A stretch of 64,000 nucleotides of DNA, from positions 79,735,301-79,799,300 of the forward strand of contig CM037592.1 in the NCBI GenBank assembly GCA_021018995.1, written 5' to 3'. The notes under the pieces were generated by a model. The model saw only the letters and a program-made list of their open reading frames with translations, had not been told where the DNA came from and searched no databases. Within the stretch, counting starts at the first letter, position 1. Every line of letters begins with the position of its first letter. Below, in pieces: positions 1-64,000 of this stretch. Source of the stretch: Chloranthus sessilifolius (Eukaryota > Streptophyta > Magnoliopsida > Chloranthales > Chloranthaceae). The position numbers and the translations under genes are program-made.

Positions 1-199
1 AATCGCAATCGTTGCGCTTTCACTGATAGACATGATTGTAACAATGATCAGCCGTAAATCCATACGATTTTTCGCTCTAATGTACAGTAGGGGTTACATT
101 AAGATCCATTATTTTTTTAACAATTTGGGTCGTAGTGTAATACCTAAACTTAAAAGAAAAAGACATAGTTTACGTAATTTATAATTGGTTCTACGGATG
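1..199. other. unassigned edge sequence
   Basis: I see no ORF or motif that can be defended here. It lies downstream, in the minus-strand sense, of the Athila-type gag remnant and is probably more of that element. Confidence 0.3.
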
Positions 200-1669
200 A
201 GTCGGTAGCTCGATGATCCATGAGATTTCTATATTTGATTTTGGGGAGCTGATGTCTCCCCTAGGAACACTTGTCCTCTAAGATTATTGATTGGTTGCGT
301 AGGCAATTGGCCACTCTCTCTTTTCGCCACTTGGGAAGCTCGTTGGTCTATCTGGCTTTTTAGCTTCGTAATGGACTGAGTATGTGAATTGAGCACTTAT
401 GAGAATTGAGCAAGCTGATGTAAATCGTTTGAGTGCTGATGCGATTATTGCTGCAGATCATTGAGGATTTGAACAACTATGACATCGGGTGCATTGCTCT
501 GTGGTCCAAATTGGGGCCGCGCAGCAGGCGTTTGAGGTCTTTGATAGAAAATTTGAGTATGAAGAACTGGTGCTAGCTGTGCTCCTCCCGTGGAGCCATA
601 ATTGAATTCAGGGTGGTTCCTCCATGACGGGTTATAAGTGTGCCCATAGTCTCTCCTTTAGAATACCATTACTTGCTCTTTTTCCATCACCTCCTAGTAT
701 GGTGGTGCAGCTGGGTTTTCATTATACGTCTGAGTCTGGTAATTAGAACAATTTGCCATGGGTCTATCCGGAGTGCTCAATTTGGCAGCCAAAAGTGTCG
801 TGATTTGTTGTTCAAGAGCCAAAACCTTTGCACTCATATCGTCCTCTTTCTTTACTTTATCTTTGTTGATATCATAAAGTCCACCCCTCGCGAGTGGGGT
901 GTAATGAGTGATATCGGGATCGGATCTAAGCAGAGCCTGTTTCTGCTTTGAGTTATCAACCAATTTATCGAATAAATTCCAGGACTGCTAGCCATTCTGA
1001 GCCATGAAGGCTACTCCGGTTATGACGTCGACTGTAGACTGGTTAGTCTTAGTCAATCCCTGATAGAAACTCTATGCTATCGACCAGTTCAACACATCAT
1101 AGTGAGGGCACTTATTCAGTAAGTTCCTTCATGCACTGCCAGCTCTCATGAAATAATTCTTCAGGCTGCTGAGTGAAATCTTGAATTGCTTACCTAATTT
1201 GGTTAGTTTTACGAATTGGGAAGTACTTGTTTAAGAATTTAGATTGCAGTTCATTCCAAGTGGTTATACTCCTGGCAGGTAATGAAGTCAGCCATGCTTT
1301 CGCTCTATCCTTGAGAGAGAAAGGGGACAACCGCAACTTAACTGATTCCTCATTAGCTGTCGACAATGATAACATCGTGCAGAGTTCAATAAAATCCCTT
1401 AAGTGTTGATAGGGATCTTCTCTATCAAGCCCATGAAAAGAGGGTACAGTTTGTAGAGTATTAAGCTTGATTTCATACTTTTGGTCGGTTGCAACCTCTG
1501 GTATAACTATACAGGAGGGTGCAGTCAGAGCAACGAGGCTGAAATGTGCTTGGATTGAACGATCGTCAGTCATAATTAAGGATTCTCTTGTGGGAATTCG
1601 ATTTACTGTTAAATTACGCAAGAGAGTCCTTTCAATTTCTGGATCACACTCAATATATCTAGGCTTCAA
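200..1669 (-). pseudogene. Athila-type Ty3/gypsy gag remnant
   Basis: Gag is the structural protein that packages retrotransposon RNA. An open segment at 1190-1669 (159 aa, Met at 1669) carries the plant retrotransposon-gag signature: FHGLDREDPYQHLRDF near residues 78-93, FSLKDRAKAWLTSLP near 118-132 and a following KFLNKYFP. Similarity continues through 1189-964 with in-frame stops and shifts, then through an open piece at 694-963 (DKLVDNSKQKQ, then a short coiled segment). A tail near 290-400 reads like the Athila SITKLKSQIDQ / SQVAKRESGQLP spacer. The tRNA-Asp primer site and an LTR lie just upstream at 1935-1952 and from 1959, which fits the first gene of a minus-strand element. Several breaks make it non-functional. 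Lineage is inferred from the gag motif and the primer site. Confidence 0.8.
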
Positions 1670-1934
1670 GATTGAGTGTGATGCATATAAAAAGAAAAAC
1701 TATGTTTTTATATTTTTAACTTTATTTAATTTTTATTCTAGAAGGCAGGGAGAGAAACAAATCTGGGCTACGAGCTTCTCTGATCAGGGGAAGTTGAAAC
1801 TCTGATTCGTCACTCCGAATAAACTTGTGAAAGATTAAGAAGTGATAAAAGAAAATTAAAAATATAAAGAAATATAAAAAGAGAAAGATAAATGCTTATT
1901 TTCTTAAATTAATATGAACATATATCAAACGCTA

Positions 1935-1952
1935 TCCCCGACAGCGGCACCA
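1935..1952 (-). other. primer-binding site, tRNA-Asp type
   Basis: The plus strand reads TCCCCGACAGCGGCACCA. This is the 3' end of plant tRNA-Asp with three mismatches, so the minus strand carries the complementary primer site for reverse transcription. It lies six bases from a TG/CA LTR edge at 1959 and 266 bp upstream of the gag Met, the expected geometry. Confidence 0.75.
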
Positions 1953-1958
1953 AACAAT

Positions 1959-3250
1959 TGATTGGGCTTATTATATGTATATCTTAATTAAGTCTTAACC
2001 TATTACAAGAGCACAATGAAAATTGTAGTGCTAGTATAGGATCGTTCCCACGAGGATATGTTTATTATATATAAGCATTTATATTAATTTTTTAAAAACT
2101 TATATTTATCTTTTAGGTTTCTAAACTACTTGAGAAATATGAATAAAGAATGGTTTATTAAACTAATTTTTGTAAAAAATAAATCCTAAATCCTCCTTCT
2201 TCAGATTATGGTCGTCAGTCACAATCTTCAGCTATTGAATGTTTATAATTTTAAAATACCATTATACTATATTTCACTCTTCTAGAATTTGGGCATCAAT
2301 TAAAAACTAGCTTCATTTAATATAGATTTATACTAATCTTTAATCTACCACAAATTTGGGTGTCAATTAAACTCTAAAAAATTAAAGATGAGAAATAAAA
2401 ATCATTACACTAATCTGCAAATATTAACCTGAGTCGTCAATTCAAATTAAAACTTGAAAATATTTACAAAGCAGAAAATTGTAATAAAATAAATCTAAAC
2501 TAGAAAGCAAAGTAAAATTATATCTTTCACCCCTCAGTCGCAGTCATTAATTGCTTATGAGAAACTATAGATATCTACTATAATCTTTCAGCTCTCAATC
2601 CCAGTCGTCAATTGTGATCGAGGAACCTTGGATATCTAAACTAAACTACTCTATTGATCGGAAGAAGTCCCAACCTCAGACGTCAATTGATGCTGAGAAT
2701 TTCTTTGATAATAATTCCTACACCCAGACCTCTTATTTATAGATCATATGGGGTCGGTTTACAAAACTTTTAATTCTAATAAAATAAATCTCTAAAATAA
2801 AACTATTTTACTATAACTCTACTTCTAACCTTATCTTTCCTTGCTTTTATTCTGTTGATGTACTTCTAGATTTCTTCCTTTCATTTTCAGCAATAGAGTC
2901 CTTTAAGAGTCTTTTTCGTCAATCTTCTCAGATCCGTGGTAAAAAATGATATATTACAAATTTCTATTCTCTACTCTCTATACAGCTTCTTATAGAACGA
3001 TTCTTCATTTACGATTCATCTCTTTCTCTTGTATCGCTCTTTTGTTGAACGACTTTCTCTGCAGAATCGTAAATTATGATTTTCTAGTTTCCTTTGCATC
3101 GTTTCGTAGAATCGTAAAATGTGATTTTTCATCCTTTCAGTAGGCGAAGATTCATCTTTTGGTTTAATAATCTTTTAACTATTTTATGAGTTCATTTTGA
3201 CGAATATTATTATTTTGGTTCTCTTTTGCCGATTTTCCTTAATATCTGCA
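1959..3250 (-). repeat. probable 5' LTR of the Athila-type element
   Basis: The edge next to the primer site reads TGATTGGGC on the plus strand, that is an LTR ending in ...CA on the minus strand. The region holds no coding sequence. It includes GGATCGTTCCCACGAGGA (from about 2040), a phrase I associate with LTRs of this group, and recurring GTCGTCAATT-like phrases at 2210-2700. The outer edge is not clear; 3250 is a limit set by the start of copia homology near 3290. Confidence 0.5.
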
Positions 3251-3289
3251 CATCGGTAATTTGTTAGTAGCGAACTAAGTCCTAGCATC

Positions 3290-5720
3290 ACTAAGTTAAG
3301 GGTAGTAAAATGATATATTATGTGACTAATCACACACCATAACATACATCAAGTTATCAACCACACTCACATAAGGAATACAAGTCATGTACTAATGCTC
3401 CTCATCCGTAGTAAGAGACATGCTAGCTGAAAGACGAAAGTGAGCTGCCAATGGAGTACTCACAGCCTTGGAGTTCTTCATCCCATACCGTGAGAGTATA
3501 TTCTCTAGATAATTCTTTTGTGTCAGACACAACTGTCATTTCTTTCTGTCTCTCAGAATCTCCATCCGAAGAATATTTATCGCTGCGCCAAGATCTTTCA
3601 TCTCAAACTCCATGCTAAGTTGAAATTTCAACTTATTGATCTCCACCATACATTTTGCAGCTATGAGCATGCCATCTATATACAAGAGAAGATAAATAAA
3701 TGAGTCATCCGCTAGCCTTTTAAAGTAAACACAGTTGTATTTAATTTAAATATAATTTTGGTCCACCATGAATATGTCAAACCTCTTGTACTAGTGTCTC
3801 GATTACTGCTTCAACCCGTACAAGGACTTTTTTTTAGTTTGCACACTAACCTCTCTTCTCCATGAGACTTGAACCCTCCAGGTTGGTTCCTATAGATCTC
3901 CTCCTCTAAATCATCATGTGAAAATGTATTTTCACATCGAGTTGCTCCAACTCTAAGTCCAGCTATGCTACAATTGGTAATAAAATTCGGATTGAAGTGT
4001 GTTTCACAATCGGTGAAATCACGTCATTGTAATCAATGCCTTCTTTTTATGCATAATCCTTGGCTACCAATCGTGCCTTCTATCTTGTACCAATACTTTT
4101 CGGAGAACCCCCTTTCTTCTTATAAACTCACTTCCATCCAATCGGTCTCTTACCCTTAAGTAACTCTGTCAATTCCTAAGTTTGATTTCTTGTAAAGAGA
4201 ATTCATGTCTCCACCCATTACAGCCTTCCATTCTCGTGCATATCCTATACTGATTGCATCCTTGAATGAAGATGACTTATTGCCATCCAATGCCAATGCG
4301 TATGTGAATATATCTTCGTAACAATAGCGAATTGGTGCTCTAACATTCTTTTTGGGTCTTCCACCCGCTAAGGATTGCTCTGGCTCTCACTCAATTATTT
4401 CTACACTTAAAATTTATACATTTTTTTTTGATGTAGTAATTGTAGGAGTTTCTAACTCCACCTCAAACTGATCTTCTGCCTCCTCTCCAATTTTCATGCT
4501 CTGTTTGCTAAAAGTTTGCATAATAGATTCATCAAAAGTCACAGCTCTATTGATCCCAACCTTATTCTGCTCGGGACACGATAACCTGTATCCTTTCATG
4601 CCATCTGCATACCCTAAGAAAGTCATCTTCTTAGATCTTGGGTCAATTTTACTTTGACATGATAGTAAGCTGCGCAACCAAAGACCCTAAATACACTGTA
4701 ATCTACAGGCTTTCTTGACCACATCTCAATCAGAGTCTTGCACTCTATTACTGTAGACGGTGATTTGTTTACTAGATAGCAAGTTGTACTAACCGCCTCA
4801 GTCCAGAACTCTCTACCTAATCCCATAATGTGTAGCATACATATTGCCTTTGCAAGTAGAGTTCTATTCATGTGTTCTGCTATCCCATTCTGTTGCAGTG
4901 TATTCCTGACTTTGAAATGTCTAGTAATACCGTTCTCTTCACAGAACTCCTGGAATTGTCCACTGGTGTAGTCACCACTATTATCGATTCTCAACCTCTT
5001 AACCTTCCTTCCACTTTGATTTTTAAATAATATTTTTTACCTTTTAAAGATTTTCAACACCTTATTCTTACTCTTCATTATATAGATCCATACATATTGA
5101 GAGTAATCTTTGATGAAGGAGATGAAGTATCTAGCACCACCTCTAGAAAGAACCTTTGAAGGCTCCCATACATCTGAATGTATACAATCCAATGTGCCTT
5201 TTATAGTGTGATCACTGTGTTAAACTTAACCTTGCACTGTTTCCCAAAGACACAATGCCCAGAAAAGTCAACCTTGCCAGCCTTTTCACCTTTCAACAAG
5301 CCCTGCTTGCTCAACTTTTTCATCCCTCTTTCTGACATGTGCCCTAGGCGCATGTGTCATAGCTGCGTAGAGGACAAACTGCTATCTTCTGACGTAGATA
5401 TCGCCACTCCACCTGTCACTGTACTCCTTAAAATAAAGTGAAGGTTCTCAACATTTTTTGCTTTCATCACAACCACAAATCCCTTTGTCATCTTCAAAAC
5501 TCAACCTTGAGCTATAAACTTGAGCCAATTGGAGTCTAGTATACCAAGTGAGGTTCTTCTTCAGTTTCAGAATATGACGTACATCGATCAATGTTCTCAC
5601 AATCCTATCATGCATCTTTATTATAATACTCACCCTTCCAACTGTTTTGCAGGCCATATTATTATCCATTAAAATCGTTCCACTATCCACGTATTTATAA
5701 GACATGGACCAATCCCTATT
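3290..5720 (-). pseudogene. Ty1/copia pol remnant (protease to RT)
   Basis: Read on the minus strand this is a decayed copia polyprotein in normal order. 5448-5718 has the pre-integrase stretch with IIIKMHDRIVRTLIDVRH. Near 5290-5350 is the gag-pre-integrase motif MRLGHMSERGMKKLSKQG. 4623-4994 (123 aa) is integrase core, with IDNSGDYTSGQF and QQNGIAEHMNRTL supplying an acidic Asp and Glu, then VFGCAAYYHV. 4414-4677 continues in another frame with FLGYADGMKGYRL and VTFDES. 3340-3850 holds the end of reverse transcriptase (LYGLKQ, EFEMKDLGAA, KAVSTPLAAHF), broken by stops. Similarity fades near 3290. LTRs, gag and RNase H are not seen. At least three frameshifts and several stops mean it is dead. 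Confidence 0.85.
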
Positions 5721-5724
5721 TTAA

Positions 5725-6560
5725 CACTGATCGTTTATAATCTGAAACCTTGCAAGTGCACAATTATGAATGTACTAGGGAGAAGATAAGGGTGTCGAAC
5801 CACGGAGACTTGTCATTTACTTTCTAACTACAATCTTAATCGAAAAGAATTTTCAATGAAGTTTTCTAATTAAATTAACTAAAAGGCAAATAAAATAGAA
5901 TTGGAAAAGTTATGAGAAAGCAGTCTGGGATCCCTCTTGGATCACAGACTCGTAAGTAATCTAACTCTTATTCCTATCCTATTCCAAATTCCTGGTATAG
6001 TCCTGCTCTTCGCTACAAGTTAAACCAAGGTATAAGAATTAGGTCCTATTCATAGTCACGGATCAATCAGGACAATATGATCCGTCTAATCACTAGCGAC
6101 CTAAACAGTAAACATCATTGCATGTAACCATCGAAATTAGGCTACAAGCACGATCCGAGGGTGTCTATAATATTGGATCTAACCCTAATCCCTACAAGTT
6201 CATTAGGATTAAATAAAACAGAAATAAATTGCTATTGTCACGTCTATGATAACAATCATAAACCTCAAACATGCAATCATATCACAAGGAATTCAAAATA
6301 GAAAAAGAATAGAAATTATATTAAAAATTCATATGTAATTTGCAAGGTATCCCACCCTTGAAGAAGTTAGCCACACATTGACAGATTGATCTTCATCATC
6401 TCTAATTCGATCATCGGATGATGATTACAAGTCACACAATCTCACAACTCTCCAAAACTGGAAAATTAAACCTAAAGCATAAAATAAAACTAAACCTAGG
6501 AAGACTCACGACTAGAAAACTCTCTGCCGAAGGACTCCCTTAATCCTAATCCTAGGTACC
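5725..6560 (-). repeat. degenerate retrotransposon LTR
   Basis: Non-coding sequence beginning with CTTGCAAGTGCACAATTATG and AGGGTGTCGAACCACGGAGA (about 5750-5810), phrases typical of Athila-like LTRs and comparable to the GGATCGTTCCCACGAGGA block at 2040. It abuts the broken 5' side of the copia fragment. No clear ends or target duplication. Just beyond it, a CGGGCTGTCACA string near 6636-6647 resembles the ends of the Tekay-like LTRs elsewhere in the window. Confidence 0.45.
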
Positions 6561-6680
6561 AAGTATTCTGTATTTGAATTGTGATCTGCGACTCGACGGT
6601 CCGGGTTTTCCGAAAATTTCGTATAAGGGAAAAGTACGGGCTGTCACAACATACGTTTCCCCCATATATTTTTTTATTTG

Positions 6681-6693
6681 GGTGTGTGTGTGC

Positions 6694-6761
<68 letters not shown>
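6681..6761. repeat. (GT)n(AT)n microsatellite
   Basis: A short TG run grading into about 60 bp of pure TA. Open frames of alternating Tyr and Ile across it are artefacts. Confidence 0.95.
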
Positions 6762-6764
<3 letters not shown>

Positions 6765-7747
6765 CTTTAGGTGAAACTTGTTTTTTTATTATCCTCCCAA
6801 GCGCTAATGGGTTCTCATTGAAGACAGTTTTTTCTGTTACTACAGATGCAATGAAGACTATCAATGGTTTCGGCTAGTATGCCTTGTGGGTCATCATAGT
6901 TGAATCCAAACCAATAGGTACACATCAGTGTCGACTGAGATTTGAAACCATGATCTGGAGCCATTAATTTGTATGAGGGTCAAATGCAAAGGGTTCGTTT
7001 ATGAGACTTTTTGTTTGTGGAGACCCAATTCCGAAAGCTATTCTATTTTTTTTGTCTTCATCTACTTCGTACTTGTGAAGTTAGGTATTACAGTGCACAA
7101 ACTATGAACTGGTGTACCTATCTCTTATAAGTAATTTAGGAATCTTGTCTTATAATTTCACAAAGCACATGGCAATTTGGGATTCTTGTCTAATAATTTC
7201 ATCGGCAGGCTTATCAATGAAGACGTAAATGTTGTGCTTTTTTCGTGGAAGTTATTTTCGTTGTAAATAAGGTAGCCTTTGAAATGTAGTTTTGGTTGTG
7301 GAATAGGTAGTGGAGACATTCAGCAATGAGGACGCAATCTGGTTGTGGCTTTTTTCTCAGGAGTTTATCTTATCATATTTTTGTTTAAGGCCCATATTTC
7401 TACCATCTCTGTCATATTTTTCTTATTATTGTCATTTAATCTTAGCAAAACACCAAAATATCAACAAATCAGACGATCAATATTTTTTTGTTATAATTGT
7501 CGAAGTTGATTTAGTTGTGGAAATTGATATACATGTAATTTATATAAAACTGTGCTGGCAAATAGTATTGTCATCTGAAGATGTAGAGGGGAGACTTAAT
7601 AGTGATTGAGGGCTATATGCTTCATAAGATGACTCCCAAAAGGACCATGATGTGGTCGTAGATTTTCAACTTCTAAAGTATGTAGTTGTGGAAGTCGATC
7701 TGTATTTTTCTATTTCAGATAAGACAGAGACAGGAAGGAAGGTTTGA

Positions 7748-7749
<2 letters not shown>
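6762..7749. other. no identifiable feature
   Basis: About 1 kb of single-copy-looking AT-rich sequence. The longest open stretch (7310-7609, 99 aa) has no recognisable motif. A minus-strand stretch around 6770-6990 looks faintly protein-like but is broken by stops. Confidence 0.5.

Positions 7750-7799
<50 letters not shown>
7750..7799. repeat. (AT)n microsatellite
   Basis: About 50 bp of pure TA immediately to the left of the foldback element. Confidence 0.95.
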
Positions 7800-7800
<1 letters not shown>

Positions 7801-7801
<1 letters not shown>

Positions 7802-8597
7802 TGGAAAAAGGGAGAATGCGCTCAGGGTCATAGAGATATCTCTACACAATTGATATGGGCGCGACACGTAGCGCCCTTTTGTGAAGTGATGGGTGACATT
7901 GGAACTAGTTTACTAAGTCGGGTTACCCTTTTAAAATATTTTAAAAGTTAAATATCCTTTCAGCCGTCATTCTTGACTTTTTTAGAAGTCTTTTTCTTTT
8001 CTCTCTTTTCTCTCTCTTTTTCTAACAAAGTGTCAGATTTATTTTTTTAGGTATAATTTACTCAAAAAATATGAGCGCCCGGTAGCAAAGCATTAGCACC
8101 TTTGCAGAGAAGCGCCGGCGCCTCATTTTAGGGGCATCAGCGCTTCATTTAGGGGCGCCGGTGCTTCGAAAATAGTTTTTTTTTTTTTTTTTGTTGGAAG
8201 CGCTAGTGCCCCAAAACAAAGCATCGGCGCTTCGATAATTTATATTTTATTATTATTTTTTTTTTCAAAGCGCCGGCGCCCAAAAACAAAGCATCGGCGC
8301 CTCATTTTAGGAGCATCGGCGTTTCGCTTCCAAAGTGCTTGCGCTTCGCTATCAGGCGCCACATTTTTTGTGTAAAATACGTATGAAAAAATAAGTTTGA
8401 CACTTTTTTGAAAAAATATAAAAAAGAAAGAGACTTTAAAAAAGTCAAGAATGATGGCTCGAAGGGTATTTAAACGTAACCCTAGTTAGTAAAGTGGGCC
8501 CCATGCCACCCATCACTTCACAAAAAGGACGCTACGTGTCGCGCTCATATCAATTGGTGCAGAAATATCTCTACGCCCGAGCGCATATCCCTGGGCT

Positions 8598-8598
<1 letters not shown>
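7801..8598. mobile_element. foldback (long inverted repeat) MITE-like element
   Basis: The two ends are long imperfect inverted copies. Left-arm phrases ATGCGCTCAGGG, TAGAGATATCTCT, AATTGATATGGGCGCGACAC, GTGAAGTGATGGGTG and CATTCTTGACTTTTTTAGA recur in reverse complement and mirror order on the right (8370-8597). Each arm is about 260-290 bp. The centre (8075-8345) is a separate GC-rich minisatellite. There is no coding capacity. It lies between TA-rich microsatellites, which suggests insertion into TA repeats and hides any target duplication. I cannot name the superfamily. Confidence 0.8.
8075..8345. repeat. GCGCCGGCGC-rich core of the foldback element
   Basis: Repeats of a roughly 25-50-bp phrase built on AAGCGCCGGCGCC, CATCGGCGCTTCG and CTCATTTTAGGGGC, in both orientations, separated by T-rich tracts. 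It forms the loop between the two arms and is much richer in GC than its surroundings. Confidence 0.8.

Positions 8599-8671
<73 letters not shown>
8590..8671. repeat. (CT)n(AT)n microsatellite
   Basis: A CT run followed directly by about 48 bp of TA, at the right edge of the foldback element. Confidence 0.95.
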
Positions 8672-8674
<3 letters not shown>

Positions 8675-8949
8675 AGAAAGTATGTCGGGTCGGAAATCTA
8701 AAAGAGTTACAAAAACAAGTCAGGTTCTCGTTAGCCCCCGAAAGTAAATGGGTCATTGGTTTTCAATAAGTGCCACAATATGAGTGAAACATGTTGTAGA
8801 TTTGAGAATGCGAAGAAGTGGATATGCCAAACTTCTTTTTCACAAATCTTGTGCTCTATTTTTTAGCCTAGTTGTTGAGAATGTGAAGAAGCAGTTTTCC
8901 CCAATCATCCAAATCTCCCACCTTGTATTCACAGCAAATGGCTTTGGTT
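8672..8949. other. unassigned sequence next to hAT-like repeat
   Basis: No ORF or repeat recognised. It is continuous with the left hAT-like copy. The matching part of the right copy is displaced by the MULE B terminus at 28376, so this may be more of the same repeat. Confidence 0.4.
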
Positions 8950-9625
8950 TGTAAGAACACAAGAAAATGAAGTGCAGATAATCAGTGATACCTTGGAGCC
9001 ATTGATTTCTGTTTTTCTTTACATCTGTGTGAGGGAGATGGAGCAGATGTTATTGGTGCTAAAATGGTAGAAGAGATTATTGGGGAATGATAAAGAAAGA
9101 GTTGAATAGATCCAAATTCAAAAATGATACCCAAAAATTCAAAAAGATCCCTAAAAATGCATATAAATCAAAGAAAATGCTTCCATCAACACTAGCATCG
9201 TGACAAACCTGCACCAATCGTCAATTGGGTTCCAATGTTTGTATACTTTTAAATCTTATTTTTTAAACATTTTTTATTAAATTTTTGTTTCGAACTTTTC
9301 CTTGAACCTGCCGGATTTTAACCTAGCTGAATTATTGCCAAACTCCGACTTATAGTGACTATGCTCCTAATTAATTTGATGGGGCTAGATGGATCATTTG
9401 AGCTTTTAAAATTCTTTTAGTTAGCGTTAAGGCTCTTAAGTACGGGTCTCAATGGGCCAAGTAGGGCTGGGCTTTATACAGGCCGCTTCTTATGCAGGCG
9501 TTTGGAGCTAGCTGAGACCCGACCAGGCCTACTACCTGAGCCCATATACGACCTACTTACTAATTGGGTCAAGCCGGGCTGGTCCAGGCCACGGGGCCAC
9601 CTGGGAATTTCTATATAAATTACTT
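8950..9625 (-). mobile_element. hAT-like repeat, copy 1 (fragment)
   Basis: This stretch is the reverse complement of about 27696-28375. Matching phrases include GACCCGACCAGGCCTACTAC, GTCAAGCCGGGCTGG, CCTGCCGGATTTTAACCTAG, CTTGGAGCCATTGATTTC and ACCTGCACCAATCGTCAATT. The family is called from the terminus preserved in copy 2 (TAGGGGTGTCAATGGG). The copy stops at 9625, where the MULE A terminal sequence begins, and the missing end is not seen again in this orientation within the window. Confidence 0.7.
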
Positions 9626-10029
9626 GAAGAGTTAAATACCCACCGGGGTCCCAACTATCCCCCTATTTACCCACCGGGGTCCCAACTTCATGAAATGACT
9701 CAGCAGGGTCTAAGACCCTCAAACTTTTCAGTTTGAGGGTTTTAACTTCAAACGGAATGAACACGTGCGTAATAAAAGGAGAAAATTGCCAATAGTTGAA
9801 AAATAGGAAATGCCGAAAATGCCATTACTTAAAGGCAGTGGAAATAACGAAAATGCCCTTCATTTAAAAAGAAAGAAGATGAAGCGACGGGCATTCATTT
9901 TTTTCCTCTTCATTTCAAATCCATCGGCCTACTAAGCTAAGGCATTCACAAACCCCACCGGTTCTCATCGCCGTTGAAGAGAAAATATTGTCGTTGGCCA
10001 TTGCAAAGGTGGACTCTCAGTCTCCCTTT

Positions 10030-10335
10030 CACTCTTCATCTTCTCCATTTTGCAGGTGGAGTTTTTTTTTTTTCCTTTTCGTTAAACTCTAATCTTTAGG
10101 GTTTAAAGTTATGATTTGTGTGAGTTGGAATTGAAGTAGAGTTTTACCCTAAATCGGTACAAATATGGGTATTATTTTGTAGTTTTTTTAAGTTTATCAC
10201 TCTTCGCCTTCTCCATTTTACAGGTGGAGTTGATTTTTTTTTTTCCTTTTCGTTAAACTCTAATCTTTATAGTTTAAAGTTATAATTTTTGTGAGTTGGA
10301 ATTGAAGTAGAGTTTTATCCTAAAAATCAGTACAA
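10030..10335 (+). repeat. 168-bp tandem duplication in the MULE A terminus
   Basis: Two copies starting at 10030 and 10198 share CACTCTTC, TTCTCCATTTT, CAGGTGGAGTT, CTTTTCGTTAAACTCTAATC and GAGTTGGAATTGAAGTAGAG. Similar AATCTTTAGGGTTTAAA phrases occur in both arms of MULE B (28910-29080, 63720-63790). Confidence 0.8.
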
Positions 10336-10499
10336 ATGCAGTCATCATTTTTATCATTTTTTTCAATTTAAATGAGAAGAATGTTGTTTTAATTAGGTAA
10401 AATAGATGTTTATAAATGGCAAGAATATTTTTTTGTATTTCCATTAATTTTCTTTCTTTTTGATCGTTGGAAAAATAGTTAAAAGATTTATTTATTATT

Positions 10500-11340
10500 A
10501 TATGACTGGGTATCTTATGAGTCATTTACTGACTCTTATAAGTTCAAGGATGACTCATGTGAGTCCAGTAGGATCCAAATCTGAAAGTCGATGAGATTAG
10601 TCATGTTATAGACTGATAACAATGACTTATTAATATGCATTTTACATGACTAGGTCTGATATGAGTCATTTAATGACTCTTATAAGTCCAAAGAAGACTG
10701 AAGTGAGTCCTGTAGGCTCCAAAACTGATAGTTAGTCGCGAAAACGTCATGTTATACTCACCAGAGCACTAACAAATGAGGATTTTTTATTACTGAGTCT
10801 TGTATGGGTCATTTAATGACTCTTATAAGTCCAAGGATGACTCATGTGAGTCATGTAGGATTCAAATCTGATAGTCAATGAAATCAGTCATATTATATAC
10901 TGATAATAGTGATGTACCAATGTGGATCTCACATTACTAGGTCACATAAGAGTCATTTTTTGACTTTTATAAGTCAAAGGGTGACTCGTGTGAATCATGT
11001 AGGCTCCAAATTTGATAGTCAACAACAGCAGTGAAGTTATAGTCTAATAATAGTGATGTACCAATAAATATTTTATTGACTGAGTCTTTTATGAGTTATT
11101 TACTGACTCTTATAAGTCCAATATTGACTCATGTGAGTCGGGTAGGATCCAAATCTGATAGCCAATGAGATCAGTCATGTTATAGTCTGATAACAGTGAC
11201 GTACTAATATACATTTTAAATGATTGAGTCTCATAAGTGACTCTTATACGTCCAAGGAAAGTTCATGATAGTCAATGAGATCAGTCATGTTATACACTAA
11301 TGACAGTGATGTACCAATCAGTATCTTCTTTAAGACATTA
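10500..11340 (+). repeat. 144-bp subterminal tandem repeat, six diverged units
   Basis: The marker TGACTCTTATAAGT recurs at about 10529, 10674, 10817, 10958, 11103 and 11237, a spacing near 144 bp. Units contain GACTCATGTGAGTC, CAGTAGGATCCAAATC and repeated GAGTC/GACTC pentamers. They are recognisably the same family as the large arrays of MULE B. The 300 bp that follow, up to 11656, are AT-rich with no feature. Confidence 0.85.
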
Positions 11341-11656
11341 GGGTTTAAGAATTTATTTCTTTTTTATATAAGATGAATCGTAGAAGTATGAAACAAAATA
11401 TAAGGGTCACAAATTGATTGTTCGTAGTTGTATTCTCCGTACCAATTTGGGTTGGATAATCCTTATATATGTAGGGTTTATATATAATTACGTTATGGGT
11501 ACTGACACAAGTAGAGTTGGATAATATCTTATATATTAATATATGTAAGCTTCGCATGCAGGTACATTATGAGTATTGATACAGTTATACTAGTATGTTA
11601 CTATAATGGGCTATTGAAAGTTCAAGAAAATAATATAATAAAAATATAAACAGAAA

Positions 11657-13330
11657 TTGATAAGCCGGAATGCAACATATAATGAATTTATGAGAAAGAT
11701 GTATGATTTGTGTAATTCAATATCGGAGCAGATGGAGCTAAAGTTTAGATATAGATACTCGACTATCGAAGGGAGTTTTATTTTTGACATAGATAATGAG
11801 AGTGACTTTCATGACATGATGACCCTATGCCCTATTGACTGCCATCACATTATCCTATATATTTATGAAAAGACCGTGGAGTCAAAAAGCTCAACGAGCA
11901 TAAAAGAAAGGAAAGTCTGGAGACAGGAATGCTGAGGAGGTATGTGCTAGTAGATTAAAAGTAAATATAATTAAATTTATTTAGTAGTCAAATATTTCAT
12001 ACTATATGTTGCTTATTTGGTAATAAGAAACCTGATGGCTCACGAAGTAAAGGCGTTGGATGTAATGAACGACACAACCTCTACTTAAAAACAGTGAAGA
12101 AATGAGAGGAAACATAGATATTTAGGTAAATCGATGAAGTTATATGTTTGGGCTTTTATTTAATATTAATTAAGAAACTATCAATAAGTTGACTGATATA
12201 TACTGGTATACTTTCGATCGTAGAATTGCTCATGACTGCATGTTTCCTAATTCAAGAGCCCATCAAACTCACCGATCGCGCTATCAATCCAACCCACGAC
12301 AGTGAGTATTTTACATAATTTTTTATATGGTTTGCAATTATTTTCTTATACACAGTACTCAACCTCTCGCAATGCTTATGGTTTAATTTTTTGGCCCCTG
12401 TTGTTGAAGAAAAGCATGAACGGAGTACCAATTTTAGGTAGGATGGTCTCCCATTTCCTTCAAAAAAGGATGAGTTTTATTAATGAGAACTCACATCCTT
12501 TGATTGATACTTATGAGTAATTTTACAGTTCTGAGCATTCACGTCTATTTCCACATCCCCTTCCCGATACTCATGTAGAGGAGAAAGTAATTGAAGAGGG
12601 GAAAATATATGAAGACTCAAATTCGGTGAAAAATTCTTCGCCAATTCAGAGGTGACTATGAATTGAGTTTGTGCATAATCATGTGTAATATTATAGTCAT
12701 GTCTCATGTATGAGTGACACCTTATATATATATTTTACTTGAAGGAACGAGAGTGCTCCGCCATCGAAGACATGGGTTTTCGGTTCAGTTAGTACATAGA
12801 ATTACAGTATCGACTAACTATCAGGAGACGATGAGATTATTGAATATACGGGCTTAGATAGTGACTCGAGTTATTCAGTTGGAGTGGGATTCCAGGGACA
12901 AATTATTGGGAATAAATCAAAAGATGCAGACTTCAAAATTGAAGATGATAACTTAGAAGGAGAGAGTTCCGCAAGGAAGCCGAGATTTGATAGGATTGAA
13001 AATACATCTTTGACTGTCGAAAAATCTTTTTCTTCTCGATAAGAATTTATCACTGCCTTGAAGAATAATGCTGTGCTGGAAAACTTTCAATTGAAACTAA
13101 TAAATACAATTATGAGGATTGTTGCTGTTAGATGTGCGGATAATATTTATCCATGGCGTATTCGTGGGAGTGAGGTTAACATCGATGGCGATTCTTTTGT
13201 AATTAAAACAATGAATCCTGAGCACAAGCACGGTCTACTTAGTGTAGCTATGCAAAAAAAGAAAAGTCATCGACAAGCCTCAAGTGATTGGATAGCCTCT
13301 AAAATAATGAATATGTTGAAGGACGTTACC
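11657..13330 (+). pseudogene. MuDR-type transposase, N-terminal half
   Basis: Transposase remnant of MULE A. The segment 11657-11935 (92 aa) has the N-terminal fold seen in plant MULE proteins (TYNEFMRKMYDLCNS, GSFIFDIDNESDFHDMMTL). About 12810-13039 is an acidic linker (GLDSDSSYS). From 13043 the MuDR DNA-binding domain follows, with FITALKNNAVLENFQ, VRCADNIYPWRIRGS, FVIKTMNPEHKHG and HRQASSDWIASKI: a Cys/His cluster with a conserved CPWR-like core (here YPWR). An in-frame TAA at 13040-13042 separates linker and domain. The frame is cut at 13330 by a solo LTR and resumes at 17394. Exon edges in 11936-12800 are unclear. Confidence 0.8.
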
Positions 13331-14269
13331 TGTGACAGCCCAGATTTTTCCAACCTAAAATTTGGAGATTTTTTTTTTTTTTTTTTTTTTTTTTAATACT
13401 TTACACTAAAACCAAATGAGAAAATCCGGACCGTCAGATCGTATATCACAATCTGATACAGAACACTTGGCACATCCATATGCATACGGAAATCAAAGCA
13501 AGGTTATGCAAGTATCATGAACAAAACTCCAATTCTAATATCTAATATGTACAGAACTAAACAAACGCCAGTGATGACTAACCATCACCAACAGTAGTGT
13601 ACCATGCATGTATAATAGCATGGAAGTACCAACCTCGAACTTACCAAGATCCACGATGCACTAAATCTACAATCCCAAAACAGAGTACAAATCCTTATGC
13701 GGAAGCTCCTTTTTCTTCAAGTATGTAGTCTGGCCCTCCTCAAAGCTACACAGTGGACGTATAGTGGGTGAGCTAACATCCAAGCTCAATGGAAAACTAA
13801 TACCAATATACATCTCATCACATGCATAGATTCAAAGACAAGATCAAAATATTTTCTTATCAAGGCTAATCGATTTCAAAGGCATTTCTTATCAAAATTG
13901 AAACCGAGTTCAAAGGCATTTTCTTATCCAAATTCAAAACTAATTTCAAAAGGCAAACCGATTTGAAGATGTTTTCTTATCAAAACCAAATCGATTTCAA
14001 AGGCATTTTCTTAATAAAATTGAAACCCACTAATTTCTTATCGAAGCATATTTCTTATTTTCGATTTCGAGTTTGAATCACATTCATTTACATGTCTTAC
14101 ATATTCTTACCTGACTTACTCACATGTCTTACATATTCTTACTTTGCTTACATATATGTTTTATACATTCTTACTTGGCTTACTCACACATCTTACACAT
14201 TCCTTATCTTACTTACAAGTCTTGCACATTCTTAGCTTATTTATAAGATTCACACTTTCTTACTTATTA

Positions 14270-14766
14270 CACAATTCGATTCACGGATATCCCGTGCGGT
14301 TCGATTCACGAAGACGTGTCATTCAATTCAAACACTCACTTGCATAGCTTACACATTGTCACATAGTTTACACAATTCGATTCACGGATATCCCGCGTGC
14401 GATTCGATTCACGGAGGCGCCGTACCGATTCGATTCACGGTTGTTGTCTTGTCGATTCACAGATATCCCGTCTTGCGGATTCGATTCATGGGTTTAAGCC
14501 ATGCGGTTCGATTCTCGGATTAGCCGTGCGGTTTGATTCACAGATATCCCGCCGTGCCGGTTCGATTCATGGGTTTATCCGCCATGCCGGTTCGATTCAC
14601 GGTTAGCCGCCCGTGCGGTTCGATTCCGCCTAGCGGCCCAGGTATCATATAATCCGCCCATAGCGGTCCACACATGCACATATAATCCGCCCATAGTGGT
14701 CTCGATGTTATATAATCCGCCCTTAGCGGTCCACAACACACTTATAATCCGCCCATAGCGGTCCAC
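14270..14766. repeat. two adjacent minisatellites inside the solo LTR
   Basis: 14270-14640 repeats GGTTCGATTCACGG / GATATCCCG at roughly 30-45-bp spacing. 14640-14766 repeats ATAATCCGCCCATAGCGGTC at roughly 35 bp. The related LTRs at 24500-24730 and 40650-40700 have only one or two TATCCCG-type phrases here, so the array looks like a local expansion. Weaker repeats (TTTCAAAGGCATTTTCTTATC; CTTACACATTCTTAC) fill 13830-14270. Confidence 0.8.
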
Positions 14767-15559
14767 TTAAAATTTTCTTAACTTATGGTTCGATTTGGAT
14801 TTAAATTTATATACAAATTTGATTTGGATTCAATTCAAAGTTCACATTTGCTTCCTTCAAATTTAACTTCTGGGTTCGATTCAAAACTTACAAAACACAC
14901 ACGATGTTCAAGACTGAAATTCCTCACATGATTTTGAAGGCTATATAAAAGGTTCAAAACAAAGATCATTTCTTGATTATACGTCAATAATTTAAAACAG
15001 CCACTATGTCAAAGATTCGATAATTCAAAGCTTTCGAGCATTTCAAACAATCAAAATATTCAATCAAATATTTGAGTTCAAAGATCTAAAGTTTCCATTG
15101 CAAGGATTTCAAATACTAATTCATTTCAAAACAAAACTTATCATCTTTCATTCGATCATATCAAGCATCTATGAAATTAAATCAAAATGCAATTGCGTAT
15201 GAAATTTTCCCACCTTAACCTCGGCTAGCCAAAGCAATGTCCTATCGATGGCTTTCCTCCCTCAATCTACATCACAAATATATGATGATGTATCAAGGAT
15301 CAACACTAATCACTAATAACTTAGACTATTTAAGTGTTTTAAAAAAAATCGAGTCGGAATGGGCAAGTTCGCGCCAACATAGAAATTGATGTAACCTTCC
15401 TCCTACATTTTAACCTTTAAAAATTTAGATTTATAAGTTAGTCAAAACACACAAGTTGTATATCTCTTTGTTATCTTTCCAACGCCTCAAGAATCGCATC
15501 AATCGGAGGTCGGAGTAGAAAGTTATGGTCAAAATACCAAAGTAGTACTGGCAACTCAG

Positions 15560-16110
15560 ACAAAATCGACTAATCGATTTTTCAAAATCGATTAATCGAT
15601 TTTCCAAAGTCGATTGATCGATTTTCTCTCGATTGATCGATTTTCAAAGAGCCAAAAATCTTTTTTCACTATTTGAGACCAGTCGATTAATCGACCCAAT
15701 TTCGATTAATCGAAATTCAAAAATCGATTAATCGATTTTACTCGATTAATCGGTTTCGTTTCTCGACAAAATTAGAAATTTACCTAACTTATTACTAAAT
15801 TTTGACCTTAAAAACGATTGATTCACAAGTTGGTCAATTCATGAAAGTTGTAGGGCTTTTTGTCTTCTTTCCAATGCAATAAGAATTACGTCAATCCGAA
15901 TTCAACACAGAAAGTTATGGCCGAAATACTACAATAGTGTCAGTAAGCCCAGGCAAACTCGATTAATCGATTTTCAAAATCGATCAATCGAATTTCAAAA
16001 TCGATTAATCGAAATTCTCTTCGATTAATCGATTTCGTGAAGTTCCTCTTGAATTTCTCTCTTGTCAAAAATCGATTAATCGAGTTTCAAAATCGATTAA
16101 TCGATTTTGG
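15560..16110. repeat. TCGATTAATCGA palindrome cluster, 14 copies
   Basis: Two blocks (15568-15755 and 15958-16108) hold about 14 copies of the self-complementary 12-mer TCGATTAATCGA or one-base variants, separated by short T/A spacers. The same motif fills the corresponding part of the LTR at 23890-26272. The homologous Tekay LTRs at 39461 and 57157 have a different palindrome instead. Confidence 0.9.
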
Positions 16111-17393
16111 CAGTTTCTGAGCACTTCTCGGGTTTGAACCTTGAAACCCATTTTTTTTTCATCAAAATTCAATCCTTTTGATCCTAATCTTTTGCACACA
16201 TCTAACCAACATATATTTAATTAAATACATGGAAGAATTGCATTATTTACCTCTTTAAATCGGTGATTTACTCGTAGATCGGATCGTCTTCTTCGTTAGA
16301 TAAAAAGGGTTTCCAAACCCACCTCGATCATCTCCGAGCTTCACGATCACACCCAAGCCCACGAAATCGATGGCAATCCTTACACACACACTTCACATAA
16401 CTCACGCTATGATTTGTGGATCAAAACTCATGATCTCTTCGCAAGAAGAGGGTTTCAAAACCCCCAAACGGCTCCAAAACCCACAAAAGCAAAACCAAAA
16501 GTCGAAACCGACAACGATCCTTCCCTTATACGATCTCACAAAACCTTTTCCACGCAATCACAAGGCTTGGAGCATACGAATCCGGCGATTCTTCCTCTTT
16601 CTTCTTCCTTCTCTCTTCAAAACCCAAACAATCAAACTCTTGCAACCGGTTAAAGCTTCAAAAGGAAGCTAGCCCCTTTTTTTTTTTCTTTTTTTTTAAA
16701 CTAAAAAGGCCGGCTCTCATGCAAAACACCTACACCCATTTTGGGTGTTAGTCTTATCTAAGGACCTAGTTTTTCATGAAACCAGGCGTTAGTTAAAGTA
16801 TTATCTATTATATAAATGATCCCTTGGTTCATGTGGGGCTGTACACCCAAACTACTTATTAATCGGACCCGTTAAGCCAATACGCACCTTTCCTGTCACC
16901 AAACTTGGTCCTAAAAATCTCATCTGAGCTCAAGCGGACCTAAAATGATCTCATTTGAAAATCTAAGCGGTGACATGTTTCTTATGAGACATGCACCCGA
17001 TCGGGACCTATAGTTGGCTCGAATAGTATTGTCAGTTGGCCCAACTAGCGTGTCTGATTGGCCCAATTAGTCAAATAAGTTATTTAACCATTACTAAACT
17101 TTTATTCTCTCTCTAGAACCAAAATTATAAGAAAAATAAATTCTCCTGCCTTTATTTTCATTTATAACCAACCTAAACTTAGGTGTTAAGCCAGTACGCC
17201 ATAGCTAGGTGTACACAATTCATCCAAAGGTCCACATGCGAGTCTAAACCAATCTTTATATATATATATATTTTTTTCCACTTAAGACTTAGCCCAACTA
17301 ACTTAATTATTTTCACCATGTCGGGTACGTGATCAGTCGGGCACGCACATCGAGGCATATTGTTCAAAGGTCAAAATTTTTCAAGATGTTACA

Positions 17394-18799
17394 TTACCGA
17401 TTATACACCTGCCAAGATTATCTCTGAAATCTAAATAGATTGGGGGGTTATAATAAGTTATCGTAAAGTATAAAAGGTGAAAGAGATAGCGTTGACTAAC
17501 ATTAGGGGCAGTTGGGAGTCGTCTTATGCTAATCTCCCTTCATATATTATAGAATTGCGTAGATCCGATCTCGACGCGTTCACGAAACTATAATGTTTGT
17601 ATGATGACTCATTTGTTAGATTTTTTTAGGCATTCAGTCCCTCTATCGATGCATATAGAAGAACGTTGAGGCCCATAATTTTGATTGATGAAACACACTC
17701 AAAAGGTAAATTTTTCTGCCAGATGCTAATTGCGATAGCTGTCGATGGAAACAACGATTTGTTCCCCATTACTTTTACTGAAGTTGATGGTGAAACAGAA
17801 GATGCTTGAGAATGGTTTCTTCGATCTCTTTATGAAGCAATCATGAATGATGATAGAGCAATTGTCATAATTTCAGACCGTGCGAATGTAATTAGATCGA
17901 CGATTGTAAAAGTATTTTCCAATGCCACTCATAGCTTTCGCTTTTTTTACATTGTCAAGAACTTCAGGGAGAAGTTTAGAAATTTAGATTTATGGAGTCA
18001 ACTCTGGCCTATTGCTCGGGCATATATCGTAAAAGAACATGATGAGCTAATGATGAAACTTGAGGGTGTGAGCCTTGTCAGTGTAAAATATCTTTGGCAG
18101 AGTGAACCATAGAGGTGGTCTAGAGCGCTCTTCCCTAGTCGTAAATACGATCTTCTGACTACAAACATGTTTGAGTGCTTGAACAAAATCCTAGTTCATG
18201 CTAGAGGTCTATCAATAATAGCCCTTATTGAAGTAACGAGGAAGAAAGTTGCCCAACTTTTTTTTGATAGAGCTATAAAAGGTCAGAAGATGTCAAAGGG
18301 TTTAACCCCATACGCATCTGATATCTTGGAAGAGGCTGACGGAGCAGCTAGGTTTTGTGAAGTTCTACTATCATCACCCAATATTTTTGAGGTATCAACG
18401 TCGACATTTAAGTATAATGTATATTTAGATAAGAGGTCATGTTCATATCATTGTTTTGACATTCTGGGCCTCCCTTGTATCCATGCCATAGCTACCATTC
18501 GTTGGAGTAATACAGATCCGTCGATATATTATGAGGAATGGTATATAGCTGCACAGTATTATGAGACATATAATAAGGTAATCAAACCGACTCTAGATGA
18601 ATGTCAATGGCACGTCAAGCATGTTCGTCCTATTGTTCACCCGCTTCATTGCAAGAACCCCTCAGGTCAACCACGAAAAAGAAGGTTGAAATCCGTACTT
18701 GAAAAGAAACGGAGAATGCATTATACAACTTGTAAGCAGGAGGGACACAATCGGTCAACTTGTGAAGGACCACAGTTAAAAAAATGTAAAATAAAATAA
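17394..18799 (+). pseudogene. MuDR-type transposase, C-terminal half
   Basis: Catalytic part of the MULE A transposase. Around 17680 is IDETHSKGKF with the first acidic residue. Then comes AIAVDGNNDLFPITF, the second Asp in IISDRAN (ORF 17843-18112), and the third, Glu, in TTNMFECLNK at about 18170. This is the MULE DDE arrangement. In 18167-18799 (210 aa) a SWIM-like zinc motif follows (C92, C96, C104, H106 in CSYHCFDILGLPCIH; the usual CxC spacing is altered), then a basic region and a defective zinc knuckle (TTCKQEGHNRSTC). Stops in the same frame at 17807-17809 and 18110-18112, with others near 17430-17640, show decay although the motifs are well preserved. Confidence 0.9.
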
Positions 18800-19189
18800 T
18801 TAATTTTTCTGAGTGAGATACTTCTAATAGGTAGAGTGTTTAATCTTAAAAATAGCGAGAAATGTATAAAACATTGTAATAAGTACATCGGATTGTAATG
18901 TACATCTTCTATGAGTCTTGTATCAGTCATTGGACGGTAATTAATGTATCTTGTTATTTATATGAATGATCCACTATTTTTCTTTTATCTCCGATGTCTA
19001 ATAAATGTGTAATTCGTTGAAATATTTATAGCTTATATCAGTCCAACCAGCTTTGTAAGTGGTTCTCTTATGTCTCATTTAAATTGATTAATATGTCTCG
19101 CACCAGTCCTTTAATGTATATTTAATTCTTGAAGTTTACTCATGCAATGGATAAATGAAGTTTAAATTTTAATTTTAAGTCTGACATAA

Positions 19190-21060
19190 GTCCTTTATTG
19201 TCTGACAGAGGCACTCTATTCTCTCATACCAGTTCTTATAATGTGATTAGATCTTCCTATTCTTATTCACTCATATGGCTTAAGTTAGATTTGGTTTCAG
19301 ATTTTCAGGGCTCTTTAAAAGTAAATTGAGAATGGCTGAAAAGTTGACGAGGGACATAATCGTTGGTATTGCCGAGGACTAAGGACAAAAAAATACAGAA
19401 AGAAATTATGAATTTCGATAAGTGGCAAACTTGTTGTAATAAGTAGGGTACTGAATGAGAAATATGATGAGAAATGTTAAAAATATTGTAACAAGTATAT
19501 CATTGGACAATGTACAACTTCTCACTATATGACCATCGTACTTTGTTATGTTATTGGATAATCCACTGTTCTTCTCTAATGTGTAATATAAGTGGATCTA
19601 TGATGTGTAACATATGTGAATCAGATAACTTTACTCATGCAGTTCACAATATAATTTAAAGCTTAAAATGAGTCTGATACTAGTCATGTACTATCTCACA
19701 TAATGATTTTATTGTCTGATATCAGTCCCTTAATGTCCTCATATCAGAACTTTATAGATTAAGATTACCCATGCAGGTCTGAACGTAGTTCAATGTTGAC
19801 AATGAGTTTGATATGAGTCATGTATTATCTTATTTCAATCCTCTAATGTTCTCATATCAGTACTTTATAATATTTTATGATTGCACATAATGTAGTTCAA
19901 TGCTGACAATGAGTTTGATATTTGTCATGTACTGTCTGACATCAGTACATTATTGTCTGATATCAGTCATATACTGTCTGATATCAGTACATTATTGTCT
20001 GATATCAACCCTCTATTATGCTCATATCAGTACTTTATATTATTTTGTAATTGCTCATAATATAGTTCAATACTGAAATGAGTCTAATATTAGTAATGTA
20101 CTGTCTGACATCAGTACATTATTGTCTAATATCAATTATGTATTGTCTGACATCAGTACATTGTTATCTAATATCAGTCCTCCATTGTGCTCACATCAGT
20201 ACTTTATAGTATTTTATAATTGCTCATAATATAATTCAATGCTGACAATGAGTCTGACATCTGTTATATACTGTCAAACATTAGTACATTATTGTCTGAT
20301 ATCAGTCATGTACTGTCTGACATCAGTATATTATTGTCTGATATTAGTCTTCTATTGTGCTCACATCAGTACTTTATACTATTTTATAATTGCTCATAAT
20401 ATAGTTCAATGTGAGTCTGATATTTGTCATGTACTGTCTGATATCAGTATATTATTGTATGATATCAGTCATGTACTGCCTGACATTAGTACATTATTGT
20501 CTAATATCAATCCTCTATTGTGCTCACATCAATACTTTATATTATTTTATAATTGCTCATAATGTAATTTAATGCTGATAATGAGTCTGATATCTATCAT
20601 AGACTGTCTGACATTAGTACATTATTGTATGATATCAGTCATATACTGTCTAACATCAGTATATTATTGTCTGATATCAGTCCTCTATTATGTTCACATC
20701 CGTACTTTATATTATTTTATAATTACTTATAATATAGTTCAATACTGACAATGAGTCTGATATCTGTCATGTACTGTTTGACATTAGTACATTATTGTAT
20801 GATATCAGTCTTCTATGTGCTCATAACAGTACTTAGTTCAATGCTGACAATGAGTCTGATATCAATCCTGTATTGTCTCACATGAGCACATTATTGTCTG
20901 ATATCAGTCCTCTATTGTACTCACATCAGTAATTTATAATATTTTATAATTACTCTTAATGTAGTTCAATGCTGACAATGAGTCTGATATCAGTCATGTA
21001 CTGTCTGACATTAGTATATTATTGCATGATATCAGTCATTTAATATTCTCACATAAGTCT
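19190..21060 (+). repeat. 171-bp tandem array between the two MULE A genes
   Basis: The marker GTTCAATGCTGACAATGAG recurs at about 19788, 19892, 20063, 20234, 20405, 20566, 20738, 20836 and 20965. Most intervals are about 171 bp and some are shorter. Each unit has internal shorter repeats of CTGTCTGACATCAGTACATT and ATTGTCTGATATCAGTC (about 20-40 bp). Diverged units extend left towards 18940. It is non-coding; the ORF at 20239-20562 only reads through it. It lies directly upstream of the DUF1985-type gene. Confidence 0.85.
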
Positions 21061-21163
21061 TTTAATATATTATAATAACTTATATCGATCTTGTATTAGT
21101 CATCTAACATCTGAAAATTTTCTTATTTCTGTTTTTCAGTTCGGATTTAAAGCTAAAAAGAAA

Positions 21164-23888
21164 ATGGTAAAAAGACTTAGGAAAGGAAAATGGAAAGTCG
21201 ACGAAGATGATAAGCAATCCATAAAAGGTATAATTAACTGTCGAAAACTGGCCCGATGGTACCATCAATTAAGCAGTGCCAAGAAAGAGCTCCTCCTCTC
21301 ATCAAGTTGTTTCCGACATTTGTGGTTGATTAGCGAATCTGTCATGCAATCCGGACAGCTTGTACATGCTATTGTCCGAGGATTCGATTCAGAGAATGAG
21401 ACTTTCACGATAGGAGAACATATTGTTTCGTTCGCCCGGAACGACATGAGAAAGATTTTAGGATTGAAAGTTGGTTCCCCTTCTGCATCGGTTAGTCATT
21501 CAGTGTCGACAGCTCCTGAAGGTGCACCCACTTTTAGAAAGCGCTTATTTGGCGGAGTGGCAGCCGAGCAGTTGGTCATGAGAGCTCTGATTGAGTCAGC
21601 CCTCGCTTCACCTCTCTTATCTGATGACGACTTTATCCAGCTCGGAAATTTGTATATGTTAGCGAACTTCCTCCTCCCTGACAGTCGCCACACAATCGAT
21701 TGGGAGTACATTGATCTTGCGAATGATCTTCACACTTTCGATGATCACAATTGAGGGATGTGGTTTACGCCTACTTGCTTGATTTTGTACATGCAGTCAT
21801 GCGTTCCGTTGGTGAGGCGAGGTATTGTATGCTAGGTTGCACAATTCTCTTATATGTATGGGCATTTGAGCACGTTCCTCAAATTTCGTCGGGATTGGTA
21901 AAGAACGTTAAGATACTATGCATGTCTATTATGCATTCTTTGACTGATATACATATTTATAATATTGTAAGTTGTGGCGAAAAACCTAGAGCCACCTAAA
22001 GGACCTAGAGTTCCTATATCGAGCAACCTAAAAGGGATGGAAAGGAAAAAAAATAAGTAGAAGGAGATGACGTACCTAGAGAGGAAGAAGGAAATGAGGA
22101 AGGTGAAGAAGAAGGAGAAGATGACACTGATATTGATGAGTATACAGTGAGGCTGAGATTGCTAGCGGCCGGTACCAGTGCTGGAGAATCTGTTGTTATT
22201 ATCGAGCTTCTTGCAAGAGTTGATGCATTAGAAGTTGTGGAGAGGTCGATTGGGCCCCTTCGCGCGGCTGTTGAGAAGCAAGGCAGTCGATCGGAGTTTT
22301 GAAATAACAAAAGAGATTATTATATGAATGTGTGAATAGACTTGAGGCCGCATTACAATCAAAGGGAGAGAGCCAAGAAGATAGAGTTGAAGAGGGAGTT
22401 GAGAATGTGACGGCCGTAGAAGAGAGAGAAGAAACAACTGTGATACAGGTTGAAGGGGAGCAGGTATTTATTTTGAATTAAATATAGTTGCCCATTTAGT
22501 CCTCTAATTTACTCGACATTCTCATGTATTAATTTTGCCTATTCTCCCTTCAATAACTTAGGATTTGTATAAATGTAGGTTACAACAAAAAGGGCACGCC
22601 CAACTGAGTTTGGCCTTATTGAGTAGCTTCCAGTACGGTATAAAAAGCCTAAAAGATAGCTTGACATGACTACCTGGTCAACCGAGAAAAGACTAAAGAG
22701 TAAGCTAAAAAGAAAAGGAAAAGCATAGGAGACAATAGGCAAAGAGTCTGTAGTTGCCCAGAGAGTTGAGAATATGACAGTGGTAGAAGAAGAGAGAAGA
22801 AACAACTGCGATACAGGTTGAAGGGGAGCAGGTATTTATTTTGAATTAAATATAGTTGCCCATTCAGTCTGCTAATTTAATCGATATTCTCATGTATTAA
22901 TTTTGCCTATTGTCCCTTCAATAACTTGAGATTTGTATAAATGTAGGTTGCAATGAAAAGGGCATGCCCAACTGAGATTGGCCTTGTTGAGTAGTGTCCA
23001 GTACGACATAAAAAGCCTAAAAGACAGTTTGACATGACTACTTGGTCAATCGAGAAAAGGCTAAAGAGTAAGCAGAAAAGAAAAGAGAAAGTGCAGGAGA
23101 CAGTAGGCAAAGAGTCTGTAGTTGCCAAGGGAGTTGAGAATGTGACAGCCATAGAAGAAGAGAGAGAAGAAACAACTGTGATACAGGTTGAAGGAGAGCA
23201 GGCATTTATTTTGAATTAAATATAGTTACCCATTCAGTCCTCTAATTTACTCGACATTCTCATGTATTAATTTTGCCTATTGTCCCTTCAATAACTTGGG
23301 AATTGTATAAATATAGGTTGCAACAAAAAGGGCACGCCCAGCTGAGGTTGGCCTTATTAAGCAGCATCCAATACGATATAAAAAGCCTAAAAGACAGCTT
23401 GACATGACTACCTGGTCAACCGAGAAAAGGATAAAGAGTAAACTAAAAAGGAAAGGAAAAGTGCAGGAGACAGTAGGCAAAGAGTCTGTAGTTGTCGAGA
23501 AAATAACGGGAGGATTATCGGAAGACTATACCTCAGTGGATGAGGCCCATTTGGTTGTGCATATGTGGCGAAAAATTGATGACGCAAAGAAAAAGGGGGT
23601 TATGACAGTGGAGGATATAAATGAGTTGGCCTCTTTTTTTGGGGGCTTGCCGGACTCATGTGATATGTAATTATCGAATACTTAATCAAGTTAAAATTTA
23701 TTTTGGCAATTGCATGTTGATGAACCACTCACAAATCTTATACTTGGTGTCAATTTCAGATTTATGGTGTCTAAGGTCGAAGAGCTCCAGATTACTGTCA
23801 AACTCATTAAGAGTCTTACGCTGGAAACCCAAGTGGAGGACGACGTGCTAAATGCAATGTTGATGGCATATCAAGCAAAAATGAAATA
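21164..23888 (+). pseudogene. DUF1985-type gene of MULE A (Ulp1-MULE or VANC-like class)
   Basis: The Met at 21164 opens a basic start (MVKRLRKGKWK), then a 196-aa frame with a DUF1985-like pattern: LWLISESVMQSGQLVHAIV, FARNDMRKILGLKVG, LGNLYMLANFLLPDSRHTID. The end of the domain continues from 21751 in a shifted frame (YAYLLDFVHAVMRS, LYVWAFEHVP), so there is a one-base frameshift near 21751. A GTAAGT donor follows near 21967. Downstream pieces are an acidic Glu-rich stretch (22070-22140), three 368-bp tandem repeats holding a Lys/Glu-rich exon, and 23470-23888 (VDEAHLVVHMWRKIDDAKK; later a coiled segment ending AYQAKMK). No Ulp1 catalytic domain was found before the LTR at 23890. I know DUF1985 as the N-terminal part of Ulp1-MULE proteins and, from memory, of VANDAL VANC proteins. 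Confidence 0.7.
22401..23500 (+). repeat. three tandem ~368-bp exon-intron repeats
   Basis: Copies begin at about 22401, 22768 and 23136 (GAGAATRTGACRG). Each has a short Glu-rich coding phrase (GTGATACAGGTTGAAGG), a GAGCAG/GTATTT-like donor, an intron-like AT-rich part, an ATGTAG/GTT-like acceptor and a second phrase encoding TTWSTEKR and KESVV. They look like recent internal duplications of exon plus intron. Confidence 0.85.
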
Positions 23889-23889
23889 G

Positions 23890-26272
23890 TAAATGAAACT
23901 GCGGAATTTAAATTTATATAAAAGCATTTCTCAAAAGACAGTTCTACCCTCATGCCTCTGCATGAATGGAGAACCGATCCAAACCATCGATGATAGCAAT
24001 TCATCACGGATGGTTCGCCCCAAAAGAATAGTCTCAATTATACAGGTACATTGTTTAGCCAAAACAAGGCTTGACATACCAAGCCGTACAAATCTCTATC
24101 AAAAGCCTTCAAAGCGGCACAACGGAGTCCTCTAGAAGAAGTCCTTAGGAGGTGGCTCCAACTCTTCACCGGCCGCGAGGTCCGACTCACCGGGGTCAGC
24201 GTCTCCTGAAGCCTCGACAGCTGCTAGTAGTGGACCTGCGACGTGTAGTCTATAGGGTGAGCTACATCCTAGCTCAATAGGGAACAAAATACAGTTGAAC
24301 ATATAAATTATCACTCACATATATTCCATGATATGCCATGCATGATGTGTCTATGCAGTCACTGATGAAAACAATTAAAAGCATTACATTTTACTGGTAG
24401 TTTACTTATGTCTTTATTTATTCGTGAATGATGCTGAAAAGGCCTAAAGTAAAACTTAAACTTTTAACTTAAGTAACCCCTAGCAATATAGCATCGAGCC
24501 CCGATGAGATACCCATCATCGTCATCTATATAGACACTTTTAACGTATTCCCTGGGAATACAAATAGTACCCGAGCCCCTCTCCCTTGGGGATTGGTGGC
24601 GGGGTTTCACTAGTCTCAATCAACACCCCTGGGGTGTGCTTACTGTGTACGGATAAGCCTCCACACTGGCCTACGGTTTCGCCGCCGTATCGATCACGGG
24701 TATCCTGCCATGTCAGTCATGGATATCCCGTCACGTCGGTGGGGTACCCTATCAAACCTCAAATAACAAAAGTATCAGGTGCTTTACATATAGTTATTCA
24801 CCGTGTAATTGTGCTATCTTATATCAGTTAGGCCCTATCAAACATAATTCAATCTTGGATACATCCCTGAGATGTATCCATTCACTTGCATCACACCTGA
24901 TGCTCTTATCTCTTTACTTCCTTATCCCCTGGGGATGGTTCATTATAATTACTCTTATGGATGTCACGCACACACACTTTTCACAATTCTTAAGCAATAA
25001 AAATATTTTAAATTAAATTCTATATCACTACATACATGCTCTTGTAAAATAAAGTACATGTTCAAGGTGTTCCCTACCTCAAGTCTCTGTCTGATCAATG
25101 CATCAAGGTCTCACATGGCTCCTTGTGCCCAAGCTCACACGTACCACCTATGGTACCACATAACATGTGAAATACATCACTAAAGATGTAATAAAGAAGG
25201 TCCAAGACCCTCAAAGAATCTTAAAGTCAAACTCAAAAGTCAACAAAAATGAGCCCAGTCGATTAATCGAACTCCAAAATCGATTAATCGAAAGTCAATA
25301 TCGATTAATCGATTCTCAAATCGATTAATTGAGATTCGCATTCGAGTAATCGAAACCCAATTCGATTAATCGAAATTCCCTACTCTATCTTGTCGATTCT
25401 CAATTCGAGTAATCAAATTTTCAAAATCGATTAATCGATTAATCAAAATTCTAAATCGATTAATCGAATTCCCATTTCGATTAGTTGATTTCTCCAAGCT
25501 GTTTTCTTTCCTCCACTAGGGTTCACTGTAGGTTCCTAGTCGATTAATCGATACCCAAATCGATTAATCGAAATTCAAAGTCGATTAATCGAAACTAAAT
25601 TCGATTAATCGAGATCGGGGTCCTCTGACTTTTCAACTTCTTGGCCAAAATCGATTAATCGAAACTCAATTTTGATTAATCGAAATGGCCAGATTCAGCC
25701 CTCTTTTGGGATGTTCTTCCAAATCTTTCTCCATTTATTTTCTTTCTTTTTCTAAGCCTTTAATCTATGATTTTAATCATTCCTAACTACGATTAAACTC
25801 CCATAACTTATGCATTTAATTCACAAGAAATTTACCTCAATCAAATCTCAATTTGATTAGATCTAGTGGTTGGAAAGGCTAGGGTTCCAGCTTTGGCTCT
25901 AACGGATCCAAACCGTGTCGAATCCGGCTTTTCTTGCTTGAATCCCCCCTCCCAATCAGCTGCAATAACTCCTCTCTTTACTCCTCTCTTTCTCTCTCTC
26001 TTCTTTACTCTCCTTCAATAGCCAAAACAATTGATTTTAGGGTTATTAAACCCTTTTGTCTCTCCTCTCACTTGTGTGTTGAGCACATGCATCGCGATAG
26101 GTGTATGTGACTTTACATTTACATCGTAAACCACACAGTCAGTCAAACTATCACATCTCATCCGTTCATCACACTCTATGCTAACTATTGAACTCCTAAT
26201 TGGTCAAACCTGTGACCAATCGAGCACGGATCCCGAGGTCACTGTTTAACGTGATTTTTTCGAGATATTACA
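23890..26272 (-). mobile_element. Tekay-like LTR, 3' end truncated
   Basis: The plus strand ends CGAGATATTACA at 26272, so the minus strand starts TGTAATATCTCGAAAAA like the solo LTR at 17393. The middle matches the Tekay LTR at 39461-41580 in reverse complement: GTAGCTCACC/GGTGAGCTAC blocks near 24257 and 41087, the ATTCCCTGGGAATAC block near 24550, TATCCCGTCACGTC near 24730. The low-coordinate side lacks the GGGCTGTCACA terminus and fades near 23890, where MULE coding sequence begins, so the 3' end is deleted. No target duplication was found. Confidence 0.75.
25257..25685. repeat. TCGATTAATCGA palindrome cluster, 16 copies
   Basis: About 16 copies of TCGATTAATCGA or close variants (including TCGAGTAATCGA), mostly at 20-27-bp spacing. 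It is in the same position in its LTR as the cluster at 15560-16110. Confidence 0.9.
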
Positions 26273-26382
26273 TTTGTTATCCTGCACCCTTTTTAATTCA
26301 GATATGGGAAAAATGATTTGGTCTCTCTCAATAATCTTTTAATTACTATCTTTAGTTTAATAATGTTAAAATATGGCATTGT

Positions 26383-27017
26383 ATGTTAATAATTCCTGGA
26401 TCATTCCAGGATCTCTGGAGTTGCTATATAAAGATGATGAGTAACTTTATTGGTAGCTTATCTATCCCAGAGAGGGAAGACATTAAATCCACAACATTCT
26501 CACCACCTTTATCATTGTTAAGAGTACCTATTTGTCCCAATTTAATTTTTTGGATTATTGAAAACATGAAAATGGATAGTGGTATCTTAGTAGTTGGTGA
26601 TAGGAAAATAAAATTTGAAGAATTCAAGATTGAATTAGTTCTAGGACTAAAAGTTGTGAGTTGGAGCCGTGGTGATAAACCAAATTCAAATAACCCCGAG
26701 ATAAAGACATTCATTAAGAAATACTTTGCGAAAATATCCGATATTAGTAGACATGAAATCCAGGATGTACTTTGTAAATTAGATTCGACGACAGAGTCAA
26801 AAGATTTTCTACGATTGTCGCTTTTGTACTTTATTGCGATTATTTTATTTCTCAACCGTGAGAAGAAATTTGATATTTTTATATTGAAATGGTTTTGCAA
26901 CATTCAGAAATTAAATAAATTGGCATGGGGAAAGCTAGTTTATGACTTCTTAATGGAGTCTTTGAATAAATGTGTTTTGAAATATAAGTCGACGAAGACC
27001 CATACCGTTGTCGAAGG
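26383..27017 (+). pseudogene. DUF1985-like exon, C-terminally cut
   Basis: A 224-aa open frame, probably entered through an acceptor (TCATTCCAG near 26411). It has the general pattern of plant DUF1985 / Ulp1-MULE proteins: IKFEEFKIELVLGLKVVS, FIKKYFAKISDISRHEI, FLRLSLLYFIAIILF, LNKLAWGKLVYDFLMES. The domain stops short where a palindromic CGATA-rich insert begins at 27018. It could be a second copy of the MULE A gene or part of another Ulp1-MULE. It does not continue the 21164 gene in an obvious way, because the domain would then occur twice. Confidence 0.55.
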
Positions 27018-27126
27018 AAAATATAAGTATCGGCCGATATGGGCCCGTATCGGCTGATACCGATACCGAGTTGGATACTCGATACGAATCGGCGCCGATA
27101 CGTATCGGTATCGGCCGATATTTGAT
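27018..27126. repeat. palindrome-rich TATCGGCCGATA cluster
   Basis: About 110 bp made of overlapping self-complementary words: TATCGGCCGATA (at both ends), GGGCCC, TACCGATACCG, GATACGTATCGGTATCGG. It interrupts a DUF1985-like coding exon. It is probably a small MITE-type insertion or its remnant; no clear target duplication. Confidence 0.6.
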
Positions 27127-27561
27127 ACCATGCATAAGACTCAAATTTCTTATCACTTAAAATAACTCCTCTTGAGCAAATAGTGCGGACTGACACTGAA
27201 TACGATTTCAGATCCCCACAGGAGCCAAATATCAATCTTTGGCCTGGGAGAACTAACCCAAACTCACCTTAGTCCTTAAAAAAAAAAATATATCCACTCT
27301 TATCCCTTAAATCATCTAGGCGATGAGCATCCAAAACTATTGAATCACATACAAAGCTGACTTTGAGTTTTCAGATTTCAAGGCCTTTGTAATACTTGAA
27401 AGAGATTTTTTATTGCCTCACTGTCTTTGTTCTGAAAAGTTTTACCAAAACCTGATCTGACCTTCTCGTAGTTAGGAAAATTGAAATACGTTCCACTCAC
27501 CACTGACCAGCTAAAATGTGGAAGCTTTGAAAATTTTCTAGAAATTTTTAGCAGGTTAAGA
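27127..27561. other. unassigned; possible captured gene fragments
   Basis: Minus-strand phrases such as PGQRLIFGSCGDLKSYSVS (27140-27250) and FNFPNYEKVRSGFGKTF (27430-27490) read like protein but are short, in different frames and not recognised. They may be captured gene fragments in or beside the MULE; I cannot support more. Confidence 0.3.
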
Positions 27562-28375
27562 GTAGGGGTGTCAATGGGCCCGTATAAAAGTATGCCCGGC
27601 TTGATTCATAAACTGGTCGGGCATGGGATAGCTCCAAAAGTTGGATTAAAAATCGGCCCTTTTAAAGCCCTGCCCAAACTAGGCCCGACTCATTGGTTTC
27701 AAGTAATTTATATAGAAATTCCCAGGTGGCCCCGGGGCCGGACCAGCCCGGCTTGACCCAATTAGTAAGTAGGCTGTATATGGGCTGAGGTAGTAGGCCC
27801 GGCCGGGTCTCAGCTAGCTCCAAACGGCTGAATAACAAGCGGCCTGTAAAAGCCTAGCCCAACTCGGCCCATTGAGACCCGTACTAAAGAGCCTTAATGC
27901 TGACTAAAAGAATTTTAAAAGCTCAGATAATCCATCTAGCCCCATCAAATTAATTAGGAGCATAGTTACTATAAGTCGGAGTTCGGCAATAATTCAGCTA
28001 GGTTAAAATCCGGCAGGTTCAAGGAAAAGTTCGAAAGAAAAATCTAATAAAAAATGTTAAAAAAAAAAGATTTAAAAGCATATAAACATTGGAACTCAAT
28101 TGATGATTGGTGCAGGTTTGTCATGATGTTGGTGTTGATGGAAGCATTTTCTTTGATTTATATGCATTTTTGGGGATTTTTTGAATTTCTGGGTATCATT
28201 TTTGAATTTGGATCTATTCAACTCTTTCTTTATCATTCCCTAATAATCTCTTCTACCATTTTAGCACCAATAACATCTACTCCATCTCCTTCACACATAT
28301 GTAAAGAAAAACTGAAATCAATGGCTCCAAGGTATCACTGATTATCTGCACTTCATTTTCTTGTATTCTTACAAG
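27562..28375 (+). mobile_element. hAT-like repeat, copy 2
   Basis: It starts TAGGGGTGTCAATGGGCCCG, the typical terminal sequence of plant hAT elements, and runs through GC-rich subterminal words (GCCCGGCTTGA, GGCCCGGCCGGGTC, CAGCCCGGCTTGACCC). From about 27696 it is the inverted counterpart of 8950-9625. It is cut at 28375 by the MULE B terminus; copy 1 continues past the equivalent point. The open frames 27481-27756 and 28054-28341 show no transposase motif. Confidence 0.65.
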
Positions 28376-30514
28376 GGTGAGTTACCCAAAAGGGTCTCAA
28401 CTCTTTCTAATTTACCCACAGGGTCTAGACCCTAAAGTTTGTTTCAATATTTACCTGCAAGGGTCTAAAAAATTCTGCACATGTCTTTTCGGTATACATT
28501 AAGTTAAATTTTAATGGACCAAAATACCCCAATGTACATGTACTAAAATACCCCTTATTTCACCTCAGTTATATTAAACTCCTGCCATTTAAAATCCATC
28601 CTCCATACAATTTCCATTTCTCTATCAACCATTGTGTCAGCCATCTTCCTCCTCACCGGTTCGCGCCGCTCGTCAAACGACGATCCACTCTCTCATCTCC
28701 TCCACGGTTCTCATTGCTCGTCAAACGATGATCCACTATCATCTTTTTCTCACCGATTCTCGCATCGTCTATGTTACCGGTTCCAAGTATTGCAGAGAAA
28801 GTCATAGCGATAACGACAATCCACTCTCTCATCTTCTTCTCCGTCAGTGGTTCTCGCATTGTCTTCATCATCTGTGTCGTCGATTCCATGAATTGCAGAG
28901 AAAATCACATTCTTTAGGGTTTAAACTCCTAAAAACATAATCTTTAAGAGTATTAATGATTCGTTCTTAGGGTTTAAACCCCTAGAGCTATAGAGATTCG
29001 TCACTGGACTTGTATGCATGTTTTGCATTTGTAAAATCTTAACCTTTAGGGTTTAAATTTTTTATTTTTGTTTGTGTGAATAAAAATGTGATACTTAATC
29101 CTTGGAAAAATAAAAAATTTTAGATAATAAATTATTATTTTTCTAGTTTTGAATGTGTAAAATCATAATCTTTGGGGTTCAGGCTTGTAATTTTTGTTTA
29201 TTTGTGAAAAAAATATAAAAATCTTTATCAAGTCATGATCAGACTTTTATAAGTCATGATTAGTCTTTTATAAGCCTGTAATATCCATTAGTTATCCCAT
29301 GGCTTTTAGTATATGTTTATTTTCAACGAATTAAAACCCTAAATCCCATGTGACTACATGTATGTATTTTTACATATGTAAAACCCTAATCTTTACGGCT
29401 TAGACTTTGATTTTTATTTGTTTGAATGGAAATGTGATATTTAATCTTTCAAAAATACAAAAATCCAGATAATTTTTTTTTATTATCATTTCCTAGTTTT
29501 GCTTGCGTGAAACTCTAAGTTTTAAAGTTCGGGCTTATGATTTTTATTTATTTCTAAAAAAACTATAAAAATCTTTATCAAGTAACGACTAGTCTATTAT
29601 TACATGACAATTTATTTGTATTACATGCTTCCATTAGATGGATCATGCCCATTAGATGTATTACATTCTTTTATAAGACTGTAATGTCCATTTGTTAGCC
29701 CACTACTTTAAATTTTTATTTATTTTCGACTATTCAAAACCCTAAATCTCATGTCACTACTTGTATCATTTTCTAGTTTTATCATTTTTTTATCATTTTC
29801 TAGTTTTTTTTTTATCATTTTTTTTAGTTTATTCTAATGAAAATATGCTATTTAATCTTTTGAAAATATAAACATTTAGATAAAAATTAGTTTTTTTAAT
29901 CCTTTTCTAGTCAGGCTTGTGATTTTTATTTATTTGCAAAAAATTATAAATTTTACTATCAAGTCTTGGCCAGTCTATTATTACATGGCGATTTATTTGT
30001 ATTGCATGCTTCCATTATAGATTAAAATTTTATTAGATAGATTAGCTCTTTTTAAGTCATGATCAGTCTCTTATAAGACCGTAATGTCTATTTGTGAATC
30101 CGTTATTTCTTTAAGACTTGATTAGTCTTCTATAAGACTGTAATGTCCATTTGTTAGCGCGCTGTTTCTTTAAGAGATCTCTAGTTCGTCTTCCATTTTT
30201 TAGCCCGTTGTTTAACTCTAAGGCATGCCAATACAACACAGTAAGTTTGTCCTACGATTACAAAAAACCTATATAAGTGTCATATAGGACTCATATCAGA
30301 TTGCACAATAGTGGCCTATAGAATAGAATATTCATATCATACTTTTGTCAGACTCATATCAGGCTTATATGAGACTTTAGCATCTATTTTTTTTTATAGA
30401 AGACTCATATGAGTCTGTTACCCAAAATATCAATTGATTTCGCGTTTACTAATCACTCATCTTATTGTTTTCACTCATCTTATTGTTTCTGTAGTTGCTT
30501 TGTACTCTTTACAG
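28376..30514 (+). repeat. outer left arm of MULE B
   Basis: A non-coding terminal region. 28640-28910 has three roughly 65-100-bp GC-richer repeats (CGTCAAACGA, GATCCACTCTCTCATC, GGTTCTCGCATTG). 28910-29080 carries TAGGGTTTAAA phrases. 29228-30120 holds three approximate tandem blocks starting TTATCAAGT at about 29226, 29575 and 29954, each with CAGTCTATTATTACATG and AGACTGTAATGTCCATTTGT-type phrases. From about 29525 onward it is mirrored at 63040-64000. Confidence 0.75.
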
Positions 30515-31028
30515 TTCGACCAAAAGCCACTATGCATTAGCCTGTATTGATACGGTGAAACACAAACTATTTTTGCTAGAGCAATCGACTTCTGTTGATT
30601 TACCAATATATAAATCATATTTATCTGCTCTAGTGAGGGATTGAAATGCATAAAATTTTATGTTTGTTACACGACTTTTCCTTTTTGAGAAAGTTGTTAC
30701 TGATTTACAGGTTTTATATTGTCACTTTTTAGGGTTTTCATCATCCTCGCCCTCTCTACATGAATGGAGCAACATATGCATTAAGCAAAAGCTTTCGCGA
30801 ACAACTTACATGATAGAATGCCTCCAAAAATAGGGGCGCAAATCAATTGATTGGGCACCGCTTGTAATGAAATATGTGGAGTGTATTATGCTCAGAAAGG
30901 ACATAGAGTTCACGGTGGGAAAGGAGGTGATGACAGCTTTTAGGAAGCAATATTTGAATGATATTGTGATGTATAATGATGAATCACATGAAGTAGGTAC
31001 AACAAAGGGGGGATACTGTTGGGATTAA
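30515..31028 (+). pseudogene. Ulp1-like (C48) peptidase remnant, left arm
   Basis: Ulp1 peptidases process SUMO-like tags; Ulp1 domains are carried by a class of plant MULEs. Exon-like piece 30515-30632 follows a TTTACAG acceptor and encodes SHYALACIDTVKHKLFLLEQ, then IYKSYLSAL, with the catalytic His codon at 30528-30530. A GTGAGG donor follows. The next piece (acceptor ACAG at 30707-30710) reaches SIDWAPLVMKYVECIMLRKD, then TAFRKQYLNDIVMYN, ending at a TAA near 31026. The usual Asp-Cys-Gly has become Asp-Trp-Ala (TGG at 30852-30854), so the catalytic Cys is lost. Stops also lie in 30810-30835. The N-terminal parts are absent. Confidence 0.75.
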
Positions 31029-31339
31029 ACTCCAATGAAGTTTCAAAAATATTAACATATTATTTTTGTTAAGGGTAAAAAAATAATTTAACAGTCTTAT
31101 AACACTTCAAATCTCTAATTCAAAGTACGCGATTGTAATGAGCGATCAGACAAAGGAAGTCTAGTGCGGGTTCATATCTAGATGGTCGATCAGACAGTAA
31201 TGTTGTGGCGTTTTCAAAAATTGTTCCAAAAATGTAAACAATATAGAGTGGAAAAACAGTTCTTAAAATACGGGAAACACAGTCATTTTTAGACTCTTAT
31301 TAGTGGTTTGTAAACTCTTCAACTAACTGCACAATGTGA

Positions 31340-34300
31340 GTGAGAATCGATAACCACTGACATAAGATTTATGTTACACTCTTATGAGTCTAAAAAATGA
31401 CACTTATGTAATTGTGGGTCACATAAGAGTCATTTAATGACTCTTATAAGTCTAACAAAGACTCAAGTGAGTTCAGTAAGCCTTCGATTCGATATTTACT
31501 AACATAAGAGCCATTTTAGACTATTATAAGTCTAACAAATGAAACTTATATTACTTTGGATCACATAAGTAGAAATATTTTTTACTCTTTTAAGTCTCAC
31601 CCAGCATCTCCAGAGTCCAGTTTGCACAAGATTCGATAACTTACATGAGAGTCATATAAAACTTTTATAAGTCTAACAAATGACACTTATGTAACTCTAG
31701 GTCACATGATAGTCATTTATTAATTCTTATAAGTTTAACAAAGACTCATATGAGTTAAGTATCCCTTTGATTCGATATTCATTGACATTAGATTCACGTA
31801 CAAATGACGATTATGTAACTCTAGGTCACATAAGTGTCATTTATCGACTCTAATAAGTACAACAAAGACTCATGTCAGTCTAGTAGGCCTTCGATTCGTT
31901 ATTCACTGACATCAGAGTCATGTTAGACTCTTATGAGTCTAACAAATGACTATGATGTTAGTGAGGGTCACATAAGTAGTCACTTTTATACTCATACAAG
32001 GCTCACTCAGCCTCTTGTGAATCTGGTTTGCGTAGGATTCAATATTAACATTCTAATGAGTCATGTATAAATGACGATTATGTAACTCTAGGTCACATAA
32101 GAGTCTATTATTGACCCTTATAAATCTAACCAAAACTCAAGTGAGTCCAGTAGGCAATGGATTCGTTATCCACTGACATTAGAGTCATATAAGACCCTAA
32201 GGAGTCATATACAAATGACGATTATGTAACTCTGGGTCACATAAGAATCTATTATTGACTCTTATAAGTCTATGAAAGACTCAAGTGAGTCCAGTAGACA
32301 TTGCATTCATTATTCACTGGCATCAGAGTCATGTTAGACTCAAATGAGTTACGTACAAATGACGATTATGTAACTCTGAGTCACATAAGAGTCTATTATT
32401 GACTCTTATAAGTCTAAGAAAGACTCAAGTGAGTCCAGTAAGCCTTGCATTCGCTATTCGCTGGCATTAGAGTAATGTTTTACTCTAATGAGTCATGTAT
32501 AAATGACGATTATGTAACTCTGGGTCACATAAGAGTCTATTATTGACTCTTATAAGTCTAGCAAAGACTAAAGTGAGCCCAGTAAGCCTTGCATTCGTTA
32601 TTCACTGACATCAGAGTCATGCAAGACTCTAATAAAATCATGTACAAATGATGATTATGTCACTCTGGGTCGCATAAGAGTCTATTATTGATTCTTATAA
32701 GTCTAACAAAGACTCAAGTGAGTTTAGTAGGAATTAGATTTGTTATTCACTGACATCAGAGTCATGCTCAAATGATGATTATGTAACTCTGGGTCACATG
32801 AGAGTCTACTTTTGACTCTTATAAGTCTAACAAATACTCAAGTGAGTCCAGTAGGCATTGCATTCATTATTCACTGACATTAGAGTCATTTTAAACTCTA
32901 AGGAGTCATGTTCAAATGGCGATTATGTAACTCTGGGTCACATGAGAGTCTACTATTGACTCTTATAAGTCTAACAAAGGCTCAAGTGAGTCCAGTAGGC
33001 CTTGCATTCGGTATTCACTAGCATCAGAGTCATGTTAGACTCTAATGAGTTATATATAAATGACGATTATGTAACTCTGGGACACATAAGAGTATATTAT
33101 TGACTCTTATAAGCCTAATAAAGACTCATGTTAGTCCAGTATGACTTGCATTCGTTATTCACTGCCATTAGAGTCATATTAGACTCTAACGAGTCATGTA
33201 CAAGAAAGATTATGTAACTCTTTGTCACACAGGAGTCTAATATTGACTCTTATCAGTCTAACAAAGACTCAAGTGAGTCCAGTAGGCTATGAATTCGTTA
33301 TTCACTGACATTAGAGTCATGCTAGACTCCAACGAATCATGTACAAATGACGATTATGTCACTTTGGGTCATATAAGAGTCTATTATTTACTCTTATAAG
33401 TTTAACAAAGACTCAAGTGTTAAGTAGGCCTTGGATTCATTATTCATTGACATCAGAGTCATATAAGACTCTATTGAATCATGTACAAATGACGATTATG
33501 TAATTCTAGGTCACATAAGAGTCTATTATTGACTCTTATAACTCAAGTGAGTCTAGTAGGCCTTGGATACGTTATTCACTGACATCAGAGTCTTGTACAA
33601 ATGACGATTATATCACTCTGGGTTACAAAAGAATCTATTATTGACTCTTATAAGTCTAAAAAAGACTCAAGTAAGTTCACTATGTAACTCTGGGTCACAT
33701 GAGAGTCTATTATTAACTCTTACAAGTCTAACAGAGACTCAAGTGAGTCTAGTAGGCCTGGCATTCATTATTCACTGACATTAGAGTTAAGTTAGACTCA
33801 AATGAGACATGTACAAATGACGATTACGTAACTTTGGGTAACATAAGAGTTTAATATTGACTCTTATAAGTCTAACAAAGATTGAAGTAAGTCCAGTAGG
33901 CCTTGTATTCATTATTCACTGACTTCAGAGTCATGCTTGACTCTAATGAATCACGTGCAAATGACGATTATGTCACTCGGGGTCACATACGAGTCTATTA
34001 TTGACTCTTAAAAGTCTAACAAAGGCTCAAGTGAGTCTAGTATGACTTGGAGTCGTTATTCATTGACATCAGAGTCATGTTAAACTCTAAGGAGTCATAT
34101 ATAAATAACGATTATGTCACTCTGGGTCACATAAGAGTCGATTATTGGCTCTTATAAGTCTAACAAAGACTCAAGTGATAGGACTTGGATTCGTTATTCA
34201 TTGACATCAGAGACATGTGAGACTCTAAGGAGTCATGTTCAAAATGACGATTATGAAACTCTGGGTTACATGAGAGTCTATCAATGATCAAAATTTCGGC

Positions 34301-35723
34301 CGAAATGATTGAAATTTTGGTCGAAATTATCGATTTCGGTCCCCACCAAAATGATCATATAGGACTGAAATTTTGGTCATTAAATGCATGGGATTGAAAT
34401 TATCGGCCTAAATTTCGGCCGAAATTCAAATTTTTGGCTGAAATTTTGGTTCAAATTTTTGGTTTCGTTCCCCTCCAAAACTGAAATGAAACCCAAAATT
34501 TTAATCCTTGGAGTCTATTAATAACTCTTATAAGTCTAACAAAGACTTAAGTGAGTACAGTAAGCCTGTCGTTCGTTATTCACTGACATCAGAGTCATGT
34601 TAGACTCTAACGAGTCATGTACACGCGACGATTATGTAACTCTTAGTCACAGAGAAGTCTATTATTGACTCCTATAAGCCTAACAAAGACTCAAGTGAGT
34701 CCAGTAGGCCATACATTCATTTTTCACTAGCATTAGAGTCATCCTAGATTCTAATGAATCATGTACAAATAATGATTATATAACTCGGGACACATAAGTC
34801 TATTATTAACTATTATAAGTCTAACAAAGGCTCAAGTGAGTCGAGTCGGCCTTGGACACATTTTTCACTGACATCAGAGTAATATTAGACTCTAAGGAGT
34901 CATATACAAATGACGATTATGTAACCCAAGGTCACATAAGAGTCTATTATTGACTCTTATAAGTCTAAAAAAGTCTCAAGTGAGTCCAGTGGGCCTTGCA
35001 TTCGTTAATCACTGACATCAGAGTCATGTTAGACTTTAATGAGTCATGTACAAATGACTCTGGGTCACATAAGAGTATGTTATTTACTCTCATTAGGCTA
35101 ACAAACACTGAAGTAAGTCCAGTAGGCCTTGCATTCGTTATTCACTAACATCAGAGTCCTGTTAGACTCTAATGAGTCATGTACAAATGACAATTATATA
35201 ACTCTGGGTCACATAAGAGTCTATTATTGACTCTTATAAGTCTAACAAAGACTCACGTGAGTTGAGTAGGCCTTGCATTCATTATTCACTGACATCAGAG
35301 TTATGCAAGACTCTAATAAATCATGTACAAATGACGATTATGTCACTCTGGGTCACATAAGAATCTACTATTGACTCTTATAAGTCTAATAAAGACACAA
35401 GTGAGTCCAGTAGGCCTTGGATTCGTTATTCGCTGACATCAAAGTCATGTTAGGCTCTAAGGGGTCATGTACAAATGACGATTATGTCCTCTGAGTTACA
35501 AAAGAGTCTATTATTGATTCTTATAAGCCTAACAAAGACTCAAGTGAGTCCAGTAGGACTTGGATTCGATATTCATTTTTATCAGAGTCATGTTAGACTC
35601 TAAGGAGTCATGTAGAAATGATGATTATGTAACTCTGGTCACATGAGAGTCTATTATTGACTCTTAAATGTCTAACCAAGACTTTAGTAAGTTCAGTAGG
35701 CCTTGTATTCATTATTCACTGGC
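31340..35723 (+). repeat. 144-bp tandem array, left forward block (about 30 units)
   Basis: Units of 144-145 bp (GAGTCTATTATTGAC at 32389, 32533, 32678) with TGACTCTTATAAGTCTAACA, GACTCAAGTGAGTCCAGTAG, CATTCGTTATTCACTGACAT, TGAGTCATGTACAAATGACG and ACTCTGGGTCACATAAGAG. A typical unit has seven or eight GAGTC/GACTC pentamers. The first units (31340-32100) are a distinct variant mirrored at 61400-62130. One MITE interrupts it at 34282. The block ends in the Tekay fragment. Confidence 0.95.
34282..34510. mobile_element. 229-bp hAT-like MITE, target duplication GAGTCTAT
   Basis: An insert in one 144-bp unit, flanked by GAGTCTAT at 34274-34281 and 34511-34518. Its ends are inverted: CAATGATCAAAATTTCGG at the left, and CAAGGATTAAAATTTTGG when the right end is read in reverse. 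The interior is rich in AAATTTCGGCCGAAAT palindromes. An 8-bp duplication fits the hAT superfamily; the family is not identified. Confidence 0.8.
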
Positions 35724-37126
35724 AAGACCCAGTACTGACCAAGATACATCAAGATGTAACCGAGGGCATCAGATCCGACTTTACAATCAAGGAGGATGGC
35801 TCCTTATTGTTTAAGGGCCGCCTCTGTATTCCGGATAATGCTGATGTAAGACGAGCGATTCTTGATGAATCCCACAAGTCAAGCTATACTATCCACCTGG
35901 GGAGCACGAAGATGTATCAAGATCTGAAAAAGAACTACTGGTGGAGAGGTTTGAAACAAGACGTGGCAGAGTACGTGTCGCGGTGTTTGATGTGCCAACA
36001 AGTGAAGATTGATTATAGACACCCCGCAGGTCTATTACAACCCCTACCTATACCGGAATGGAAGTGGGAATCGATCTCCATGGACTTCATAGTCGGGCTA
36101 CCGCAAACTGCAAAGAAGAACAATGCCATTTGGGTAGTGGTCGATCGATTGACCAAGTCAGCACACTTCTTGCCTTACCACACGATGTACACGGCGGGAA
36201 GACTAGCAGAGAATTATATGAAAGAGATTGTCTGTTTGCATGGGATTTCGAGTAGTATTGTTTCAGGCCGGGACCCATTGTATACATCAAAGGTTTGGAA
36301 GAAATTTCAAGGAATGGGAACGAGACTAAATTTCAGTACGACGTTCCACCCACAAATCGACGGACAGACTGAGAGGGTCAATCAAATTATTGAAGACATG
36401 CTTAGGGCATGTATGTTGGAATTACAAGGATCGTGGGATCAACACCTACCATTGATTGAGTTCGCATATAACAACAGTTTTCATACGAGCATTGGGATGG
36501 CACTGTATGAAGCCTTGTAAGGAAGGCGATGCAAATCGCCAATCAATTGGGAGGAAACTGGGGAGAAATTTGTTTTGGGACCCGAGTTACTTGAAGATAA
36601 CACCGCTATTGTTCGCATGATCAGAGAAAGACTAAAGGCGGCTCAAAGCAGACAGAAAAGCTACGCTGATATCAAGCGAACGAGCGTGGACTTTAAGGTG
36701 GGAGAACATGTTTTCGTGAAGGTATCGCCTATGAAGGGCGTGATGAGGTTCGAAAAGAGAGGGAAGCTAAGTCCCCGCTATCTTGGACCGTTTGAAGTTT
36801 TGGGTCGAGTAGGGGAAGTTGCTTACCCCATTGGATTGCCACTATTATTTGATCAGGTACACAATGTATTCCACGTATCTATGCTAAGGAAGTATCTTAA
36901 TGACCCTGATCATGTGTTGAGCGGCAAATCATTCGAGATGCATGAAGATATGAGCATGATCGAAGAGCCGACGGAGATTTTGGATCGAAAGGAACAAGTG
37001 CTACGCACCAAAGTTATTCCTTTAGTGCTTGTATGCTGGAATAACCATCCGACTGAGGAAGCAACGTGGGAGAGAGAAGCAAATGTCAGAGAACAATATC
37101 CCAAATTGTTTGAGAGCTCTACCTAG
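35722..37126 (+). pseudogene. Tekay chromovirus integrase and chromodomain (5'-truncated pol)
   Basis: Similarity starts abruptly at about 35722 inside the 144-bp array; the open frame begins in array sequence at 35657. Residue numbers count from there. Integrase zinc motif: H73, H80, C110, C113 (HKSSYTIH, CLMC). Catalytic core: D143 in SMDFIVGLP and E239 in GQTERVNQ. The middle Asp is Gly204 in IVSGRDPLY (GGC at 36266-36268), which would abolish activity. A TAA at 36518-36520 interrupts the same frame, which continues at 36575 through VGEHVFVKVSPMKG and LGPFEVLGRVG to a C-terminal chromodomain (RTKVIPLVLVCW, EEATWERE). Protease, RT, RNase H, gag and 5' LTR are missing. The chromodomain type places it in Tekay (Del). 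Confidence 0.9.
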
Positions 37127-37366
37127 TGGTTTTCTTAGCAATGATGATATGTAATATTTTGACAGTATATCGATTCCTATTTTGAAACAAATAATCGAGT
37201 GTGTTTGAAAATTCGAGCATATTAGCTTAACTTTTACACGAGCGGACTACAAAGTGAATAAAGTCTCAAACGTTCACAAAGAAAAATCATGTGTGAATGA
37301 TCCCCTGAGTGTTAAAATAGACCAAGTGAAAAATACGAGCTTAGGAGAACGAGAAAAATGTTTCTG

Positions 37367-37522
37367 GGCTCGCTCGAGAGAACACTTATGCTCGCTCGTG
37401 CAAGACACATAAAATTTTGGTTCTTGACTCGCTCGAGCGAGGATTAGTGACTGCTCGAGCGAGGTCTTTTAACCACTCGAGAGAGGTCTATTGACCGCTC
37501 GAGCGAGGACAGGGTATATAAA
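37367..37522 (+). promoter_or_regulatory. palindrome cluster and TATA box upstream of the Tekay extra ORF
   Basis: Six copies of CTCGCTCGAGCGAG-type palindromes (37367-37507) are followed by TATATAAA at 37515-37522, about 200 bp before the first Met at 37723. The same palindromes occur in the 3' LTR (39897-40135), with similar linkers (TCTGGGCTCGCTCGAG, TGACCGCTCGAGCGAGGA). This stretch therefore looks copied from LTR sequence and acts plausibly as an internal promoter. Confidence 0.7.
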
Positions 37523-37722
37523 GGGAGACGAAACACTGTTTCATCATTCCTCCTTCAAGCGAGAATTCGAGCAAGAAAAGGGTTTAGGGTTTTTTATCTT
37601 CAAGCTTTTTCCCATTCGATTCGAGCCAGATTCGGACGATCCGATCCGTTCAAAACAATTCTAAAGGTAAGACCTACCCAACCTCTACCTTATTTCACTT
37701 CTTTTTCTTTCCAAAAGACCTA

Positions 37723-39008
37723 ATGGCTTCTTCAAGCCCTAATACCCAACCCAAGAAGCGAATGGCGATTCGATTGTCGTCATCGCGCAACAAAGCACCA
37801 CAACCACCACCAACCCCATCTCCTACCCCAATCGAACTAGACGATTGGTGGGGGGTAAATTTTTTTGAAACCGAATGGGATATATATCCCTCTTGTTTTG
37901 GGTATCGACGTCCACCCAATGGACATCAGATTTCCTCACCAACAATAACCCTAGACCATTACTTACCCCGTTTGGAGCTCGGTACTATCCGAGACTCGTG
38001 AAACTATTTTACCAAACCCTTAACATGAACGTGAATGAGGACGCCATCCTCGTCACGATCGAAGGAAAAGAATTAATTTTTAGCTGTGCCGAGATTTCGT
38101 CGGTCATGAAGTGCCCACACTTCTATGCCCCGAGCCCACTTATCCAACCACCTTTTTCTAGGAACGTAGAGTTCCCAACAATTATTTCTGACATCACTGG
38201 CGGCACGTCCGCTTCGGGTCAATCTATCACCCGATCTCAGCTACCGCCACACATGTGGTTTTTAGATATCATTTTTAAGAAGAACTTACACCCGACCGGC
38301 CATGATCAAGAATGCTGCGACACGTTTCTGCGAGCTTTGAACGCCACATTTCATAATAGGTGGATTAGCGCGCCCATGGTAGTCATTAAAGGCATGGCGC
38401 ATGCCTATAAAAGGAACGTAGGAGGTGCTATTCCCCCACCCATCAACCGACTACCTTATGCTCGGTTGATTTCGCGACTCCTCGACTCACGAAATGGAAA
38501 AGAAGGATTCAAGATCCAAACCGACGAGTTATCTCTTACCGATAATGTCGTCCCCTATTTAGCCCAAGACTGGAGCCGAAACTTAAAGAGCCGTCAAACT
38601 AGTGTCAACAAAGAAAGAGACCGCCAAATTTCTCGACAAGCCACGCAACAACCACCGGTGGGACCAACTGCTCCCTCTACTTCATCTTCACAGCCCCTAC
38701 CTACCATCGACACTGGCATGATGCGAGGGCTCCTCCAGCAGGGGCGGGAGATAAGGTTACATAAGAGGTTTCAGGAGGCACTACTCATAGACCTCATGGG
38801 CCAGGCATACCCGCAGTCATACATGGAGCGCGTCGGTGCCATGAGAGACGCTATTTTTGGAGCGTCTAGCTCGGGCCCTGCTACGAGGAGCACTACAGGG
38901 GGTACCACTACCGCCAGGGTGGTTGACGAGGATGAGGATGACGAGGACTACGATGATGATGATGGCTCCGGCGACGACGACGACGAGTATGAGGAGGATG
39001 ATGACTAG
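37723..39008 (+). pseudogene. additional ORF of the Tekay element (plant retroelement accessory domain)
   Basis: It starts at 37723 (MASSSPNTQPKKRMAIRL, Pro-rich) and shifts frame near 37960-37980 into the frame of 37875-39008. The body has the pattern of the plant transposon/retroelement accessory proteins often annotated as putative plant transposon protein: ARYYPRLVKLFYQTLNM, VTIEGKELIFSCAEISSVM, HMWFLDIIFKKNLHP, a helical RDRQISRQ region, and a very acidic C-terminus with runs of Asp and Glu over the last 35 or so residues. It lies between pol and the polypurine tract in sense orientation with its own candidate promoter. Function is unknown; a nuclear or DNA-linked role is my inference. 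Apart from the shift it is long and open (377 aa), so decay is modest. Confidence 0.7.
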
Positions 39009-39447
39009 GTAGTCATATAATTTTCTTTTGAAAAAATGGAAATGTAACTATTTGTTAGAACATTTCGTAGTAAGGTGGTATTTTGACATTGTATTTACAG
39101 ACTATCGTGACTTGAATATCACAAAATTTTGGGTGGTAATCTCTATTATAGCTTTGATATATATATAAATTGTTATCGCATAATAAGTTAGTATAATGAC
39201 TGTGGACTTACCAAATCATATATGAGTATCTTGTCTCTTTTGTCGTTTAAGATTGGCCTAGGTGAATGTATGAATGTGATGTATAATAAAGTATGGTTTA
39301 TAGTTGCTTAATGCAGGTCAGATCTAGGGTCATTGGACCATATGATTAACTACCTGATGATGTAAGGAACTGGCCTATTTAACGGCCTAGTAATAGTCGT
39401 ACCGAGTTAAAGAGGGTATCGCCAATTTTCGAAGACAAAAATCTTAT

Positions 39448-39460
39448 AAGGTGGGGTGAA
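39448..39460 (+). other. polypurine tract of the Tekay element
   Basis: AAGGTGGGGTGAA ends exactly where the LTR begins (TGTCATAACCCC), the normal site for plus-strand DNA priming. Confidence 0.75.
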
Positions 39461-41580
39461 TGTCATAACCCCAGATTTTTGGGAACCGTGCACGTCATGT
39501 ATCATGCATGTGCGTGTGTGGTTCACAAGGGAACCAAAACTAACATGGATACACTATGTGTGTGTGTGAAACACACTAACTTTTACTAAAAGATATATAA
39601 GTGAATGAAGGGGAGAGGGGTTCCCCAATACGTAACCTAATTATCTTTGAAAGAGAAAAGGTTGAATGAGGAGCTTTGGAGAGGAACTTTGGAGATCTCT
39701 TCGTCTAGTAGAGTTTTGAATCGTGGATCGAACTTATACGAGACCTTTCGATTGAGGTATGTTAAATATAAAATAAATGCTTAGGTGTGTCCTTAAATAA
39801 TGTATAAGGTATTGGTTGAATGGTTGTCGATGATAATAAGGCTTGAATGAAGTAGGAAAAAGGGTTCTCAAACAGATCGAGGAGTTAAATTTTACCGCTC
39901 CTCGCTCCAGCGAGGACAGAAGATACAACCTGAGAACGGATTTCGTTCTGGGCTCGCTCGAGCGAGACCCAAAATAAAGGGGAAGCTCGCTCGAGCGAGG
40001 CTTCCTGTAGAGCTTCAGATGGCTTGTTTTAACCGCTCGAGCGATCTCATTTGAATCGCTCGCGCGATGTCAAGTGCTTGCTCAAGCGAGGTCAAGTGAC
40101 CGCTCGAGCGAGGAATTGTACTCGCTCGCGCGAGGCACCATGCAGATATTAATAGTTTAGTGTAAATCCATGGAGGCTATGTACTCCAATGATTCTAGCG
40201 ACCTTTCTAAACATATTCTAAACACATGAAATGTAGGTTTGACGTGAGATCGTGACGTGTAAACCTCTACGAGAAAAGTGTGCATTGGATTTGCATTGAG
40301 GTAGGGAATATTCTTGAAACATATGCATTATTTTGTCAACTCATATATGTGGTGTATTTCAATTAAATAGTCAAGTATTGCATGATCATTATGAAAAAGG
40401 GTGTGTGAGTGAGTTTCAAAAGTGATAGTCATGAGGTCCCCAGGGGACATAAAAATTATAAAGTGGACATCTAGATGATGTATTGAACCAGTGGCATCCC
40501 AGGAATGCAGATGAAAACTAACAGTGAAACGGAAGCTAGTGATAAGGCCTAATATAATAAAATTAGCACAATCACGGTGAATAACTATATGTAGAGCACG
40601 TTCGATATTTTTATTATTTAAGGTTTGATTAGAATACCCCACTGACGTGGCGGGATATCCACGACTGACTCGGCAGGATATCCATGACCGGTATAGCGGC
40701 CAATCCGTACATTCATAGCATATCCCAGGGATATAGATTTGAGAATAGATCCTGCCACCTATGAGAAAGGGGCTTGGGCGGTATTCTCTGGGAATACACA
40801 TAATAACTATCTAGTTAGACGACGATGGTGGTTATTCCATCGGGGCTCGATGCTATATTGCGCAGGGACTACTTAAGTTAAGATTTAAGTGATTAGGCCG
40901 AATTCACAACTAAACCAGTGAGAACAAATAAAAACCATGCAAAGTAACAACATTACCCATCATTTTATTTCAGTTATTTCAATCGTTTTTCTCAAAATTG
41001 ATATAAGATAAATGGTGCTTTTAAAACCGCTAACATATATATGAGATTTAATCTATATGTTCATTTTGTTTCCCTATTGAGGTAGGATGTAGCTCACCCC
41101 TTAGACTAAACGTCGCAGGTCTAGTTCTAGCGGCAACAGAGGCTTTGGGAGATGTTTATCCAGAAGATTCGGATTACGTGACCGGAGAAGAGTCAGAACC
41201 TCGTCCTGAGGAATTCTTCTCGGAGACCCTTTGCGTACTTTGAGAGTGTGTGGAGAGTATTAGGTACGGCTTGGTATGTCAAGCCTCTTTATTCGAATGT
41301 AATTAAATACCGTTATTCTTTGGATAAAACGTCTTGGATGAACTGTTATCACCAACGGTTGGGTAAGTTCTTATGCCCATGAATTGGCATGGGACATGAA
41401 CTGCCTTTAGAGACCATAATTATTTTTCAATATATGAGAACTTGTTTAGAGTAAATACTTGCGCCGTAATTGTAGTTTTTGGCTTGTATATACCAATGTA
41501 TCGTAAAGAATTCCAGGGCACGACCTTGAAGGTCGTGCTGATGGCACAGGTTTTGGGACGCCAAAATTTGGGCTGTCATA
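39461..41580 (+). mobile_element. 3' LTR of the Tekay element (2120 bp)
   Basis: It starts TGTCATAACCCCAGATTTTT and ends CAAAATTTGGGCTGTCATA, matching the ends of the solo LTR at 57157-59348. Shared blocks include GGTTCACAAGG, the palindrome cluster, GTCATGAGGTCCCCAGGGGACAT, GTGAATAACTATATGTAGAGC and CCCTATTGAG(G/C)TAGGATGTAGC. A TATATAAG candidate lies near 39593. The polypurine tract on its left and the lack of any internal domain after it identify it as the 3' LTR. It is followed directly by Tat sequence; the left copy of any target duplication is lost. Confidence 0.85.
39897..40135. repeat. CTCGCTCGAGCGAG palindrome cluster in the Tekay LTR
   Basis: Eight copies of the self-complementary 14-mer or close variants (CTCGCTCGCGCGAG, GCTCAAGCGAGG), spaced about 20-45 bp. 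Variants mostly keep self-complementarity, which suggests selection on the palindrome rather than on a fixed word. Confidence 0.9.
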
Positions 41581-42603
41581 GGACACATGCTTGCTTAGAA
41601 GATCCTACGATAAGGATACTATTGGACCACTATGGAAATCGACTGCTGCAAGCACATCCAGAGGTGCTATAAATGCCAAGAACACTCTAGTCTGATACAT
41701 GCTCCGGCTATAGATCTGCATACCATGGCCACTCCATGGCCCTTCACCACCTGGGGCCTCGATGTCATCAGAATGATTAATTCGAAGGCCTTAAATGGAC
41801 ACCAGTTCATCCTCGTCGCCATCAAATACTTCACCAAATGGGTAGAGACAACATCCTACGCCAACATCACGGCCCAACACGTTGAGAAATTCATCAAGAA
41901 CAACATTATGTGCCGATTTGGAGTACCCAAGGACATCATCACCGATAATGGCACAAACTTTGCGAACAAGCGCATCAAGGCCTTTTACAAGCAGTACAAA
42001 ATCAAGTACCATTGCTCGTCTCCTTATCGACCGCAAACCAATGGAGCCGTAGAAGCCGCTAACAAGACTATCATCCGCATCCTTGAGAAAATAGCCATCA
42101 CCTATCGAGATTGGAGCGAGATGTTGCCGTTTGTATTATGGGCCTACAGAACGTCGACCCATACCGCTACAGAGGCAACACCATTCTCCCTTGTGTATGG
42201 AACTGAGGCCCTCTTATCAGTTGAGGTTGAAGTGCCTTCACTCCGTATCCTTATGGAATCAGGCTTATTTGAAGCTGAAAGGGAGAGATCCTTTGAGTAG
42301 CTAAACTTGCTAGATGAGAAAAGGCTACTGGCCTTGTGTCATACCCAAGTCTATCAAAGGCGAATCACACATGCTTACAACAAACGTGTTCGCGGTCGAG
42401 ATCTGAAGGTAGGAGACACTGTACTCAAGAAGGTCTTCCCATCCCTCCACACTGATCCGAGAGGGAAATTCAAGCCTAACTGGAAACGACCTTACGTCAT
42501 TCAAGAAGTGCTCTCGGGATACGCGCTCCACCTTGCCACCATGGATGAAGATCACTTTCCTGAGCCCATCAACGCTGGGTATGTCCGATGGTTCTACTCT
42601 TAG
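41581..42603 (+). pseudogene. Tat-lineage Ty3/gypsy integrase (5'-truncated pol)
   Basis: Homology begins at the LTR junction with a broken RNase H-integrase linker (GYYWTTMEIDCCK after stops). The zinc motif end CYKCQEHSS, WPFTTWGLDVI (first Asp), IITDNGTNF (second Asp) and QTNGAVEAANK (Glu) follow, then FVLWAYRTSTHT and VYGTEALLSVEVEVPS, typical of Tat elements. One in-frame TAG at 42298-42300 splits it. The C-terminus (42307-42603) has KVGDTVLKKVFP, GKFKPNWKRPYVI and ends at a proper stop. No chromodomain, as expected for Tat. All three acidic residues survive, but the 5' half of the element is missing. Confidence 0.9.
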
Positions 42604-44014
42604 TGTCTCTGCGATAAGGCAAGTATTGATAAAGAAGATATGTGACTGCTCAAAGACCCCACAAAAGAGGCCATCATTTCAAAACCTAGCAGCCAAAAAA
42701 CTGCCCCTAAATGCTCATATCCTTTGCTACACCCGTTGAGCCGTTGGCCTTTCTTTCAATAAATCCCTCCTAGAAAAAAAATGTGTGTACATACACCAAC
42801 AAAAAAGAAGAAAAAGAGTAACCATTAAAAACAAATAAAATCGAAAAAGCAAACTCTCAAAAAGAGATTATCCAAAAAAGTAAAAAAAATATATAGAGAA
42901 AAGGTGGGGTATGTACAGTCATGGTCCCCCAAGGAAGAAGCGTATTATGGCAATTGGAACCTAGTCAAGGACCCCTTTTAACCTAGAATACCTTTAAAAT
43001 CCTAACCTTGCCCATCGCCATAATACATCTCGAAGAAAAGCCTTCTTTAATGTCTGCAAGCAGTTAAAATATCCGTCAAGTCAATGCAAGCCAAGCTGGG
43101 AGACAACGAGAACCCCATCTGACCGGCTATGACAGAATCTACGTGCTTTTAAAAAATAAGAAAAAATAAAAAATAAAAGAAAGAAAAAATAAAAAGAATA
43201 AAAAGAATAAATAAAAGTAAACAAGCTCAAAGCAAGATGGATGTGGCAAAAACCCGAAAGGGCGCTACAGTTAAAAAGAGCGAGTTTGTGTAGACCAAGT
43301 GAAAACCCGAAAGGGCGCTGGGGGTAAAAATGCAAACCCATGGATGCAGTGAAAACTCAAGAAGGTGTTGTGGGTAAAAAGAGGGCAACAACGGGCATGA
43401 CGGACCCACCTTGGGCGTTGTGAGTAAGAAAATTGAAGAAAATGAAAGAGGAAAAGAGAAAACAGAAGAAATCCTTCGGTCACCTACCCATGCCATCCTA
43501 TCTCCCAACCGGGCCGCTCATGTTAGCCCCAATCGGGTCCCGACCAAGTGTGTCTTCGAGATTGCATCGTCAAATGTATGACTCAGGGTAAGGAGAAAAG
43601 TTGATTCAATCCGAGGGGATAGGTGTTTCGGCCTGGCAAAACTGCTGAGCCATACCCAGATCCCACCACGTAAGGAGGTTCGACCATGCTCAAAAGGGAC
43701 CCATCATCCTACCCCACAATTAAGGCGTAAGACCAAAAATATTGCTTAAAAAGAAATCCATCAAGTCAAAAAGAAAGAGGAAATAACACTTTGTAAGATA
43801 ATAGATTTTCCTTTCCATTTACTGTTTACACCACATCCCAAACAATAATCGGTGTGATGTCTAGCTTCCTTTCTTTTCTTTTTTACAAAAACATAGAAAA
43901 AGCGAAAATATAAACAAAATCTCTATACCCAAAAAATGTGTGTATCTGAATAGGGGTTTCTTATGCCCCTTTCTCTAAGTTAGATCTGTGCAAAAAGATA
44001 TGTGCAGGAGGGAA
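42604..44014 (+). other. Tat non-coding region after pol
   Basis: There is no gene here. 43235-43430 holds three or four units of AAAACCCGAAAGGGCGCT plus GTAAAAA-type phrases at roughly 65 bp, a signature I associate with Tat elements. The rest is A-rich. The minus-strand ORFs at 43081-43508 show no motifs. Confidence 0.6.
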
Positions 44015-45650
44015 TCAACGGCCCAGCTCACGCTTCAAGGAACAAATCTCCACGCGAAAAACATCCTCCCAAACATTCCGCTCAGTCATCCAGCGGCCAT
44101 GAAGGCTCCTGTTCCGCTTCTGGGAAGCATCGGTAGCCCCAAAAGCATCATTCAAGGCTCCTTTAAGATGAAGGACCTTGCACTCAGCTGTACCAGCTCT
44201 GGCCTCTGCCACCTCTGCTCTAATCTTCCGTTTTGCCAAGAGCTCTTGCAGGATCCTCTTCTCATCCGTCAGCAGCTCAATATGGGCTCGAAACGTCAAC
44301 TCCTTCTTCCGCCAAGGCCCCCCCACATCATCGCTCTCTGCCTGATCCAGATGATCAGTAGTAGGCTGCTCGAACAATAGCCAGGTCTCATATTCTGGGA
44401 AAGACAGAATTGAATCTCCCTGCTCCAAATCACACATGAGCGTCGACTGACGCGTCTCCCAAAGAGCAGCAATCCGATACATGCCCCCAGAAGACCCCCG
44501 AGAAAATATCAAATCACATAAAGGGGATTTCGTCCTGCAAGACACCTGTTGAGAGCACCCCACCCGAAATGGGAAGTAGAAGGTACTGCCAGTCAATCCA
44601 AAGAGGGTAATGCCCTCGTGGTCTCTAGAGCGAATCACTGGGAAGGTCTGATCTAACCAAGGAAGTCTTCATACCAGCTTTGCATTAGTCAGCCAAAGCT
44701 TCAACTCTGACATATCTCCTTGTGGAAGCATGTGACACCTGCCCAAAAAGCATCGGACCACCTCACCACGAACGATATAGAAGCGAGGCACTGGTTCCAA
44801 AATAGCAAGATGCTCTCGTAGCCAGACTTGGAGTAGAAGCGGACATCCCCTGAGGCACCCCACCTTGCCCATAGCAAAAGCATCAAGGTAACGAAAGAGT
44901 TCGGCCAGGACCATATGCATCACCGATCGGCCTCCCTCTAACTCTGTTAAAATATCATAGAGAGCAAGAGAAAAGCTCTCTCCCCTAGTAGAGAAAAGGA
45001 CTTTAGAGATGAGACCGAGAGCAAAGGCCTTCACATTGAGCACGTTCCAGACTGACAATTTTCTAAGGCTTTCCTCACCGAAAAATTCTCTTAGGAATTT
45101 TATCGAACACCTGGTGGGCCCCCCAATAAGACTTTTCTCATATTCGGATTTCTTCAAGCCCAAAGTGAGGTGGACGGCTTTAGTGTAGCCCAACTTCGGC
45201 ATGACTCTTGCAAGGCCTCTGTGGAGCTTCAAGCCTGATAGATTGGAGAGCTCTTCAAGTGTGGGAGATAGTTCCCGCTTCTCAAAATGGAACACATGAA
45301 CATTTACATCCCAAAAGGAGGTCGCAGCATGAAGTAGGTCCCACCGTGGAGGAAACTCAAGGAAGGACGAGAGGCATGACAATCCGAGCCGATCTAAATC
45401 AATGAGCTCACTCTCATTCAAACTCCCAAGCCAACTTTTGAGGAACTGGGCCCTAAACCCAAAGAAGGGAGTAAATTGGTTCTGGACCCTCCATGTAAGG
45501 GATGGTTGGGAAGTGAGTCCATTGACATACAAGGATTTTTCAAAGATGTAAAAATTCTATGTAGGATGATGGACCCACCCTTGGGAAAGCAAGGAGAGAA
45601 AAGGCAACAAAAATTTTCAAGCAAAAATGAAAAGAGAAGGAAAAAGGGCC
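44015..45650 (-). pseudogene. antisense accessory gene 1 of the Tat element (DUF7745-like)
   Basis: Two minus-strand open pieces, 44669-45532 (287 aa) and 44015-44638 (207 aa), are in the same frame and separated by a TGA at 44669-44671. The N-terminal part resembles the plant DUF7745 / plant-mobile-domain-related family: LDRLGLSCLSSFLEFPPRWD, SFWDVNVHVFHFEKRELS and PTLEELSNLSGLKL. The second piece ends in a charged coiled-coil-like region (ELLTDEKRILQELLAKRK). An alternative upstream start or first exon may lie at 45540-45624. It runs opposite to pol. Such extra ORFs, some antisense, are known between pol and the 3' LTR of Tat-type elements. Palindromes shared with the LTR lie 160-235 bp upstream. 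Function is unknown. Confidence 0.7.
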
Positions 45651-45691
45651 ATTCTCAGGCTTAAAAAGGGCCCACTGCCCCCAGGAAGCAC

Positions 45692-45767
45692 CTGATGCAT
45701 GTATTACATGTGCCAGTGCATTTTTTCTTGGATTTGGCCTGCCTGGCGCATGTAATACATGCGCCAG
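45692..45767. promoter_or_regulatory. palindromic elements upstream of antisense gene 1
   Basis: Two 25-bp sites. 45743-45767 is a perfect palindrome: CTGGCGCATGTA, a central A, then the reverse complement. 45692-45716 is a variant with a few mismatches (CTGATGCATGTA...). The same element occurs upstream of antisense gene 2 and in the LTR. Confidence 0.8.
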
Positions 45768-46469
45768 ACCAATCTGCCCCCCCCCCCTATAGCAAATGTG
45801 AGGTTTTGAGGGGGAGGCTTTTGGTCTTTGCTGGCCCCCCTTGGCCAGCTCACTTGTGCTTCATGTTGTGGTCACATAACAAATTTTTTTATTATTGCAC
45901 CTGACTTATATAAACATTTCTTTGTGCAGGAAAAATCCGCACCAAGGTATGATCCCCCAGGGGCCAGTTTGTCTGAAAAACAAGCAATCATCAAACCCAT
46001 CCTACAAGCAATCAGATACAATACAAGGGAAACAGAGCATGCGTTTAAAAGAAAAGGAGCACTAACATTCCAAAGAAGCTGAAAAACCATCCAAAAGAAA
46101 ATGAACAAAGTACCACATCATTTGTTACAAATTGATCAAATTCCAAAAATATGTCCCAAAATGTCTAAAATCTAAAATCAAAGGCTAAGCCTAATCCTTG
46201 TTGGCACCCTTTGATTTCTTTTGCCGACGTGAAGTGCTTTGATAGGTCTGAATGTCTCCTACCCGGGTTCATGCCTGAGAAAGTCGACTGAGCAGCGAGC
46301 GCGACTCCTTTTCACGAGCACGCTGCAAGTCAGCAACCAATCAGATCAGTTGAAAGATAAATGGCAAGGCAATAATCAAAGAACGGTCAGAATGCACCAC
46401 TTCCACATCCCTAAGATCGACAATGTTGTGGTAATATTCGACCTGATTCACAGTCGACTCATAGTCCTG
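45768..46469. other. spacer between the two antisense genes
   Basis: A C-run (45777-45786), a TATATAAA-like site on the minus side near 45906 and no supportable coding sequence. Confidence 0.5.
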
Positions 46470-49330
46470 CATTTGGAAAAGGAAAGATATTAGCTATAAG
46501 GGCTACAAACACAAATACAGGCATATCACTGAAAGGGGCACAACATGCAGAAATGAAGAAACTTACCCTGGGAATTAACTCAGGAGGAGGAACCCTAATC
46601 GGCTCTGTAGATATGCGGGCCTGTTCCTCTACGGCCTTACATAAACCCCCCAAGGAAAGCATCATCAAGGCACCTAAAGGTCCCCTGGACCTCTATAGTC
46701 GAACTACCAGACGTGCCAGTACCGGAGGGACCTGAAGGACCAGCCCTAGATGAAGGACCAGCTCCCGTAGCATTAGCAGTACCCACCGCGGCCCCATCAT
46801 CATCATCAAATTCACCTCCTTGCTCAAACTGTGAAAAGAAATAGGGTTTTCATTAGTCAGAATCAAAAGTCAACCAAAGCTACAGGGAACCGATTTGAAA
46901 GAGAAGGAAGAACTACCTGAGAGTGAGGGCCGCCAAAAGTTATGAAGTTTTCACTAGGAACGAAGCGTGGGAGAAGAGATAGAGAAGGCAAAGATTCATA
47001 TGATATCTGATAGTCTCCGAGCATCAGGAAGGCATTGATAGGGACCCCATTTTGAAGGAATCTAGTAGTAAGCTCCTCTATACTACCCACAGGCGCCATG
47101 ACATCTGCAAGAGGAGCCGAGGGCACAACAGGATAGTCCCAATACTGATGAACTATCCACTCCCCCAGGTAATAAGCCCTGGCCCAAGCCCCATAGAAAA
47201 AGATGATGTGGCGGTCGATGAAGAGGCGAGATGGACCTACAGCGGCTCGATCCCAATAAGGAGACCCAATGTAGGGGTCATATATAATCTACCCAAATCA
47301 AGGAGTGTCCAATCAGTCAAACATGCAGCACGATACAAAGGAGAAACTGGAAAATGTAAAAGAGGAAAAATGGCCTTACCTGCTCTGGGATCAGCAGGTT
47401 GAATTGAGACCTCATGCCCATCTCTAGGTGTTTCATGCCAACATCCCTACGGCGGTGTGTATTCCAATTGCTCATAAGAAGATAAGTGTATATCTTAGAT
47501 TGAAGAAGGGGGCAGCCAGGCTGAAAGTGCAAATACCCCCACGCCTAACGAGTAGTGCATAAGAGACGGGTCAAAAGCAGAAAAAGATTATCCAATTAAA
47601 CTGAGAAAAGCAAAAGAGTCAAAAGTTACCTCCAAAGCAAGCCAAAAGCCGACAAAGAACTCTGCATTTCCAACGGAGATTCGGACTAGGCTGGACATTA
47701 ACACGGCATAGCCAGCCCCGCCCTAGTCATATTTATGCACGTCATTCCAATTGTCCATGAGGCTGAGCAAGGCTAGGGAGACCCGTCCGCCGCTGGCATT
47801 TGTAAAGAGGGTCTTGCCCAAAAGCAAGAGGAGCGAGATGCAGGCCAAAATGATTGCGCTCCTGGGTTCAATGAAAACGTCCATTTCTGGCTGCCCCAGA
47901 TCTAGCAACTCATGCAGCTCAAAAAGATCAGATAGCTAGGATATTTTGACCTCAGTACCATGCAGACTTGTGGAAGGGGAATAAGCCCCTATTAATCGAA
48001 TAATCTCATCCCGATCAGGCACTGCAAGGTTGGCCACCGGAACACCCCCTATCCGGATTCCCGTAATCATGGCCCAATCCACGAGAGTCAGCGTCATCTA
48101 GGCCATGGCCATGTGAAAGGTCATGGTCTCCGGACGGAAACGCTCAATTAGGGCCCTTAGATAGGCCGAGTTAGCTCACATGGCAGGGCATGAAAGGAAC
48201 TCTCCAAAGCCAGCATGTTCAAGCAAACACATCACAATCGGTAGGAGGTAGCGATAAAACTGTTGAAAGTCCAACCACCCCCCTTGAAACACAATCTGGG
48301 GCAAGTCCTGGACCAAGGTAAGAGAGGCATCAGATCATGGAAACACAATAGGATCGCATAAGAAAAAAAGTTGTTTATCCCTTTACCTTGCCGGCAATGC
48401 CGAAATTGGAGATGTGAATATGCTATTGATAGAGGAGACCGACATGGGCGGCCTCGCCCTGCATTTCGTACCAAGAGCCGGTAGGGCGCTCCACCACAAA
48501 GAATTGTTCTCCCTAGGGACTATAGATAATTTCTGACCCCTCTTTTTGTTCTTCCTCCTGTACGTATTCTTCCTCGCTCAACATTCTGGGGCAAATACGA
48601 GCAATCATGTCAGGTTTGATCAAATGATAAGGAACCATTGTGCTATAGGTCAAGGGAAGGTAAGTATGATAATCCCCTCTCTTTTTCAAAAAAATAAAAC
48701 CAAAATAAAAATAAAACAAAAAAAAAAAATTCCCCTTTCATTTACAAAATTAAAAAAAAAAAATATTTTCCTTCCTTTTTTACAAAATTAAAAAAACAAA
48801 AAATCCTTTCTTTATGTGCAATAATAAATAAAAACAAAAAATTATATATACAAAAAAATCCTTTCTTTATGTGCAAAAAAATAAAATAATAATAATAAAA
48901 TAAAATAAAACTTATATATACAAAAAAAAAAATCCTTTCTTTATGTGCAACACTAAACGAACAACAAAAAAATTATATATGTAAAAAATACTCTCTTTAT
49001 GTGCAAAAATAAAAACAAAAAGAAAAAAAAATGATGATATATGTCCTAATTAAACTCATAAAAAAAGAAGAAGCAAAAATAGGGCATCCTTCATGGAATA
49101 AACATCAAACCCATCATTAATAAGCATGCTTACAAGAGAAATAACCCATATATCATATAGAAATGTGAAGATCATGATTACATTGAAAGAAAAATCAAGT
49201 AAAAATGGGTTAACGTAGTTACCTTCAAAGAAAATTGGGGTCCTCGATCCGGCATGGAGCAAGTGTTTAATCGACACGAGCAAGCACCAACAATGAGGCC
49301 CGCTAGAAATCAATGCGAGGGAACCCTAGG
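46470..49330 (-). pseudogene. antisense accessory gene 2 of the Tat element (plant mobile domain, intron-containing)
   Basis: The minus strand reads as a multi-exon gene. Donor-like GT sites follow coding at about 49218 (GAAG/GTAACT), 48382 (GCAAG/GTAAAG), 47634 (TTGGAG/GTAACT), 47381 (GAGCAG/GTAAGG), 46910 (CTCAG/GTAGTT) and 46564. The main exon (about 48310-47635) is the plant mobile domain: VFQGGWLDFQQFYRYL, HAGFGEFLSCPAM, IERFRPETMTFHM, MTLTLVDWAMITGIRIGG, then PRSAIILACISLLLLLGK. Stops within this exon (after CPAM, after FHMAMA and before LSDLF) show decay. A downstream exon has FITFGGPHSQ, and the last part is Gly/Ser/Asp-rich. It is in tandem with antisense gene 1. Host PMD proteins act in silencing and development; the role here is unknown. 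Confidence 0.7.
48690..49050. repeat. A-rich tandem repeat within the accessory gene region
   Basis: Repeats of ATCCTTTCTTTATGTGCAA plus A-rich linkers and TTATATATA, about 60-70 bp per unit. It is probably intronic to antisense gene 2. Confidence 0.75.
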
Positions 49331-49430
49331 AGGAGGTTTCATTTTATTTTAGAGAGAGGGAAGAGAATGCTTTTGAAAATAACCCTCGTTTGGCTCGGGC
49401 TCGGGGGGCTTAAATTCCTCCCCAGGCTTG

Positions 49431-49555
49431 CTTGGCGCATGTATTACATGCACCAAGTGTATTTTGGCCCCTACTTGGCCTGGCGCAAGTAATATATGAG
49501 CCAGGCTACTTTTGGGCTGGTTTCAGGCTAGGTGTGGATTATACGCACCTAGCCT
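49431..49555. promoter_or_regulatory. three palindromic elements upstream of antisense gene 2
   Basis: 49431-49457 (CTTGGCGCATGTATTACATG..), 49479-49505 (CCTGGCGCAAGTAATATATG..) and 49525-49555 (a diverged version, GCTAGGTG/CACCTAGC) form inverted repeats of the same design as 45743-45767, about 100-225 bp upstream of the first candidate exon. Confidence 0.75.
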
Positions 49556-49689
49556 GACTTTTTTATTTTGTTTTGTTGTTCTTTAGGTGCACACCCCCCC
49601 CAAATGGCATATAACCTCTCATTTGACTTGCCCCGGAAGCTGTGCTAGAATAAATGGATTGAGATCAATGAGCATACTCAAAGAATCCT

Positions 49690-49945
49690 GATCATACATA
49701 AAATGGCATAAAAACTAAAAACATTCACATAAAATCATAGCAAAAAGTCCAAAAAATTCACATAAAATCATAGCAAAAAGTCCAAAAAAATTAACATAAA
49801 ATGATACAAAAAAAAATCCAAAACAATTCACATAAAATAAAACAAAAATCCACATAAAATCATAAAAAATTCCATACAAAAATCCACATAAAATCACAAA
49901 AAATTCCATACAAAAACTCCACATAAAATTATAAAAAGTTTAAAG
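49690..49945. repeat. CACATAAAATCATA minisatellite
   Basis: About eight units of 25-36 bp built on CACATAAAATCATAGCAAAAAGTCC. The antisense frame through it is low-complexity Phe/Tyr/Met and not a gene. 49946-50500 shows no further feature. Confidence 0.8.
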
Positions 49946-50500
49946 AAAAGTGGCACGTACTCCCAAAAAGTGTTGCGACATCAATTCGCTCCACTCGGGT
50001 AGTCATGCTATATCAACTTTGAGATCGTTGGGTTCACCCAAAGACCTCTAAACTTACTTCATGCAGGGGCACCCGTGACTGGTCAGATGGGGCAATCAAT
50101 GCCTCATATGATCGGATGCAAACTGTGGACCTTTGCATATTTGTTTCGCCCCTATCTTTAAGTATGGTCAATCACCCTCTTACACATGAAGCGGTTGGAT
50201 TCAAAATGAAACTTGAACATCAAATATCTTCAATCATCTCAAGAAGCGAACATTTTCCCAGTATATTGGGCTTTCGCAACTTTCTCCATCTCGGTTATGC
50301 TCAGTAATGTTGCTAAGCGTTTGGGAACCGATAATCATGAGAAACAGACATTTTTTTATATATACAGGGCTTTGGTTTACTCACCATGTTACTCACCTAT
50401 TGTTTGAGGTTCGTTTTGAATAAAATGGACCCGTCAGTAATGCCTTGGGCCTCTTCGGATGTCTCTTATCTTTGACATTCGATCGTTAGTGATCGGATAC

Positions 50501-50510
50501 CAAAGAGGGG
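50501..50510 (+). other. polypurine tract of the Tat element
   Basis: CAAAGAGGGG followed by CATC and the LTR start TGTAGACACCC, the layout usual in Tat elements. Confidence 0.75.
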
Positions 50511-50932
50511 CATCTGTAGACACCCAAATTTGGCCCAAGGCCAGATCGAAACACACTTCAAGAGAGGCACACTTCTGAGCTTCCAATGGCAAGTATCGTA
50601 ACCTTAGGAACCTACCCAAAACCTTAGGAGTCATCTCAAACCCTTAGGAATCACCCTGACCCCTTAGACACCTCCTGAACCTTTAAAAACCAATCCCAAC
50701 CTTTAAAATCCCTTTCGAACCCATACCTAGACTTTCCCGGCTAATGATCAAAGACTGGTGCACCAAGACTAGTTGAGATCTTCTACTATAATCAAATCAT
50801 ATATAATTAAAAAGTAGAAGTCTTCAGCATTTCAACAAGCTAAGAATCACCTCAATCGGAGTTGTACATCGAAAGATATAGCATTCCAAAAATTCTGACA
50901 AATTACGATTTTGGGTGGGGATCATATGGGAT

Positions 50933-51058
50933 TTGGCGCATGTAATACATGCGCCAGCCTTATGTGGGTCCCCTCGCAGGCAAAGAACTTCCCAAGTACT
51001 GTTTGGCACTATTTTACTGTACCTAAGCTTGGCGCAGGTATTTGTTGCACCAGGCTTA
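50933..51058. promoter_or_regulatory. palindromic elements in the Tat LTR
   Basis: 50933-50957 is the 25-bp palindrome seen at 45743-45767, with one change (TTGGCGCATGTA...). 51024-51058 is a longer, diverged inverted repeat (TAAGCTTGGCGCAGGT ... ACCAGGCTTA). They lie about 280-400 bp upstream of the LTR TATA box. Confidence 0.8.
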
Positions 51059-51333
51059 GCTACAGTAACTGTGGGTTTTTGCTTGAATTTCATCTTTGGG
51101 GCTTGACTTATTGACCATCTTGATATCCTGGGTGTGTTTTATTTGTTCTGTTGTACCCTTCCTTATCCTATTTGCAACCCTTAAGTGATTTGAAATACTA
51201 CCCTATCATCTACCATTGAATCCCCTTTCACACCTTTCTAAGCTTAAAAAATCCTAGGAAACCTTAGATGCTGGATTACCTAATTGCTAATCCAACTTAA
51301 GCCTCTAAGCATCCTCCTAACCTCTCCTTTTCC

Positions 51334-51342
51334 TATAAATAG
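51334..51342 (+). promoter_or_regulatory. TATA box of the Tat LTR
   Basis: TATAAATAG in a C/T-rich context, about 800 bp into the LTR. Confidence 0.65.
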
Positions 51343-54023
51343 AGAGGCACCCCTCCCTTTACAAAGGCTTGAAAAAAATTCCTAAGTGAGAAAAGTTTAA
51401 AAGAGAGCTATTTTCACATTTGGTGCACCATTCTCCATGCAAATTCAAGAACTTAAAAGTTTCCTTTAGACCCCCTCTTCCATAAAAAATCCCTTAGTTT
51501 AGGTGAGAGTCATCCTCTAGCCTTCCCTCTCTACCTCTTAGCTTTCAAGCCCTAGGAGCTAGAATCCTTGTTCTAACCATACAAGCCATTGGAAGCTCAT
51601 CAAATCACACCTACGAAAAGGTCCATAGCGCTGTAACAAGGGCCCGAGAGCTCCGACCCTCCCCTCTATTCCTCTACCTTCTTAGTTTTTCCTCTATCCA
51701 CTCATTTGTGCCGTTACGCCATCCAAATTTTGACAAAAGTGGAGGGGCACAAAGAGGATTGTTAGTGCCTTAGGGCAAAGGGGAGTACTTTTTCCTTTTA
51801 TTTTATTTTTGTTTTGGCCACAAGTAGAGACCGCATTAAGCAGGTTGATCGGGTGCCTAACACTTTCCCGATCGATAACCGAAGCTCCTACCTAAGAGCC
51901 TTTGGTGTGAATCGGTAAATCAGAGTCATATTAGTGGCACTTCGGTGCTTATAAAATTGATTTGGGTTTCCCAGGACATCGAAATCTTTGGGTAGTGACT
52001 CTAAGTTTTTCACGAGTATGCATCGTCGCGACAGGTTCGATCAAAATCCATGGTTGCACAGTCACATAAGAGTCTATTATTGACTCTTACAAGTCTAACA
52101 AAGACTCAAGGGAGTCCAGTAGGACTTGGATTCGTTATTCACTGACATCATAGACATGTGAGACTCTAAGGAGTCATATTCAAATGACGATTATGTAACT
52201 ATGGGTCACATGAAAACCTATTATTGGCTCTTATAAGTCGAATAAAGACTCAAGTGAGTCCAATAGGCCTTGCATTCGTTATTCACTTACATCAGAGTCA
52301 TATTAGATTCTAATAAGTCATGAAAAAATAACGTTTATGTAACTCTGGGCTACATAAGAGTCTATTATTGACTCTTATAAGTCTAACAAAGACTCAAGTG
52401 AGTCCATTAGGCATGACATTCGTTGTTCGCTGACATCAGAGTTTTGTTAGACTTCTACGAGTCTTGTACAAGCAACGATTATGTAACTCTTGGTCACACA
52501 GGAGTCTATTATTGACTCTTATAAGTCTAATAAAGACTCAAGTGAGTCCTGTTGACTATGCATTTGTTATTCACTGATATCAGAGTCATGCTAGACTCTA
52601 ATGAATCATATACAAATGACGATTATGTAACTCTGGGTCACATAAGAGTTTATTATTGACTCTTATAAATCTAACAAAGGCTCAAGTGAGTCTAGTAGGC
52701 CTTGCATTCATTATTCACTTACATTAGAGTCATATTTAACTTTAACGAGTCATGTACATATGATTGTAGGTGACATAAGAGTCTATTATTGACTCTTATA
52801 AGGCTAACAAACACTGAAGTGAGTCCATTAGGCCTTGCATTTGCTATTCACTGACATCAGAGTCCTGCTAAACTCTAATGAGTTATGTACAAGTGACAAT
52901 TATATAACTTTGGGTCATATAAGAGTCTATTATTGACTCTTATTAGTCTAACAAAGACACACGTGAGTCCAGAAGGCCTTAGATTCGCTATTCATTGACA
53001 TCAGAGTTATGTTAGACTCTAATGAATCATGTACAAATGACGATTATATCACTGTGAGTCACATATGAATCTACTATTGACTCTTATAAGTATAACAAAG
53101 ACTCAAGAGAGTCCAGTAGGCCTTGGATTCGTTATTTATTGGCATTAGAGTCATTTAGACTCTAAGGAGTCATATATGATTACATTACTCTGGGTCACAT
53201 AAGAGTCTATTATTGACTCTTATAAGTCTAATAAAGCCTCAAGTGAGTCCAGTAGGCCTTGCATTCGTTACTCATTGGCATCAGAATCATGTTAGACTCT
53301 AATGAGTCATGTACAAATGACGATTATGTAACTCTAGGTCACATAAGAGTCTATTATTGACTCTTATAAGTCTAAGAAAGACTCAAGTGAGTTCAGAAAG
53401 CCATTCATTCGTTATTCACTGACATTAGAGTCATGCTAGACTCTAATGAGTCATGTATAAATGTCGATTATATAACTCTAGGTCACATAAGAGTTTATTA
53501 TTAACTCTTATAAGTCTAACAAAGACTCAAGTGAGTCCAGTAGGCCTTACATTCGTTATTCACTGACATCCGAGTCATACTAGACTCTAGTGAATCATTT
53601 ACAAATGATGACTATGTCACTCTGGGTCACATAAGAGTCTTTTATTGACTCTTATAAGTCTAACAAAGACTCAACTGAGTCAAGTAGGCCTAAGATTCAT
53701 TAATCACTTGCATTAGAGTCACGTTAAACTCTAAGGAGTCATGTTCAAATGACGATTATCTAACTTTGGGTCATTTAAGAGTCTATATTTGACTCTTTTA
53801 TGTCTAACGAAGACACAAGTGAGTCCAATAGACCTTGGATTCGTTGTTAACTTACATTAGAGTCATATTAGACTCTAAGGAATCATGTGTAAATGATGAT
53901 TATGTAACTCTGAGTCTTATAAGTGCCTATTATTGACCCTTATAAGTCTAACAAAGACTCAAGTGAGTCCTGTAGGCTTTGCATTCATTATTCACTGGCA
54001 TCAGAATCATGCTTGAATCATGA

Positions 54024-54185
54024 CACTACAAAACACAAGATTATTAGAGGTAGCCTAAAACTACTGCTATTAACAAAAAGTTGCCGCTAATGCCCATGCC
54101 GCTAATAGTCTTTAATAGTTTTTTGTTGATAGTGCCAGTTTTTTGCTCAAAAAAACTGCCGCTAATAATCTACTTTTGTGTAGTG
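54024..54185. mobile_element. CACTA-type MITE, copy 1 (162 bp, TSD TGA)
   Basis: The termini are CACTACAAAACAC and GTGTAGTG, with TGA on both sides (54021-54023, 54186-54188). The interior has repeated TGCCGCTAAT phrases in both orientations. A 3-bp duplication and CACTA ends fit En/Spm-type MITEs. Confidence 0.85.
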
Positions 54186-56900
54186 TGAGTCATTTACAAA
54201 TGACGATTATGTAACTTTGATTCATAGAAGAGTCTATTATTGACCCTTATAAGTCTAACAAAGACTCAAGTGAGTCCAGTAAGCCTTGCATTTGTTATTC
54301 ACAAACATCAGAGTCATGTTAGACTCTAATGAGCCATGTACAAATGACGATTGTGAAACTCTAGGTCACATAAGAGTCTATTATTTACTCTTATAAGCCT
54401 AACAAAGACTCAAATGACTCTAGTAGGCTTGCATTGTTTATTCACTGACTTCGGAGTTATGCTAGACTCTAATGAATCATGTACAAATGATGATTATATC
54501 ACTCAAGGTCACATCTGAGTCTATTATTGACTCTTATAAGTCTAAAAAAGACTCAAGTGAGTCCAGTGGATCTTGCATTCGTTATTCACTGACATCAGAG
54601 TCATGTTAGACTTTAATGAGTCATGTACAAATGACTCTGGGTCACGTAAGAGTCTGTTATTTACTCTAATTAGGCTAACAAACACTGAAGTGAGTCCAGT
54701 AGGCCTTGCATTCGTTATTCACTGACATCAGAGTCATGTTAGACTCTAATGAGACATCTACAAATGACGATTATGTAACTCTAGGTAACCTAAGAGACTA
54801 TTATTGACAGTTATAAGTCTAACAAAGACTGAAGTGAGTCGAGTAGCCCTTGCTTTCATTTTTCACTGACATCAAAGTCATGCTAGATGCTAATGAATTA
54901 CTTAAAAATGACGATTATGTCACTTTGGGTCACAAATGAGTTAATTATTGACTCTTATAAGTCTAACAGAGACTCAAGTGGGTCCAATAGGACTTGGATT
55001 CGTTATTCACTGACATTAGAGTTATGTTAGACTCTAAGGAGTCATGCACAAATAATGATTATGTAACTCTGGGTCATATAAGACTCTATTATTGACTCTT
55101 ACAAGTCTAACAAAGACTCAAGTGAGTCTAATAGGACTTGGATTCATTATTCACTGACATCAGAGACATGTGAAACTCTAAGGAGTCATGTTCAAGTGAC
55201 GATTATGTAACTCTGGGTCACATGAGAGTCCATTATTGACTCTTATAAGTCTAACAAAGACTCAAGTGAGTCCAGTAGGCCTTTCATTCGTTATTCACTT
55301 GCATCAGAGTCGTGTTAGATTCTAATAAGTCGTGAACAAATGACGTTTATGTAACTCTGGGTCACATAAAAGTCTATTATTGACTCTTATAAGTCTAATA
55401 AAGAATCAAGTGAGTCCATTAGGCCTGACATTTGTTGTTCACTAAAATCAGAGTTTTGTTAGACTTCTACGAGTCTTGTACAAGCGATGATTATGTAACT
55501 CTTGGTCACACAGGAGTCTATTATTTACTCTTATAAGTCTAACAAAAATTCAAGTGAGTCAAGTAGGCCTTGCATTCGCTATTCACTGACATTAGAGTCA
55601 TGTTAGACTCTAATGAGTCATGTACAAATGACGATTATCTAACTTTGGGTCACGTAAAAGCCTTTTATTGACTCTTATAAGTCTAACAAAGACTCAAGTG
55701 ATTCCAGTAGCTCTTGCATTCATTATTCACTAACATCAAAGCCATGTTTGACTTTAACGAGTCATGTACAAATGACTACGGGTGACATAAGAGTCTATTA
55801 TTGACTCTTATAAGACTAACAAACACTGAAGTGAGTCCAGTAGGCCTTGCATTCTTTTTTCACTGACATTAGAGTCCTGTTAAACTCTAATAAGTCATGT
55901 ACAAATGGCAATTATGTAACTCTAGGTCATGTAAGAGTCTATTATTGACTCTTATAAGTCTAACAAAGACTCACATGAGTCCAGTAGGCCTTGGATTCCT
56001 TATTCACTGACATCAGAGTTATGTTAGACTCTAATGAATGATGTAAAAATGACGATTATGTCACAGTGGGTCACATAAGAATCTACTATTGACTCGTATG
56101 AGTTTAAAAAAGACTCAAGTGAGTCCAGTAGGCCTTGAATTTGTTAGTTACTGACGTTAGCGTCATTTAGACTCTAAGGAGTCATGTACAAATGACGATT
56201 ACGAAACTCTGGGTCACATAAGAGTCTATTATTGACTCGTATAAGTCTAACAAAGACTCAAGCGAGTGCAGTAGGCCTTGCATTCGTTACTCACTGGCAT
56301 CAGAGTCATGTTAGACTCTAATGAGTCATGTACAAATGACGATTATGTAACTCTGGGTCACATAGGAGTCTATTATTGACTCTTATAAGTCTAATAAAGA
56401 CTCCAGTGAGTCTAGAAGGCCATTCATTCGTTATTCACTGACATCAGAGTCATGCTAGACTTTAATGAGTCATGTATAAATGTCAATTATGTAACTTTGG
56501 GTCACATAAGAGTCTATTATTAACTCTTATAAGTCTAACAAAGAATCAAGGGAGTCTAGTAGGCCTTGCATTCGTTATTCAGTGACATCCGAGTCATGCT
56601 AGACTCTAATGAATCATTTACAAATGACGACTATGTCACTCTAGGTCACATAAGAGTCTCTTGTTCACTCTTATAAGTCAAACAAAGACTCAAGTGAGTT
56701 AAGTAGGCTTATGATTCATTAATCACTGACATTAGAGTCATGTTAGACTCTAAGGAGTCATGTTCAAATGACGATTATGGAACTCTGGGTCTTATAAGTG
56801 TCTATTATTGACCCTTATAAGTCTAACAAAGACTCAATTGAGCCCAGTATGATTTGCATTCGTTATTAACTGGCATCAGAGTCATGTTTGACTCTCATGG

Positions 56901-57060
56901 TACTACAAAAAATAAGACTATTAGTGACAGCCTAAAACTATTGCTATTAACAAAAAACTGCCGCTAATGCCCTCACCGCTATAGTCATTAATAGTTTTTT
57001 GTTAATAGTGGTGTTTTTTGCTCCAAAAAATTGCTGCTAATAATCTATTTTTTTGTAGTG
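56901..57060. mobile_element. CACTA-type MITE, copy 2 (160 bp)
   Basis: The same element at the same position of its 144-bp unit, with the same flanking variants (ACTTTGATTCATAGAAGAG, TTGACCCTTATAAG). It was copied with the array rather than inserted independently. The first base is T instead of C and the 3-bp flank has diverged. Confidence 0.85.
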
Positions 57061-57156
57061 TGTCATTTACGAATGACGATTATGTAACTTTGATTCATAG
57101 AAGAGTCTATTATTGACCCTTATAAGTCTAACAAAGACTCAAGTGAGTCCAGTAAG

Positions 57157-59348
57157 TGTCATGACCCCAGATTTTTAGGAATCATGCACATCTTATACCA
57201 TGCACGCGTATGTGTGGTTCACAAGGAAACAAGAAATAACATGTATACGCTATGTGTGTATGTGAGAAACACACTAACTTTCACTAATAAGTATATAAGT
57301 AAAAAGAAAGAAGAGAGGAAATTGTAAAAGAAGGTTAGGTTCGTTGGTGTAAGCCCGTAGAAGATTTTGGGGAAGGCTAGATGAGGAACCATGAAGAGCT
57401 TTTCATCTAGTTGAAACTTGGATCGAGTTTACATCAAATACATCGATCGAGGTATGATTTAAATGTGTTTATGGTGATTAGATAATGTAGGGAGGAATTA
57501 TAAAAAGGTCTTTTTATGTTATTTAATGCTAATAAGACATTGGATAAAAGAAGGAATTATATTCTCGAATGAATCGAACACTTGTATCTATCGTGGTTCG
57601 CTCGAGCGACCTATTTGGCTCGCTTGAGCGAGGATAGAATATAAATCTGAGTATATTTTCGTTATGGGCTCGCTCGAGCGAGACCTATAGTATATGGGAA
57701 GCTAGCTCGAGCGAGGCTTTATGTAGCTCATTTTAACCGCTCGAGCGACCTCGTTTTAACTGCTCAAGCGATGAAAGGTACTCGCTCGCACGAGGGTTAG
57801 TACCTCGTTTTAACTGCTCGTGCGAGATTAAGTACTCGCTCGAGCGAGGCTAAGTGACCGCTCGAGCGAGGAATAGTGCTCACTCGCGCGAGGAACTACG
57901 CGGGTTGTATTAAATTTTAGCACAGTTCATGGGAGCTGTGTGCTCCAAAGGCCCTAGTGACCATTCTAAGCATGTTCTTAACGCATGCAATGTAGATTGA
58001 CGTGGGGATCGTTACGTATCACCGCTACGAGAGAGGACTACTTTGGATTTGCTTTGAGGTAGGGAATATCTTGAAACATGTACTTTAATTCGTCAAACAT
58101 CATGTATGTAGAGTATCTCAATCATATAGAGCAGCTCAAGAAAATCGTCATATTAAATGTGTTTTCCAACATGTGTGTGTGTGTAGGAATCTAAAAGGAG
58201 GTCATGAGGTCCCCAGGGGACATAGAATTGTAACATTGGGTATCGTAGTGATGCATTAAATCTGTAGCATCCCAGGGATGCATATGAAGCCAAATGATAA
58301 AACAAAAGAAGAACAAGAAGGCCTAATATAATATAATTAGCACAATCACGGTGAATAACTATATGTAGAGCACACTTGGTATTTTTGTTATTTAAGGTTT
58401 ATTTAGAATACCCCACCGACGTGGCGGGATACCCACGACTGACTCGACAAGATATCCATGACTGGTACCGTACACCCTAGCACATCCCAGGGATGTTAAA
58501 TTAAGAATAGACTCCGCCGCCTAAGAGAAAGGGGCCTGGGTAGTATTGAAATATAATGCATAACAAGTGTCTATTTAGACGACGATGGTGGGTATTCCAT
58601 CGGGGCTTGATGCTATATTGCTCGGGGATTACTTAAATTAAGATTTAAGTGATTAGGCCGAATCCGTTACCATAATAGTAAGATGAGAATAATAAAGTCA
58701 TGCAAAGTAACAGTGTATCCATCATTTTACTTCCGTGTGTTTCAATTTGTCTTTCAGCAGTTCTATCAGATAAATCATGCTTTTAAACTATTTTTAATAT
58801 ACATGTGAGAGCTTAATCTATATGTTTACTGTGTTTCCCTATTGAGCTAGGATGTAGCTCACCCCCCCTTAGACTATACGTCCCAGGTCCAGGACTAGCG
58901 GTAGTGGAGACTTCTGGAGACGTTGATCCAGGGGATTCAGATTTCGTGCCTACAGAAGAGTCAGAGCCTCCTCCTGAGGAATTCTTCTAAGAGACCCATT
59001 GCGTACTTTGAGAGTGAGTTGAGAGTATTAGGTAAGGCTCGGTATGTCAAGCCTCTTTATTTAAATGTAATTAAATACTGTTATTCTTTTGACAAACCGT
59101 CTGGGATGAACTGTTATCGCCAACGATTTGGGTAAGTTCTTATGCCCATGAGTTGGCATGGGACAAGAACTGTCTTTAGAGACCCTATTTATTTTAAATA
59201 TATGAGCGCTTGTTTAGAGTAGATACATGTGTCTTAATTGCAATTTTTGGCTTGTATATACCATTGCTTCGTAAAGAATCATAGGGCACGGCCTTGAGGG
59301 TCGTGCTGATGGCGCGGGTTTCGGGGTACCAAAATTTGGGCTGTCACA
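57157..59348 (+). mobile_element. 2192-bp solo LTR, Tekay family, target duplication GTAAG
   Basis: It starts TGTCATGACCCCAGATTTTT, ends GGGCTGTCACA and is flanked by GTAAG (57152-57156, 59349-59353). It is alignable throughout with the Tekay 3' LTR at 39461-41580. No internal region, so it formed by LTR-LTR recombination. The empty site is visible at about 54279-54290 in the other higher-order copy (CCAGTAAGCCTTGC). The small ORF at 58923-59135 is LTR sequence. Confidence 0.95.
57597..57893. repeat. CTCGCTCGAGCGAG palindrome cluster in the solo LTR
   Basis: Eleven copies or variants (for example GCTCGCTTGAGCGAGG, CTCGCTCGCACGAGG), three more than in the related LTR at 39461. The cluster changes copy number between family members. 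Confidence 0.9.
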
Positions 59349-60460
59349 GTAAGCCTTGTATTTGTTATTTATAGACATCAGAGTCATGTTAGACTCTAAT
59401 GAGTCATGTACAAATGACGATTATGAAACTTTGGGTCACATAAGAGTCTATTTTTTACTCTTATAAGTCTAACAAAGACTCAAGTGAGTCCAGTAGGCTT
59501 TGCATTCTTTATTCACTGACTTTGGAGTCATGCTAAACTCTAATAAATCATGTACAAATAATGATTATGTCACTCTAGGTCCTATAAGAGTCTATTATTA
59601 ACTCTTATAACTCTAAAAAAGATCCAAATGAGTCTAGTAGCCCTTGGATTCGTTATTCACTAACATCTGAGTCATGTTACCCTCTACGGAGTCATGTACA
59701 AATGTTGATTATGTAACTCTGGGTCACATAGGAGTCTATTATTAACTCTTATAAGTGTAACAAAGACTCAAGTGAATTGAGTAGGCCTTGCATTCGTTAT
59801 TTACTAGAATCAGAGTCATGTTAGACTTTAATGAGTCATATACAAATGGCGATTATATAACTCTGGGTCACATAAGAGTCTATTATTGACTCTTATAAGT
59901 CTAACGAAGACTCAAGTGTATTCAGTAGGCCTTGCATTTATTATTCACTGGCGTCATGGTCATGTTAGATTTTAATGAGTCATGTACAAATGAAAATTAT
60001 GTAACTCTACGTCACGTAAGAGTCTATTATTTACTCTTATATGTCTAACAATGACTGAAGTGACTCTAGTAGGCCTTGTATTCTTTATTCATTGACATCA
60101 GAGTCATGCTAGACTCTAATGAATCATGTATAAATGATGATTATGTCACTCTAGGTCATATAAGAGTATTATTGGCTGTTATAAGTCTAACAAAGACTCA
60201 AGTTAGTCCAGTAGGCCTTGGATTCGTTATTCACTGATATCAGAGTCATGTTAGACTATGAGGAGTAATATACAAATGATGATTATATAACTCTGGGTCA
60301 CATGAGAGTCTATTATTGACTCTTGTAAGTGTAATAAAGACTCAAGTGAGTCCAGTAGACCTTGCTTTCAATATTCACTTGCATTAAAGTCATGTTAGAC
60401 TCTAATGAATCATGTACAAATGATGATTATGTAACTCTGCGTAACATAAGAGTCTATTAT
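59349..60460 (+). repeat. 144-bp tandem array, last forward block (about 8 units)
   Basis: It continues the unit interrupted by the solo LTR and runs to the inversion point. Confidence 0.95.
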
Positions 60461-60513
60461 AGCCTTATAAGTGTCAATAATAGACACTTATGCGGCCCAG
60501 AGTTACATAATCG
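60424..60513. repeat. inversion hinge of the 144-bp array
   Basis: Left half 60424-60460 (GATTATGTAACTCTG..., GAGTCTATTAT) and right half 60477-60513 are inverted copies with a few mismatches, separated by a 16-bp spacer (AGCCTTATAAGTGTCA) that is itself a partial unit. Beyond it all units are on the minus strand. Confidence 0.9.
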
Positions 60514-62130
60514 TTATTTGTACATGACACATTAGAGTTTAACATGACTCTGATGTCAGTGAGTAACAAATCTAGAGCCGACTAGACTCACTTGAGTCAT
60601 TTTTAGACTTATGAGGGTTAATAATACTCTCTTATGTGACCCAAAGTTACATAATCGTCATTTGTACATTACTCATTAGAGTATAGCATGACTCTGATGT
60701 CAGTGAATAACGAATGCAAGGCCTACTGGAATCACTTGAGTCTTTGTTAGACTTATAAGAGTCAATGAAAGGCTTTTACGTGACCCAGAGTTAGATAATC
60801 GTCATTTGTACATGACTCATTAGAGTCTAACATGACTCTAATGTCAGTGAATAGCGAATGCAAGGCCTACTTGACTCACTTGAGTCTTTGTTAGACTTAT
60901 ATGAGTCAATCATAGACTCTTGTGTGACCCAGAGTTCCATAATCGTCACTTGTACATGACTCGTTTGAGTCTAACATTCCTCTAATGTCAGTGAATAATG
61001 AATGCAAGGCCTATTTGACTCACTTGAGTCTTTGTTAGACTTTTAAGAGTTAATAATAGACTCTTATGTGACCCAGAGTTACATAATCGTCATTTGTTCA
61101 TGACTTCTTAGAGTCTAACATGACTCTGATGTCAGTGAATAATGAATGCAATGCCTACTGGACTTACGTGAGTCTTTGTTAGAGTTATAAGAGTCAATAA
61201 TAGACTCTTATGTGACCCATAGTTACTTAATTGTCATTTGTACATGACTCGTTAGAGTTTAGCATCACTCTGATGTCAATGAATAACGAATGAATGGCTA
61301 CTTGACTCACTTGAGTCTTTATTAGACTTATAAGAGTCAATAATTGACTCTTATGTGACCCAGAGTTACATAATCGTCATTTGTACATGACTTATTAGAT
61401 AGTGAATTTCGAATCCTACGCAAACTTGACTCATGTGAGACTAAGTTACACTTACTAGAGTATAAAAGTGACTACTTATGTGACCCTCACTGACATCATA
61501 GTCATTTGTCAGACTCATAAGAGTCTAACATGACTACTATGTCAGTGAATAACGAATCCAAGGCCTACTAGACTCACATGAGTCTTTGTTAGACTCAAAG
61601 AATAGATAAATGACTCTTATGTTACCTAGAGTTATATAATCGTCATTTATACTTGACTCTGATGAGTTTAACATGACTATGATGTCAGTCAATATCCAAT
61701 CCAAGGGATACTTGACTCACATGAGTCTTTGTTAAACTTATAAGAGTCAGTAAATGACTCTCATGTGACCCAAAGTTACATAAATGTCATTTGTCTGACT
61801 TATAAAAGTCTTATATGAATCTGATGTCAGTGAATATCGAATCTTGCGCAAACTTGACTCTTGAGAGGTGGGTGAGACTTAAAAGAGTGAAAAATATTAC
61901 TACTTATGTGAGCCAAAGTAAGATAAGTGTCATTTGTTAGACTTATAATAGTCAGTCTAACATGACTCTTATGTTAGTAATTATCGAATCTAAGGCTTAC
62001 TGGACTCACTTGACTCTTTGTTTGACTTAGAAGAGTCAATAAATGACTCTTATGTGACCGATAGTTACGTAAGTGTCATTTTTTAGACTTATGAGAGTGT
62101 AACATAAATCTGATATCAGTGGCTATCGAA
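60477..62130 (-). repeat. 144-bp tandem array, inverted block (about 11 units)
   Basis: The same units in reverse complement (GACTTATAAGAGTCAATAAT, CCCAGAGTTACATAATCGTC). From about 61400 outward the units are the variant types also found at 31340-32100 (for example GCGCAAACTTGACTC, GTGAGACTTAAAAGAGTG), so the two arms mirror each other unit by unit. Confidence 0.95.
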
Positions 62131-64000
62131 TCTCACGCACATTATGCAGTTACTTGAAGAGTCTACAAACCACTAATAAGAGACTATAAACGACACTGTG
62201 TTTCCTCTATTTGAAGAACTATTTTGCCACTCAGTATTGTTTATATTTTTGGACCAATTCTTTAAAACGCCAAAACATTACTGTCAGATTGACCATCTAG
62301 ATATGAAACCGAACTAGACTTCCTTTGTCTTGTCCCTCGTCACAATCATGTACTTTGAATTAGAGATTTGAAGTGTTATAAGACTGTTAAATTATTGTTT
62401 TTACCATTAACAAAAAATAATATGTTAATATTTTTTAAACTTCACTAGAGTTTAGACCCAACAGTATCCTTGCTTTCGTTGTACCTACTTCATGTGCTTC
62501 CTCGTTATACATCACAATATTATACAAATATTAGGTCCTAAAAGCTGCCATCACCTCCTTTCCCATGGTGACCTCTATTTCCTAACGAGCATAATGCACT
62601 CTACATATGTCATTACAAGAAGTGCGCAATCAATTGGTTTGTGCTCCTATTTTGGGAGGCCTTCTGTCATGTAAGTTGTCCACGAAAGCTTTTGCGTTAA
62701 TGCATATGTTCCTCCATTCATGTAGAAAAGGCGGGGAAGAAAACCCTGAAAAGTGGCAATATAAAACATGTAAACCAGTAGCAACTTTCTTAAAGAGAAA
62801 AAGTCGTGTAACAAACATAAAGTTTTATACATTTCAATCCCTTACTAGAGCAGATAAATATGATTTTTATATTGGTAAATCAACATAAGCCGATGGCTCT
62901 AGCAAAAATAGTTCTTCAGAAATAATAAGATGAGTGATTACTAAACGCTAAATCAATCGATATTTTGGGTAACAGTCTCATATGAGTCTTCTATAGAAAA
63001 ATAGATGCTAAAGTCTCATATAAGTCTGATATGAGTATGACCAAAGTATGATATGAATCTTCTATTCTATAGAATACAGTTGTGCAATCTGATATAAGTC
63101 CTATATAACACTTATATAGTTTTTTTGTAATCATAAGACAAACTTACCATCTTGCATTGGACCTGCCTTACAACGGGCTAAAAAATGAAAGACGAACTAG
63201 AGATGTGTTTAACAAACAACAGGCTAACAAATGGATATTACAGTCTTATAAAAGACTAATCAAGTCTTCAAGAAATAACGGACCGACAAATAGACATTAT
63301 GGTCATATAAAAGACTGATCATGACTTAAAAATAGCATGATTTATCTAATAAAATCTTAATCTACAATGCAAGCATGCAATACAGATAAATCGCCATCTA
63401 ATAATAGACTGAACAAGACTTTTTTAAAAAAATTATAATTTTTTACAAATAAATAAAAATCATAAGCCTAACTCCTAAATATTAAGGTTTTACATATGAA
63501 AAACTAGAAAAGGATTAAAAAATTAAAATTTTATCTATATGTTTATATTTTCAGAAGATTAAATAACATATTTTCATTAGAACAAACCAAAATCAAAAGC
63601 CTAATCCCAAAGATTAGTTTCACGCATACAAAACTAGAAAATGATAAAATATTTTTTTATATAATTTTTATATTTTCAAAATATAAAATTTCACATTCTC
63701 TTCCAAACAAATAAAAATCAAATGCTTAAACCCTAAAGATTAGAGTTTTAGACGTGCAACAAAAATATACAAGTAGTGACATGAGATTTAGGGTTTTGAT
63801 TAGTCGAAAATAAACAAAAATTTAAAGTTGCGGGCTAACAAATGGACATTACAGTCCTATAAAAGAGTCATCATGACTTAAAAAGGGTGTGATCCATCTA
63901 ATAGAAGCATGTAATATAGATAAATTGTCATATAATAGTAGACTGGTCGTGACTTGATAATGATGTTTATTATTTTTTAACAAACAAACAAAAAGCATCA
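62131..64000 (-). repeat. right arm of MULE B (to the window edge)
   Basis: Reverse complement of about 29525-31340, including ATGTTAATATTTTTTAAACTTC, CATCTAGATATGAA, the Ulp1 remnant, AATGGACATTACAGTC and TAGGGTTTTGATTAGTCG blocks. It is cut by the window end; the terminal part should follow. Confidence 0.9.
62485..62925 (-). pseudogene. Ulp1-like (C48) peptidase remnant, right arm
   Basis: Mirror copy of 30515-31028. Here the Asp-Cys pair is kept (IDCALLVMTYVECIML; TGC codon on the minus strand at 62626-62628), but about 70 bp including the His-bearing phrase seen on the left are deleted near 62917, and stops are present. Neither arm could code for an active peptidase. Confidence 0.75.

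Follow-up and report, generated by a model that had tools for sequence, protein, structure and literature searches.

A probable foldback element of the Mutator superfamily carrying opposed 144-bp repeat arrays in Chloranthus sessilifolius

Known foldback elements and the Chloranthus palindrome

Foldback structure is a common feature of several plant elements, such as FARE of Arabidopsis, Tnr8 of rice and SoFT of Solanaceae. The seeding of satellite DNA by mobile elements has mostly been inferred from scattered remnants. In the part of a review on satellites born from mobile elements that we consulted, Tetris figures in the table as the foldback case (PMC9659126). Tetris of Drosophila virilis is non-autonomous and was placed in Mutator by its authors; as far as the consulted sections of its description go, it has long inverted repeats with tandem repeats (of ~220 bp) on the inner side of an outer flank, makes target duplications of 8-10 bp, and its own repeat also occurs in kilobase-sized satellite-like arrays (PMC4079207). 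The element described here shares the composite repeat design. Unlike it, Tetris belongs to an animal, has inverted repeats of at most 1,735 bp and a middle domain, and is represented by three structurally complete copies; those sections report no transposase source for it (PMC4079207), whereas Chloranthus has transposase-bearing MULEs with both end types. The Chloranthus palindrome, in contrast, spans 4.9-7.2 kb per side (in the copy on C6), has a hinge placed directly between opposed arrays and shows an extra amplification of 2.12-kb units.

Tm1 of root-knot nematodes, assigned to Mutator/Foldback, is another close system. In the portion of its description used here, its inverted repeats are likewise composite and foldback-like, its duplications are of 9 bp, some members have a putative transposase and others none, and its 7-bp terminal motifs are asymmetric (in Chloranthus, GGGTGAG and GAGTTAA before TTACCC); its internal motif, however, is ~14 bp, and that portion mentions no arrays of the 144-bp scale (PMC3169594). 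Plant MULEs with tandem TIRs are also comparable, carrying duplicated terminal sequence and still transposing, but there whole TIRs stand in tandem, and sizes peak at 1.3-1.4 kb among those below 2 kb; the word "satellite" is absent from the text of that paper as consulted (PMC3310237). No plant MULE foldback with such arrays was found in the titles and abstract openings of the open-licence literature.

We examined a window of 64,000 nucleotides of Chloranthus sessilifolius, this being the whole stretch of DNA that was analysed, and we consider it likely (with a probability of about 0.88) that its palindrome belongs to the Mutator superfamily as a non-autonomous foldback element, the foldback property being read from strand complementarity in the sequence. 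The first-pass annotation suspected that a long-TIR MULE of this scale with array amplification might be undescribed. Its kind is known from Tetris and Tm1, and what stands of the suspicion is an unusually large variant, in which satellite-like DNA would be carried and grown by a mobile element.

Boundaries and architecture of the window copy

The palindrome begins at position 28375 with GGGTGAGTTACCC, a boundary shared by the copies, whose flanks differ from one another. The left terminus, GGGTGAGTTACCCAAAAGGGTC (28375-28562, plus strand), is of a type (L) that also occurs 3' of MULE transposases. A search up to 26 kb beyond the window end gave no right terminus, and a genome-wide match placed it instead at C9:79931280 (window coordinate 195980), 132 kb past the window end, where the element finishes with GGGTAATTAACTC. 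The ends are asymmetric, with an L type on the left and an R type on the right. The target-site duplication TTCTTACAA occupies 28366-28374 on the plus strand and, as an exact 9/9 copy, C9:79931281-79931289 (window 195981-195989), directly after the right terminus. A matching terminus past 64000 was thus correctly predicted, while 64000 itself is merely the window end, no terminus of the element being there. A paralogous empty site lies at 7646-9628 (minus strand): aligned with 9628-7646, the joined flanks of the window copy are 91.6% identical over 1984 columns; the junction is ungapped, and a single TTCTTACAA lies at 8949-8957 (minus strand). Given the asymmetric ends, the 9-bp duplication and the empty site, the 168-kb interval (C9:79763675-79931280) is a single insertion that was afterwards enlarged by nested insertions. 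An exact duplication at the ends and an empty site within one window also fix the boundaries, so that the order of array growth and transposition becomes directly testable.

The region that hosts the window copy is a large inverted duplication, in which 9628 down to ~1980 corresponds to 27698-28374 plus the right flank.

Inside the element, the left arm (28563-31340, plus strand) repeats the right arm (62134-64000, minus strand) in inverted orientation. Self-BLAST bore out the claimed inverted arms, aligning 30565-32973 with 62913-60460 (85.2%, 2462 columns) and 29822-30470 with 63592-62920 (83.3%, 683 columns), with weaker matches extending to 29000 and 63998. Between the arms run arrays of 144-bp units, which are tandem subrepeats lying within inverted repeats on either side of the hinge. 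Forward arrays (plus strand) occupy 31341-34283 (31378-34281 in Tandem Repeats Finder) and, after a short non-array stretch (34284-34510), 34511-35721 (also recovered by that program), followed by 52061-57156 (52061-56899) and 59349-60459 (59347-60472), the last reaching the hinge at 60440-60480. Reverse units (minus strand) then fill 60460-62133 (60460-62132). The orientation flips once, at ~60460, in agreement with the single hinge described earlier, and short inverted motifs, GACTC...GAGTC, are present in each unit. Counting core motifs of the unit at a tolerance of 5 mismatches in 14 gives 84 in the window copy and 43 in the copy on C6; the arrays are therefore kilobase-sized, and the "satellite-scale" wording of the first-pass annotation was an overstatement.

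The giant size ascribed to the element is overstated, its 28-64 kb span being largely insertion. Retroelement pieces (integrase H2C2, rve, a Transposase_32-like match below cut-off and a plant mobile domain) interrupt the array at 35722-52060, and an LTR-like insertion with TG...CA ends and a 5-bp duplication, GTAAG, lies at 57157-59348, its boundaries set by eye. Native sequence between 28375 and 67965 comes to ~20.8 kb, a figure that depends on boundaries set by hand, and the retroelement content of the 168 kb is stated for the portion read, which is some of the interval. At 62208 begins a tandem series of 2.12-kb units, at least nine in number, which runs past the window and represents a piece of the right arm re-amplified in this copy. 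The stretch 40000-40144 is retroelement sequence and lies outside the array.

MULE A, shared ends and other copies

The window also holds MULE A, a decayed coding relative of the palindrome element. Its R-type terminus, GAGTTAAATACCC (9629-9759, plus strand), matches the right end of the C6 palindrome at 88% over 131 columns. All its other features lie on the plus strand as well. Close to the 5' end are six 144-bp units (10482-11330), with six cores and five units at even spacing, followed by a MuDR-type DNA-binding piece (13043-13396; PF03108, below the curated cut-off). The transposase (17630-18799) is decayed: a stop divides its MULE domain into two pieces, neither of which reaches the curated cut-off, and a SWIM zinc finger comes after them. 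The six units had been recognised in the first-pass annotation and are real; their equation with the palindrome repeat holds less well, since the two consensus sequences agree at just 95 of 144 places. C5 has a further MULE A-type copy, whose six-unit array is 91.7% identical, and also carries two MULE A-type termini head to head, 128 bp apart. The opposite end of MULE A was sought in the window by 9-bp duplication and end motifs and was not found, and L051 shows no MULE A left end where one was expected.

Ends of both types are common to elements coding MURA-type transposase. When 40 L ends were set against 150 transposase matches, nine pairs fell within 60 kb (~0.33 expected by chance); in eight of these the L end sits 3' of the transposase, facing inward and 11-54 kb away, the ninth being the window copy's own L end next to MULE A. 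For the 40 R ends among the matches listed, 28 have an inward same-strand transposase match within 60 kb, two have one in the wrong orientation only and ten have none. Two MULEs, on C4 and C10, are known from their L and R ends and a transposase match, and have exact duplications, TAATAAAAA and TAAGCGAAA; the transposase match of the C10 element has four stops. For the MULE at 9.82 Mb on C10, the R end was not at the predicted place.

The compact palindrome on C6 (12,069 bp) consists mostly of its inverted repeats (608-5138 versus 12227-7668, 85.5% identical over 4616 columns). Its longest open frame, 126 aa, falls within the range of 100 shuffles (median 102, maximum 165), so this copy gives no coding signal, has no transposase of its own and is a non-autonomous MULE at most. 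Target duplications of the kind foreseen by the first-pass annotation flank the copies on C6 (8/9), C10 (9/9, of low complexity) and C11 (9/9). None was readable for those on C7, C2 and C3; C7 and C2 are without a right terminus, and the right end of C3 is diverged. Hinge-spanning matches occur at five loci (window, C2, C6, C7 and C11) among the matches listed, with 40 of 81 candidates scored. The hinge is homologous in alignment across them, and such a shared flip point inside an array shows a single origin, one founder palindrome having been copied. Between the C6 and C11 copies the left flanks agree at 93% over 1.5 kb, the right flanks over just 108 bp; we count the two as one insertion that was apparently duplicated. 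The founder palindrome with kilobase arrays and a hinge would hence be seen in four insertions (window, C2, C7 and C6/C11). On C10 and C3 the copies carry an arm at either end, with no hinge-spanning match among the matches listed. Array length varies between copies, and the similarity of left and right arms is near that of same-side arms, so that the two sides are only slightly separated. Overall, several steps are visible in one genome: a decayed coding MULE with six units, the founder palindrome and a copy with a re-amplified arm.

Origin of the palindrome and alternative readings

An ordinary satellite array with MULE-like flanks met by chance is a very improbable explanation. Among the matches listed, no family end or arm lies within 20 kb of seven of the 21 array loci, and the one of these that was read, at 24.57 Mb on C2, has ~20 units in one orientation and no family ends in 10 kb. 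Arrays without MULE ends, which the first-pass annotation named as evidence against its proposal, may thus exist in part; they weaken the notion that the repeat is always inside a MULE and leave the identity of the window element intact. For the window copy, the exact duplication and the empty site refute the satellite reading, the same ends, arms, array and hinge recur at other loci, and the remaining 14 of the 21 listed loci have a family end or arm no more than 20 kb away, where 0.03 would be expected. Two separate MULE fragments facing each other by chance are just as hard to credit: partnerless R-arm copies are common among those listed, and the head-to-head termini on C5 provide a precedent, but L and R ends with identical 9-bp duplications (here and on C10 and C11; 8/9 on C6), a hinge common to other copies and the empty site all speak against such a pairing. 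That the palindrome reflects a segmental inverted duplication or an artefact of assembly, with no transposon involved, seems a shade less remote but still highly unlikely. The inverted duplication of the host region and the 168-kb, repeat-rich interval would suit it, whereas homologous hinges on C2, C6, C7 and C11, target duplications on C6 and C11, and C6 arms ~15% apart, unlike an assembly fold, would not.

For a Mutator foldback element, the following scenario might be proposed. The ancestor would have kept ~190 bp of its 3' terminus, the remainder of that side being replaced by an inverted 5' arm and array, probably via template switching in gap repair at the GACTC...GAGTC motifs of the units. 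Recombination of two head-to-head MULEs is a possible but less likely origin of the founder; the C5 termini 128 bp apart would fit it, while the palindrome retains one L and one R terminus and passes into the inverted R arm ~190 bp in from the L end, as would suit a template switch within a single element, though this is not decisive. The arrays and arms may have grown via unequal exchange or slippage, and retroelement sequence entered the arrays later, as is seen in part. Because the compact palindrome has no transposase, we infer from the shared ends that a transposase family of the MULE A type moved it in trans. As for its MULE origin, the first-pass annotation is supported by the 9-bp duplication, the empty site and the ends common to transposase-bearing MULEs.

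It is tempting to speculate that array units multiply putative transposase-binding sites. The best 42-bp block agrees at 36 of 42 positions, a value matched in 551 of 20,000 shuffles, which is weakly suggestive of a conserved candidate site in the unit. More tentatively still, and as an idea that we regard as rather doubtful, a MULE lineage may be moving a body made up mostly of a preformed pair of opposed satellite-like arrays, with units serving as multiplied putative binding sites, and, once landed, may breed new and larger tandem repeats out of its own arm; it would then act as a mobile satellite nursery whose transposase family is still in the genome.

Finally, we would mention shorter relatives on C8 and C14, which were rejected as simple progenitors because their array orientation is opposite relative to the R arm. 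No convincing target duplication was seen on C14, and the C8 relative shows one of 8/9, judged by eye (TTTTAGTTA/TTTTATTTA).

The window element and its insertion site

The first-pass annotation had described inverted arms around long arrays of a 144-bp repeat that changes orientation once, and this layout was borne out. The left arm starts at 28375 and leads into forward 144-bp units; the array is broken by other sequence, resumes, and flips a single time, at the hinge near 60460, after which reverse units continue up to the right arm. At the left boundary, GGGTGAGTTACCC, similarity to other copies ends and the flanks differ. A genome search with 28300–29300 as the query located the right end, GGGTAATTAACTC, at window coordinate 195980 (C9:79931280, C9 being contig CM037592.1 and the window C9:79735301–79799300). 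A terminus past 64000, anticipated by the same annotation, is thus present 132 kb beyond the window, and TTCTTACAA comes directly after it; these nine bases also precede the left end. Joined with one copy of these nine bases, both outer flanks match window positions 9628–7646 (91.6% identity over 1984 columns), with the junction ungapped. The interval 28375–195980 was therefore inserted into a repeat whose uninterrupted copy sits in the same window.

The host region also contains a large inverted duplication, in which 1980–9628 matches 27698–28374 and C9:79931290 onwards, with 92% identity over 2992 columns and then in pieces of 81–82%. Its two arms have 9628/27698 as their common inner boundary, and this is also the edge of MULE A, a decayed coding MULE starting at 9629; the spacer is 9629–27697. 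No outer ends of this duplication were found, and it possibly arose from an aberrant transposition of MULE A. Two further tandem arrays lie within the spacer: units of approximately 170 bp that have a 21-bp subperiod, at 19640–21070, and a 368-bp unit present three times, at 22385–23500. A palindromic 21-bp motif with TCGATTAATCGA is repeated at 15560–16110 and 25250–25615.

Termini shared with a transposase-bearing family

The family has two terminus types, L and R. Starting at 9629 with GAGTTAAATACCC, the R-type terminus of MULE A aligns with the right end of the C6 palindrome over 131 columns at 88% identity. MULE A encodes a MuDR-type DNA-binding piece scoring below the Pfam curated cut-off, a MULE domain that a stop splits into two pieces, each likewise scoring too low, and a SWIM finger that exceeds its cut-off. 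Its tail, used as a genome query, gave 150 matches including itself (the best 150 of 5051 candidates). Within 60 kb, 28 of 40 R-type ends have one of these matches lying inward on the same strand, 24 of them at a distance of 3.5–9.1 kb; two have one only in the wrong orientation, and ten have none among the best 150 of 5051 candidates. Forty L-type ends yielded nine pairs with a transposase match no more than 60 kb apart: in eight, the L end lies 3' of the transposase and faces inward, while the ninth is the window element's own end beside MULE A. Two elements known from their ends and transposase match, C4:122214690–122235331 and C10:116933494–116950772, combine an L end, the match and an R end with an exact 9-bp duplication. 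Their R ends share 77% identity with that of MULE A over 257–273 columns, and the match in the C10 element has four stops. The palindrome thus bears both terminus types of this transposase-bearing family.

Two MULE A-type termini stand head to head, 128 bp apart, at positions 5801 and 5929 of a locus on C5 (C5:11514501–11520500). In the window, open frames at 21044–21754 and 26356–27057 contain DUF1985, the first scoring below the curated cut-off; this domain is found beside Ulp1-like proteases carried by MULEs.

Palindrome copies and their common hinge

Among the best 40 of 81 candidates for a hinge-spanning query, five loci match it through the junction: the window, C2, C7, C6 and C11. All five can be aligned through the flip, with C11 taken as its reverse complement; C6 and C11 lack short stretches, and pairwise hinge identity ranges from 72% (C11 and the window, gapped) to 95% (C11 and C6). 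Best segments of same-side arms are 86–92% identical, with lower values of 82–87% for the window's left arm. Left and right arm segments share 73–89% identity, mostly 83–89%; as these values lie near the same-side ones, the two sides are only slightly separated. A single origin of the palindrome, followed by copying, is indicated more strongly by the shared flip point than by the arm identities.

The C6 copy is a compact form of 12,069 bp whose arms share 85.5% identity over 4616 columns. Its target duplication agrees at 8/9 positions, and it shows no coding signal. Target duplications are 9/9 in C10, in low-complexity sequence, and in C11. The right terminus is absent from the C7 and C2 copies, and the right end of the C3 copy has diverged. 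The left flanks of C6 and C11 (regions C6:109719900 and C11:61214883) are 93% identical over 1.5 kb, and agreement of their right flanks is limited to 108 bp; these two copies probably represent one insertion whose locus was duplicated. Five of the ten possible left-flank pairs were compared among the window, C6, C7, C2 and C10: four gave no match, and C7 and the window share 56 bp. The nine bases preceding the left end also differ among these five copies, and we count them as separate insertions.

The right arm of the window copy has at least nine tandem 2.12-kb units, some partial and with long stretches between them, starting at 62208, 64332, 66451, 91625, 114052, 116176, 130762, 132728 and 161844; beyond the window, 67965–90000 and four short stretches further along the 168-kb element were read. 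The third unit is interrupted by 23 kb of other sequence. Aligned parts are 95–97% identical to the second unit, whereas identity to the C6 right arm is 86–90%, which suggests that the units multiplied within the window copy's own lineage. No such series was seen at the other loci compared for the arm.

The 144-bp unit, proposed origin and known foldback elements

MULE A has six 144-bp units, as does a C5 copy (units at 91.7% identity) assigned to the MULE A type by 3.7 kb of likeness that excludes the transposase tail. The unit consensus of the palindrome (106 units, window and C6) matches that of the MULE A type (10 units) at 95 of 144 positions. Both have exactly the same 14-bp core, GACTCTTATAAGTC, and the best 42-bp block agrees at 36 positions, a clustering reached in 551 of 20,000 shuffles. 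The shared core and block would fit repeated transposase-binding sites, for which they are candidates.

Arrays of 144-bp units occur outside palindromes as well. Shorter relatives on C8 and C14 have an L end, approximately 2 kb without a match to the C6 arms or the unit, one single-orientation array and an R arm. Among the matches listed (the best 40 of 272 candidates), 14 of 21 array loci lie within 20 kb of a family end or arm, against 0.03 expected by chance; the other seven have none of the listed ends or arms within that distance. At one of these seven, C2:24.57 Mb (C2:24569001–24579000, positions 3958–7082), all 22 cores of the array share one orientation, and the 10 kb examined contain no family end; it may be a free array or a remnant of a different MULE.

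We propose that a non-autonomous relative carrying an R arm and an array would have been the starting point. Inverted duplication at short inverted motifs of the array, with about 190 bp of the L terminus retained, would have given the palindrome, which the transposase family may have mobilised in trans. Unequal exchange could then have enlarged the arrays and later an arm piece, and retroelements would have inserted after this growth. Along this path, the shared hinge, end identities, target duplications, empty site and unit counts are observed.

Foldbacks bearing tandem subrepeats are a well-established type of element and often belong to the Mutator superfamily. Of those compared, the closest in architecture is Tetris from Drosophila virilis, which its authors present as the first case of foldbacks contributing to satellite formation (PMC4079207). 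The window element has 9-bp duplications in common with Tm1 (PMC3169594), as well as 7-bp end motifs that are asymmetric. What sets it apart from the elements compared is the scale, the hinge directly between opposed arrays, a family with transposase matches and both end types present in the genome, and the 2.12-kb second tier of repeats.
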